From contig NC_087081.1 of the NCBI RefSeq assembly GCF_026151205.1, positions 16,418,837 to 16,482,836 of the forward strand: 64,000 nucleotides of DNA, given 5' to 3'. This document shows, one piece after another, positions 1-64,000 of this stretch. Position 1 is the stretch's first letter, and each line of letters begins with the position of its first letter. Below the pieces are notes generated by a model, which saw only the letters and a list, made by a program, of their open reading frames with translations, made no database searches and was not told the DNA's origin. Made by a program: the position numbers and the translations under genes. This DNA is from Bolinopsis microptera. Taxonomy: Eukaryota; Ctenophora; Tentaculata; Lobata; Bolinopsidae.

Positions 1-133
1 CATTCCGATCCAACGGAACCCTCAAATCGATCACTTTTCCCCTGACTAGTGTTTCGGGGTCCCTAGCGTATCGAGCAAAAAAATGCCCATAAAGCCATAA
101 TGCATAAGGCTTTCAGATGCACGTGGCAATAAA
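1..133. other. Left window edge, upstream of the LamG-like gene
   Basis: This stretch lies upstream of the plus-strand LamG-like gene and presumably contains its 5' UTR or promoter, although no clear TATA box is seen. On the minus strand, bases 45 to 1 could be the start of the next MICAL exon: an AG acceptor at 46-47 gives an open phase-1 reading frame, which is the phase exon 25 requires. The pyrimidine tract in front of that acceptor is poor, so this is only a suggestion. Confidence 0.2.
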
Positions 134-1427
134 ATGAGAATTAAGTGCGACTATATAAACAAGTCAACTACTAATATTTATAATTCTTTTACTAACAGCA
201 TTTCTAGGTCCTGTAGTTCTCTCCAAATGATTCTAGTGGTTGTTGCCACGCTTCTCCTGGGAGTGGGCTGTTCTCCAGCACAACAACAGACGTACAATGC
301 ATTAAGTTTTGGGGATGGTCAGGATGACAAAATACAATGGTACCCAGACATGAGCCCATTTGCAACACAAATGTCAATTTGCACCTGGATTAAGAGGCGA
401 AGTGAGACGACCAGATCACCTGTTGCACTAGATTACTACCTCGCCAGTCAGCATGGAATTTATTTAGAAGCTGATGAAAACTGGAACGAGGTAGTCGAAA
501 GTAATCTCAATCTGGATGGTAAATTCAAGGCCCCAGCAAATGAGTGGTTTCATTTCTGCTTGACATGGGGAGACTACATTCTCAGAGCTTACTTCAACGG
601 CCAGGAAGTTGGGTCTACAAGCACGAATAGGAGACAAATAGAGACAGGAGGTAAAATGAGTATGGGGAATAGAGCTGATGAGATGGTGGAGTCGAGGTTC
701 ATTTTTGGCGGAGACGTGTTCAAGATGAACATTTTCAACAGGGTACTCACTTCTACAGAGATAAGAGCAATGGCCTCTGACATGTGTTCTGAGGAGGAGG
801 AGATACTCAACTCAAATAGACTTATCAAGTGGGAGGATATAATGTCGCAACAGAGAACTGGAAATGTGGTTGAGATCCCTACAAACTGCCCCGTAGTTCC
901 TCACACCAAAGAAAGACTGAGACTGATTGAAGAAAGGCTTAACACAGCAGAACAAGAGTTGAAAGAAACCAAGACTTCCCTCACCAACACCCAGGAGGAG
1001 CTGCAAAGCACCAAACAGGAGCTGACAGAAACTAAGCGTAGTTTGAAGTGTCACGAGGACACGCTACAGAGACACTTTAGATACAGGTAAATATAAACTT
1101 TCACTTTCACTTTATTACAGGTAAACTTGAGACTTTCACTTTCACTTTAGATAGAGGTAAACTTGAGACTTTCACTTTCACTTCAGATAGAGGTAAAAAT
1201 TAACTAGGACTTTTAAAAATCGGGAGAAGAGTTTGCATTTGGATTACGTTGTGAAGCATTCAAATACGAACTTAGTTCAATATTTATTATTCATCCTTCT
1301 TGTGGAGATCTTGTAAATCTCTTTTTGATATTCACATATTTAACGCATACTAAATCCATTCCTTTTCAGACCTGTATGTGATGATGAAAGCGAGGAAGAC
1401 ACGATTTGTCTGAACACAAGGAACTAA
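134..1427 (+). CDS. Secreted laminin-G/pentraxin-like protein with coiled-coil tail, two exons
   Basis: Exon 1 is 134-1086 and exon 2 is 1370-1427, joined by a GT donor at 1087 and a TTTTCAG acceptor at 1363-1369. The splice keeps frame and adds 19 codons with two cysteines before TAA. A better start may be the internal Met at 227 (residue 32), because MILVVVATLLLGVGC is a typical signal peptide; the 31 residues before it are polar. Residues about 54-240 look like a concanavalin A/LamG-type jelly roll: a SICTWIKR strand, WFHFCLTWG, a FNGQEVG strand, then FIFGGDVFKMNIFNRVLT. Residues about 257-310 are a charged heptad coiled coil, suggesting oligomers. It is probably an extracellular carbohydrate- or matrix-binding protein; the ligand is unknown. 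It lies antisense inside the MICAL gene, downstream of exon 25. Confidence 0.72.
1098..1196 (+). repeat. Tandem copies of the exon 1 donor region
   Basis: The intron of the LamG-like gene starts with three imperfect copies, roughly 35-40 bp apart, of the sequence around the real donor. Each has CTTTCACTTTCACTT followed by an exon-like end and GGTAAA. Donor-like AG|GTAAA sites therefore recur at about 1120, 1156 and 1193 after the real one at 1086/1087. Confidence 0.7.
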
Positions 1428-1969
1428 AAGCTGCAATTATCACTGGGGGTCATGCTTCACTGTGCGGACATCAACGTGTGTGGGATTCTAGACGTTACTA
1501 TAAATAATTACTATTATCTTTCTAAATAACTTAAGTAATAATCAGCACTATTTTCTCGTCACTTATTTTTTTTTTCTTTTTGGGATTCAATATTATTATA
1601 TAATTTCTTAATTATATCATTATATAAGTGTAATTTCTTTTTTCTTCGCTTAAATTCGTAGCATTTTATTTTTACATGTATCAGCTGAAATTTACCCCCT
1701 GAAATCATCCTAACTCCTCAGACTTACTTTTACTTGTTTACAAGTGAATATTAATTCAAACCACGCATCCTAATTGGTTACCTCTGGGACCAACTTAACC
1801 TGACAACGCTATATGTCTCTCTCTCTCTAGACTCTTCTCACTTCCAACTCGGCAAAAAACTATAGATTTTGTACAAGAAATATCAGTAGCCTCCTCGAAC
1901 GTAAAACATTCGAATCGAAACTCAAAATAAAATCGATCATAAATACTTTATCTTAAATCAAACTCTTAC
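1428..1969. other. Noncoding: 3' side of LamG-like gene and MICAL intron
   Basis: AT-rich sequence that should hold the 3' UTR of the plus-strand LamG-like gene and part of a MICAL intron. No ORF, repeat or RNA gene is recognised. Confidence 0.5.
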
Positions 1970-4184
1970 CTGATGCGATGTCAGGAGTGGGTTTATCTGC
2001 AGGAGCGGGTTTATCTTCGGAAAGAGTTTCGCTGGGAGGGGGTGAAAGTGGTACAGCTGATGGGGATGTCACGGGCTCAGTATCCACCTCATCTGAAAAC
2101 ATAAGGATCTAATTATCTACTTCTTAAACTCGATGAAATCACCAAAAATCCAAAAAATGACCTTATTTAAAAAATAGTTAATGTCAGAAGGTAGGGAAAA
2201 GTAACGTGACATTTCTATAAATCACCGACCATCTAGCCCACTATAAGTCTTGCTGAGCGACAGTTATAAACTATTATCTGTACAAATCTGGCTTAAAACC
2301 AGCTGCCAACAGAATAGTGTACCTAACCCCAGTCAAACTAACCAGCAACAAAGTCCTTAGACTTATCCCCCTTCTTCTTGAAGTTGTTAGAAGAAGGAGA
2401 CATAGTCCTGCTCCTCTCCCTAGCATCTGAGGAGAGTAAGGAGCCCACCGAGTTGGACTTATCACGTGGTTTATCACGTGATTTATCACGTGGTTTATCA
2501 CGTGGTTTGGGAGCAGGGGGTGCCTTGTGTGTCTTCTTACCTGAAGGAGGGGGCACTGTTAATTGGGAGGTGTGTCAGAGTGGGTGGTATATTTGTAGTT
2601 TTAACTTAATAATACGCTTTTAAACAGTGATATGTACTTTAACTGAGCTACCACAGGGTATATCTCGTAATTAAGGTTATTATGCAATTAACGATAGGAA
2701 TCATCAACGGCTGTGAATGAATTGTTCGTGCATAGGATTTAAAATATTCTGTTTCACTAAATCTGTCTTCATGCATTTTCCTTTTAATCTAGTAAACAGG
2801 CTAGAGTCTTCAAATTAGGACTCGTTACGTTAAACATGGTTGTTCTATAATCTTATGATTAAGTTTTTAAATGCTTTAACTCAAACGAGCTTTTAGACTG
2901 ATTATTTAAAGCGTAATCAAGAAATTCGTTTAAACTACAATAATTCCATCAGTTAGGTTATTCCGAATGGTGGCCCTTATTCCGAATGGTGACCCGTGTA
3001 TCACGTGTCACCGCGTGTATCACGTGACACCGCGTGTATCACGTGACACTGTCTACACCACTCTTTAATTGGCACAAGGCCAGATAATTCATGACCGCCG
3101 GATGCAAATCTAGATACACACAATACACATCACCAATCTCACAACACACAGACCGAGCTTTCTGTCTCTTATTTTACCGAAACACGCTAAGGGCCCTAGA
3201 CTCAGTGAACTTCTCGTACTCTCGGGTTTAGGGGGTTTGGGTTTAAGGAGTTTGGTACTCTTGGAAAAGACCCTGCTCCTGGTTTTAGAGGGCTTCACGG
3301 CTGGGAGAGTTGGATGTGAATGGAAATCTCTGCTGTCATGATACATTGATACATTACAGCGAACCAACGAAGCAGGATTTATGTTGTAACTGATTGGCTA
3401 CGATTTTCTGAAGTCAATATGTCAACACGAAGATTTTGGACAGATCACATATTAAACGTTTAATTTTGACTGAAAGCACTCATTGACAACAAAAACGACT
3501 ATAATCAATTAAGCCGAATTAAAGTTACTATTCGCAACATTAAAGGGTAAAATCCATTAACTACGATCATCAACAATGTATGTATTTTAAATTGCCTGAT
3601 TATACGACAACACAAACAATGAGTACTGAATACTGACCGAGACAAAAAAAGGATTTAACTACGATATCGAACTGACCTGACAAATAATGAAACACTTACC
3701 GTAGGGTCTAGTCATGATTTACACCATTACATAATTAATTGATTACATAAAGTAATGAAGATCCAAATTAAAGGCAACTTAAAATTAAGTGAGCTGACTA
3801 AAGAGGTTTTAGACAACCGATAATTCGTTTTCTTCACGATGCAGGATCTGTGTGCGAAAGATTGAAGCACGAAATATAACGGAGGTCACTGTTACAGTAA
3901 CTTACTCTTCTTGCGGACACTGGTGTGACGTCATATCATATCACGTGGTGTGACGTCATATCACGTGGTATGACGTCATATCACGTGTGGTGACGTCATA
4001 CCACGTGAAGCACGAAATAACGAAGGTAACAATAACTTACTCTTCTTGCGGACAGTAACATTGCTACTGATGGGGAGACCCTGACTAGGCATCCCTTCTG
4101 AAGGTAGATGGTCTATTGGGGGTGGTGGACGGTTAGAGGCTGACTTTGAGAGACTGTTGTCTGGTAGTCCTTCCATAGGTAGAT
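1970..4184 (-). CDS. MICAL: MICAL exons 22-25: low-complexity tail
   Basis: Exons 22 (4184-4041), 23 (3300-3178), 24 (2555-2343) and 25 (2092-1970) all begin and end in phase 1, so any could be skipped in frame. They encode Pro/Ser/Lys-rich sequence: [10 protein letters not shown] in exon 22, KPKPPKPES in exon 23, PRDK repeats in exon 24 (coded by CACGTGATAAA units) and acidic Pro-rich sequence in exon 25. Symmetric phase-1 exons of this kind suggest alternative tails. No stop is reached; the exon 25 donor (GTAAGA) leads left out of the resolved model. Confidence 0.85.
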
Positions 4185-7100
4185 CTGGGAGGATCAGTGA
4201 AAATGTTACCAGCTGTTTAAGAATACTGATACTCAGTCAGTAAGTTAAAAGTAAGTGAGTTGATGTTATGTAACTAATATAATTGTTAATATTGTTAATC
4301 AATGAAAATGCCTAGTTTAGGGCACTTCCAGAGAAGCATGAAGCGGTATTCCGCGCAAATATCTCGAAGTGGAATATGGTTAAGGTTAGAGTTAGGGGTA
4401 GGGTTATGGATAAGGTTAGGGTTCACGCTGCGAAATTCCGCTGGATATTGCCTAAGTGATTGTGAAAAAAACACGCGATTGCAGAAAAAGAAACAATTAC
4501 CTTCATGGTAAGAAGAGACTTTGTTAGCGGCAGAGGTGGGTTTCTCCTTCCTGGTGCTAGCAGTCCTTGTTCTCGCCAGCTCTGGAGACTTTGTCTCCGT
4601 TATCTTCACCCTCCCTGTCAGCTTAGGAGACATAGCGCTCGCGAAGGGGTTGGTGTCTGGAGATTTAGGTCGCTTACTTGCAGGAGTGACAGCTTTCTGT
4701 TTTGAGGCTGGTGACTCTGGTCTCCGTTTCTGTTTTGAGGCTGGTGACTCTGGTCTCCGTTTGTTACCAGCTTTGTCGCGGTGTATCTCCAATGCTGTGT
4801 CACGATAGCGAGCATCCGCGGAGGGCATCTTATCCTTAATGGCTGGTGTGGCGGGAAGAGTCTTCAGTGGTCTGGCAGGGCTGGTTTCTGTTTTGGAGGG
4901 CTTTTCTGGTTTTGGATCTGGTTTTGTTGGGACTATTTCTGGGATGTCATCTTCAGGAACGTCAGGGGTGGACGGACGGAACGTTCTGTTAGACATCTTC
5001 ATGGAATCGTAACAGGCTGAAAGATATCTTAGCACTACGATACAAGTATTACAATACTGATTTTTAAATGTTGAAATTATTAATATTACACTTAGATGAA
5101 AACTAGCTTGTGAAGAAGCTACAAAATTACCGCACTTATTCAATGAATGACCCTTAACGATTACCGCGTATGAACAAAGATAAATAACTATTTGCATACC
5201 AGACACAGGACGAGCTTGTTTCTTCTCCTTACTCCTCGTAGGAGGTTTCTTCTGTCCCAACAGACTCTTCTTCATCTCTCGGCTTCGGTTCACTATATCG
5301 TTAAAATGCTTCTTACAGAAGAATCGTCCTGAGGAAAAGAGCTTTGTCAATAAATTGATCAACGGGCGTGGAAAAGTTGTTGAAGATTCGGGAAGACAGA
5401 CAAAATCTGGATGAGTTTGGTTTTATTTTGAGTGTAAAAAGTAGATTAACCAGGAGTGTCAGGGTCAGGTGATGTTATGAGATGGTAGGTTGAGGTCTTC
5501 AGTAGAGTCTGACAATCCTCACACACGAAACACTTCCGGTGGAACACATACCTGGACAGAGGATCAATTACTGATCGATTAATTATTATTAAGATACAAT
5601 GTTTTTAAATATCTTCGCACTCAACGAATCACAAAAAATAACTAGATTCTAAAGTCAATTAAATGTGATATGATAAGTAATATAATATAAAAAGAGAAAA
5701 GATAACTGACCCCTCAATAGCGACACGTTTGAGCACCAGTACACTGAGTGCACAAGTGTGGCACTTCTGGGAACCTTTGTTGGGAGTGTGTTTCTTAGGG
5801 GTGGTGGAAGGAAGCACTTCAACATTATCCACCTGAAATGAGGTTAGTTCACCGGGAGTACGCATACTATGGGTGCTAGAAACTAAAATATAGAAATATA
5901 GAAAATCAAAAAGCAAGGTTTAAGGATCGGTTTGTGTACATATATCACGGTAGAGAGCGTTCAGCAGCTGATAACGCCTTGTTCAGCAGCTGATAACGCC
6001 TTGTTCAGCAGCTGATAACGCCCTGTTCGGCAGCTGATAACATTTTGTTCAGCAGCTGATAACGCCTTGTTCAGCAGCTGATAACGCCTTGTTCAGCAGC
6101 TGATAACGCCTTGTTCAGCAGCTGATAACGCCTTGTTCAGCAGCTGATAACGCCTTGTTCAGCAGCTGATAACGCCTTGTTCAGCAGCTGATAACGCCTT
6201 GTTCAGCAGCTGATAACACTTTGTTCAGCAGCTGATAACGCCTTGTTCAGCAGCTGATAACGCCTTGTTCAGCAGCTGATAACGCCTTGTTCAGCAGCTG
6301 ATAACATTTTGTTCAGCAGCTGATAACGCCTTGTTCAGCAGCTGATAACGCCTTGTTCAGCAGCTGATAACGCCTTGTTCAGCAGCTGATAACGCCTTGT
6401 TCAGCAGCTGATAACGCCTTGTTCAGCAGCTGATAACGCCTTGTTCAGCAGCTGATAACGCCTTGTTCAGCAGCTGATAACGCCTTGTTCAGCAGCTGAT
6501 AACGCCTTGTTCAGCAGCTGATAACGCCCTGTTCAGCAGCTGATAACGCCCTGTTCAGCAGCTGATAACGCCTTGTTCAGCAGCTGATAACGCCTTGTTC
6601 AGCAGCTGATAACGCTTTGTTCAGCAGCTGATAACGCCTTGTTCAGCAGCTGATAACGCCTTGTTCAGCAGCTGATAACGCCCTGTTCAGCAGCTGATAA
6701 CGCCTTGTTCAGCAGCTGATAACATTTTGTTCAGCAGCTGATAACGCCTTGTTCAGCAGCTGATAACGCCTTGTTCAGCAGCTGATAACGCCTTGTTCAG
6801 CAGCTGATAACGCCTTGTTCAGCAGCTGATAACGCCTTGTTCAGCAGCTGATAACGCCTTGTTCAGCAGCTGATAACGCCTTGTTCAGCAGCTGATAACG
6901 CCTTGTTCAGCAGCTGATAACGCCTTGTTCAGCAGCTGATAACGCCTTGTTCAGCAGCTGATAACGCCTTGTTCAGCAGCTGATAACGCCTTGTTCAGCA
7001 GCTGATAACGCCTTGTTCAGCAGCTGATAACGCCTTGTTCAGCAGCTGATAACGCCCTGTTCAGCAGCTGATAACGCCTTGTTCAGCAGCTGATAACGCC

Positions 7101-10100
7101 TTGTTCAGCAGCTGATAACGCCTTGTTCAGCAGCTGATAACGCCCTGTTCAGCAGCTGATAACGCCCTGTTCAGCAGCTGATAACGCCCTGTTCAGCAGC
7201 TGATAACGCCCTGTTCAGCAGCTGATAACGCATTGTTCAGCAGCTGATAACGCCTTGTTCAGCAGCTGATAACGCCTTGTTCAGCAGCTGATAACGCCTG
7301 TTCAGCAGCTGATAACGCCTTGTTCAGCAGCTGATAACGCCCTGTTCAGCAGCTGATAACGCCCTGTTCAGCAGCTGATAACGCCCTGTTCAGCAGCTGA
7401 TAATGCCCTGTTCAGCAGCTGATAACGCCTTGTTCAGCAGCTGATAACGCCTTGTTCAGCAGCTGATAACGCCTTGTTCAGCAGCTTATAACGCCTTGTT
7501 CAGCAGCTGATAACGCCTTGTTCAGCAGCTGATAACGCCTTGTTCAGCAGCTGATAACGCCTTGTTCAGCAGCTGATAACGCCCTGTTCAGCAGCTGATA
7601 ACGCCTTGTTCAGCAGCTGATAACGCCTTGTTCAGCAGCTGATAACGCCTTGTTCAGCAGCTGATAACGCCCTGTTCAGCAGCTGATAACGCCCTGTTCA
7701 GCAGCTGATAACGCCTTGTTCAGCAGCTGATAACGCCTTGTTCAGCAGCTGATAACGCCCTGTTCAGCAGCTGATAACGCCCTGTTCAGCAGCTGATAAC
7801 GCCTTGTTCAGCAGCTGATAACGCCTTGTTCAGCAGCTGATAACATTTTGTTCAGCAGCTGATAACGCCTTGTTCAGCAGCTGATAACGCCTTGTTCAGC
7901 AGCTGATAACACTTTGTTCAGCAGCTGATAACGCCTTGTTCAGCAGCTGATAACGCCTTGTTCAGCAGCTGATAACGCTTTGTTCAGCAGCTGATAAAGC
8001 CCTGTTCAGCAGCTGATAACGCCTTGTTCAGCAGCTGATAACGCCTTGTTCAGCAGCTGATAACGCCTTGTTCAGCAGCTGATAACGCCTTGTTCAGCAG
8101 CTGATAACGCCTTGTTCAGCAGCTGATAACGCCTTGTTCAGCAGCTGATAACGCCTTGTTCAGCAGCTGATAACGCCTTGTTCAGCAGCTGATAACGCCC
8201 TGTTCGGCAGCTGATAACATTTTGTTCAGCAGCTGATAACGCCTTGTTCAGCAGCTGATAACGCCTTGTTCAGCAGCTGATAACGCCTTGTTCAGCAGCT
8301 GATAACGCCTTGTTCAGCAGCTGATAACGCCTTGTTCAGCAGCTGATAACGCCTTGTTCAGCAGCTGATAACGCCTTGTTCAGCAGCTGATAACACTTTG
8401 TTCAGCAGCTGATAACGCCTTGTTCAGCAGCTGATAACGCCTTGTTCAGCAGCTGATAACGCCTTGTTCAGCAGCTGATAACATTTTGTTCAGCAGCTGA
8501 TAACGCCTTGTTCAGCAGCTGATAACGCCTTGTTCAGCAGCTGATAACGCCTTGTTCAGCAGCTGATAACGCCTTGTTCAGCAGCTGATAACGCCTTGTT
8601 CAGCAGCTGATAACGCCTTGTTCAGCAGCTGATAACGCCTTGTTCAGCAGCTGATAACGCCTTGTTCAGCAGCTGATAACGCCTTGTTCAGCAGCTGATA
8701 ACGCCCTGTTCAGCAGCTGATAACGCCCTGTTCAGCAGCTGATAACGCCTTGTTCAGCAGCTGATAACGCCTTGTTCAGCAGCTGATAACGCTTTGTTCA
8801 GCAGCTGATAACGCCTTGTTCAGCAGCTGATAACGCCTTGTTCAGCAGCTGATAACGCCCTGTTCAGCAGCTGATAACGCCTTGTTCAGCAGCTGATAAC
8901 ATTTTGTTCAGCAGCTGATAACGCCTTGTTCAGCAGCTGATAACGCCTTGTTCAGCAGCTGATAACGCCTTGTTCAGCAGCTGATAACGCCTTGTTCAGC
9001 AGCTGATAACGCCTTGTTCAGCAGCTGATAACGCCTTGTTCAGCAGCTGATAACGCCTTGTTCAGCAGCTGATAACGCCTTGTTCAGCAGCTGATAACGC
9101 CTTGTTCAGCAGCTGATAACGCCTTGTTCAGCAGCTGATAACGCCTTGTTCAGCAGCTGATAACGCCTTGTTCAGCAGCTGATAACGCCTTGTTCAGCAG
9201 CTGATAACGCCCTGTTCAGCAGCTGATAACGCCTTGTTCAGCAGCTGATAACGCCTTGTTCAGCAGCTGATAACGCCTTGTTCAGCAGCTGATAACGCCC
9301 TGTTCAGCAGCTGATAACGCCCTGTTCAGCAGCTGATAACGCCCTGTTCAGCAGCTGATAACGCCCTGTTCAGCAGCTGATAACGCATTGTTCAGCAGCT
9401 GATAACGCCTTGTTCAGCAGCTGATAACGCCTTGTTCAGCAGCTGATAACGCCTGTTCAGCAGCTGATAACGCCTTGTTCAGCAGCTGATAACGCCCTGT
9501 TCAGCAGCTGATAACGCCCTGTTCAGCAGCTGATAACGCCCTGTTCAGCAGCTGATAATGCCCTGTTCAGCAGCTGATAACGCCTTGTTCAGCAGCTGAT
9601 AACGCCTTGTTCAGCAGCTGATAACGCCTTGTTCAGCAGCTTATAACGCCTTGTTCAGCAGCTGATAACGCCTTGTTCAGCAGCTGATAACGCCTTGTTC
9701 AGCAGCTGATAACGCCTTGTTCAGCAGCTGATAACGCCCTGTTCAGCAGCTGATAACGCCTTGTTCAGCAGCTGATAACGCCTTGTTCAGCAGCTGATAA
9801 CGCCTTGTTCAGCAGCTGATAACGCCCTGTTCAGCAGCTGATAACGCCCTGTTCAGCAGCTGATAACGCCTTGTTCAGCAGCTGATAACGCCTTGTTCAG
9901 CAGCTGATAACGCCCTGTTCAGCAGCTGATAACGCCCTGTTCAGCAGCTGATAACGCCTTGTTCAGCAGCTGATAACGCCTTGTTCAGCAGCTGATAACA
10001 TTTTGTTCAGCAGCTGATAACGCCTTGTTCAGCAGCTGATAACGCCTTGTTCAGCAGCTGATAACACTTTGTTCAGCAGCTGATAACGCCTTGTTCAGCA

Positions 10101-13100
10101 GCTGATAACGCCTTGTTCAGCAGCTGATAACGCTTTGTTCAGCAGCTGATAAAGCCCTGTTCAGCAGCTGATAACGCCTTGTTCAGCAGCTGATAACGCC
10201 CTGTTCGGCAGCTGATAACGCCTGTTCAGCAGCTGATAACGCCTTGTTCAGCAGCTGATAACGCCTTGTTCAGCAGCTGATAACGCCTTGTTCAGCAGCT
10301 GATAACGCCTTGTTCAGCAGCTGATAACGCCTTGTTCAGCAGCTGATAACGCCTTGTTCAGCAGCTGATAACGCCTTGTTCAGCAGCTGATAACGCCTTG
10401 TTCAGCAGCTGATAACGCCTTGTTCAGCAGCTGATAACGCCTTGTTCAGCAGCTGATAACGCCTTGTTCAGCAGCTGATAACGCCTTGTTCAGCAGCTGA
10501 TAACGCCCTGTTCGGCAGCTGATAACGCCTTGTTCAGCAGCTGATAACGCCTTGTTCAGCAGCTGATAACGCCTTGTTCAGCAGCTGATACAGATAACGC
10601 CTTGTTTAGCAGATGAAATTACTTGGCTCTTTTATCATTATAGCGTGTGGCTTGCTTAGCCACTGGCTGAGGGGCAGAGTGGTTTGCTTAGCCACTGGCT
10701 GAGTGGCAGGGTGGTTTGCTTAGCCACTGGCTGAGTGGCAGGGTGGTTTGCTTAGCCACTGGCTGAGTGGCAGAGTGGCTTGCTTATCCACTGGCTAAGT
10801 GGCAGAGTGGTTTGCTTAGCCACTGGCTGAGTGGCAGAGTGGTTTGCTTAGCCACTGGCTGAGTGGCAGAGTGGCTTGCTTAGCCACTGGCTGAGTGGCA
10901 GAGTGGTTTGCTTATCCACTGGCTGAGTGGCAGAGTGGTTTGCTTAGCCACTGGCTGAGTGGCAGAGTGGTTTGCTTAGCCACTGGCTGAGTGGTAGAGT
11001 GGTTTGCTTAGCCACTGGCTGAGTGGCAGAGTGGTTTGCTTATCCACTGGCTGAGTGGCAGAGTGGTTTTCTTATCCACTGGCTAAGTGGCAGAGTGGTT
11101 TGCTTAGCCACTGGCTGAGTGGCAGAGTGGTTTGCTTATCCACTGGCTGAGTGGCAGAGTGGTTTGCTTAGCCACTGGCTGAGTGGCAGAGTGGCTTGCT
11201 TAGCCACTGGCTGAGTGGCAGAGTGGTTTGCTTAGCCACTGGCTGAGTGGCAGAGTGGCTTGCTTAGCCACTGGCTGAGTGGCAGAGTGGTTTGCTTAGC
11301 CACTGGCTGAGTGGCAGAGTGGTTTGCTTATCCACTGGCTGAGTGGCAGAGTGGTTTGCTTAGCCACTGGCTGAGTGGCAGAGTGGTTTGCTTAGCCACT
11401 GGCTAAGTGGCAGAGTGGTTTGCTTAGCCACTGGCTGAGTGGCAGAGTGGCTTGCTTAGCCACTGGCTAAGTGGCAGAGTGGTTTGCTTAGCCACTGGCT
11501 GAGTGGCAGAGTGGTTTGCTTATCCACTGGCTGAGTGGCAGAGTGGTTTGCTTATCCACTGGCTGAGGGGCAGAGTGGTTTGCTTAACCACTGGCTGAGT
11601 GGCAGGGTGGTTTGCTTATCCACTGGCTGAGTGGCAGAGTGGTTTGCTTAGCCACTGGCTGAGTGGCAGAGTGGTTTGCTTATCCACTGGCTGAGTGGCA
11701 GAGTGGTTTGCTTAGCCACTGGCTGAGTGGCAGAGTGGCTTGCTTAGCCACTGGCTGAGTGGCAAAGTGGTTTGCTTAGCCACTGGCTGAGTGGCAGAGT
11801 GGTTTGCTTAGCCACTGGCTGAGTGGCAGAGTGGCTTGCTTAGCCACTGGCTGAGTGGCAGGGTGGCTTGCTTAGCCACTGGCTTGCTTAGCCACTGGCT
11901 GAGTGGCAGGGTGGTTTGCATAGCCACTGGCTGAGTGGCAGGGTGGTTTGCTTAGCCACTGGCTGAGTGGCAGAGTGGTTTGCTTAGCCACTGGCTGAGT
12001 GGCAGAGTGGCTTGCTTAGCCACTGGCTTGCTTAGCCACTGGCTGAGTGGCAGGGTGGTTTGCTTAGCCACTGGCTGAGTGGTTTGCTTAGCCACTGGCT
12101 ACTAGCAGAGTGGTTTGCTTAGCCACTGGCTGAGTGGCAGAGTGGCTTGCTTAGCCACTGGCTTGCTTAACCACTGGCTGAGTGGCAGAGTGGTTTGCTT
12201 AGCCACTGGCTGAGTGGCAGGGTGGTTTGCTTAGCCACTGGCTGAGTGGCAGGGTGGTTTGCTTAGCCACTGGCTGAGTGGCAGAGTGGTTTGCTTAGCC
12301 ACTGGCTGAGTGGCAGAGTGGCTTGCTTAGCCACTGGCTTGCTTAGCCACTGGCTGAGTGGCAGGGTGGTTTGATTAGCCACTGGCTGAGTGGCAGGGTG
12401 GTTTGCTTAGCCACTGGCTGAGTGGCAGAGTGGTTTGCTTAGCCACTGGCTGAGTGGTAGAGTGGTTTGCTTAGCCACTGGCTGAGTGGCAGAGTGGTTT
12501 GCTTATCCACTGGCTGAGTGGCAGAGTGGTTTGCTTATCCACTGGCTGAGTGGCAGAGTGGTTTGCTTATCCACTGGCTGAGTGGCAGAGTGGTTTGCTT
12601 ATCCACTGGCTAAGTGGCAGGGTGGTTTGCTTATCCACTGGCTGAGTGGCAGGGTGGTTTGCTTATCCACTGGCTGAGTGGCAGAGTGGTTTGCTTATCC
12701 ACTGGCTGAGTGGCAGGGTGGTTTGCTTATCCACTGGCTGAGTGGCAGAGTGGCTTGCTTAGCCACTGGCTGAGTGGCAGGGTGGTTTGCTTATCCACTG
12801 GCTGAGTGGCAGGGTGGTTTGCTTATCCACTGGCTGAGTGGCAGAGTGGTTTGCTTATCCACTGGCTGAGTGGCAGAGTGGTTTGCTTAGCCACTGGCTG
12901 AGGAGCAGAGTGGTTTGCTTATCCACTGGCTGAGTGGCAGAGTGGTTTGCTTATCCACTGGCTGAGTGGCAGAGTGGTTTGCTTAGCCACTGGCTGAGTG
13001 GCAGGGTGGTTTGCTTAGCCACTGGCTGAGGGGCAGAGTGGTTTGCTTATCCACTGGCTGAGTGGCAGGGTGGTTTGCTTAGCCACTGGCTGAGTGGCAG

Positions 13101-16100
13101 GGTGGTTTGCTTATCCACTGGCTGAGTGGCAGAGTGGTTTGCTTAGCCACTGGCTGAGTGGCAGAGTGGCTTGCTTATCCACTGGCTGAGTGGCAGAGTG
13201 GTTTGCTTAGCCACTGGCTGAGGAGCAGAGTGGTTTGCTTATCCACTGGCTGAGTGGCAGAGTGGTTTGCTTATCCACTGGCTGAGTGGCAGAGTGGTTT
13301 GCTTAGCCACTGGCTGAGTGGCAGGGTGGTTTGCTTAGCCACTGGCTGAGGGGCAGAGTGGTTTGCTTATCCACTGGCTGAGTGGCAGGGTGGTTTGCTT
13401 AGCCACTGGCTGAGTGGCAGGGTGGTTTGCTTATCCACTGGCTGAGTGGCAGAGTGGTTTGCTTAGCCACTGGCTGAGTGGTAGAGTGGTTTGCTTGACC
13501 ACTGGCTGAGTGGCAGAGTGGTTTGCTTATCCACTGGCTGAGTGGCAGAGTGGCTTGCTTAGCCACTGGCTGAGTGGCAGAGTGGCTTACTTACGCCGCT
13601 TGTGGAGGCAGTGGATTCTCCGACATCACCCAACTGAAGCAAACACTACATCTCCCGTTAGAAAATAACTTATCAAAAACTGTCATTTGACAGCTAACAA
13701 TTCAGTCTTATATATTTTATCATTCCTTGCGGTATGAACCATCGTAAGTTTAAAAAGTAATTAAATCTCATCTTTGATCTTACTTGAGCAATGAATTTAG
13801 CTTCAGTTTTCTTCCTGAGTTTCCTCTGACTGTGTACCCTCTTTTGAGATCGCCAGGTGATGGTTGGTCTAACATTGGTGTTGGTTTCTCTGACGGTGCA
13901 AGTTTATGTCATAAATAATTACAACACTGCAAATCTATTACATTTATTGAGAATTATGTAGTGTAACGCGATGGAAGTATTTTAAGCGGGCATATCCTGT
14001 CCAAACCCAGGATGCACGACATAAAGAATTTGTTTTAACTTGTTTGTATGAAAAGCATCAATAATCAATCGCTAAGACTAGTAAGTAAGTAGATAATGCA
14101 CTAGTTGGTCTTGCATTGGTCTGTAAATAGTGCACTAAATAGTAAGTAGATAATGCACTAGTTGAGATGAAATAAACCTGGGGTGGCAGCTACTTTATCG
14201 GGAGATGTGGCGGACAGGTCCACTGCAGTAGGTTCGCTGGCAGGCAGGGCGGGTTGGCTGGCAGGTTTCTCATTCTCACTTGTAGCTAACTTTGTCTTCT
14301 TCACCGGCTTATTGTCCAACAACACATTGTCGACCGTCTGATTAACAAGATGTTATTTAACTAATTAACTAATTAACTAATTAACTAATTAACTATTTAA
14401 CTAATTAACTAATTAACAAGATGTTATTTAATTGTTAAACAATTACACTTAATTAATAGTTTAAATAGATAACTCATCAACTATTTACTAATCAACTGAT
14501 TGGATTTGAAACAGAGAAGTTGTAAATGGTAGTTTGTAAAATAAAGTTTTTAAAAGATGGACTTTTGAGCATGCGATATAATTTTGTTCTAAAAACTTAT
14601 TTTGTGCTTTTTTCTATAAATATTAAATAATCACAATGTGGCACAATGTATAATATTTTGCAACAATTCATAAAAAGGATGCTGGCAAATCGAACGCTAA
14701 GACAAATTAACATCGTTTAAACCAAATCACATGTATGTTACTATTTTTGTAGAGCATGCACAAGAATATAGACACCAGTTCCCAATATTATCGAGGTGGT
14801 AAAATCTTACAAATTCTTGTAAACGTAACCAAAATAGTTCTAAATAGTTTCTAATTTCTATCTTTCAACGCCATGCCAATTACGGTGGGTGTACTCATTA
14901 TTTTAGGTAATTTAGTTTGGATCTGAAAAACTAGTTTAGAATCTAAAATCTCATCATGCTAGCATAAGATCAAGTTTTGTGAAATAATCTCAAATAAATC
15001 ACATTAGTAGCAGTTTTTCAGACATGAACTAAAGCCGTAGTACATACATATTACATTACACTGGATCGAGCTTACACAGTGTAATTTCCCTCAGTCTGCG
15101 CCGCGCGGCTATATAAGCGTACGGAGCACAGACTGGAGGAAATTACACTGTGTAAGCTCCAGTGTAATGTAATATGTATTATGTATGTACTACGTTGCAG
15201 GGTTTCCCGGTACAATTACATTCACAAATTCCACAATCACGTGTAACAATCATTCAGGCACGGAACCTACCGGTGGCGGGAGAGAACGGAGCGGTTTGGA
15301 GCGCTTAATACCTTTCTCTAGCTCCTTATAATATTACACAAGGTTTAACGCTGTACCAAATAAACTGACAAACTGTATTTAAAGTGCAGTTAAAGCGATT
15401 ACTAAAATAATCTTTATCATTTTCGTGCTCAACCTTTCGAGATAAACAACGATTGCAGAAACATATTTCACTAAGTTTGCCGCGACAAAAATGTGCATAT
15501 CGCAAAAATGTGCATATATCAGAAAATCTCGATTATCTGGATAAAGACAAACAGCAAAGATATTCGTGAAAAATTTACTCTCAGCCATGTTATAAGCAGC
15601 ATTAACCTAAATTCAACTATTTATAGTTAATTCGTAATTCAACTATTTATAGTTAATTCTTAATTCAACCATATAGAAAACTATAGAAAAGTGAGAGATG
15701 TAATTTTAATTGCATATGTACTGTAGCGACTAGTGGACTAGTGATAAGAATATTTTATACTCATAATTATGCCTTATTTTGTTTTTACATAGTTCTTTCA
15801 AAACTATTTCACGATACCACTAAACTTAGTTAGTCGTAGAAATATGATAAAACCATAAACACTTATAATGATCACGTGATTAAACAATTAGTATTAAGAT
15901 ATGAGTCTTACAAAAACAATTGCACGTGTTAAAACAATTGCGCGGCTCGCCGTAGCAACAGTCCACGTACCTGGTAAACTTTCTGCAGCTCTAAGATGGT
16001 GGAGATGATAGCGAGGAGGTCAGGACCTGACGGAGGTAGGACGTCCTGCGCAGTCAGGGTCTGTATACCCAACTCGTTAAACATTACGGAGATAGCCAGG

Positions 16101-19100
16101 TCCACATTCTGGGAGTCAGAGTTACTCTTTACAACACTCATATCCCTGGGGGAGGTGGGGTTTAGTAAAGATAACCGGGGTTAACCCTTAGAAAATGTAT
16201 TATGATTGGAGGTTACTACTGGTGGGGAAGGTGGGGGCTACTACTAGAGACTGGAGAGGGGGGCACTACTGTGGAGGGAGTGGGGCACTACTGTGGAGGG
16301 AGTGGGGCACTACTGTGGAGAGAGTGGGGCACTACTGTGGAGGGAGTGGGGCACTACTGTGGAGGGAGTGGGGCACTACTGTGGAGGGAGTGGGGCACTA
16401 CTGTGGAGGGAGTGGGGCACTACTGTGGAGGGAGTGGGGCACTACTGTGGAGGGAGTGGGGCACTACTGTGGAGGGAGTGGGGCACTACTGTGGAGGGAG
16501 TGGGGCACTACTGTGGAGGGAGGGGGCACTACTGTGGAGGGAGTGGGGCACTACTGTGGAGGGAGTGGGGCACTACTGGAGACTGGAGGGAGTGGGGCAC
16601 TACTGTGGAGGGAGTGGGGCACTACTGTGGAGGGAGTGGGGGCACTACTGTGGAGGGAGTGGGGCACTACTGTGGAGGGAGTGGGGCACTACTGTGGAGT
16701 GAGTGGGGCACTACTGTGGAGGGAGTGGGGCACTACTGTGGAGGGAGTGGGGCACTACTGGAGACTGGAGGGAGTGGGGCACTACTGTGGAGGGAGTGGG
16801 GCACTACTGTGGAGGGAGTGGGGGCACTACTGTGGAGGGAGTGGGGCACTACTGTGGAGGGAGTGGGGCACTACTGTGGAGTGAGTGGGGCACTACTGTG
16901 GAGGGAGTGGGGCACTACTGTGGAGGGAGTGGGGCACTACTGGAGACTGGAGGGAGTGGGGCACTACTGTGGAGGGAGTGGGGCACTACTGTGGAGGGAG
17001 TGGGGGCACTACTGTGGAGGGAGTGGGGCACTACTGTGGAGGGAGTGGGGCACTACTGTGGAGGGAGTGGGGCACTACTGTGGAGGGAGTGGGGCACTAC
17101 TGTGGAGGGAGTTGGGCACTACTGTGGAGGGAGTCGGGCACTACTGTGGAGGGAGTGGGGCACTACTGTGGAGGGAGGGGGGCACTACTGTGGAGGGAGT
17201 GGGGCACTACTGTGGAGGGAGTGGGGCACTACTGTGGAGGGAGTGGGGCACTACTGTGGAGGGAGTGGGGCACTACTGTGGAGGGAGTGGGGCACTACTG
17301 TGGAGAGAGTGGGGCACTACTGGAGACTGGAGGGAGTGGGCACTACTGTGGAGGGAGTGGGGCACTACTGTGGAGGGAGTGGGGCACTACTGTGGAGGGA
17401 GTGGGGCACTACTGTGGAGGGAGTGGGGCACTACTGTGGAGGGAGTGGGGCACTACTGTGGAGGGAGTGGGGCACTACTGTGGAGGGAGTGGGGCACTAC
17501 TGTGGAGGGAGTGGGGCACTACTGTGGAGGGAGTGGGGCACTACTGTGGAGGGAGTGGGGCACTACTGTGGAGGGAGTGGGGCACTACTGTGGAGGGAGT
17601 GGGGCACTACTGTGGAGGGAGTGGGGCACTACTGTGGAGGGAGTGGGGCACTACTGTGGAAGGAGTGGGGCACTACTGTGGAGGGAGTGGGGCACTACTG
17701 GAGACTGGAGGGAGTGGGGCACTACTGTGGAGGGAGTGGGGCACTACTGTGGAGGGAGTGGGGCACTACTGTGGAGGGAGTGGGGCACTACTGTGGAGGG
17801 AGTGGGGCACTACTGTGGAGGGAGTGGGGCACTACTGTGGAGGGAGTGGGGCACTACTGTGGAGGGAGTGGGGCACTACTGTGGAGGGAGTGGGGCACTA
17901 CTGTGGAGGGAGTGGGGCACTACTGTGGAAGGAGTGGGGCACTACTGTGGAGGGAGTGGGGCACTACTGGAGACTGGAGGGAGTGGGGCACTACTGTGGA
18001 GGGAGTGGGGCACTACTGTGGAGGGAGTGGGGCACTACTGTGGAGGGAGTGGGGCACTACTGTGGAGGGAGTGGGGCACTACTGTGGAGGGAGTGGGGCA
18101 CTACTGTGGAGGGAGTGGGGCACTACTGTGGAGGGAGTGGGGCACTACTGTGGAGGGAGTGGGGCACTACTGTGGAGGGAGTGGGGCACTACTGTGGAGG
18201 GAGTGGGGCACTACTGTGGAGGGAGTGGGGCACTACTGTGGAGGGAGTGGGGCACTACTGTGGAGGGAGGGGGGCACTACTGTGGAGGGAGTGGGGCACT
18301 ACTGTGGAGGGAGTGGGGCACTACTGGAGACTGGAGGGAGTGGGGCACTACTGTGGAGGGAGTGGGGCACTACTGTGGAGGGAGTGGGGGCACTACTGTG
18401 GAGGGAGTGGGGCACTACTGTGGAGGGAGTGGGGCACTACTGTGGAGTGAGTGGGGCACTACTGTGGAGGGAGTGGGGCACTACTGTGGAGGGAGTGGGG
18501 CACTACTGGAGACTGGAGGGAGTGGGGCACTACTGTGGAGGGAGTGGGGCACTACTGTGGAGGGAGTGGGGGCACTACTGTGGAGGGAGTGGGGCACTAC
18601 TGTGGAGGGAGTGGGGCACTACTGTGGAGGGAGTGGGGCACTACTGTGGAGGGAGTGGGGCACTACTGTGGAGGGAGTTGGGCACTACTGTGGAGGGAGT
18701 CGGGCACTACTGTGGAGGGAGTGGGGCACTACTGTGGAGGGAGGGGGGCACTACTGTGGAGGGAGTGGGGCACTACTGTGGAGGGAGTGGGGCACTACTG
18801 TGGAGGGAGTGGGGCACTACTGTGGAGGGAGGGGGCACTACTGTGGAGGGAGTGGGGCACTACTGTGGAGAGAGTGGGGCACTACTGGAGACTGGAGGGA
18901 GTGGGGCACTACTGTGGAGGGAGTGGGGCACTACTGTGGAGGGAGTGGGGCACTACTGTGGAGGGAGTGGGGCACTACTGTGGAGGGAGTGGGGCACTAC
19001 TGTGGAGGGAGTGGGGCACTACTGTGGAGGGAGTGGGGCACTACTGTGGAGGGAGTGGGGCACTACTGTGGAGGGAGTGGGGCACTACTGTGGAGGGAGT

Positions 19101-22100
19101 GGGGCACTACTGTGGAGGGAGTGGGGCACTACTGTGGAGGGAGTGGGGCACTACTGTGGAAGGAGGGGGCTACTACTGGAGACTGGAGGGAGTGGGGCAC
19201 TACTGTGGAGGGAGTGGGGCACTACTGTGGAGGGAGTGGGGCACTACTGTGGAGGGAGGGGGCACTACTGTGGAGGGAGTGGGGCACTACTGTGGAGGAA
19301 GTGGGGCACTACTGTGGAGGGAGGGGGCACTACTGTGGAGGGAGTGGGGCACTACTGTGGAGGGAGTGGGGCACTACTGTGGAGGGAGTGGGGCACTACT
19401 GTGGAGGAAGTGGGGCACTACTGGAGACTGGAGGGAGTGGGGCACTACTGTGGAGGGAGGGGGCACTACTGTGGAGGAAGTGGGGCACTACTGGAGACTG
19501 GAGGGAGTGGGGCACTACTGTGGAGGGAGTGGGGCACTACTGTGGAGGGAGTGGGGCACTACTGTGGAGGGAGGGGGGCACTACTGACATGTCTTTAGGA
19601 GAGCAGAGATGAACCAGACCACAAAGTAAGACTCCGTCCCTCCAGCAGGTATCTAGATCTGTAACGGGCAGGTAAGGTAGGATCAGTTTCAGTCTGTCAC
19701 TGCACCACTTTCTCAGGGTCTCCTGATCATCGCTACGTGAGGGACTCAGTGAGCGCTTCTTCGCCAACACCCCGCTCTCGTTCGAGGGGTTCTTGGGCTT
19801 GCGCGTGCGCGCAAACGTGCTCTTTTTCCATTGTTTGTGAACTGTTTCTGTTGTTTCTCCGGCCAGTCGTTTGTTAGGCGACGTCTTTTCGGGCGAGTAA
19901 TTCTCGATGCGGTCTGCAATGATGGAATGGGTTAAGTGCGGTTCAAAATGTGGAAAATCATCTCAAAAACCCAAAATTATAGAATTTGTACTATTCTGAA
20001 TTCAATCTAACGTTACACGACCACAAATCGTTTTCATATGGCTATCACTAATGAAAAAACATGAAGTAGGTAGGAACTTTGGACAGAGCAGCATGCCTTA
20101 CCTGGTTACCTGGTTACCTGGTTAGTGGTTAGTGGTTACCTGGTTACCTGGTTACCTGGTTACCTTGTTACCTGGTTACCTTGTTACCTGGTTACCTTGT
20201 TACCTGGTTACCTACATGAAGTAGGTAGGTACCTTGGACGGAGCAGCAGGCAAAAAATGCCTTCGGCAAGATACGGAACTTAAACTTCATGGGGATTGAA
20301 CGAGGGCCTTACTAAAGTGCTCCATTTTGAACAAATCGCCATAAAGAGCGCAGATTGCATAACAAGGGACGTTACTAAAACAGGATTTAAAGAAGAGATC
20401 GGTATAAAACAGAGGAACACACCCTGGTGACTGGGAGGATGAGTTAACAGCTACGTTTTAAACGTAACCTGCACAAATGTACATTCTTACAAATTAGAGG
20501 GTCTGAAGAATGTCTAAACTGAAGAATGTTGCCGGACACGTCACCACGTCTAAACTCATATTATGTTCGTGCTTTTTAGATACGATTTTCAAACAAGGTG
20601 AGCGATAGAATGCTTAAAGTCATAAAAAGTACATGTACATGACTGGAAAAAAAGTTTTCAAACATTTTGCTTATGGCAGTGTAGACTGTAGCACCATTAA
20701 TAAACACATTTTTGGGATGTTTATTAAATTTTATGATTCTGCGCCATGCCACAAAACGCTTGGCCCTGAATTGTGCGACAAAACCAGTTTATCGAACTTT
20801 AGTTTTCTATGCTAATAATATGAACAAATCCAGAATTTTTAAACAATTTCTAATCTAGTTCAAGTGTTGTAATTAATATGTATTAAAAACATTAAAACAG
20901 CATTTTCAAAATAATATGCTAAAAGTTCACCTTGTTTATTAACGTTCTCTTTATCGTCATTCTCATAAAGAAAGGACAAATCCTCACTATACTTGGGTAT
21001 CAACCTGTACCTGTAATATTCACCATTAATAGAAAGGCGAGATTAAATCATGAGTACCAATCTAATCAGTGAGTTGTGGTGAAAGGAAACTAGATTAAGA
21101 AGCAATTATAAAACGAGTAAATAACAAAACAAGTAAATTATCAAGTAAGTGTATAATGAGTAGTAAAGTTACCTTGATTTGGGGTTCATAGTGTAGGCGC
21201 TGTGTTTCTTGTTCATGTTCTCGTTGCTAGTTTGATGAAGTATCTTGAACAGTGCCATCCTCTCCTCAAGCAGCTCTTTGGGTTTTGTCCCTGAAATTTA
21301 ACCTAGTTTCAGGACGAGTTAAGCAACTCTTTGGGTTTTGTCCCTAAAAGGAACAGGTCACCTCAACATAACCATTGAGTAATGGAACAGATTTCTAGCC
21401 GTCCAAATATCAAAATGTGCACCCTTTTGATTGTTTCAACGTTAAAGTTAATCACTCTTAATTGTTAAAACCTGATTGATGCTGCTGAATCATCCACATA
21501 AGGTCCATACAGGATAAGAAACCTCTTGCACAGCCTGTTCCCAGGGGCCAGAACGGCTCCATAAGACCGTCCCCTACCAATCCTGCAACAGTAGGTTTAT
21601 TTTTAAGTTTATATTTTGACTGCTGGTTTAAAATGGTTGAGGGGCGTGAAACTAGACAAAATAGCAGCAAACAATTCAACAAGAAGTATCTTTACTTTTA
21701 GGATAAAATCTGTAAATAAAAAATAAAAACCGATAATGAGTCGTTTCCCCCGCCGTTCGAGAATCTTGGCAGCGTACTCCGCACTGTACATTAAAACACA
21801 GTCGCGCCGCGCATTCATTGACATGCTAGCTATATACATCACATCTCCGCAAGCAATACTCGCGCGCTTCACTGCGCGCTAGTTGTCATGGTAACTAACG
21901 AACGAAAGGAACGACAACATATTCAAACCCACCTACCGCGCGCTATCTCTAAAATAAATAAAAAAGGGTGAAACGGAAAAAATAAAAACCGATAATGAGT
22001 CGTTTCCCCCTCCGTTCGAGAATCTTGGCAGCGTACTCCGCACTGTACATGGATGTGAAATCAAAGATAGCGACATCAGGTCTATTATTGTCCGGGTTCA

Positions 22101-25100
22101 CTGCAAAGTCAGTGTGAGGGAGCCCTGTACTGAAGTCTGCTGCTTCAGACACGAAGTTCAGGAGTGAGGGATTATCCACGTTCTGGTACGCTAGCAGCTT
22201 TATCACGTCACCGTGGTCCTGGGGGAATGTTACCATGGTAACAGTAACTAACCAGGCACGTAGCCAGGGGGGGGGGGGGGCTAGGGGGGCGGCAGCCCCC
22301 CCCCCCCCCCCCCCGGAAAAAATCCAAGCAAACATTCTAGAAGACTTCTATAATTATAGTCAATAGTGTCCCCTAGACCGTAGGAAATGTAAAAATCTTA
22401 AGACGATGAGGCCTGAGTAAGTCGTAAATTCTGATTGGAGAATGCAGATTGCTGTTGTGAAGTTACCAAATTTACGTGAGTACTTGATTCTTTTCAATCC
22501 CAGTTTATTGCTGTCCTACAAATTTCTTTAATGCCAAATGTCGTCTAAAACACCCTGTTTCGCAAAATATTTCCGGGGGGCTGCGCCCCCCTAGCCCCCG
22601 CCAAGGGGCTCCGCCCCTGGACCCCGCTGGGGGCTGCGCCCCCAGACCCCTGCCACAGCTTGCTCGCTTCGCTCGCTGCGCAGCTTGATTGGACGCGTCG
22701 GCTCGCCGACAGCCCCCCTCAAAGAAAAATCCTGGCTACGTCCCTGTAACTAACATAGTTACGGTAGTAACGGTAGTAACTAGTAGTAATGATAGCTCTA
22801 GGAGGGATGAGATAGAACAACAACTTAATTAATAATTTTAGTTGTACAGTTGGATTATAATATGAGAGAGGTCTAGGTAACCAACCTCTTTTAGCACCCC
22901 TTTTTTTAGTAAACACTGTTTCTTGGCGGTCATCACAAAGTAGTGGGTATCATCCTGAAATTACACGTGTTAATTATTGTATTAACTATTTCAGAGCTTA
23001 ATTAACATCAAAAAACCTGCTTGTTTTAGAGGATCTTTTTCATTAAGGATATCAAATAATTACAATGACTGAGTCCACAACTGCAAAACTTCTTACTTTA
23101 TAGTAGACGATATTCTCTAAGTCTATGTCTGTTTCTGATTTGAGATCAGCAAAGAACTTCTGATTAAAGAGCGCAGCTACACCACTAATTTCTTCAATCT
23201 TAGCTTCATCTTCACTTTTCTTGTTCTTGAAGTTCGCCGTAATACCTACAATAATAATTTATATATAATATACATACTATACATTATATACATTATACAT
23301 TATACATTACACCACTTCTTTCTTAACATTAGAGAAAGTTTAAAATATTTCGATCAACTTATTATAAGATTTTTCCGGCGTTCCAAAGTTAGAAGAAGTA
23401 TGTTAATTTGAAAGGACATATACTCCCTGCTACTGGAGTGAAAGCAATATCTAAATAATGATAAACTCAGTGAAACTGATAAACTTCAGCTGTTTAACTA
23501 AAGGTCGTACTTCTAAGTAAATCAGTTAAATAGCTAAAGCAATGTACCTAAAGGTCGTACTTCTAAGTAAATCAGTTAATTAAATAGCTGAAGCAATGTA
23601 CCTATAGCTAGTTTAGCTCGAAACTCTTTTCTCTGGAATCCAGGAATAGAATTTCGTTTCCCGTCAGCTCCCACTAGAACCTGTCATAAAATAGTCGTCA
23701 TTTCTCAAGCTTTCTAAAAGAAATTAGCAAAGGATCTATAGTAGTATAAGTATAGTACCCCAATAGTATTCCTACAGCAAGATTCTAAGATATCCTGCGA
23801 TTAAATTGAACTATTGTTGTTATTCGAAGCGTATCATTTTATTCTATGACGCCTTCGCTTAAAATCCTTTACACAATACATAAAAAGAGATACAGACAGT
23901 GTACAAAGGGACTGGTTACCGAAGGGTACAAAGGGATATTACTAAAACTGGTTACCGAGCCCAGTAAGTTTGATTTAAGTACTAGAAGTACTAGAAGTAC
24001 TAGAAGTACTAAGTATGTAGCATGTAGTATGTAGTATGTAGTATGTAGTATGTAGTATGTAGTATTTTCACGGTTTTTTATTTACTCTACAGTGTAAACT
24101 TTTGAAACTGTCAATAGTTGAATGCAATATATAAATTTAGGGAAATTTACCAGCGTAAAATCTACGCTTGTAAATGTACATTTACGCTGTAGATACAGAG
24201 AACCCTACTATGGGACAAATAGCATGGCCCTCCGACAATTCTGTAGCACTTATTCGTTATCAAGCACAATCTTCAGTTTCTGACTCTAAGCACTGAGTAC
24301 ACATTTTCTGTAGACTTTCAAAGCTTTCTTGAGGCTTTTCAGGACCGAATGTATGTCTACATAATATATTCTTATTTTTCCAGTGTGCTTACTTGAGCTT
24401 TACATGATCTCAGATGAACATTTCTTAGAATTCGAACATACCTATATACATACTATACAATAATAATCTCTACTATAATTCAGAGAATTCTTTCTGCTGT
24501 ACGACCGCCCACGTGCAAATTAGACGAGAAATAGGAAGTTGCATAGTAACCATGGTAACGAGGGTTATTACACGCACGTGCACGTGCAATGATTGTTTTA
24601 ACGACATTTTGATCGGTTTTAAAATTAAGGATTAAAATTAGTTTGTCCTCTATAAGTATAAAGGCAGTTACACATAATGCAAATATCTCAAAACATTGAA
24701 CACCATAATGAGAGATATGAAGGGCCAGTTGGTAGATCACCGACCGGCTATAAGCCGGCTACTAACCGGCTATAAGCCGGCTTATAGCCGGCTACAATTT
24801 TTATAGCCGGTTAGTAGCCGCTTACATTTGTTGTTGAGCGACGGCTATTAGCCGGTTATAAGCCTGCTATTAGCCGTTTTGGTATTAAAAAGTTAAAAGT
24901 GGTTATAAGCCGGCTATAAGGCGGCTATAAGCCGGTTATAAGATATTAACTCAACTACATCGTACTGAACGATAGTCAGGAGCCGGCTATAAGAAATTCA
25001 GTGAAAACGGCTATTAGCCGGTTATAAGCCGGCTATTAGCCGTTTAGGTATCGAAAGTGGTTATAAGCCGGCTATAAGCCGGTTATAAGATACCTATTAA

Positions 25101-28100
25101 CTCAGTTCAGTACGATGAAGTTTAGTTAATATCTTATAGCCGGCTTATAGCCGGCTTATAACCACTTTCGATACCTAAACGGCTAATAGCCGGCTTATAA
25201 CCGGCTAATAGCCGTTTTCGCTGAATTTCTTATAGCCGGCTCCTGACTATCGTTCAGTACGATGAAGTTGAGTTAATATCTTATAACCGGCTTATAACCA
25301 CTTTCGATACCTAAACGGCTAATAGCCGGCTTATAACCGGCTAATAGCCGTCGCTCAACAACAAATGTAAGCGGCTACTAACCGGCTATAAGCCGGCTTA
25401 TAGCCGGCTATAAAAATTGTAGCCGGCTATAAGCCGGTTTATAGCCGGCTTATAACCGGCTTATAGCCGGTCGGTGATCTACCAATTTCCCATATGAAGG
25501 AACTATCTTACTTATAATTCAGATAATTATTTTTGTTTGTACACTGTACAATGTACGACCGCCCACGTGCAAATTAGGTAATCAAATAGAAGTTGCATAG
25601 TAACCATAGTAACGAGGGTTGTTACACGCACGTGCACGTGCAAAGATTGGCGAACGGCATTTTCTATTGGTTTTGTTACGTTGTGTTTAGTGCGAGCAAC
25701 ATTTTAATCGGCTGTATCTTCGGTGGGGATGAATACTTTTTGACGCGATTAAAACTGACTGCCAAAGAATACTATTAGGTTCCTCCCTGTGACCACGGGT
25801 TTTCTAGTCTCTACTATAATTCAGAGAATTCTTTCTGCTGTACGACCGCCCACGTGCAAATTAGACGAGAAATAGGAAGTTGCATAGTAACCATGGTAAC
25901 GAGGGTTATTACACGCACGTGCACGTGCAATGATTGTTTTAACGACATTTTGATCGGTTTTGTCGATATTACGCTGTGTTTAGTACGAACAACATTTTAA
26001 TTGGATTTATCTTCGGTTGTGTAGGATATTTTTTGACGCGATTTAAACTTACTAACAAAAAATACTATTAGCGTCCTCCCTGTGACCACGGGTTTTCTAG
26101 TCTCTACTATAATTCAAAGAATTATTTCTGTATGTACGTTTGTACGACCGCCCACGTGCAAATTAGACGAGAAATAGGAATTTAGGTAACAACCAAAACG
26201 TTCCATAGCAACGGTGTTTTAATGCACACATGCACGTGCAAAGATTGTTTAAACGTCATTTTGACGGTTTTGTGGTAATTACGTTGTGTTTAAAGTGTTT
26301 TATATTTAAATCGGCTGTATTTTCGGTTGGGATGGATATTTTTTGATGCGATTAACAATTTCTTTCAAAGAATACTACTAGCTTCGTCCCTGTTACCACG
26401 GGCTTTCTAGTTTATTATAATATACATACTATACATTATACATACTATATACATACATTATTTGATACACATGTTTGTTAGTCGTTAACCGTTATGGTCC
26501 AAATCTTGCTAATAGTAATCTGGCTGAGTTGGGAATTGTCACTTCATTATTTAGGCTTTGAAAAAGTTTCTACTCAAATTAAAACGCGATTTCAACCTTG
26601 TATTGATTGCAGGAACGGTTAGAGAGGTGTTAGGTTGATAACTACTGCCGAAACTAAAATTATACGATCGTCTGGATCTACACTACCTGTCAAGCGATGG
26701 GATCGCTGTTCCGTGGTTAGTTTAAACGTTCCATAGTTTGGATTTTGTTTGTTGTTGTTGTAATTAGGATTTTAACACTTTCGCATGCTCAATAATTGAC
26801 GAATTTATTTGCAGTTTTTTAATTAGTTAAAGAATCGAAGCAGATGTTACAAAACATGATTCGAATATCAAATAAAGTGTCATATTATAATCAGATAGCC
26901 CTTTCTTAACATTTGGTAACTACTACTATTACTGTAACTAATCATAAATATAATAAATATAAACATAACAAATACTTTAATTTACCAGAACAGTTACAAG
27001 TCGTTGAGCCACGATGCATTTGTAACTGCACCCCCTCCCTGGTGTGAATAACTCACCACATTCCAATGATTACAAAACAGTTTATTCATCCTAACTTTTC
27101 GCTTGTAGCGAAGTCTCTTATAAGCCGCGTTGTTGTAATCATCTGCATCGCTCTGGACTGGATGCTCATTCAAAACGCGGAATTTAGGACACCAAACCAC
27201 TTTCTTACCGGCTGCTTTCAGCCTCAAGAACAAATCTTGATGCTCGTTGACCTTCAGTTCTAAGCTCCAGCCACCCACCTCGAGGATGTCTTTTGTCTTT
27301 GCTATAAAACTGTTACTGGTCAGATCACACCTTACACACTCCGGGAAGAAAGGTAAGCCTTGATTAGCTTTCTTGCAGGTTCCATGGTAATGAAGTAGAA
27401 CTGGTTCCCCTTTCTTGCCATACCCAAATTCTAGGAACGAAGGCCAGGATGTGGAGTCTGTCCTCCCGCCAACTAACGTCAAGTCAGTAGTGTCCAGCAA
27501 TTCCGTCATTTTAGCTGCGTCCCACGATTCTGTAACCACGTTATCGTCGTCCATGTTAACAAAGTATTTTGTGGTAACCATTTTAACTCCGATCATTCTA
27601 CCCTCGCTTATACCAAGATCTTTCTTATCTGATACAATATATCTTATATTAGGAAACTTGGCAAGTTGAGCCATTAGTTCAGGAGGATGAGGCATGGGTC
27701 CATCGTCGATAACAATCATTGGAAGGTCTTGGTTGAGTCTCTTTCGTATTGATTCAGCAAGCCTCATAACCAAGACAGGCCTCCTAGCTGTCTTGACTAC
27801 TACAGTTAAACTTTGAGACAAGTTCTTACATCTGTTAACTTCAGATTCGGGTAGAAGTTTAGCCATTGGTGGTCTATGGTTGGCGCGACAGGCTGTCAAA
27901 TTGCAGGACGTTTCGTCAGTTAGAGGCAGCATAAGTGCCGCTCTGTCGCGGAGAAATTCAGTCTCATTTAAAAGTGCAACGTCAGATGAGGAATGGCTAC
28001 ATTCTGTCAGAGCCACTGGCACCCCTAATACCAGGTGGTTATTGTTAGGAGCAAGACACCTTATATGGGCATTACGTGATACATCACGTATCTCACTGCC

Positions 28101-31100
28101 AGTGGAGTTGTCTTCTCTGAGTTTGTTATCCACTAATGTTAGCTGGATACCATTATTGCAGTCCACTAACCCCAGAACACCAGAGTTTCTAATACCCACA
28201 CAGAGGATGTTATCTTCGGGTCTCAGCATCCCGTTGTAGAAAAAGAAGGCCTGTTTGGCTGTAGGGTCGCAAAATGATACGGTGAGAGAATCATCCTGGG
28301 AGAGGCCAACGCACCTGCCAACAACAACAAACTGAATGCGATACAAATTGTTTGTGGGATTGTAGGATTCAAGAGAGGTTCCACTATCTAATATTCCCTC
28401 CGAAAGATTTGAGTCAAATGACGCGTTTCCACTTGCAGTCAAGAAGCTTGCCTGATTAGCCTGGAGTTCTTGCTCTTGAAATGTCTGGCTATAGTCTGTC
28501 TCAAACCAAACGTGTGCGACATTAGGCGCCTTGTCTTGGATAGAGGTTTTCAGGTTCACTCCGACAAACAGCAACATGAGCGACACAGTGGTTACTAATA
28601 AAATGGTCTTGAGTTTTGAAGGATCCACCATAACCAGTTAATAAATCAAATCTCCGGCAACTGTACTTGAAGAGAAATAGAAAGAAATAAATAATACTCA
28701 GAGTAATAGTTGGTGATTACCAACTAAAAGTACTAAGAAAGGAACCACGCACATGCACTTTTGTGTACCATCTTTTGAAGAGGTTCAGTTTCTAGGATGT
28801 TATCACAGTATATTTTAAATTATATGGGGAATAACCACTACTGGCCGTTCTACCTCATGGTATTGTGTTAAAAATCAATAGTTCCCGCAGTCAGACAACT
28901 AATGAGTATTTTATAAATGAGTAAATGGTATTGTGTTATGCTGGTGATATTTTGTCAACTAGATAGCTGTTATCATTAAGAGGGGGGGGGGGGTTCACCC
29001 TGATTTTTTTGTGAAATTTGATTTGGAGATAGCAATTGACCAACAAACTAGGGCCGGTGACATGCTCAAAACCCAGATTTTAGGTGCTCTACTTGTAGCT
29101 AGTGATCTGCACAGCACATGAAATGTTTAAAGTATCTCCAGAGGTTCTTAGTTGTCGGGGATATGTAATGATTGGTTCTTAGTTGTCGGAGCTGATTGCA
29201 TTTCCCAAGCTAGCATTTTAATTAGTTAACTGGGTAAAATTGAAAGGTTCTTAGTTGTCCGTCAGCCATTTTAGGTGCTCTACTTGTAGCTAGTGATCTA
29301 CTGAACTTGTATATGAATTTTAATCAAGATTGGACAAAAAATGTCTGATTTATGAGCCAAAAACCATATGCCCATATTCGGGCATACGCAAAATTTGATC
29401 GATTTTGGCCCATAAATTGGTCAAATATCAATGTTTTTGAATGAAACTAACTTTATAAAAGCAAGCCTAAACTACACATTCTCTATGATTATCAGCTATC
29501 TACCTAATTGCGGATTCTGTGTTCAAATAATCGCAAAAAATGACCAAAATCGCCCATATCTCAGTTTGCGCTTTTGCGATAGTCGCCAAAAACAGCTGAC
29601 TGACCAATCTTACTTATAATTCAGAGAATTCCCTTTGTACACTGTACAATGTACGTTTGTACGACCGCCCACGTGCAAATCAGACGAAAAATATGAACTT
29701 GCGTAGTAACCATGGTAACGAGGGTTATTACACGCATGTGCACGTGCAGTGATTGTTTTAACGTCATTTTGATCGGTTTTGTTGATATTACGCTGTGTTT
29801 AGTACGAACAACATTTTAATTGGCTGTATCTTTGGTTGTGTAGGATATTTTTTGACGCGATTTAAACTTACTAACAAAAAAATACTATTAGCTTCCTCCC
29901 TGAGACCACGGGTTTTCTAGTATCTTACTTATAATTCAGAGAATTATTTTTGTTGTCTGTACACTGTACGACCGCCCACGTGCAAATAAGGTAAAAAGCA
30001 AAAGCTTGCGAAGTGACCATGGTAACGAGAGTTGTTACACGCACGTGCACGTGCAATGATTGTTAAAACGGCATTTTTATCGGATTTGGTGATATTACGT
30101 TGTGTTTAGTGCGAGCAACATTTTAATCGGCTGTATCTTCGGTTGTGTAGGATATTTTTGACGCGATTTAAAATTTCTAACAAAAAATACTATAAGATTC
30201 CTCCCTGTGACCACGGGTTTTCTAGTTACTTATAATTCAGAGAATTCTTTTTGTTTGTACAATGTACGTTTGTAATTGAACAATAGTTTCAATGTTATTT
30301 AAATGTTATAAATTAATTCAATATAATACAATATCACAGAATCAAATCTAAAGCATAGTCAAATTTCCGATAGCTTTAAGGAAATCCATAGGGTTGCTGT
30401 AGTTGTCGTAATCATCTACAATTCTCTGAAGTTGTCGATCATAACGGATCCATTTGGGTGCACGTGGCTCAGGTAGTTCCCGCCCGTCTCTCTTGGTTTT
30501 CTTCACGTCTGTAAGGGCTTGTTCTGCTTTAAGGCAATCAAGGAACTTCCAAATTGTGGGCTTCGAGCAGGACAGCATTGAATGGAATCCGTGATGCCAA
30601 CCTTCTGCGATGTTGGATGAGCGAGGAATCCTCATCTGTGCAGCTTCGTGTTGATTCCACATGTGGGGAGCGAAGTTAGGATTGGTGGTTGATGTCCCGA
30701 ATCCCGATCCAAGTGTTTTCGTAGTATGAAGCAATCTCAGCCATGTCTATAGGAAGGAGGGGCTTCAGGTGTCTCCAGATTCGAGGGACGTCAGTCTCCG
30801 GTACGTAGGCAATCGCTCCAGTCATCGCGAAGAAATCCCGAACAGGAGAGTTTGGAGTCAGGTACTCCTCCCAGATGTTGGTCTGCTTAACATGATTCAG
30901 GAGGGCTTTCTTGTAGTGGAAGTTACATCCTCGTCTGGTAGTGGAGGGCCACACGGAAGCAACTGCGTTGTGAATGGCGAGCTCGTAGTCCATGAGGATG
31001 GATTGTGGTTGGTAGCCCCCAGAAGCCCAGGTGTCTATCTCCTCGAACAGGTTGCGGTAGAGGGTCGTCGTTTTTCCAGGAAGGAGTCCATAGAAGAGGG

Positions 31101-34100
31101 GGAGGTGCCAGCCGTCAGTGAAGAGGCCATGGACTGTGAAGAGCTGATGGAAGAGATTAGGTGCGGATTTGAAGGTGCGGGCTCTGCAACCCTTTCGGAA
31201 ATCCGAACATTTCCAATAGGACGTGTCGTCTCTTCGCTTGTCGAAGACGTATCTGAAGCCATTTAGGACAGGGTTGTCCGAGCCTTGTTTGCGTCCAGGG
31301 ATAAACTGAAAATTGGTTGCCATTGTGGATTGCGATAAGTGATCTCCATACTGCTGTCCTATATGTACTCATGTCCTGTGATGTGATCGACAGCTTGTTA
31401 GGGTACGGCTAGCACGATCCTGTTCTCAACTAGTCAATCACGTATCGATGGATCAGATCTTAAGCGATCACATCAGCTTTAGAACGTCACGAGATTACCT
31501 GTGAGCTTGTGAAATACGAATGTGAACCGAAATTACAATATGATCCAAATTTCGGACAGATGTCGCCAAAAACGACTCCTGTCCGACAGCGACATCTGTC
31601 CGAAATCCCTAATTCAGCTTTCGGACAGATGTCGCTGTCGGACAGATGTCGCCCAATCTAACGAGGGTTAATACACGCACGTGCAAAGATTGGCGAACGG
31701 CATTTTTATCGGTTTTGTTGATATTACGTTGTGCTTCAGTTTTGTGCGAGCAACATTTTAATCGGCTGTATCTTCGGTGGGGATGAATACTTTTTGACAC
31801 GATTAAAACTGACTGCCAAAGAATACTATTACTCTATTACTCTATTAGGTTCCTCCCTGTGACCACGGGTTTTCTAGTCTATATTATAATTCAGAGAATT
31901 CCCTTTGTACAATGTACGTTTGTACGACCGCCCACGCGCAAATTAGACAAGAAATGGGAAGTTGCGTAGTTACCATAGTAACTGGGGTTGTTACACGAAT
32001 GTGCACGTGCAAAGATTGGGGAACGGCATTTTTCATCGGTTTTGTTGATATTACGTTGTGTTTAGTGCGAGCATCATTTAAATCGGTTGTACCTTCGGTT
32101 GTGATGGATATTTTTTGATACGATAAAAACTGACTATCAAAGAATACTATTAGCTTCCCCCCTGTGACTACGGGTTTTCTAGTCTCTACTATAATTCAGA
32201 GAATTCCCTTTGTACGTTTGTACGACCGCCCACGTGCAAATAGATAAGAAATAGGTAGTTGCATAGTAACCATAGTAACGACGGTTGAAACGCGCACATG
32301 CACGTGCAATGATTGTTTTAACGTCATTTTAATCGGTTTTGTTGATATTACGCTGTGTTTAGTACGAGCAACATTTTATTTGGCTGTATCTTCGGTGGGG
32401 ATGAATACTTTTTGACACGATTAAAACTGAATTCCAAAGAATACTATTAGCTTCCTCCCTGTGACCACGGGTTTTCTAGTCTATTAATAAATTACCTTCG
32501 AGTTGAAGGTCCCAGTTTAGAACCGGGACAATGGACGGTTCGCCATTTATTTATGGGCCAAAATCGATCAAATTTTGCGTATGCCCGAATATGGGCATAT
32601 GGTTTTTGGCTCATAACTCAGGCATTTTTTTCCAATCTTGATTAAAATTCATATACAAGTTCAGTAGATCACTAGCTACAAGTAGAGCACCTAAAATGGC
32701 TGACGGACAACTAAGAACCTGTCAATCTTACCTAGTTAACTCATTAAAATGCTAGCTTGGGAAATGCAATCAGCTCCGACAACTAAGAACCAATCATTAC
32801 ATATCCCCGACAACTAAGAACCTCTGGAGATACTTTAAACATTTCATGTGCTGTGCAGATCCGGACGCCGTGGCTCTACTGCGTTGTACCATCCGACAGG
32901 CAACGTTACGCAACTGATTAAGGAAGGTTAAAAAACACTAAAAGTGTTAGCAAAACTACAGATGCGCAGAAATGTTTCATTGCTTGAGAGGATTAAGTTG
33001 ATAGGAAGATAGGAGTAAACAAATTTGAATCGCCAAGTCGAAGTAATTTATAACTAAGAAAACTGTGAGATGAGTTTTCTTTCTAGGCGGGGATTCAGCC
33101 GTTTTTGAGTAGGTACGTAACAGCTGCATTACAATAGTCCTCGCTCGTTCATTTGCCCTGAATGTCTCAATTGTTTAATCTTCCAGCTCTCAAACTTTTG
33201 AAGTTTAGACTGTCCCTCATTACATCGGAACCAATATAATGGATATATTTCTTTGGTGCACAATAGTGGTGGTATGTCAACAAACTCCTCCCCAGTAGCA
33301 CTATAGTACTCCGTGCAATTAGTCATGATGCGATGAGGGAACATCGAGACTGAAAACACAAAGACGTGAAACTTATTAAGAGACTAGACCGGTGCCAAAC
33401 TTTGAAATTGTTGTTTTCTTGAAAACCGATAAGCTTTGAAGGAGAGCTAAGTTTGAGCTAGAATATGAAACAATTGCACTGCCACACGTGAAATGTTCAT
33501 CTGATGAGGGGGGTAGTAAACTGACCACAGCTATAACAAACCATGTATGAGTATAATTAAACCAAATCATTAATAAAGTAATAATAGGGAGCCGACATCG
33601 TATTCTAACTAGCTAACCCAACTGTAACCGTCCAAAAGCAGTCGAATAATCAATAAGCAGATCCAATCACGGTGAATAAGGTATCGCAGTGGCTGATACG
33701 AGAACGGTTCTCGTCGAGAACCGGCCCCTTTCGAACCTGGATCACGTCCGTCATGTGAACACATGCAGAGAGGTCGAACACTTCTTAATATTATACTTCA
33801 TAATTCACAGCTACTTACTAAACTGTCATGTGAACCCTATCCAGGTTCTTGATTGTCCGGCTGTTAGGATGGCTAGAATATGGATCACATCACAAATGAC
33901 ACGTCACTGATTGGGCCATGTGATGTGATACCTGCGGGAGCCTGAATGAGCGGTTCTTAGTTGTCGGTCACCGCCTAAAATCTGGGTTTTGAGCATGTTA
34001 AGGTGATTTGGCATAATTGGGACCAAAAATAGGCGTCAGTGGCGTAACTTAGGGCCCCGCAGACCCCGCTGCGGGGGGGGGGGGGGGGGGCGCGCCGTAT

Positions 34101-37100
34101 AAGGGGGGCGCAATTTTCCTGAATTTTAGGCCCTTTCACTGAAAAAACGCCTTGTTTGTGTATTTCCCTGCCCAATTTAGCGTTCGGTCGACGCGAAAAA
34201 AATTTTTGGGGTACCCTTTTTTGCTTCAGGGGGCGCAAAAAGCTGTAGGGCCAGGGGGGCGAGAAAAAAAGTACCCGACCTTTTTTTTTTTTTAAATTTT
34301 TTTTAGGGTCACAAAAAATTTAAGGGGGGCGCTTTTCGTCACTGAGCGGGGGAGCGCCAAAAGGCAAAGTTACGCCACTGATGGGCGTGGCTGTCCGGTG
34401 GGCACCCGGAGTCCGGAACCCCCTCAAAAGTTCGGTCACCCTAGTTTGTTGGTCAATTTCTATCTCCAAATCAAATTTCACAAAAAAATCAGGGTGAACC
34501 CCCCCTCCCTTAATGATATAACAGTTATCTAATTGACAAAATATCACCAGCATAACACAATACCATGAGGTAGAACGGACAGTATAGTGGTCACACTTCC
34601 CCTTATAATTTAAAATACTGTGGTAATATCCTAGAAACTGAACCTCTTCAAAAGATGGTACATAAAAGTGCATGTGGTTACTTTCTTAGTACTTTTAGTT
34701 GGTAATCACCATCTATTACTCTGAGTATCATTTATTTGGAAATAATTTTCGCAGGATTGTAATTAAATCAATTTGGTGAGAGAACACTTTTCGTACAAAC
34801 TTTGTAGAAACATTCTTTTCAAAAGCAGCTTCCCCTAACAGGTGGTTGGCAGTAACACTGCCACTGATTACATAGCTTTCTCCAATCGACTGGGATGATC
34901 ACATCAACACTGATCCTAAACTTGTCTCCTCATGTCAGTCTACTGTTAACCCATTAGGGACGATAGGGTCGTTTTTATGACCCACCTTTTCTATTTGGTT
35001 TTTCGTCTAGAAAAGGTGGGTCATAAAAACGACCCTATCGTCCCTAATGGGTTAATCGTTAACACTCCTCAACAAGACAAAGCCAGCCGTTAAGTTAATC
35101 GCTTATTATCATGCATAGTGCATACCCATCTAATCACTCGAGACTTCACAATACTACAACGCGTGGTATTCAGTGCCGATTTTTCTGTAATTCCATGCGT
35201 TCATGAATGTGATTGACACCGTCAGGTTTTTTTACACAGAATTTGCGCCGCGCGTTACATAAACGTCACTGACTTGCCGCCATTTTACCTCACGTGACAC
35301 TTTATCACGGAGCTACATGTGGCCTAAAATTTGATTACGAACATTCTCATGAATGCCAGTACATATAATATCCTCAATGCTAAGGATCAGTACAATATAA
35401 TATATTGTCGGACGGGTCACGCATCTTCGAGAGTCGGGTACTCGTGTATTATTTTGTTATAGTACGTGACAATACGTCTTGTAGACTGAATTATCAATTA
35501 ACCTACAGACAGACAGATTGTTAAATATTCTCATATTCTGCAACATGATATCCAGAAATAGTTCCGGCGTGTACTTACATCAAAATCCGTCATCTCGATT
35601 TCGGTATTGCTGGGTTTGACGCTGATACGCCAGCCCGTAGTATTGCACGGTTCGAGGAACTCCACGAAGGAAGTGTTGGTGAAAACCTTCACCCCCAGAA
35701 CAAGTGCAATCTTCATGAGGATGAGCTGCAGCCGTCTGATACCTGGTTGCAAGGATGTTAGTATTCTTTCTAAGGAGTTCAGTAATGAGTTATAATGAGT
35801 TAAATGAGTTATAATGAGTTATCTAACTTAAACTCCCTTACACTACATTCCCCTAAAGTCTAAACCTATTTATAGGTTCAATCATTGCCCACCCTAAGTG
35901 TACATTAGCGTTATACAGTGAGACTTAAGTGCAATATGATTATTATACTATTTCCAGTCCTGATAACGTGAAATATGGATTTAATAGTGCAGTGTAATAT
36001 GAAGCCTAACAACACAATATATATATAGAATAAAATCCTACATTCTACCTCTTCCTGCAGGGACAAGTTTTGGGTACTAGTAAATAGTTGATCATTTGGG
36101 TTACATTTAAGGTAAGTATCTGCTGCAGTATGATGGATTCTGGATAAATCAGGCATTTGTTGGTTAAATGATTGAAATTTTCGTAGCAATGACAACAATT
36201 CAAATTAGATTTTAATGGTTTAACAAAAAAGCGGACATTTAAAATAATAATATCTGACAGTGTTAACATTAAAATCGAGTTAATAATAAGTACTCGCTCA
36301 AAATCATAGTGTGTAAAATCTGCAAGTTTTTACAGCATATTAATAATATAATCACGGATATTCCATAGTCACTTTCAATCACTAAATTGTCTGCTCAGTA
36401 TTCCTTAACTGATATGTCTTTCGTTCTTTCCCTCTCACTCACTACCAACGTTGTGTCTAGCTAGGGTCTAAGCTGCTGAGGAATCTTAACCTCAACATTA
36501 AGGTATTATATCTGGTCACCACTGAAGAGAATCTACAGCTCTTTAAATAGGGCAACGTCTTCTGATGTTCTTCAAATGGTTCTTCTTAAGAGGCTGGATG
36601 TTGGAATGGAGTGTCTTCTTAGGGAAAATCAGTGTGGGTTCAGACGGAACCGCTCATGTATTGAGCATGTATCTACAAGGCTGCTGTTATTACTATTCTG
36701 TTATATGGAGCTGAAGTCTGGAACACAAAGAAGCAGATGAAACGGTTCGAGGTCTTCCATCTGACCTCGCTGAGAAGAATCTTGAAGATAAAGTGGTTCT
36801 TCCATGTCTCCAATAAAGAAGTCTTCAGGCGTGCTGGAATTAAGTCTATTGAAACTTTCATCGGTTCGGCTAGACTAAGGAGGTACGGACACGTTGTCAG
36901 AATGCCAGAGACACGGTTTTCCAATTTTTACTGGATTGGAAACCAGAAAGAGACTGGGAGGATGACCCCCACAAGGACCAGGATGCGGCTGACTTTACAG
37001 GTGTCGATAACATCAGCAGAGACGCAGTAAAACAGTTAGCTCTAAAACGAGTGGAATGGAGGAAGATGAATCACCGTATCAAAGAGATGTGTGTGTGATG

Positions 37101-40100
37101 CAGGCCACTCCAACGACTAGGAGGAGACCTCTTCGTGTAGCATGTATCATGTGTGTAGCTCTTCAAATCTAGTCTGAATAAGGATCCCCTGGATACTATT
37201 GTAACACTGGTTACCATAGTAACACCATTGTAACACTGGTTTGTATCAAGAAAATGAAACTCGTTTAAATTTCAACAGCCCTAGTATGAAGCTCCTGAGT
37301 CTGTTCATCCTGCAGATGTAAAGCAGCGGGTTAATGACAGAGTTCAGCTCAATAGCACCTGTGTGTATGAGGAACATGAGCAGCAGGAAGTTCTGGTGGG
37401 AAACCATACGCTGCAGACATATCAGATAGCAATCAGTAAACTGTTCCACACTACTCAACACTATTACCAGTCCGAACGGAATGTTCAGCACTAGGCATAC
37501 TCCTCCGATTATGAGGATGGTGAAGGAGGCAGATCTGGATACTGTGTCAGCAGCTTTTAACCCGTCACTACATTGAGACGACTGCCGTTGGTCTACCGAG
37601 GAACTCTTGTTGACACTGAACTGTCGGAGGGATATGTTGCACACTGATGTGCTTGCTTTGGAGTTCTCGTTGGAGTTGGCACGGAAGACAGTGTTACGCC
37701 TCCTGTTGATGAGGCAGAGGAAGGACCAGGACAGGATTGAGGAGACGGTAATGACCAGAATGGGGACAACAGTCTCGATCACTACAAACACCATGTGAGC
37801 GACATGGTACTGCACACTGTTCACATCCAGGATCTCCTCCAGGAACCACCCACAGGACACTATCTGAGGCCAGTAGTGGGCAGCTTCTCCATACCAGTAC
37901 GGGAAGGTCTCCTGAACCAGCAGGACAAACAGGTAGATTCCACAAGGAGCAAGATACCAGGCCTTCTGTTGAGGGAAGAGAGGGTAGAGGAGGGAGTTGG
38001 TCCGGGCTACACTCAACACAGCTATCAGGAAGAGAGAGTACCGGGACACCGTGTACCACACAAATACCCACATGTTACACAGAATATCCGCCCCGAAGAA
38101 GTGCGGGCTCCCGTACGAGATGGCAGAGACCGCCACCGGTAGCACAGCCAGGCAGATGATGAGGTCGGTGATGTTGATGAGCTTGAAGAGGATGTTGCTG
38201 ATGTGGCATTTGTTCTGGTTCCCAAACAGGAAGTAGCTGAGAGAGAGCAGGTTAGCTGTGGATCCGACCAAGCAGCACGCTAGAGAGAGTAGTCCAACAA
38301 ATAGCAGCTGTTCTGGAGTCATTGACATCTTGATGAGCTGGGTGGACAGGGTTTTTTAAAGTTTTATTATTAAAGTAGTAGTAGTAGTAGTAGTATATTA
38401 TTAGAATAGACATTTACAATTAATACAAAAGATGGACTCTGTTTCTTGTTACGACACAGTAAGTGTTATTTTAGAATTATAAAAGTAGCCGAAGAAGATG
38501 GAAAATATTCTTTCGGGTAATATAATAGCCAAAAATGTTTAATAAAATAACAAAGCGATAGTTAATTGAGAGTAAAATTTAAGCAAAAATTACAATTACT
38601 AACAAAAACAGAGCCTATGAAACTGCATGTCTAGGTTTTTTCTATTATGTCGAGGGGGAAAAGGTGCAGGAGACCTACTCCACGATGGCATCTGATACAA
38701 TACAATATTTAAACGAGAGAGAAATGATAATACCAGTAAGTTAAATAGTACCTTGGTGGGTTTGCAAAATATGAAAGTTATAATTTCTGGGCTTAGAAGA
38801 TTACCAACATAATTTGTATTATGTTTTTTCCTAATAAAAACAGAGAGAGCAACGAAATTATATTACAAGCAAGTTAAATAGTACCTTGGTGGGTTTGCAA
38901 AATATCAAAGTTATAATTAGAAGATTACTAACACAATTTAACAGTTCTAATTTGACAGTCTATTCCTAAAATGTAATGCATCAAAGCGTTCAAACAGTCA
39001 CAGAAGCGCATCGATACGGAAATATCAAAGATTTCTGTAAAAATAGAAAGCATACATAATGACGTGTCCATTGCATATTGCATAATCATTGTACGCCCAA
39101 ACATCCTTCACTCAAAACAAAGAAATGATAAAATGGTACATATCATAAAGGTATATTAATATTAGCCGCGCAGTACCGATCACAAAAAGCAATCACTGAA
39201 ATGACAGAGAAAGAGAGAAAAATACCATTTCTTTGATAATGTCTGAGCTAATGTACGGGTTCCAGAGGTATCAATATAATCAGCGGAATGCCATTCCGTG
39301 ACATTCCGTACCAGTCCGCTGCTGTTGTTCATGTTGGAAAATGAACACTTCAATCTTTTAAATCCTCGTGTGCATAGTCCCATTAATCTCAAAGGGCCAG
39401 AAATTAACGAACATAAAGCCACAGGTGTATATCTGAAAAAACTGGCAAGCTGAGTGAAATAACGCTCTTTAAAAATCACGCAGCCTTTAACAAATGCTTG
39501 CAGGTTTGCAGGTTTGCAGGTTTCAATGTCTAGACGGGTACTCTTAGACATAAGTATAGTGTCACATATAGAATGTCACACAGTCGCTAGACATAGCAGA
39601 GCACCTGTCTCAAATAGACAGACAACCAGCTACGGTTTGATCGTTATCGTGGTTATGTCATTCCTTATTTCAAATATCTAAATAGTTTCAATATCATTAA
39701 AGTTGAAATTGCAGCAACAACGTCAGGGAAGACAAGATTTAGGAAATATTGAACGAACAATTTTTGACCGTTGTTAATTGTTATGGTTGTTATTGAACGA
39801 ATATAAAATTCTTCCGTAATGATCCTTTTTCAATACCATGTCAGATAAGATGGTATGAAGCATATCATTAGGGCTTGCTTAGAAATTAAAGCAAATGTAT
39901 TCTATTCGCTGAAAGAAATGTAGCAACCTGGGTTTGTTCTACTAAAGTATTCAGTAAGTTTGCCATTCAGAAATAGGACCTGTGGGGCTTACAATTTCGC
40001 GCTTTGTTGGTGGTATACTTATACTTGTGTCAGTTTCATATGCACGGTACACGAGCACAATATTTCATGTTCATTTTAAACACCTTCATCACCTAGATGA

Positions 40101-43100
40101 AAAATGACTAAAAATTTAACATGAGAAACGGTTGCAAGTATAAGAGCAAGAAGTTTAAGAAGTGACTCCAAGAGCAAGCGTGGGATGATTGCTGGGAAAA
40201 CAGTGACAGAATAGTTAACGGGAATAACGTTTAAGAGTGACAACAAGACCAGACGTTCGATAATGTGGGAAAAATAGATACAAGGTATCAAGGCATTTAC
40301 AGGCATTTACATTTAGTCCGATGAACAACTAAATTGCTCAACAAATTGTAAGATATATTTTATTTTTTCTGTAAAAAATGTTTAATTTGTTATCAATTTT
40401 TCTGTATTTCAGTAAGAGTTTTTGAAGTGGGTATAAGCAACATGTTTTTAACTATTTTATTTAAACTATCCATTTTAATGCAATCGCATTAAGTGTTCAA
40501 AAATCAAAGAACCGATAAATTGTCATTTGACAGAAATGAGAAATCGCACCTCAGACGAATTTGTCACATTATAAGAGTTTGACATATTAATATTATTGCT
40601 CTTACCTTCGGAGAAATATTTATGTTCGACATAATTCCGGTGGTCACCTAAATGTTTTGGAAACGAAAATATGGGAATTTTTTCCGAAAAATACCGGCAG
40701 AGACTTGAGGCATTAAATTTGATGTCATTGCAACGGAGGAAAGAACGAACATTATCCACGTCACGTGGAAATTGCTCCACGGCAAGTGCCCAAATGATGT
40801 CGACATCCAGTTTTCGAGACACTCCGGCATGGCCAAAAGTCACTTATCCCCACTCTGAAGAAATCTAGTAGTTAGCGCCACCAAACGATCTATGACAATT
40901 TGATTGGAGTTATCGAACGTCGATTGTGGAACTTAATCCAACCAAACATGCATACTATCGAAGACCTCCTGCACTTTAAAGAAATGCTTACGACGTTTGT
41001 GAAATCATTCCCGGATGAGCCTCCAGTGGCAGGATACAGCTGTCGAAATGGAAACTCGTTACTGGATTAAAGTTAGCGACGGCAGCGACCTCGCTGTCCG
41101 GGTGGTCAGCAATTCTGATGACCCGATTCTATGAAGTACACCAAAGTAACCAAAGTAAGTAACCACCAAATTTAATCATGGTATTTGGGGATTTTTTCAA
41201 TTAAATTTAAATATCTTCTCTGATCAGCTGTCTCATCTTGTAAACAATTTCTCCGGAGCCTTTGAAAGTTAGCGTCAACTTAACTTATAATCCTCCAGAG
41301 GGTATAGGAGACCGACAGTGTTTGTTATCTTCCACTAATCCCGAAATTTCACCGCTGTGACCAATAAAGTAGTGACAGAGCTTGCTTATTTTTAATGGAA
41401 CGTGACCAAAATCATTTTAAAAGCAATTCATGATCGAATACTAGTAGTGCTCATTAATTGTTTGATGAATCATATTAATAACTTACTATATTGATAAATT
41501 GATAATAAATTGATTAAAAGTCATAATTAAGAAAAATCCGTGAAAAAATAATTTGAGGAAAATAATGATGGTGACCTAAATTTTGGCAGTCATAATATGG
41601 TGCTGTTTTTTTTCAAAAAACAACCAACTTTCGTACCATTTAAATATGTCTCGTAAGGTAGATTCACTTGCAAGTGAGAAAGCGCAAAAAACCTGAAAAA
41701 TATATATATATATATATTTTTCAGGTTTTTTGCGCTTTCTCATATATAAGCGAATTAGTCGCGCAAAACTTACCGAGTTGCAGGAGAGATTTAATATGAA
41801 TTTTGACCTGTCAGTTGTCACCTGTCCCAAAATAAATATAGAAAGAAACTAAACGTGGAGAATTTGCACGTGGAGAATTTGCTACGATTGAGTGGAGGGA
41901 GGTAGAGGTAGAGGGAGACTAACGTTTAAGCTAAATAGTAAATATTATAAAACAAAGTGTTGACAGATGCAATTTGAGAAAGTGAGCTTAAAAGCCTGCA
42001 AATTGAAGTGACTGAAGATCGGGTGGAGGAAGACTAGAGTTTATTAAATATAGCACCAGATAGCAGTCTCCAGTTTATTTAATCTCATAAACTCTAGTCT
42101 ATATATATATATATATATCTATATGTATTATAAACCTTGGAAACGCGCGGAGCTCAACGACTAGTAGACATGGGAGTCAGAACTCGGAGGGTTTATTAGA
42201 TTTAGTATATAATTAATTTGACCAAAACCCATAATCATGGGTAGAGTGTACCGCTGCCAGTGTCTCTCTTTTCCAAACAAAAGGAAATGATATTAATTTG
42301 AGGAACAGTCCGCTAATGCAAATTGATACCGAGAATGAAATCGGTCGCTCGCTTTTTCAAATCAATAAGCTTTATTACAATTCGTAAGCCGTGATCGAAT
42401 GGAAAAAGCGAGCGACCGATTTCATTCTCGGTATCAATTTGCATTAGCGGACTGTTCCTCAAATTAATATCATTTCCTTTTGTTTGGAAAAGAGAGACAC
42501 TGGCAGCGGTACACTCTACCCATGATTATGGGTTTTGGTCAAATATCATCTCTTTTTGATTATAATGTCAGGATAATTTACACAGCTAGTCGAAACTTCA
42601 TTAACAAGGAGGTAATTTCGACGATTTCGAAATTCTGCCTTTGAAAACGTTTCCTTGTGTTTAGTTAGGTATTTCTGTCGATAACCGACTGAATATGGCA
42701 CTTTTTACTCATTCAAGTTGGCATTAAATTCATATATAATGCCATTTAAATATCGTGGAAAGCAGAATATATTCGAAATCACGAATGAGCAAATTTCTCA
42801 CCTTTCGCACGTGCAAACTTTGAGCGGACGTCGCGTGCGCATACAATATTGAATCACCGTAAATTTTTGCATAGTGGTATTTAATATATAGTTTGATAAG
42901 CATGCAAAGTTTCAGAAGATTTCAAAAAGAACTTGGATCACAGCGGGACTCCAAAGTTGATAAAAATCGTGAAAATCAAAATTTTTAGCGATTTTAGCGA
43001 TTTTAAATGAATTTGGGCGTGTCCCCACGTGTGCAACTTTTCGATTTTTAACTTTAAAACTAGCCTATAACACAATTTACACCTTTAAGAAGCAAAATTG

Positions 43101-46100
43101 AGCTCCACAACCCAAGGGATGGCCCAACACCAGAGAATACTAATTCACAACTTTTGTGTTTTTATAAAATTATTCTTCAAAAAAGCACTAACTTCAATAG
43201 CAAATATCTTTATGAAGGAGCAAGGTAGGAAACTATTCCGGTAGATTTTCGGAATGCTTGAACAATTATCTAAGATGAAAATGTCCTCAGATTTTGAATA
43301 AAATTACTCCTTAATAGTGTAAAATCGATTTAAAAAGTTGTTACTTTGTCAAAAGTCAAGTTTTAAAAACACTTAACTTGATGACGTCATCAAGTGATGA
43401 TGATGACGTTAAATTATTTTTCAATACAATGTAAACTAAAGCTTAAACAATTATCTTTAAAACCTGTGGTTCGAAATGACTGTATCGTTTATACTTTTGA
43501 ATCTACGGACACTTAAATGTAGGCTACAATTGACTGCAAAAAGCGTCTATACATACATATATATCTTCACGACAATCTGTTGTAAAACAGGGGTTCCAGA
43601 AAACCCACTTCCCGATACTCCTGAAACATGACATTTTTTTTACAGTCGATTTGGACAAGGTCTAGACGCCCTGCAAAGTTTCAGATCTCTAACTCAATTT
43701 TAACATGGTTTTTAAGGCACCTGAATATGGCGATTTTGGGTTTTTTACCTAATTTCGTATAACATGCTGGCGCGTATTTTGCGCAAATTTCTTAAAAACC
43801 TCCATACAACTATTTCTTATTCCTGTCATCTTCAACATTGAATTAGAATGTTTTGAACTTAAATGTACCTGCTGAACTACTTTCGATGAGTCTTAATACC
43901 TGGAAAACAATAAAGGGGATATAATCGTATAGGGGGTAAATAGTGTTGTGAATATAAGGGCGACGGTAATGCTTGCCAGCATTGTGATTAAATAGTGCTA
44001 TTATTAAATACCTCCCAAGTTATAAATATCTCCGGGATTTCGACGCGGGATCATATTATCACTCAGCCCGGCCCGCTGTTAGATAAACATCTCAAGGTGA
44101 TATCATCCCGCCCCGGAAATTTGTATAAACCCGGCCCGCTTTTTAGTCGTAACTGATGTTTATCATTCAATTCTCCGACTTACAATAATCAATGATACTG
44201 CTGATTAGAACTCGATAATAGTAGAACAGTTAGACGCGCGATCACGTGGGCGCGTCACGTGCGTACCACTTGCCACCAATAGCATACGCCGAGTCTATAC
44301 CACGTGACACGAAAGCGCACCACGTGATATGAAACATCGTAACCGTCCACTTCTTTTACACGCAAATTCCTGGGAACGTTGCCAAAGCAGCTAATTCTTG
44401 GAATTTCTCCAACGCGTGGCGTGAGAAGTTGGCGACTAGCCAGCTACCCTTGTCCGTGCCCTAAAAATAGTATTGTTTTGCTTGCTCTCCTTCCAGCTCT
44501 TGTTCCTGCTAACGTTCAAGCTATTGCTCCACTATGACAATTAAACTCGATTAAACTGTTTTCACCTGCTCTGACTATCACTAACAGTATCAATACAATT
44601 TTACATTTTGATATAGCTTGCTTTTCATCGTAAATATATTTTCTATTGCTTGTTTAACCGGTATAACTTCAATTGTGCTACTTAATCTTAATTTACTACT
44701 GTTAGTACGTTATCGTATCACTTGTTATCACCATCACAAATAGAAATGAAAATATTACTAAAATCAGACCCGTATTCCGAAATAAAAACTATTTTATCAC
44801 TCTCTTCTAAAGTATAAATCCCTTGTCGAAATCGCCGGAGATAATTATAATCCATAAACACTTCACGCTCAGGGCTAAATAAATGTAATCCCTCAGCTGG
44901 CGCTTCGGGATTACATATTAACACAAAACTCGTGCGCTGCGCGCACTCGTATGTGTTTATCAGATCATCCCGCTAGCGCGGGATGATCTGTTATATAAAC
45001 CCTTTGCGTGGCGGGTTTATGTTATTATAAAATTTGCTCTGTTTATCAAATGCTAGATTATTTATCAACATTCTAAGATTGTGTGTGTCTTAATAATCCT
45101 CTTTGTCTGTTAGACTGGCGTTTCTCTTGTATCAAATATCATGATCACTAAGGTTAAAATTAACTAATGAAATAACTTGAGGAGGCTAAAAATGTAAACA
45201 GAGGTGCAAGGGTAAACTAAAGCGAAAGTAAATCGTCATCAGGAACATGTATAGCTCGAAGGGTACAGAGGAGAAAGTTGAGTAAGGGTAAAATATTATC
45301 TGATTGGTGCAGGAAACAAGGTGGCAATGACGGATCAACATGAGGGCTAGGCACTAGCCACTGGGCAGAGTATTATTGCAGCACCAGATAGCAGTCTCCC
45401 CCAGATAGCAGTCTCCAGTCTCCACAGACCACCTCCAGTAATTGACCCTGTTTACACAGCTGCAAAGCAGAGGTCCGAAGAAGTATGGAGGAATCTGGAA
45501 CTGTCGTTTGACAGAGCTAGAGGCAGTTTAGATAGAGGGCTTAAAAGTGTCGTATAGTTAGTGAAGGCAAGCTTTGAGAGGTGCTCTTGTGATAACGCCT
45601 GTATAGTGAGCTGAGTAGATTAGCGTAATGAACAGTTGAAGGTAACCAGAGAGTTGGGTTGAAGTGGCTGGAGAGGGACCCCCGTTTGAGCTGTGCCACA
45701 TCATTTCCTCGATGTTTTGGATTTTGCCTGTTAATTTCAACGCACTCTCTCTTGGTCTCGCATCAATGAAATAACGGTGGATCTGTTTAACTAAATGACT
45801 CTGAAGTCTGACAAAACGTACCAATAAATGCAAATGCCATAGCTGTATGCTCATGATGAGAGGGGTATTAAGGTTTTGGTGAATGTCCAAGGGTCGACCG
45901 AGGGCAGGATTTGCGACTGAGGCCGAGGCCGAGGAAATTTAGCTTAAATGATAAAACCGAGGTCGAGGACAACCGATGAATTGTCCTCCTTAACGGAGGC
46001 CGAGGAAAAATCGCTATTCCTCGGTAAAACCGAGGCTGAGGCCGAGGACTCGGTCGACCCTTAAAATCTTCAAAATTTCGCCGAGGCCGAGGAATAGCAA

Positions 46101-49100
46101 CTTAATTTTTAACCGAGGCCAGAGGCAAACCGAGGAATTGTCCTCCTGACCGAGGCCAAGGAAAAATCGCTATTCCTCGGTAAAACTGAGGCCGAGGCCG
46201 AGGACTCGGTCGACCCTTGTGTATGTCCCCTTAAAGTTCACATGAGGGGACATGAGGCTTGATGTGCACATTGCCAGGTATACTGGGCCACCAAGCAACC
46301 AGGAGATACGTATTTTACGGCTTAGTGGCTCAGTTGGTTAATCCGGGCCTGGTATTGCTTGAGGTACCAGGTTCGATTCCCGACTCTGCCACTAGCCGTG
46401 GGGTGAGCGTCGTCGACGCTCAGCTAAGGATCCTGAGTGGTCTATGCAGCCCCCCGGTCCACTCAGCCAAATACTCGAGAAATCGGGTGTGAGGGTTAAA
46501 TGAGGAGCTGCCCATTGCAGCAAAGTCTCGGGCGAAGAAAGTATGGTACACACTACCTTAACCGTCACTGGCCTAATGTATAATTGAATCCTTCGGCTTC
46601 CTGTAATTGGCTGGTTACACACTTGTGTAACAATGTGGCTGTTGGAATGTCCGAAGTAAAATAAGAGTTGAGATAAAAAACAGTATGGATACATATTATG
46701 TATTACATAACCACTCGAACAGTCGACTTAGTCAAGGTTTTTAGTTATAAAGACTTCCTAAAACAATCCATTATAAGACTGATTTAATAAAAGAATCGGC
46801 GCGACTCTTGCAAGAATCGATCTTCTCTTCTAATTCTCAGCTTGTGCTAAAAATAAGAAATAATGAGTCAGGTGATTGGCTGGAGGGTTCTCGTTCCTGA
46901 TGTTATAAATACCAGCTGACATCTTATAGCATAGAAAACGGCGTCTCTGGTATATAGTGTATGCTAGTCAAGCTCTAGTCAGGTAACACGAACGGCAGGT
47001 AGAAATGAAACGAGTAAATCGGAAATGGAGAAATGATTAAATAGATAAGTAATACAAAGTGAACGTCAACAGATAAAAAGCAACTTAGTGCGCTCCAAAC
47101 GATACTCTTGATCAACATAAAGCTCTCAACTAACCTTTTTCCTGACCTATTTGGAATTTCTTCGCGTTTATTATATTACATAGTTTTCCCATTTAAATTT
47201 TAAACTGATTGCATTGAGTGACAGTAAATGACCTGATAGGCATAAAGGAGCTTATATCCGGTAAATTTTCATTTTGAAGGTGCCCTATGATTGGAGGAAC
47301 TGACGTTTCTTAAAACCTACCAACATCTGAACTAGGGTGGTGGGGGAGGGGCCGGGGGGGCTACTGGGGGGGGGGGGGGGTGGCGGGGTGGGGGGCTGGT
47401 GGGGGGCTACTGGGCTACTGGGGTGGGGGAGGGGCCGGCGCGGAGGGGCTACTGGATGGAATTAAATAGTTAAAGAAGTAAAGAGCAGCAATTATTTTTA
47501 AAATCTATTTCAATAACTAAGTTGACACAAGACATCTTCAAACGAAAACGTGCAAAAAAGTGTTCAAGCTTTCAAGGTTCATGAGTTTCAGACAAAAATC
47601 AAAATTTCGTGAACGGAGTTAGAGGAATGATCTAGAGATGCTCTACATGAACCTCAAAACCTCAAATATCCTATAAGCTTTTGCTTTTTTTAATGACCGT
47701 CCTACGGATAGGGATTAGCGGATGGTTAAGACATAGTACTTAGACAATAGACTATGAATCTGCATAACAAACTAAACATTGTGATAGTGAGCCTACTTCA
47801 GGTTTCATGAGAGTTTTGAGATGTTTACAGGACCAGCCTGCTCAGAAACTCCTTTTCTGGCAGCCATCCTATGGCCATCGGTATAATTGAGGACGACCTC
47901 ACAAAATATTTCAGGACGTCCTACAAGAAGATACTGGATTGGAACCCGATAAGTTACGTTTGCTCATGACTAATAGAGATAAATGGAGAGAAGCGCTGTT
48001 ACGAAATTCGTTCCAGACTTCATCTGGATCGACCTAGGCAGGCAGTATAACTATAAGTTACAGTTAAAGAGTTAAAGCTGCAAGTATACCGCTGTTTAAA
48101 ATGAGTTGGCGAGGTTGCTGTCTCTTTATATAACCGAGAAATCGACACCACAATAAATGGGACTGTTAAAACTTTAAACTGTTCAATCGAAAAGCTTGAT
48201 GAAGGAGCAAGAGATTCAACCAATTTTACAGTTTTAGGCACGATATTTCAATGGGGTGTCAATAATCTCCGTTCAAAATTTGCCATTAGTTTCAAAATCG
48301 ATAGATTGTTTAAAATTTGACTGATTTTTAGCACTTCTAATTGTAATGGTGTTCATTTGGCACAATAAGCATGACGTGATATAAATGGTTCATCGATAAC
48401 TATTTAGCAGAGTTTCAGTTCATGGATGCTGCCGTGGGAAATCATAAACATTAAATTCTTAAAACATTCTTAAAACCGTATCATAAGAACTCTTTAATTT
48501 TAACACATTCGAACTATTCAAAAATACATGTTCGCCGATTCAACGATACTAAAGATTCTATCAATGATAAAGAAATGCAGCGCTAATATATAACACTAGC
48601 ATAGAATAAAAGCACTAAAGAAGGAGATGCATTTGAAAATTGATAAAAGCCTTGAAAAACCCACTCACCCTGACACAAACAAATGATTTACAGAAATGAT
48701 ACGTCAAGCTGTGTTGTGACTTATATCTTGACCATCATATCTTGACAATCATGATAATATTATCATGTATTATGCAACGGCTTCTGATAGGTTGGTTATA
48801 GGGCAACTTTATAAATAATAAAATTTATAAAATTGCCCTATGTGTGAGTGAGTTGTTAACGGAGATAAGGTCTACATGGTAAGATTAAAAATAGTAATTA
48901 ATTTCATAGGAATGGAATTGGTATTTGATTGCAAGGGAAATCGAAAAAGCTAAAAAAGCGTAAAAAAGCTAAAAACTTTGGAAACAAAAGCAATAGAGGA
49001 GCTTCAGGATTGTTAATATCAAATCGAACAAATGACTCGATCGCTCTATTTCATAGCAAAAGTTAATCAGATGGTCACGTACAATATAAAACTTTTCATT

Positions 49101-52100
49101 AGCTTCAGTTGTTACGTTATCTGATCTAGGGTCACGTGGACAGCTGTACGTGTCAGGTGGACAGCCCAAACGAGTCAGGAAATAAGTTTTTAAAACATAT
49201 ATTTTACATAAACATATTATATATTTTACACGTTTAAATAAGAAGTGTTTTAAGGTCTCATTCATCTCCTTTTCAGTATTAAAAGCTATTGTCTGGCGAA
49301 TGCAATTAAACGAGCTGGCAATGCAATGAAACGTTGAGCAACATTTTATTTTGAACCCTCAACCTTTAAGATATCCCACGTACTCAACCCATACCCAGAG
49401 TCACGTGTTGGCAACTGTTCCAGTGCTGCTGACACAGAAACTAACTAAGTGCGTAGAGAAACGCAGATATCTCATTAGAGTTGATCTTGTTGTTGACACT
49501 GAGCTGTATGTTCTACCTTTTTACTGTTTTAGCCTTTTAGTTTTACCCTTAACCCACTAACCGATATATTATATTGTCATAATTTTAAATTTACTATAAT
49601 ATTATAATATCTTCCAATAAATTTTGTGGCGATTAAAATTAAAAAGTTGAATGATTCGAAGTTGGCTGAGGTTTAAACTCTTCTCTCATTTTAGTGTTGA
49701 TATTTTATCAGAATCTAGGACGCTATTAAGTGGAAGATTGTAGTTCCGCACAGAAGTTCAGGGATACTGATAACTCCATTTATATGAATTGAAAGCTTCC
49801 TCCATTATCAATCATACAATCGTGACGTCATACAATCGTGACGTCATACATCGTGACGTCATATAATATTCAGTAAAATCAATGCGGCTCTCCTGATCCT
49901 TGCTCTACTTCAAGCAATTGCATTACTCATGAATATAATCTCTTGAGTTTTACTGTGATCGCACTCTTCGATCTCAAATCATTAAACCTCAACAGCCGGA
50001 TAAATATAACAAGCTCCGCATAATAAAACTCAAATTACTACAAAGCAACATGTGAACTTCCAGGGGACAGAGAATCTCCCGGTAATAAATAACCGATTTT
50101 ATTAATGAAATCTTAATAAAATCGGTTATTTATACCAAACCATAGCGACAGCTTTCACCTCCTCAACGCGAACGGGCGACAAAATCATTTATATTACGAT
50201 TACATAACGTTAATACAGTAGTGAGTACTGAGTGGTTCTCACGGAGCACTTAATATATCCATACCTCAAACTTATTAGTTAACGTCTGTGCTGCTTAAAC
50301 AGATCATCATCAGATTTAAGAGATTCTAACAAATTATCTCCAAATCAATTACGGCCTATCCAGAGCCTTTTATTATGTCATTTAAATCGCACTCTCCGGT
50401 CTCGTACGCCAATTTCAAATCATTCAACCACAAAAGCTGGATAAGTAAAATTATACTCAGATTACAGAGCCGGATAATAAAACTCAGCTAATTAGCTAAT
50501 AAGTAGTAGTACTAGTAGTACTAATTATCTAATTAGTAGTAGTACTGATTGATTAGTACAACTCACAAATAACTCACTTATATGATCTAGAGAGCCAGCA
50601 CAGAACATGCCGTACAGTTTCTTGACTCCCAGGTTCCGCAGATCGTGTATGAGATATGGCCAGAGATGTAACACGTTGTTACGTGTGAAACTAGTACGCT
50701 TTTCTCCTACTACCACATATGCCCCGCAGAGGGCTGCCTCTATTGCACTGCGCAGACCACATGGACCTGACATAAATACATAATTAAATACATAATTAAA
50801 TACATAATTAAATACATAATTAATTCATCGATTGATTAATTAATTGGGTGATATCATTGATAACTTAATTAATAATAAATTAATTTTATGATTGAAATTC
50901 AATAGGGACCCTGATCATTAGTATTAGAAACGTTCGGGAGATATCGAACATCTTTTTTAAACGATTTTTCACGATTTGTCATATTGTCACGGAGACCTAT
51001 TGAGAAAGGCATATAATATTTCACAAATCACACATCTTTAGTTCAACTTATTGACTTTCGATCCAAAATGTTTTTGGAGCATTTAGTCGAAGGCGAATTG
51101 ATGCAAAGCTATTTAAAATTTTGTTTCGCTATAAGAATATCAATGGCTTGCGCTTCCAATCATGAATTAAATTCTTAATGTGTTAAATCGATTCTTCAGA
51201 TCGGGATCTTTCAGAATCCGAAGAAAATAGGGATAGGAAGGTTTTTCGCTAATTGAGGGCAAAATGGAGTTAACAACAATTTTTAATTTTTAAACTATTT
51301 CTTCAAAATAACGTCTCAAATTACTTTTTACCCCATACACGATATGGGGTATGATCGGCCGGGTGGTGTAGTGGAAACACGATCGCCTTCCAAGCAATCC
51401 GGGTTCAAATCAGGTCGGATGCAAGTCGGCCAGTTACCAAACTGTGATTTAGTACAGCTTCGGCTGGTGATACACATTACACACCCTCTGCATCGTAGGA
51501 CTAACCCCCCTACAGCTAGTATAGTGCCTCGGCACAGAGTGGCTTAGGGTTACTGAAAAGGAGATAAGCACCTCAGGCCATCCCAACGTTCGGGAGAGAC
51601 CTCCCCTTGTATCTTGTGTTGTACATGATAAAGATGTACGCGACGGTCGAATCTACTTACCTTGTTGTCTTTTAAATCAAATTCGTAACTAAAACAGTTG
51701 AATTTCAAGAATTTTGAATTTTCAAAGTTTGTCAATGAACTTCTAGGAATGAGGGGTGTTTCTAATGATAAGGGTCAATGTCGTTACTGTAAAATACTCA
51801 TAACTAACTGTGAAATACTCATAACCCCCGTACCCCCTCCCCCGTACAACCATACAACCCCCCTACCGTACGGCGTACAACCACCTACCAGCTCCGATAA
51901 TGAAGATGTTACAGTCTTTACACTTCTCCACACAGCTCACATAATCTTTAACGTTGAGACGCCGCTGTAGGATCTCCATAAAGGAGGTATGTCTCCAGGA
52001 GGAGAAATGGGCTTTGAGTTTGCTGTAAAATTAAGATCATGATGATAGTATCACATTGAACTGAACGCATTAAGAATTCAATAACTTTGCAGGAGAACAT

Positions 52101-52659
52101 TTTGCTATAAATCGGTGTCTAAACTTTGAGGGCAGCCGTTAAACCCGCCAACAACACAATTTACAGTGATCTGTCTGTACTAAACTAAACTAATTTATAT
52201 GAGTTGGTGAAGCTGATATCTACTGCACAGGATGAAGGGGTTTAGTCTTATAGATTACCTGAAGAATTGGTAATGGGGAACATCGTTAAGGTTAAGTAGG
52301 GTTTTCAGCTCACTAAACTGCTCAAGTGTCTTTAATAGGGTGTTATCTGAAAAATGTGAGGTACAAAAAATAAACAGTATTTTAAATTTGAGCACTTTCT
52401 TATTAAAAATAATTTTGAGCCGCGCGGCAAAGGCCAAAGCAACTTTTATTACAAAACGGCAAATTAATATAAGTTTGTATACATAAGTTATTTAAAGTAA
52501 TACTATCCACATGGCGCGCTTTTAACGCAGCCCCATCCCCCCTCCCCCAGCTATTGAATACGACAGTAAGGAAGAGTAAATACCATCGTAGAGGAAGCTG
52601 TCAAACAGCTGCTCAGTAGTGTTTGTTTCTTCAGTTGCTGGTGCTCCATCAGTTTCCAT
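1970..52659 (-). CDS. MICAL: MICAL flavoprotein monooxygenase (25 coding exons, 3' end outside window)
   Basis: This is the gene-level entry; the exon groups follow separately. Exons in transcript order: 52659-52584, 52346-52259, 52022-51889, 50766-50578, 35742-35579, 23680-23602, 23245-23097, 22954-22886, 22218-21990, 21582-21472, 21290-21173, 21010-20931, 19913-19589, 16145-15971, 14337-14178, 13887-13784, 13633-13595, 5832-5711, 5551-5451, 5328-5200, 5016-4501, 4184-4041, 3300-3178, 2555-2343, 2092-1970. Every junction is GT-AG and in phase, giving about 1,253 residues without a stop. Domain order is FAD monooxygenase (about 1-470), CH (about 559-660), LIM (787-845), low-complexity tail. 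Known MICALs use NADPH and FAD to oxidise methionines of F-actin and so dismantle filaments, acting downstream of semaphorin-plexin signalling. The last exon has a donor, so the gene continues left, where the family carries a coiled-coil bMERB domain. MICAL-like proteins lack the FAD domain, so this is a true MICAL. Confidence 0.93.
2600..3110. other. MICAL intron with short CACGTG tandem repeat
   Basis: No gene. Near 2996-3050 a roughly 19-bp unit carrying ATCACGTG recurs three times. Confidence 0.5.
3899..3919 (-). pseudogene. Duplicated end of MICAL exon 22 with its donor
   Basis: The last 14 bases of exon 22, its GTAAGT donor and about 45 bases of following intron (4056 down to about 4008) recur at 3919 down to about 3868. 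It is a partial copy without an acceptor and probably not spliced in. Confidence 0.7.
3929..4008. repeat. Tandem CRE plus E-box repeat
   Basis: About four copies of a 20-bp unit that pairs TGACGTCA (CREB/ATF site) with CACGTG or a close variant. It lies between exon 22 and its partial copy. The motifs are visible; any regulatory role is inference. Confidence 0.7.
4501..5016 (-). CDS. MICAL: MICAL exon 21: Pro/Lys/Ser-rich tail
   Basis: A 516-bp exon with acceptor CTTTCAG and donor GTAATT. It encodes an unstructured acidic-then-basic region with PxxP and SP/TP motifs, including a tandem 9-residue duplication (RRPESPASK twice, near residue 960). It is probably a target of proline-directed kinases and SH3 partners; in other MICALs this region binds such partners. 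Confidence 0.88.
5200..5832 (-). CDS. MICAL: MICAL exons 18-20: LIM domain
   Basis: Exon 18 (5832-5711) carries the first Cys pair, exon 19 (5551-5451) the middle ligands, and exon 20 (5328-5200) the last pair. Zinc ligands run C787-x2-C790-x17-H808-x2-C811-x2-C814-x2-C817-x24-C842-x2-H845, a complete two-finger LIM domain with a slightly long second finger. Phases 0, 2, 1 and 1 agree at every junction. The LIM domain in this family mediates protein contacts and autoinhibition. Exon 20 goes on with a basic segment. Confidence 0.93.
5959..10614. repeat. 22-bp satellite, about 210 copies, in MICAL intron 17
   Basis: The unit begins TTCAGCAGCTGATAACGCC and is 22 bp. Almost every copy holds the palindrome CAGCTG. 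Variants are single-base changes (CCCTG, CATTTTG, CACTTTG). The variant order from about 6000 to 8000 recurs about 2.16 kb further on, so the array is itself a duplicated block of roughly 98 units. It has no coding potential because TGA and TAA are frequent. Confidence 0.97.
10648..13594. repeat. 32-bp satellite, about 90 copies, in MICAL intron 17
   Basis: The unit is 32 bp, for example TGGTTTGCTTAGCCACTGGC then TGAGTGGCAGAG. Each copy holds an inverted repeat GCCACT/AGTGGC that could form a small hairpin. Copies differ at TTAGCC versus TTATCC and at GAGTGG versus GGGTGG. A block of about 300 bp is repeated near 12890 and 13200. The array stops within six bases of the exon 17 donor. Confidence 0.97.
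13595..14337 (-). CDS. MICAL: MICAL exons 15-17: CH-LIM linker
   Basis: Exon 15 (14337-14178) encodes a Lys/Ala/Pro-rich linker. Exon 16 (13887-13784) has two AG acceptors 2 nt apart, with exon starts at 13889 or 13887. Only the 13887 start keeps the frame that later reads through the LIM domain, giving a very basic stretch with RSQKR and [12 protein letters not shown]. Exon 17 (13633-13595) is a 39-bp microexon of 13 residues, phase 0 to phase 0, and could be skipped without changing frame. Its GTAAGT donor runs at once into the 32-bp satellite. Exons 16 and 17 are predicted only from splice signals and frame. Confidence 0.68.
14342..15970. other. MICAL intron 14
   Basis: AT-rich intron with a short AATTAACT tandem repeat at about 14345-14420 and a hairpin MITE (separate entry). 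No gene is seen; short ORFs on the minus strand near 15400-15590 have no recognisable domain. Confidence 0.5.
15036..15194. mobile_element. Hairpin MITE
   Basis: Near-perfect inverted repeat: CGTAGTACATACATA at the left end and TATGTATGTACTACG at the right, arms of about 65-70 bp around a GC-rich loop of about 20 bp. No transposase. The superfamily cannot be assigned because no target duplication is clear. Confidence 0.7.
15971..16145 (-). CDS. MICAL: MICAL exon 14: second half of CH domain
   Basis: The acceptor is CCACCTCCCCCAG and the frame joins exon 13 in phase 2. The exon encodes [16 protein letters not shown], then [18 protein letters not shown] and a closing helix, the usual last helices of a CH domain. 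It ends in phase 0 at a GTACGT donor. The CH domain of MICALs is of the single type and does not bind actin well alone; it is thought to support the monooxygenase. Confidence 0.9.
16252..19588. repeat. G-rich 22-bp satellite inside the CH-domain intron
   Basis: About 150 copies of a 22-bp unit containing CACTACTGTGGAGGGAGTGG, with an occasional longer variant holding TGGAGACTGGAGGG. Because 22 is not a multiple of 3 and the unit has no stop in any forward frame, all three plus frames stay open for up to 1,101 codons; these are not genes. In the MICAL transcript (minus strand) each unit reads as a pyrimidine-rich run followed by CACAG. A pair of variants near 17110 recurs near 18674, so part of the array is duplicated at about 1.56 kb. 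Confidence 0.97.
19589..19913 (-). CDS. MICAL: MICAL exon 13: basic linker and first half of CH domain
   Basis: The exon starts after ATTGCAG in phase 1. Residues about 496-558 are a lysine- and arginine-rich linker that may include a nuclear localisation signal, as in other MICALs. From about residue 559 it reads as the first helices of a calponin-homology domain, with LRKWC, a buried Trp and [11 protein letters not shown]. It ends KDM at a GTCAGT donor that is directly continued by the G-rich satellite array, so the CH domain is split by a 3.4-kb repeat-filled intron. Confidence 0.93.
20100..20215. repeat. (GGTTACCT)n microsatellite
   Basis: Tandem 8-bp units GGTTACCT with TTGTTACC variants, in the intron between MICAL exons 12 and 13. 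Confidence 0.85.
20220..20925. other. MICAL intron 12, nothing recognised
   Basis: No convincing gene. A 60-codon plus-strand ORF at 20633-20815 has no domain and is likely chance. Confidence 0.5.
20931..23680 (-). CDS. MICAL: MICAL exons 6-12: catalytic domain remainder and linker
   Basis: Exon 6 (23680-23602) gives [10 protein letters not shown], the second FAD/NADPH fingerprint. Exon 7 (23245-23097) has ITANF and ENIVYYK. Exon 8 (22954-22886) has [16 protein letters not shown]. Exon 9 (22218-21990) has [15 protein letters not shown]. Exon 10 (21582-21472) has [20 protein letters not shown], the flavin-contacting signature shared by MICALs. Exons 11 (21290-21173) and 12 (21010-20931) form the helical end of the enzyme and the linker to the CH domain. 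For exon 12 two acceptors six bases apart are possible; the outer one (start 21010) keeps an RY pair typical of the family. A hAT MITE sits in the intron between exons 8 and 9. Confidence 0.92.
21720..21791 (-). pseudogene. Partial duplicate of MICAL exon 9 with donor
   Basis: The last part of exon 9 (encoding [20 protein letters not shown]) with its GTTTTT donor is copied, with only one or two base changes, about 259 bp downstream in the transcript (source 22050-21979). The copy lies between the true exons 9 and 10 and lacks the first two thirds of the exon. Confidence 0.85.
22253..22746. mobile_element. hAT-type MITE, 494 bp
   Basis: Terminal inverted repeats are CAGGCACGTAGCCAGG and CCTGGCTACGTCCCTG. 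A perfect 8-bp target duplication TAACTAAC flanks it (22245-22252 and 22747-22754), the length made by hAT transposases. The interior has long G and C runs and no ORF for a transposase. It lies in the intron between MICAL exons 8 and 9. Confidence 0.92.
23499..23601 (-). repeat. Tandem 50-bp duplication starting at the exon 6 donor
   Basis: The first about 52 bases of the intron after MICAL exon 6, starting with GTACATTGCTT, are repeated immediately after themselves, the second copy again preceded by AG. A second AG|GTACATT donor context therefore lies about 54 bp inside the intron. Confidence 0.8.
23965..24065. repeat. (TACTAGAAG)n and (TAGTATG)n microsatellites
   Basis: Short tandem runs in MICAL intron 5. 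Confidence 0.8.
24467..24616 (+). mobile_element. Helitron-like element, 5' fragment
   Basis: Starts A|TCTCTACTATAATTCAGAG and matches the first half of the full copies at 25506-26410, then runs into unrelated sequence after TTGATCGGTTTT. It lacks the CTAG end. Confidence 0.75.
24724..25491. mobile_element. 768-bp foldback transposon made of GGCTATAAGCC repeats
   Basis: Two arms of about 370 bp are reverse complements. Ends share TTGGTAGATCACCGACCGGC. It is flanked by an exact 9-bp duplication ATATGAAGG (24715-24723 and 25492-25500), as made by Mutator-like (MULE) transposases. The interior is built from many palindromic GGCTATAAGCC and GGCTATTAGCC modules. No ORF. A FLYWCH/MULE transposase relic lies 5 kb away, but no link between them is shown. 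Confidence 0.88.
25506..26410 (+). mobile_element. Three Helitron-like elements in perfect head-to-tail tandem
   Basis: Copies at 25506-25807, 25808-26100 and 26101-26410, about 300 bp each. Each starts TC and ends CTAG after a short hairpin (CCCTGTGACCACGGG or a variant) a few bases from the 3' end. The array lies between an A and a T without target duplication. These are the marks of Helitrons, rolling-circle transposons. The elements are non-autonomous; no Rep/helicase ORF is present. There is no base between neighbours. Each copy holds repeated CACGTG cores. Confidence 0.88.
26411..26990. other. MICAL intron 5, downstream of the glycosyltransferase gene
   Basis: AT-rich; no gene. It should include the 3' UTR of the minus-strand glycosyltransferase. 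Confidence 0.45.
26994..28631 (-). CDS. Type II membrane glycosyltransferase (B4GALNT-like) with ricin-like N-terminal half
   Basis: A single 545-codon ORF with no intron. Residues 9-26 are a transmembrane anchor after a short cytoplasmic tail, the Golgi type II layout. Residues about 96-225 look like a ricin-type beta-trefoil: repeated Cys pairs (RCVGL, SFCDP, ILCVGI, GLVDC, RCLAP, TECS) spaced as in lectin repeats. Residues about 275-520 are a GT-A catalytic domain: [17 protein letters not shown], then [11 protein letters not shown] with the metal-binding acidic triad at 361-363, and [10 protein letters not shown], a likely general-base region. This arrangement resembles beta-1,4-N-acetylgalactosaminyltransferases (GT12, GM2-synthase type), so it probably transfers GalNAc to a glycan or glycolipid. 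The substrate is not predictable. It is nested in MICAL intron 5 on the same strand, so it needs its own promoter or is a retrocopy. Confidence 0.85.
   Translation of the reverse strand: MVDPSKLKTILLVTTVSLMLLFVGVNLKTSIQDKAPNVAHVWFETDYSQTFQEQELQANQASFLTASGNASFDSNLSEGILDSGTSLESYNPTNNLYRIQFVVVGRCVGLSQDDSLTVSFCDPTAKQAFFFYNGMLRPEDNILCVGIRNSGVLGLVDCNNGIQLTLVDNKLREDNSTGSEIRDVSRNAHIRCLAPNNNHLVLGVPVALTECSHSSSDVALLNETEFLRDRAALMLPLTDETSCNLTACRANHRPPMAKLLPESEVNRCKNLSQSLTVVVKTARRPVLVMRLAESIRKRLNQDLPMIVIDDGPMPHPPELMAQLAKFPNIRYIVSDKKDLGISEGRMIGVKMVTTKYFVNMDDDNVVTESWDAAKMTELLDTTDLTLVGGRTDSTSWPSFLEFGYGKKGEPVLLHYHGTCKKANQGLPFFPECVRCDLTSNSFIAKTKDILEVGGWSLELKVNEHQDLFLRLKAAGKKVVWCPKFRVLNEHPVQSDADDYNNAAYKRLRYKRKVRMNKLFCNHWNVVSYSHQGGGAVTNASWLNDL
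30348..31323 (-). pseudogene. FLYWCH zinc finger plus MULE transposase, frameshifted and shortened
   Basis: The N-terminal part (31323 downwards) has [12 protein letters not shown]...[14 protein letters not shown], a FLYWCH-type zinc finger. It is followed directly by MULE-type transposase sequence ([43 protein letters not shown]). The frame then breaks near 30700 and continues in a second frame with [18 protein letters not shown], a motif typical of these proteins. The usual segment between zinc finger and catalytic core, including its His-containing part, is missing. It is therefore a broken, internally deleted copy. It sits inside a Helitron-like element within the larger inverted-repeat element. 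Confidence 0.85.
31540..31650. repeat. Inverted copies of TTCGGACAGATGTCGC
   Basis: The motif occurs in both orientations about four times and can fold on itself. It borders the transposase relic and may be the remains of its terminal repeat. Confidence 0.6.
33120..33580 (-). CDS. Possible small spliced gene or relic, unrecognised
   Basis: Two neighbouring minus-strand segments read as protein. One (from 33570) starts [19 protein letters not shown], a signal-peptide-like start. The other (33354 to 33129) follows a TTTGTGTTTTCAG acceptor and has Cys, Trp and N-glycosylation sites. The donor joining them is not clear. It lies in the 1.1-kb insertion in the right arm of the composite transposon. 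No family is recognised. Confidence 0.2.
34035..34380. mobile_element. hAT-type MITE inserted in the transposon arm
   Basis: Ends CAGTGGCGTAACTT and AAGTTACGCCACTG (the right end has a one-base offset) form a terminal inverted repeat, flanked by near-identical 8-bp sequences ATAGGCGT and ATGGGCGT. The interior has G and T runs and no transposase. It interrupts the right arm of the 28685-34737 element, so it is younger than that element. Confidence 0.85.
34946..35055. repeat. Perfect 47-bp inverted repeat
   Basis: Arms 34946-34992 and 35009-35055 are exact reverse complements with a 16-bp loop, beginning TTAACCCATTAGGG. It may be a very recent MITE or a structured RNA hairpin. Confidence 0.85.
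35579..35742 (-). CDS. MICAL: MICAL exon 5
   Basis: Exon 5 completes LDHIS and continues [19 protein letters not shown], a close match to the helix-strand that follows the FAD motif in MICAL enzymes, then ends at FD in phase 0. It stands alone: the nearest MICAL exons are about 14.8 kb upstream and 11.9 kb downstream. Confidence 0.92.
35743..36480. other. MICAL intron 4, 3' part, no gene seen
   Basis: AT-rich; minus-strand ORFs of 70-95 codons have no recognisable domain. Confidence 0.45.
36500..37100 (+). pseudogene. LINE reverse transcriptase relic
   Basis: Frame pieces give [22 protein letters not shown], like the QxGFR block of non-LTR reverse transcriptases. They jump near 36680 to [19 protein letters not shown] and [17 protein letters not shown], the usual C-terminal end of such ORF2 proteins. 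The catalytic YxDD core is missing, so it is internally deleted. No stop-free frame covers it. Confidence 0.8.
37246..38328 (-). CDS. Rhodopsin-type (class A) orphan GPCR, single exon
   Basis: 360 codons without an intron. Seven hydrophobic segments are visible, at about 8-33, 45-70, 84-108, 125-145, 175-206, 265-292 and 312-338. Class A marks are Asn26 in TM1 (GSTANLLSL), Asp55 in TM2 ([10 protein letters not shown]), Cys84 and Cys159 for the extracellular disulfide, and NPLLY (333-337) in place of NPxxY in TM7. The DRY motif is changed to A-R-T at 108-110: the Arg is kept, the acid and Tyr are lost. The third cytoplasmic loop is Ser-rich and about 55 residues long. The ligand is unknown; peptide and amine receptors share these features. 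It lies in MICAL intron 4 on the same strand. Confidence 0.87.
   Translation of the reverse strand: MSMTPEQLLFVGLLSLACCLVGSTANLLSLSYFLFGNQNKCHISNILFKLINITDLIICLAVLPVAVSAISYGSPHFFGADILCNMWVFVWYTVSRYSLFLIAVLSVARTNSLLYPLFPQQKAWYLAPCGIYLFVLLVQETFPYWYGEAAHYWPQIVSCGWFLEEILDVNSVQYHVAHMVFVVIETVVPILVITVSSILSWSFLCLINRRRNTVFRANSNENSKASTSVCNISLRQFSVNKSSSVDQRQSSQCSDGLKAADTVSRSASFTILIIGGVCLVLNIPFGLVIVLSSVEQFTDCYLICLQRMVSHQNFLLLMFLIHTGAIELNSVINPLLYICRMNRLRSFILGLLKFKRVSFS
38360..40500. other. Intergenic part of MICAL intron 4
   Basis: Contains an (AGT)n run at 38376-38396 and a roughly 80-bp sequence found twice (about 38737-38820 and 38866-38940). A minus-strand ORF at 39180-39551 (123 codons) has no recognisable domain. 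Confidence 0.45.
40613..40843 (-). CDS. Possible coding exon, unrecognised
   Basis: A minus-strand open frame ends GAAG|GTAAGAGC, a good donor at about 40606. It has a globular-looking composition ([25 protein letters not shown]). No family is recognised and no partner exon is found. On the plus strand, 40885-41070 also reads as a 60-residue peptide-like frame ([20 protein letters not shown]). These may be relics of one transposon or nested gene. Confidence 0.25.
41676..41739. repeat. Perfect palindrome with (AT)n centre
   Basis: GAGAAAGCGCAAAAAACCTG and its reverse complement flank an AT microsatellite; the whole can fold into one hairpin. Confidence 0.85.
42217..42543. mobile_element. Perfect 142-bp inverted repeat (foldback element)
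   Basis: Arms 42217-42358 and 42402-42543 are identical in reverse complement over 142 bp by eye, with a 43-bp spacer. Ends are TTTGACCAAAACCC and GGGTTTTGGTCAAA. No target duplication is clear. The lack of divergence means recent origin or gene conversion between the arms. Confidence 0.85.
42545..45880. other. MICAL intron 4, mostly featureless
   Basis: No gene identified. There is a cluster of CACGTG sites at 44240-44330 and a 13-bp-arm hairpin at 44961-44990. A 68-codon minus ORF at 44718-44924 ([20 protein letters not shown]) has protein-like composition but no known domain. Confidence 0.4.
45889..46218. mobile_element. Foldback element of CCGAGGCCGAGG repeats
   Basis: Ends AAGGGTCGACCGAG and CTCGGTCGACCCTT are inverted repeats. 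Flanks GTGAATGTCC and GTGTATGTCC match at 9 of 10 bases, consistent with a 9-10-bp target duplication as left by Mutator-like elements. The interior repeats GAGGCCGAGGA in both orientations. Confidence 0.8.
46316..46660 (+). mobile_element. tRNA-derived SINE
   Basis: An RNA polymerase III A box (TGGCTCAGTTGG, from 46326) and B box (GGTTCGATTCC, 46370-46380) lie in a tRNA-like head whose anticodon arm is degraded. A roughly 250-bp unrelated body follows, ending near an A-rich stretch (AAAATAAGAGTTGAGATAAAAAA). The right boundary is uncertain. Confidence 0.8.
47340..47450. repeat. G-rich tract
   Basis: Long G runs with GGGGCTACTGG units; quadruplex-prone simple sequence. Confidence 0.8.
47815..48030 (+). 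pseudogene. LINE 3' end relic
   Basis: One plus frame reads [20 protein letters not shown] then [15 protein letters not shown], like the extreme C-terminus of non-LTR retrotransposon ORF2. It is short, truncated and surrounded by noncoding sequence. Confidence 0.65.
48799..48840. repeat. Short inverted repeat
   Basis: TAGGGCAACTTTATAAAT pairs with ATTTATAAAATTGCCCTA around a 6-base loop, with one mismatch. Confidence 0.75.
49823..49862. promoter_or_regulatory. Three tandem CRE sites
   Basis: CGTGACGTCATA occurs three times in 40 bp (TGACGTCA, the CREB/ATF palindrome). They lie in MICAL intron 4 about 0.75 kb from exon 4. The function is inferred only. Confidence 0.5.
50035..50345. repeat. 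Diverged duplicate of 53745-54090
   Basis: Blocks such as ATGTGAACTTC, ATACCAAACCATAGC, CGACAAAATCATT, CATAACGTT and AACAAATTAT occur in the same order at both sites, one in MICAL intron 4 and one upstream of exon 1. In this copy a 46-bp inverted repeat (50091-50136) sits inside. Confidence 0.7.
50578..52659 (-). CDS. MICAL: MICAL exons 1-4: start codon and FAD-binding motif
   Basis: Exon 1 (52659-52584) begins [14 protein letters not shown]; this ATG is the one in frame with the rest, while an overlapping ATG 5 nt upstream is out of frame. Exon 2 (52346-52259) encodes an N-terminal helix. Exon 3 (52022-51889) ends in a hydrophobic strand running into GAG, and exon 4 (50766-50578) continues PCGLR, giving the Rossmann dinucleotide motif GxGxxG at residues 98-103. 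Exon 4 then carries EKR, the MICAL signature NVLHLWP, and the LDHIS segment. These parts bind the FAD cofactor. Phases at the junctions are 1, 2, 1 and 1. Intron 4, after exon 4, is about 14.8 kb and holds a GPCR gene. Confidence 0.93.
50767..51340. other. MICAL intron 3, nothing recognised
   Basis: A short TACATAATTAAA tandem run at 50775-50822, then AT-rich sequence. Confidence 0.5.
51355..51640 (+). mobile_element. Second tRNA-derived SINE family
   Basis: A box TGGTGTAGTGG (from 51364) and B box GGTTCAAATC (51402-51411) at tRNA spacing, then a body with CTGAAAAGGAGATAAGCACC at 51554-51573, a motif I recall from SINEs of several invertebrates. It differs from the SINE at 46316. It lies in MICAL intron 3. 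Confidence 0.75.
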
Positions 52660-53100
52660 TTCATCGTGTAGTGAGCCAGAGCGTGTCACTTCATTCTATA
52701 CAGTGATCATCACGCTACGATAGTTTGCGGAGTATTATAGGGGTTTATTTAGTGATCATATCACGATGATATAATATGGTTTAATGCAGGTTTATAGCGA
52801 TTAGCTAAGGTAAAGATTCCACCTTCAGAAGTGTCTTTAATCTAAACTATTGTAGATAATGAATGGACATCAGTATTAAATTTCTCCTCGCTAAGAAAGG
52901 CCCCTTCTTATACAAATACAACTCTACACCGCTTGTTGCGGGGCAGTGTGAAATGTAAGCCAAATTAAATCACACACATTGCACAGTGTTCCATGTGCAC
53001 AGTAGTAGCTAACTAATCTCTCACATCTAGAGTTGGAAACATATCATGAGTTATCGTCAACACTTACAATAGCTAGGTCAGCCGAGAATATAATAGATGT
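52660..53100 (-). promoter_or_regulatory. Presumed MICAL 5' UTR and promoter region
   Basis: Sequence directly upstream of the MICAL start codon. No TATA box at a convincing distance is seen, and upstream noncoding exons cannot be excluded. Confidence 0.35.
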
Positions 53101-53103
53101 TAC

Positions 53104-53695
53104 CTAATACAATACCTCTCTATACCTCTCTATACCTCTAATTACCTCTATATACCTCTCTATACCTCTGTATAGTGTATACCTCTGTATACCTCTGTAT
53201 ACCTCTGTATACCTCTCTATACCTCACTATACCTCTATATACCTCTCTTTACCTTTCTATACCTCTATATACCTCTCTATACCTCTCTATACCTCTGTAT
53301 ACCTCTCTATACCTCTGTATACCTCTGTATACCTCACTATACCTCACTATACCTCACTATACCTCTCTATACCTCTATATACCTCTCTTTACCTTTCTAT
53401 ACCTCTCTATACCTCTGTATACCTCTCTATACCTCTGTATACCTCTGTATACCTCTGTATACCTCTGTATACCTCTCTATACCTCTCTGTACCTCTCTAT
53501 ACCTCTGTATACCTCTCTATACCTCTCTATACCTCTCTATACCTCTGTATACCTCTCTATACCTCTGTATACCTCACTATACCTCTCTATACCTCTGTAT
53601 ACCTCTGTATACCTCTCTATACCTTGAACTATACCTCTGTATACCTCTCTTTACCTCTATATACCTCTCTATACCTCTATATACCTCTATAGGCT
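53104..53695. repeat. 10-bp tandem array TATACCTCTG/C
   Basis: About 58 units of TATACCTCTN, upstream of MICAL exon 1. The 10-bp unit without stops gives a spurious plus-strand ORF at 53175-53627. Confidence 0.95.
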
Positions 53696-53744
53696 TTGTG
53701 GGACTGAGTATAAGTGTGTGAGGTTATCACAATATCGCGTGTCG

Positions 53745-54090
53745 AAGCAAGATGTGAACTTCTAGCTTTCTAGGGAACTGAGAGACTTCCGGTAAATCGG
53801 GCTCAAACTAAAATACCAACACCACTCCTCATATGTTTTCTTTTATCAAATCCTATAAAATATAATAAAACTCTTTATTAATACCAAACCATAGCCACGG
53901 TCTGCGCCGCATTTTTCAGTGAGCGACAAAATCATTCTTAGCTTATGATTACATTTGACTACATTTAACTACATAACGTTGACATAATAGCCAAAAGTTG
54001 TCAGGATACTGAACTCAAACTTACAAATTAACGTCAGTGCTTAAACGGGTCATCATGGTTATCCGATTAGAGGGTTTGTAACAAATTATA
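53745..54090. repeat. Diverged duplicate of 50035-50345
   Basis: The partner of the copy in MICAL intron 4, with the same order of conserved blocks and without the inner inverted repeat. Confidence 0.7.
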
Positions 54091-54094
54091 TCTA

Positions 54095-55895
54095 TGACAG
54101 CTCTGTGCTATTCCAATAACCAGGAGGTTACATGGCGTGAAAATAAAACAGGCTCGGAGACATGCTCATGTTGGAGACATGCTCATGTTGGAGACAAGAG
54201 AACGTACAAGGACGGTGTGAGAATTCTTATGCAGCTGCGAACTGTTCTTGAAAGATCTCTAAAATATGTTTCCTGATCTGAGAAAATTTTGAATGTCATC
54301 GTGTGAGACTTGATACGGGCAAATAAACACGGAACGGAAGAAATATGAAAATCCCCAAAATACCTACAACTCTCCGGTGAGTTGTAGGTATTAACAATGA
54401 AAACGCTGCTCAAGTATCCTGTCACGGGGGATGATTACACTAAGGATGAGACGAAGGCCAGGAGACTAAGGAGAAGAGAGGAGTAAAGTAGTAGTAAAGG
54501 GAGAAGTAGTTGGGAGGAGTAAAGAGAACACTCAAAATACCGGGAAATTATAAATACTCATGCATCCGACATAATCACGAGTACAATTATTACATCAGCA
54601 CACACAGAGATTATACGTTAGTGAATAGTTTAATAAACTATCCTCAGGCCTCAGGTATGCTAATTATACTCAGGTATGCTAATTATACAGTGGTCATCAT
54701 AACAAGGACGCGATATAAAATGTACAACTATCTTCTGTATAGATGCTCTGACAAAGAGCCTCGTGTTACATTATAGTGTAACACAGTGTAACACAGTGTT
54801 ACACTGTGTGCCTAAGACGTGGTCTGTTTGGCTGAGTGCCAGCTAACGAGGAGGCTATTATTATACCACCCTACTACCTATAACACTACTACTACACCCT
54901 CGCAGGAACCGACATTTCATTTGATTATCCTGATTTTGACAGATATTTACAGAGCTGTTAATTGGAATTGTGCTGAGATCTAGAGGAGATATTATTATAG
55001 AATCCAGAGTAGGCCGCTTTGAGTTTTAATAGTTTGATGATCCTGTTAAGACTCAAATTACGATTCTTATCTTAGTATTATCGGCTTTCGCAGTGTTTAT
55101 TTATAAAAATCATAATAACTTCCTATAAATATTTCGTTAGCATATGTGCAAACTGCAAGCTTTTTGATAATCCTTGTTTTAATTTCTGTAAATATCGAAA
55201 TCAAAGTTCGGTGTGATGACAAGTGCCGCAATCTTGGCAATCTATATAAATATCAGCATATTAGCCGATGATAGAGTTGCTTGGAGAAACAAATTTTAAC
55301 TCTAGCTGTCTTGATCTGTACTGATCACCATTTTAGGATGACTTGATTTCTTAGGGGTTTTGAACATTTTAATGGTGTAAACAGTTAATAATAATATAAA
55401 AATATCAAGTTTATTCGATATCAAGACTGTTCAGTATAGCACCATTTGGAACAGTTAGCCATCAGCAAGGTAAGCAATGTCGAGAAACACATAACTTATA
55501 AACCAGCTGCTATGAGTATGATCATATTATTATCTAATATTATTTCAATCATAAAAATATCTTCATAAGCACATGATAATATTTGCTAAACCTGGGATTA
55601 TGTAAGAAAATTACCAAACTCATGTCAAGCATTCCAATAAAGCTGTCATATCTGTCAGATAGACTACATGATTATGTAGAGAATGCTTTGCAGATTAATG
55701 TTGTCATAATGTCAGATTGTCCAGCCACTTTGAAACAGAGAAGGACGGAATTAAAGCACTTTAAAACGCTAAATAATGTTACAAAATAACACTATAATAA
55801 GACTAGTTTTATTGTAAGGGAGTAAGGGGAACACAATATAACAGTACTTGTGTAACCCGTGCCTACGGCCGGGACTTCACAATCGCAGTTGAAAT
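54095..55895. other. Noncoding, nothing recognised
   Basis: No gene or repeat family recognised apart from short runs (GTAACACAGT repeats at 54778-54808). Confidence 0.4.
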
Positions 55896-55900
55896 GCAAA

Positions 55901-55969
55901 AGTATAAACCCGCCTATTATATTCGAAAATATGCATTATATTGTCGAATATAATAGGCGGGTTTATACT
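55901..55969. repeat. Perfect 26-bp inverted repeat
   Basis: AGTATAAACCCGCCTATTAT and the following six bases pair exactly with 55944-55969 around a 17-base loop. Confidence 0.85.
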
Positions 55970-56012
55970 CTCCCTATAGTCCTAACAGTGTTAGTGTTAG
56001 TGTTAGTGTTAG

Positions 56013-57041
56013 CAGGGGTGTAGGAAGCGGGGGGGCAGGGGGGCCATCGCCCCCCCATGAAATCTGGGCAAGGGGCCAAAAAGGGCCAACTTTTAAGTTT
56101 AGGTTTCAAAAAAATTTTTCCCGAAAATTTTTTCCCGAAAATTGTATAAGTGAAGTAAAGTCAAAACCTACCCTTCGATATACGATTTTGGACTCGAGGG
56201 TTCCCATTTGTCATGCGATCTCGGAAGGCAGGCCTCCCCTTCGCAATACGAGCTCGGAAGCGGGAGCTCTGCTTTCAGAGGTACCTATCGAGAATGACTC
56301 GGACTGAACATTTTCTAAGTCAAAAAATTTCAAAGTTTTCTTGGAAACTACTTTTGTTCATGTTTCATACTACCCTGATAATTATGAGCTAAAAATATTT
56401 TGTTCGGTTTTCGAAGTTCGATATACGATTTTGGACTCGAGGGTTCCCCTTTGTTATGCAATCTCGGGAGGCAGGCATCCCCTTCGCAATACGAGCTCGG
56501 AAGCGGGAGCTCTGCTTTAATAGGTACGTATCGAGAATGACTCGGACCGAAAATTTTCTAAGTAAAAATTTTTCAAAGTTTTTCTGGAAATTACTTTTGT
56601 TCATGTTTCATGCTACCCTGATTATTCTGAGCCGAAAATATTTTTTTCGGTTTTTTGAAGTCCGTATACCTACATTCGGAAGGAATTGTGGTTGTGATAT
56701 TTATTGGTTTCATATACTAATTATAGAAAACGTGATATTTGGCCCACAGATATGAAGGAAAATACGCGAATTTGGTCCTCAGATTTAAAGGAAAATGCGC
56801 AATTTGACGCGGAGAACTGGAAAAATCGCGATTTGTCGTGAGGCCAGGATCTGAAAAATCGCGATTTGTCGCGGCAAACGTGAAAAATCGCGATACCGCA
56901 CATGCTGCAATTTCCTTTTTTCCTTACCCTCGAAATTCAGGCATGGGCGCGAGCGCCAAAAAATTTAGACTGTGGCGCGAAGCGCCAAAAAATATTTAGA
57001 ATTTGGCCCCCCCCATGAAGAAAATCATTCCTACACCCCTG
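56013..57041. mobile_element. 1-kb hAT-type element inserted in a (GTGTTA)n repeat
   Basis: Ends CAGGGGTGTAGGAA and ATTCCTACACCCCTG are inverted repeats, flanked by an exact 8-bp duplication AGTGTTAG (56005-56012 and 57042-57049). Inside is a direct duplication of about 240 bp (starting at about 56178 and 56419), each copy beginning GATATACGATTTTGG. There is no intact transposase ORF, so it is non-autonomous. Confidence 0.9.
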
Positions 57042-57115
57042 AGTGTTAGTGTTAGTGTTAGTGTTAGTGTTAGTGTTAGTGTTAGTGTTAGTGTTAGTGT
57101 TAGTGTTAGTACATC
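57042..57115. repeat. (GTGTTA)n microsatellite
   Basis: Hexamer repeat interrupted by the hAT-type element; the other part is at 55987-56012. Confidence 0.9.
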
Positions 57116-57139
57116 TTTCAGTACATCTTTCAGTACATC

Positions 57140-57915
57140 TACATTGCAGTGTACTGTAAACATAGTAATATATTCCATAATTTGACTCAGATACTCCCTG
57201 TTTCCATCCTGGCTCAAAAACAACTCTCATTATTTAAATGGCAGGTTCATTTCTAAACTCACGTGTAATATTGTGAGAATGAAACTATAGATCTGGTCGG
57301 TGAACACAGAAACCAAGAATCACTGTTACGTGTCAAAACAAATATGGTTCACTCACAGCATCACGGATATCACGTGCAAATGTTTTGAAAACAAAGTAAC
57401 TGACACTCGTACTTCAAATAACGTGTATTTGTTTAAAACAGATTTGACAGTTGGTAGGTAAAAACTACAAACGAAGCAAAAGCAAACTATAGAGTGGATT
57501 TTTTAAAATTTATTATTCCTTAACTTAGAAAGTTAGAACCTCGTGACCGAACGACAAGATTTTGACTGCCAATAATAACAAATTTAAAAGACACGGAGAA
57601 AATTTTCTTTCTTCATTTCCTTCATTATACTGACAATCCGACAATCGTCAATTATTGGAAATGGGTATTTTTATGATCACGAACATCGCTTGATAAACCA
57701 CTTTTGAGCCAAGTGAAAGTAAGAATTACCATCAAAAGGTTTAAGAAACTAAAACTGGTATTGCTGCGTTAAATTCATTACAGAATGAACCTGAATCCGG
57801 CACAGAGAATATTTACTAATGTCATAAAGTATGGTGGTATAGCGTCACTTAATTTGTCTGTCAATACTCAATAAAGCAGTGGGGGGAACCACTCACTAAA
57901 CCCAGACAGGAAGAC
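57140..57915. other. Noncoding, nothing recognised
   Basis: No gene or repeat recognised. Confidence 0.45.
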
Positions 57916-57929
57916 CAAACAAAACCTAT

Positions 57930-58650
57930 CATTCCTAATATGGTCATTGGAAGCGAGCCAAGAAAGTGATTCCTAATATGGTCATTGGAAGCGAGCCAAG
58001 AAAGTAATTCCTAATATGGTCATTGGAAGAGAGCCAAGAAAGAATTCCTAATATGGTCAATGGAAGCGAGCCAAGAAAGTAATTCCTAATATGGTCATTG
58101 GAAGAGAGCCAAGAAAGAATTCCTAATATGGTCATTGGAAGCGAGCCAAGAAAGTAATTCCTAATATGGTCATTGGAAGCGAGCCAAGAAAGTGATTCCT
58201 AATATGGTCATTGGAAGCGAGCCAAGAAAGTGATTCCTAATAATATGGTCATTGGAAGCGATCCAAGAAAGTGATTCCTAATATGGTCATTGGAAGCGAG
58301 CCAAGAAAGTGATTCCTAATATGGTCATTGGAAGCGAGCCAAGAAAGAATTCCTAATATGGTCATTGGAAGCGAGCCAAGAAAGAATTCCTAATATGGTC
58401 ATTGGAAGCGAGCCAAGAAAGTGATTCCTAATATGGTCATTGGGAGCGAACCAAGAAAGAATTCCTAATATGGTCATTGGAAGCAAGCCAAGAAAGTAAT
58501 TCCTAATATGGTCATTGGGAGCGAGTCAAGAAAGTAATTCCTAATATGGTCATTAGAAGCGAGCCAAGAAAGAATTCCTAATATTGTCATTGGAAGCGAG
58601 CCAAGAAATTAATTCCTAATATGGTCATTGGAAGCGAGCCAAGAAAGTAA
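57930..58650. repeat. 36-38-bp minisatellite, about 20 copies
   Basis: The unit contains CCTAATATGGTCATTGGAAG and ends GCGAGCCAAGAAAGTGATT, with length variants at the AAAGTGATT/AAAGAATT junction. There are no spacers, so this is not a CRISPR array. Confidence 0.95.
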
Positions 58651-59245
58651 AGAAAACATAAAGCACGTGATAAAGCACGTGGCTATGACATGTTCCTTAG
58701 TAAATTACAAATCCTACTTCGTCACAAACCCTCTAACAGCAAACAAAACACTAAATAATTAAATAAGACGGTAAAATATAAAGCATTACAATAAGATCAT
58801 TGCTGTTTACTGTTGGGAGCGGGAATGTAACGTGTAATGTGGTGTGAATATTTAATCTTTCTAATATATTCGCAAGAGAATGTGTTGTGTTCGGATAAAG
58901 TAAGTTTACACTTGAAAATAACCGCAATAAATAATGATCTAATTATTTGTGTAAATCATAGCCGGAATACGAAATTCAATATGATTACTGTAATGGCGTA
59001 ATAAAACATAATAAAGTAATTCGTAGCTTATATCGAGCACTTTTCTAAACTGTAATTATTAAGTGAAAATAGTCTCTTATCAGCTGTCTGAACTCCTGAA
59101 GTGGGCCAGATTATAGTTGGAAATATATTACATACACCGTACATAATTATAAACTAGCAGTGAACATTTTATAAATAAATAAAATCTAAAATAAGCCACA
59201 TAAAGCTATAAAGGCTCTGTAAGTGTAAATTGTATAATTCCGTAG
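58651..59245. other. Noncoding, nothing recognised
   Basis: AT-rich sequence between two tandem arrays. Confidence 0.45.
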
Positions 59246-59247
59246 TG

Positions 59248-60740
59248 TAGGGTAGTGACCATACCTGGCATAGTGTAGTGACCAAACCTGGCATAGTGTA
59301 GTGACCATACCTGGCACAGTGTAGTGACCATACCTGGCATAGTGTAGTGACCATACCTGGCATAGCGTAGTGACCATACCTGGCACAGTGTAGTGACCAT
59401 ACCTGACAGAGTGTAGTGACCATACCTGACATAGTGTAGTGACCATACCTGACATAGTGTAGTGACCATACCTGGCATAGTGTAGTGACCATACCTGGTA
59501 TAGTGTAGTGACCATACCTGGTATAATGTAGTGACCATACCTGGCATAGTGTAGTGACCATACCTGGCATAGTTTAGTGACCATACCTAGCATAGTGTAG
59601 TGACCATACCTGGCATAGTGTAGTGACCATACCTGGCATAGTGTAGTGACCATACCGAGCATAGTGTAGTGACCATACCTGGCATAGCGTAGTGACCATA
59701 CCTAGCATAGTGTAGTGACCATACCTGGCATAGTGTAGTGATAATACCTGGCTTAGTGTAGTGACCATACCTGGCATAGTGTAGTGACCATACCTGGCAT
59801 AGTGTAGTGACCATACCTGGCATAGTGTAGTGACCATACCTGGCACAGTGTAGTGACCATACCTGGCATAGTGTAGTGACCATACCTGGCATAGCGTAGT
59901 GACCATACCTGGCACAGTGTAGTGACCATACCTGACATAGTGTAGTGACCATACCTGGCATAGTGTAGTGACCATACCTGGCATAGTGTAGTGACCATAC
60001 CTGGCATAGTGTAGTGACCATACCTGGCATAGTGTAGTGACCATACCTGGTATAGTGTAGTGACCATACCTGGTATAGTGTAGTGACCATACCTGGCATA
60101 GTGTAGTGACCATACCTGGCATAGTGTAGTGACCATACCTGGCATAGTGTAGTGACCATACCTGGCATAGTGTAGTGACCATACCTGGCATAGTGTAGTG
60201 ACCACACCTGGCATAGTGTAGTGACCATACCTGGCATAGTGTAGTGACCATACCTGGCATAGTGTAGTGACCATACCTGGCATAGTGTAGTGACCATACC
60301 TGGCATAGTGTAGTGACCATACCTGGCATAGTGTAGTGACCATACCTGGCATAGTTTAGTGACCATACCTAGCATAGTGTAGTGACCATACCTGGCATAG
60401 TGTAGTGACCATACCTGGCATAGTGTAGTGACCATACCTGGCATAGTTTAGTGACCATACCTAGCATAGTGTAGTGACCATACCTAACATAGTGTAGTGA
60501 CCATACCTGGCATAGTGTAGTGACCATACCGAGCATAGTGTAGTGACCATACCTGGCATAGTGTAGTGACCATACCTGGCATAGTGTAGTGACCATACCT
60601 GGCATAGTGTAGTGATAATACCTGGCTTAGTGTAGTGACCATACCTGGCATAGTGTAGTGACCATACCTGGCATAGTGTAGTGACCATACCTGGCATAGT
60701 GTAGTGACCATACCTGGCATAGTGTAGTGACCATACCTGG
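59248..60740. repeat. 23-bp satellite, about 65 copies
   Basis: The unit contains GGCATAGTGTAGTGACCATA and is 23 bp. Rare variants (TAGTTTAG, AACATAG, GATAATACCTGGCTTAG) recur in the same order near 59580-59760 and 60355-60630, showing block duplication. Stop-free frames of up to 285 codons on the minus strand are artefacts. Confidence 0.96.
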
Positions 60741-60959
60741 TGAATTATTCACCCTGATATCAAACGTTCGTCAGTTTATTGCTATCTGTGTACAATGTGC
60801 ACATCCTGTTACGATATCATTGAAATTGGCAGTCAAATTAACATGAGTCTTACTTTTAAATTACCAGATACAACGTGTATACACCCTACTGTTGTAGCAC
60901 ACTACAATATACAGTTAGTGAGTAGTACTAGTAGTTCTAAATTACAGTTAGTTAGTGAG

Positions 60960-61190
60960 TGGGGCCAGAAAGGAGAAAGGGGGGGGGGCAGTAAGGGGGG
61001 GGGGCAGTAAGAAAGGGGGGGGGACAGTAAGAAAGGGGGGGGCAGTAAGAAAGGGGGGGACAGTAAGAAAGGGGGGGGGGCGGTAAGGGGGGGGGCAGTA
61101 AGAAAGGGGGGGGGGACAGTAAGAAAGGGGGGGCAGTAAGAAAGGGGGGGACAGTAAGAAAGGGGGGGGGGGGGGGGGGCAGTAAGAAAG
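60960..61190. repeat. G-rich tandem repeat (GGGGGGGCAGTAAGAAA)n
   Basis: About 13 units with G runs of 7 to 18 bases; quadruplex-prone and likely hard to sequence accurately. Confidence 0.9.
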
Positions 61191-61194
61191 GACT

Positions 61195-61945
61195 GGTTAG
61201 AAGGACCAAACTATCCCAGATTCTATAGATTGTGTAAGCCAAGTATGGGATATATAATTAATTATATTCTTTGGAAATTTTATATCGCCTTGAGTGGGTG
61301 CGCGTACAGAAGGGGTGGTCATATAGCTCTCCTAGCTCCTGAACATGTACCCCACTCCTCAACGTCCCTATTCTGTTTATAAACTATTCTATCGTGATTC
61401 CATAATAACCTATGTTATTTCGTAGTTTTAGTACAGATCCAGTTAATTTTTGATCACTGAGCCCATAGCCATGCAGTAGCAAAACACCATGTTCATAATG
61501 ACTAATAGCACCTACTTCTGTTTAAATGTAAGTCTGTCACATATTTCACATATTTAAAACTCGCGATCGGACAAAAATAGATGATTCCGTTTTGGTAACT
61601 TGCCAGTCACCTTTTCACACAGCAATATCATTAAATCAAATTACATAGCCGCAGGAGTGCGTGATAAATCATACACGCTCGATAGAATAATATAATCTCA
61701 GACAAACATTTCGACCTCTGAACTTTATCAAGATCCTATGAGTTACAAGTTACAAGAATGCAAAACTTTACAACTTTAGAAAATTGAAAAACATGATGAA
61801 ACTTAACATTTTCCATCGCGTAAGTATCCAGGAAAACTACTAGTTTCAGTTACAAGAGCAATAGTGAATGAGGAGAAGTAAAGAATGTGCAGCAAGTCTA
61901 TAATCTATATTAGAGAGCAGCCTGTGTAAACTGTAAAGTAACGCT
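61195..61945. other. Noncoding, nothing recognised
   Basis: No gene or repeat recognised. Confidence 0.45.
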
Positions 61946-62365
61946 ACAAACATTATACTACTACACTGCAAACATTATACTACTACACTACAAACACTAT
62001 ACTACTACATTACAAACACTAGTGTAATGTAAAGTGAGGGGTTTAAAGTAACATTACAAACATTATACTACTACACTACAAACACTAGTGTAATGTAAAG
62101 TGAGGGGTTTAAAGTAACACTACAAACATTATACTACTACACTACAAACACTAGTGTAATGTAAAGTGAGGGGTTTAAAGTAACACTACAAACATTATAC
62201 TACTACACTACAAACACTAGTGTAATGTAAAGTGAGGGGTTTAAAGTAACACTACAAACATTATACTACTACACTACAAACATTATACTACTACACTACA
62301 AACACTATACTACTACATTACAAACACTAGTGTAATGTAAAGTGAGGGGTTTAAAGTAACACTCC
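61945..62365. repeat. 66-bp tandem repeat
   Basis: About six units, each with ACAAACATTATACTACTACA and CACTAGTGTAATGTAAAGTG followed by AGGGGTTTAAAGTAA. Confidence 0.9.
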
Positions 62366-62369
62366 AAGT

Positions 62370-62960
62370 TAATTATCGGTAAAAAATACCGAGGAAATAC
62401 CGAGGTGTTAAAAAATAAGAAAATTACATAATTTCTCAAAGAAGAAGATAAAAAAACGTTAAATAAGGGATACCTCTTTAGATAGAGTTACAAGCGCAGT
62501 AAATCTTCAACACCAAGGTATAAATTTACAGTCACATACTGAAATATACACTCTGATGTAGTGATAGAAACATAGAAACATAGAGAAAAGGGGGAGGTGG
62601 CAATCATTTCTGTTTAACGGTTCAACAACACAACTCTTTCAACAGAAATTTAGAAGCCCCCAGTTTGGCTTCAAAGAAAAACCGTAAGTGCAGACACTAG
62701 ATACTATAAGAAAGTCTTGTAACATTGAGGAAATTTGTTTTAACGACTCTCTAATATAAACGAAAAACGGTGAGAAAAGGTGTTGTGTTTAACAAAAATG
62801 TTAAATATGACGAAAATATGTTTAAAATGTGGCAGGGGTAATTATAAAATTATGACAGGTCGGTTAAGTAAGAAATAATAAAAATCGGACTGTACCAGAT
62901 GTATGCTGGGCGAATTAAGACCAGAATGACTATGATGGGAGTATGCATTAGTAATACTGA
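62370..62960. other. Noncoding, nothing recognised
   Basis: No gene or repeat recognised. Confidence 0.4.
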
Positions 62961-62964
62961 TCAC

Positions 62965-63390
62965 TGATTGGTTATCACTAGTTCCACACGTGCTCTTACC
63001 CACTAATACTTTCTTCACTAAAATCCCCGCCCACGTGTCTTGCTTCTCCTCTCCTATTGGCAGATTACAGCCCACGTGTCTTGCTTCTCCTCTGCTATTG
63101 GCAGATTACCGCCCACGTGCCCGCCCACGTGCTCACCTGCTGAGTACCCAGTCTTAATGGTATCTGGGAGGAGATTGGTCGGGAGCTACTCTGGTTGGGT
63201 TGATAGGAGGGTTGGCACTTATACCAAAGCGGGCTAAATGAGGGGTAAATGTGAACATGAGTACAATATGAGTTTCACAACAGGGTCCAGCTCATTGTCT
63301 TGAGAAGAGCCTGTCACGTGGTATGATCCCTTGCTTCTCATTGGCTGGTTACGCCCACGTGACGGGGTTGTGGAGCTGTGATTGGCTAGT
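62965..63390. promoter_or_regulatory. Dense cluster of CACGTG E-boxes and CCAAT boxes
   Basis: Seven CACGTG palindromes (62987, 63032, 63073, 63114, 63126, 63315, 63356) and six ATTGG (CCAAT) boxes lie within about 420 bp. Part is a tandem duplication pairing CCCACGTGTCTTGCTTCTCC with CTATTGGCAGATTAC. This pairing of USF/MITF-type and NF-Y sites is typical of promoters. The gene it would serve is probably right of the window, since no coding region is seen beside it. Confidence 0.55.
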
Positions 63391-64000
63391 TTCCAGGACG
63401 ACGTCTTGTGTGTAGAGACGGAGAATTGTATACCTGGTTAGGGAATGTTAAGTTTACAGTAGGTTATAATGATAGTATCAGAGGAGGCTTTCTTAAGAAT
63501 CGTGAGGAATGTTTGCGGAGGAATGCAAACTTAATGTTGGTCACTCCAGTAACCATTAATATATTAGTGAGGTAGAAGTGAAACATTCGGACATGAGTCA
63601 CAGTGAGGTAGAAGTGAAACATTCGGATATGATTCACAGTGACGGAGCAGTGACGGAGCAGTGACGGAGCAGTGACGAATTTCGGTACTTGTGACGCTGA
63701 GTTACCACCAAATACTTAAACCAGTCTTAAGTGGGCCTCAGTAGACGGCATATCCATTACCTACTGTGTCGTTTGTATAGAGTACATTATTGGGACCATC
63801 TGCACCAATATTTCACATCAACTGTTTAAAAACATGATTCTGTGAGGGGGACAGGGGTTGTTATCAGTTATGTGTTCAACTATCAAGCTCATGACTCATC
63901 AACAGAATTAATAATGTGCTTCTCTACACTTTATATTCTGAAGAAGCTTGGAGACCTGAAGTTTCCGATATCATAAAAGAAGAAAGTAAAACCGAGTTCC
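63391..64000. other. Right window edge
   Basis: Contains two copies of GAGGTAGAAGTGAAACATTC (63571 and 63606) and four GTGACGGAGCA units (63640-63675). No coding exon is recognised. Confidence 0.4.

Follow-up and report, generated by a model that had tools for sequence, protein, structure and literature searches.

In the human CBS gene, the units of a VNTR repeat the donor (5' splice site). This 31-bp VNTR lies at the exon 13-intron 13 boundary (PMC1395315, PMC5188458), and higher repeat numbers are reported to go with lower CBS activity (PMC5188458). It is the nearest known case to the arrays of Bolinopsis microptera described here. Both are minisatellites at an exon-intron boundary, but CBS is a single human locus with population data, whereas the Bolinopsis arrays are found in several genes, at donors and acceptors, and are known from the sequence of one assembly.

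Other described systems share single aspects. In a published intron gain by tandem duplication (PMC4974935), a duplication across an exon-intron boundary copied splice signals, as here; however, a new intron arose there, whereas the copies at the loci examined here lie within the old intron. In fission yeast, a 24-bp exonic segment with AGGT has been reported in multiple tandem copies (Zhu and Niu 2013, via PMC4974935); this is likewise a short multi-copy tandem array with AGGT in a gene, but it is exonic and linked to introns across copies. The 7-bp repeat in canine LHX3 intron 5, whose copy number affects splicing (PMC3223203), is also a tandem repeat in a short intron, but there the splice sites are unaltered by the repeat change and the effect comes via intron size (PMC3223203). 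Among the titles listed in searches of an open-licence library, none reports junction-spanning or ctenophore minisatellites, and a ctenophore chromatin-loop paper (PMC12221973) mentions neither a tandem repeat nor a minisatellite in the passages searched.

The window, which is the whole 64-kb stretch of DNA analysed, contains the following features.

227-1427, plus strand: LamG-like two-exon gene (exon 1 to 1086, intron 1087-1369, exon 2 1370-1427), modelled from an open frame and splice signals
1073-1197, plus strand: 36-bp tandem array of 3.5 copies (TRF score 187)
1953-35735, minus strand: MICAL gene, exons 5 to 25 modelled, from an exon model and domain matches
3894-3919, minus strand: 26-bp copy of the exon 22 donor region, within intron 22; source 4029-4054, distance 135 bp, local duplication score 23
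3936-4007, minus strand: 20-bp tandem repeat flanked by the two copies of the exon 22 donor (TRF)
5959-10590, minus strand: 22-bp array of 211 copies in intron 17, away from splice sites (TRF)
10647-13593, minus strand: 32-bp array of about 92 copies in intron 17, beginning at the putative exon 17 donor (13594) at offset +1 (TRF)
16256-19586, minus strand: 22-bp array of 149 copies in intron 13, beginning at offset +2 from the donor (19588) (TRF)
21268-21349, minus strand: duplication spanning the exon 11 acceptor (exon start 21290), copies 21321-21349 and 21268-21296, distance 53 bp, score 23
21718-21791, minus strand: 74-bp copy of the exon 9 end and donor, inside intron 9; source 21977-22050, 259 bp apart, score 71
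23498-23604, minus strand: exon 6 tandem pair of 50/54 bp, beginning at the donor (23601) (TRF score 173)

In profile searches, the LamG-like product matches Laminin_G_3 (E 7.6e-17) and the MICAL model matches Rossman_Mical (2.1e-54), CH (2.9e-14), and LIM (8.3e-09); the FAD-binding-motif exon of MICAL lies further out, at 50576-50770. An Rfam scan of the 64-kb window gave no match. All six duplications that the original prediction had placed at or beside donors, one of them putative, are present according to TRF and a local duplication scan. In the LamG-like gene the exon 1 donor lies inside the first 36-bp unit, and AG/GTAAA is repeated in the array. The homology of the exon 6 pair extends 3 nt into the exon, and the exon 9 duplication is not head-to-tail, since its copies are so far apart. 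The exon 17 array does adjoin the putative donor, at +1 rather than six bases after it; exon 17 and its donor are uncertain, as exons 16 and 18 fail to join in phase through this exon. The idea that several copies recreate AG/GT applies to the LamG-like gene and exon 6, and not to the other four loci. The list of six also omitted two acceptor cases: at exon 11, AG/GGACAAAACCCAAAGAG has a copy 53 bp upstream, and at exon 15 a 20-bp copy stops 3 bp short of the acceptor. MICAL exons 21 and 24 in the window carry in-frame tandem copies of 33 and 12 bp.

Duplications that carry or abut donors recur in other genes of the same genome (loci L007, L014, L015, L018, L020, L022, and L050), and junction-spanning minisatellites are the real part of the pattern. 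In kinesin and myosin genes, an exon end and its own 5' splice site are found in 22 to 52 tandem copies: 25 copies of 35 bp at L022 (exon ...KPLVDWVFQG, then GTAAG), 52 copies of about 33 bp at L020 (...INTSLSELG, then GTAAGT), and 22 copies of 40 bp at L050. The exons bearing these arrays have kinesin or myosin homology; when their pieces of 34-35 aa were used in a profile search, L020 was clear (E 2e-11) and L022 and L050 were weak. At L022, L020, L050, and the LamG-like gene, the repeat unit is derived in part from the exon, and runs from the end of the exon across the splice site into the first part of the intron; acceptor versions of such a unit are found at L023, L015, and L026. Copies or arrays span acceptor junctions at L007, L015, L020, L023, and L026, and include arrays of 26 bp x 112 at L020 and 49 bp x 26 at L023. 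When the frame is continued beyond the first donor at L022 and L020, stop codons are met.

Are donors touched by duplications more often than other sites? The original prediction regarded a chance association as unlikely, a view that the window does not bear out: duplications touch 6 of 21 donors and 2 of 21 acceptors, compared with 16 of 63 random intron points. Rotating the 19 MICAL donors of introns 6-24 along the collapsed gene gave a mean expectation of 3.18 against 5 observed (P 0.16), and a binomial test of MICAL donors against collapsed intron coverage gave P 0.29.

A homology sample built to avoid gene-finder bias covered 48 of 52 loci. Splice score and frame served to place 163 of 183 exon ends and 177 of 197 exon starts, with no site-by-site check by eye (at least one acceptor, that at L022:7780, looks misplaced). 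The sampled genes are non-random, being mainly myosin, kinesin, TCP1, and adaptin; the top-scoring candidates listed by searches with the dynein (PF12777), kinase (PF00069), and ABC (PF00005) profiles were for the most part long matches within a single exon. Local duplications were in or beside 13/163 donors and 9/177 acceptors (Fisher P 0.38). The corresponding figures for intron points 30-200 bp inside were 12-17/163 on the donor side and 15-18/177 on the acceptor side; points 40 bp into the exon gave 4/163 and 3/177. Donor overlap above that of the intron background and of acceptors was thus not found among these 163 donors and 177 acceptors.

The edges of arrays gather at exon borders, on both sides of introns. 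Fifteen 5' edges fall at -22..+21 bp from donors; the five 22-bp bins from +44 to +153 together have 5, although the three bins that follow have 5, 4, and 2. Twelve 3' edges fall at -22..+21 from acceptors. For this count the L007 donor was moved manually from 3473 to 3468, where the array starts; it is within the array either way. The predicted enrichment of repeat starts at donors therefore stands insofar as 5' edges cluster there, but 3' edges cluster at acceptors too, and overlap equals the intron background.

Further counts came from a gene finder. Junctions were obtained from 49 of 60 exon pairs, of which 44 were kept (score 0 or more), and a second junction set from 24 of 33 pairs, of which 22 were kept; the dynein stretches L041 and L042 served as coding training only. 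On data that were partly its training set, the finder recovered 66/86 donors, 57/86 acceptors, and 52/86 whole introns. It predicted no exon beside the giant arrays at L020, L022, and L050, which biases there all of the following: a first mixed sample leaning to donors (11/142, compared with 5/142 acceptors); a second, gene-finder-only sample with 2/40 donors and 4/40 acceptors touched, in which three of ten loci had no intron and some touched 'exons' were themselves repeats (L046, L048); and a merged cluster-edge test on 202 introns (20 from the window, MICAL intron 5 excluded), where 7 starts fell at donor -5..+5 against 2.0 expected, or 4 against 1.7 without the window, and acceptors had 3 against 2.1. 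Donor-specific anchoring as an established fact was rejected on the 2/40 sample, the equality of the 163 donors with background, and the rotation test.

It is likely that ordinary local tandem duplication, filtered by selection in a minisatellite-rich genome, explains the pattern. It can be explained without a process that makes repeats at the 5' splice site in particular, because in the sampled genes repeats occur at either end of introns, with a frequency that does not exceed that in the rest of the intron. Short stretches would duplicate locally and then expand throughout genes; exonic copies would seldom survive, and intronic copies would be tolerated. A duplication straddling a splice site might be tolerated while the exon-proximal copy works, and later growth could then proceed only into the intron. 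Such growth would yield arrays that start at donors and end at acceptors, and could multiply the splice site, as in the kinesin and myosin arrays. We infer that the copies are neutral, that selection acts on the exon copy, and that the outermost splice site is the one used.

Alternatively, donors might be preferred birth sites of tandem duplications, through breaks or slippage associated with transcription or with the 5' splice site word. This seems unlikely, although it would fit the array starts at donors, the 6 of 21 touched donors in the window, and a genome-wide excess of donor-like words in arrays. In a genome-wide word search, AGGTAAGT triples in arrays numbered 1491, compared with 12 for the reversed control, and AGGTGAGT 1351 compared with 188; the acceptor word TTTTCAGG reached 367 compared with 93, a smaller excess, yet as a single word it is commoner than the donor-like words (single-word counts take in the sample's own arrays, and the L015 array raises that of TTTTCAGG). 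Of 126 arrays from loci whose gene strand is known (nine other loci were excluded), 22 had sense-strand units with a donor-like score, compared with 9.0 for shuffled units, 15 antisense, 1 reversed, and 8 complemented. By eye, the array units at C1:401054 and C1:428574 have in common an exon-like stretch before GT, which birth at donors could also explain. A purely symmetric duplication model does not predict the word excess, and the donor-like sense-strand units, the donor-side starts (7 vs 2.0), and the first-sample lean (11 vs 5 of 142) run counter to it as well. However, the word excess does not follow the frequency of the words at placed donors: the number of array matches for AGGTGAGT, present at 1/163 homology-placed donors, comes close to that for AGGTAAGT, present at 6/163; TTTTCAGG, at 8/177 acceptors, yields few. 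The word search was accordingly rejected as proof of donor seeding. Birth at donors is further opposed by the second sample, by the background-level overlap at the homology-placed donors, and by acceptors having a like edge pile-up and arrays.

Retention of splice-site arrays for a function, such as U1 recruitment or a splicing buffer of long introns, is very improbable. The 25 to 52 near-identical consensus donors in a single intron might suggest it, but recent expansion accounts for the near-identity, and splicing at inner donors would probably do harm because of the stop codons beyond the first donor in L022 and L020. Long arrays are difficult to assemble, and figures such as 52 or 112 copies may be inaccurate; there is nevertheless even less chance that part of the pattern reflects assembly error in copy number, since neither the two-copy cases nor the borders of arrays within single-copy flanks would be affected by a miscounted number of units. 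The proposal that the copies are steps of intron gain through tandem duplication of AGGT-bearing exon segments has the slightest chance of all: AG/GT is repeated at the LamG-like gene and exon 6, and intron gain of such a type is published (PMC4974935), but AG/GT is recreated at only 2/6 window loci, all copies at the six sit within existing, modelled introns, and no new intron lies between them. For these six loci intron gain was rejected.

Introns in which the 5' splice site of one exon is present in 20 to 50 tandem copies offer natural experiments on the choice among identical sites, and they are a source from which new introns and isoforms could arise. Should the donor-word excess sit at real donors, a connection of splice sites with local duplication that has long been suggested would become directly testable. 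It is doubtful that 5' splice sites or the donor word act as birth sites of minisatellites across the genome in this lineage, beyond neutral duplication and selection; if they do, the arrays would form a class, '5' splice-site satellites', in which a single intron has tens of tandem authentic donors.

The genuine discovery of the analysis is that of tandem arrays spanning exon-intron junctions. They occur at both ends of introns and were found at loci sampled outside the window, where their units are derived from exons. At the kinesin locus L022, the donor (5' splice site) is unit 1 of 25; the 35-bp unit consists of 30 nt of exon end (KPLVDWVFQG) and GTAAG, and reading through past the first donor leads immediately to a stop codon. 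Comparable donor arrays are present at a second kinesin locus, L020 (~33-bp unit, 52 copies; GTAAGT preceded by 26 nt of exon reading INTSLSELG), and at the myosin locus L050 (40-bp unit, 22 copies; GTAGGAGAG preceded by 31 nt of exon). In L007, a kinesin-exon donor is where 22 copies of a 13-bp unit begin, a similar array is found in L045 (31 bp, 4 copies; exon identity judged by eye only), and few-copy versions lie at donors in L015, L018 and L014. At acceptors (3' splice sites), the L020 array (26 bp, 112 copies) has its last 3 nt inside the exon, and that of L023 (49 bp, 26 copies) includes the acceptor and ~30 nt of kinesin exon; other cases are L026, L015 and L007 (two copies). The L020 locus (C12:14427800-14435800) holds eight separate tandem arrays, of which one lies over a donor and one ends at an acceptor. 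The boundary VNTR of human CBS is likewise a repeat at an exon-intron boundary; the arrays described here resemble it but recur in different genes, at acceptors as well as at donors.

All six duplications that the original prediction placed at or beside donors are present in the window, with corrections to details, and the observation was largely right. They are of mixed type rather than one kind: two long minisatellites (MICAL exons 13 and 17), two short tandem arrays (LamG-like gene and MICAL exon 6) and two spaced copies (exon 22, 135 bp apart; exon 9, 259 bp apart). Missing from that list were a duplication of the MICAL exon 11 acceptor (21268-21349), which mirrors the donor cases, and a copy ending 3 bp before the exon 15 acceptor. 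The LamG-like gene has two exons on the + strand and a profile match to Laminin_G_3. MICAL, on the - strand, was modelled for exons 5-25 (Rossman_Mical, CH and LIM domains), with numbering identical to that used originally; exon 23 ends at 3178 in the exon model and the gene probably ends with exon 25, while exon 17 is uncertain, as it does not connect exons 16 and 18 in phase. Coding exons 21 and 24 carry in-frame tandem duplications of 33 bp (4694-4762) and 12 bp (2459-2508). Copies of a ~295-bp element ending in TGACCACGGGTTTTCTAGT, both tandem and dispersed, lie in MICAL intron 5 (24440-26411 and 29600-32484), and more large tandem repeats in the window (53108-53718, 59172-60770) are visible as repetitive open frames. 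Three further reading frames were noted:

26994-28631, - strand: putative intronless ORF of 545 aa, within MICAL intron 5
30676-31323, - strand: putative ORF of 215 aa
37246-38328, - strand: putative ORF of 360 aa, in the interval from MICAL exon 5 to the exon at 50.6-50.8 kb

The first looks like a type II membrane glycosyltransferase bearing a DDD motif, the second like a fragment of a MULE-type transposase, and the third, nested in MICAL, like a seven-helix receptor.

Is the association with donors in the window more than chance? A site was scored as touched when it lay within 10 bp of a local direct repeat with a score of at least 16 (+1/-2) and a distance of at most 400. This was the case for 6/21 donors, 2/21 acceptors and 16/63 random intron points. 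When the three big arrays were collapsed and the 19 MICAL donors rotated, 5 were observed against a mean of 3.18 (P 0.16); a binomial test of the MICAL donors against the fraction of intron covered (0.19) gave P 0.29. The MICAL gene is very repeat-rich, and donors are therefore matched at about the background rate; the claim that a chance association was unlikely does not hold.

Other genes were sampled from the same genome, which has 264.65 Mb in 232 contigs (C1-C3 and C5-C13 being 15-26 Mb each) and in which the window occupies C10:16418837-16482836. In sample 1 (40 loci, plus two more for coding training only), with 142 introns, 66 from homology and 76 from a gene finder built for the analysis, 11/142 donors and 5/142 acceptors were touched, at a mean intron-interior rate of 9.4%; in sample 2 (10 loci), for which the donor-versus-acceptor test was fixed in advance of the result, the values were 2/40, 4/40 and 3.7%. 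Because giant arrays conceal introns from the gene finder, splice sites were placed directly on exon ends from Pfam models (48 loci, 163 donors, 177 acceptors). In this homology-placed set, 13/163 donors and 9/177 acceptors were touched. Points 30, 60, 100, 150 and 200 bp into the intron gave 17, 17, 12, 12 and 17 of 163 from the donor, and 16, 16, 15, 18 and 18 of 177 from the acceptor; exon points gave 4/163 on the donor side and 3/177 on the acceptor side. Donors are at the intron level, acceptors somewhat below it and exons far below. A tandem-repeat finder touched 11/163 donors and 9/177 acceptors, or 8/163 and 5/177 with at least three copies, for which intron points gave 7-14/163 (donor side) and 8-16/177 (acceptor side). 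Copies that include 8 nt or more of exon sequence were found at 6/163 donors and 5/177 acceptors, one of the five acceptors probably being misplaced. The frequency in the homology sample is thus at background level, and direct counts lend no support to a generalisation to donors (13/163 versus 12-17/163 at intron points).

The edges of arrays were also mapped in this set. In 22-bp bins, 5' edges cluster at donors (0, 3, 5 from -66; 10, 4, 1, 1, 2, 1, 0, 5, 4, 2 from 0), and 3' edges, counted upstream, cluster at acceptors (1, 1, 4 from -66; 8, 6, 4, 3, 1, 1, 5, 3, 2, 2 from 0). An earlier merged-cluster edge test of 202 introns found 7 edges at donors versus 2.0 expected and 3 at acceptors versus 2.1, and 4 versus 1.7 and 2 versus 1.8 without the window. 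Repeat starts do gather at donors, as originally predicted, but acceptors gather 3' edges too; a pile-up on both intron sides is expected from exon selection with arrays growing only intronward.

Splice-site words were also sought genome-wide as three copies spaced 20-50 bp, a single array yielding many matches. Against the reversed pattern, triples numbered 1491 versus 12 for AGGTAAGT and 1351 versus 188 for AGGTGAGT, both donor-like, and 367 versus 93 for the acceptor word TTTTCAGG. The first hundred or so matches listed, assuming contig order, fall into 5 arrays (C1 to 3.1 Mb, two with a common unit), 9 arrays (C1 to 17.6 Mb) and 4 arrays (C1-C3 to 10.7 Mb, two with a common unit), respectively. 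Single-word frequencies per 100 kb strand of sampled sequence were 2.43, 0.86 and 10.87, the last inflated by one array; taken with the counts, arrays therefore favour donor-like words. Among placed sites, AGGTGAGT occurs at 1/163 donors, AGGTAAGT at 6/163 donors and TTTTCAGG at 8/177 acceptors, so the excess does not track real-site numbers. The donor-word excess may reflect both the word itself and its place. At sampled loci of known strand, strong donor-like units were sense in 10 and antisense in 4 of 110 arrays, versus 250 and 158 for sites outside arrays, a comparison that fits word and place alike. Neighbouring arrays at C1:401054 and C1:428574 (units of 34 and 54 bp) have in common an exon-like stretch ahead of GT, which suggests that paralogous genes each carry an array at the same donor. 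Two large arrays ~200 kb apart, at C3:10522198 and C3:10725660, have a 47-bp unit containing TTTTCAGG.

How might junction-spanning arrays arise and persist? Local duplication would make the first copies, which would then expand into the intron, while selection would preserve the exonic copy along with its outermost splice site.
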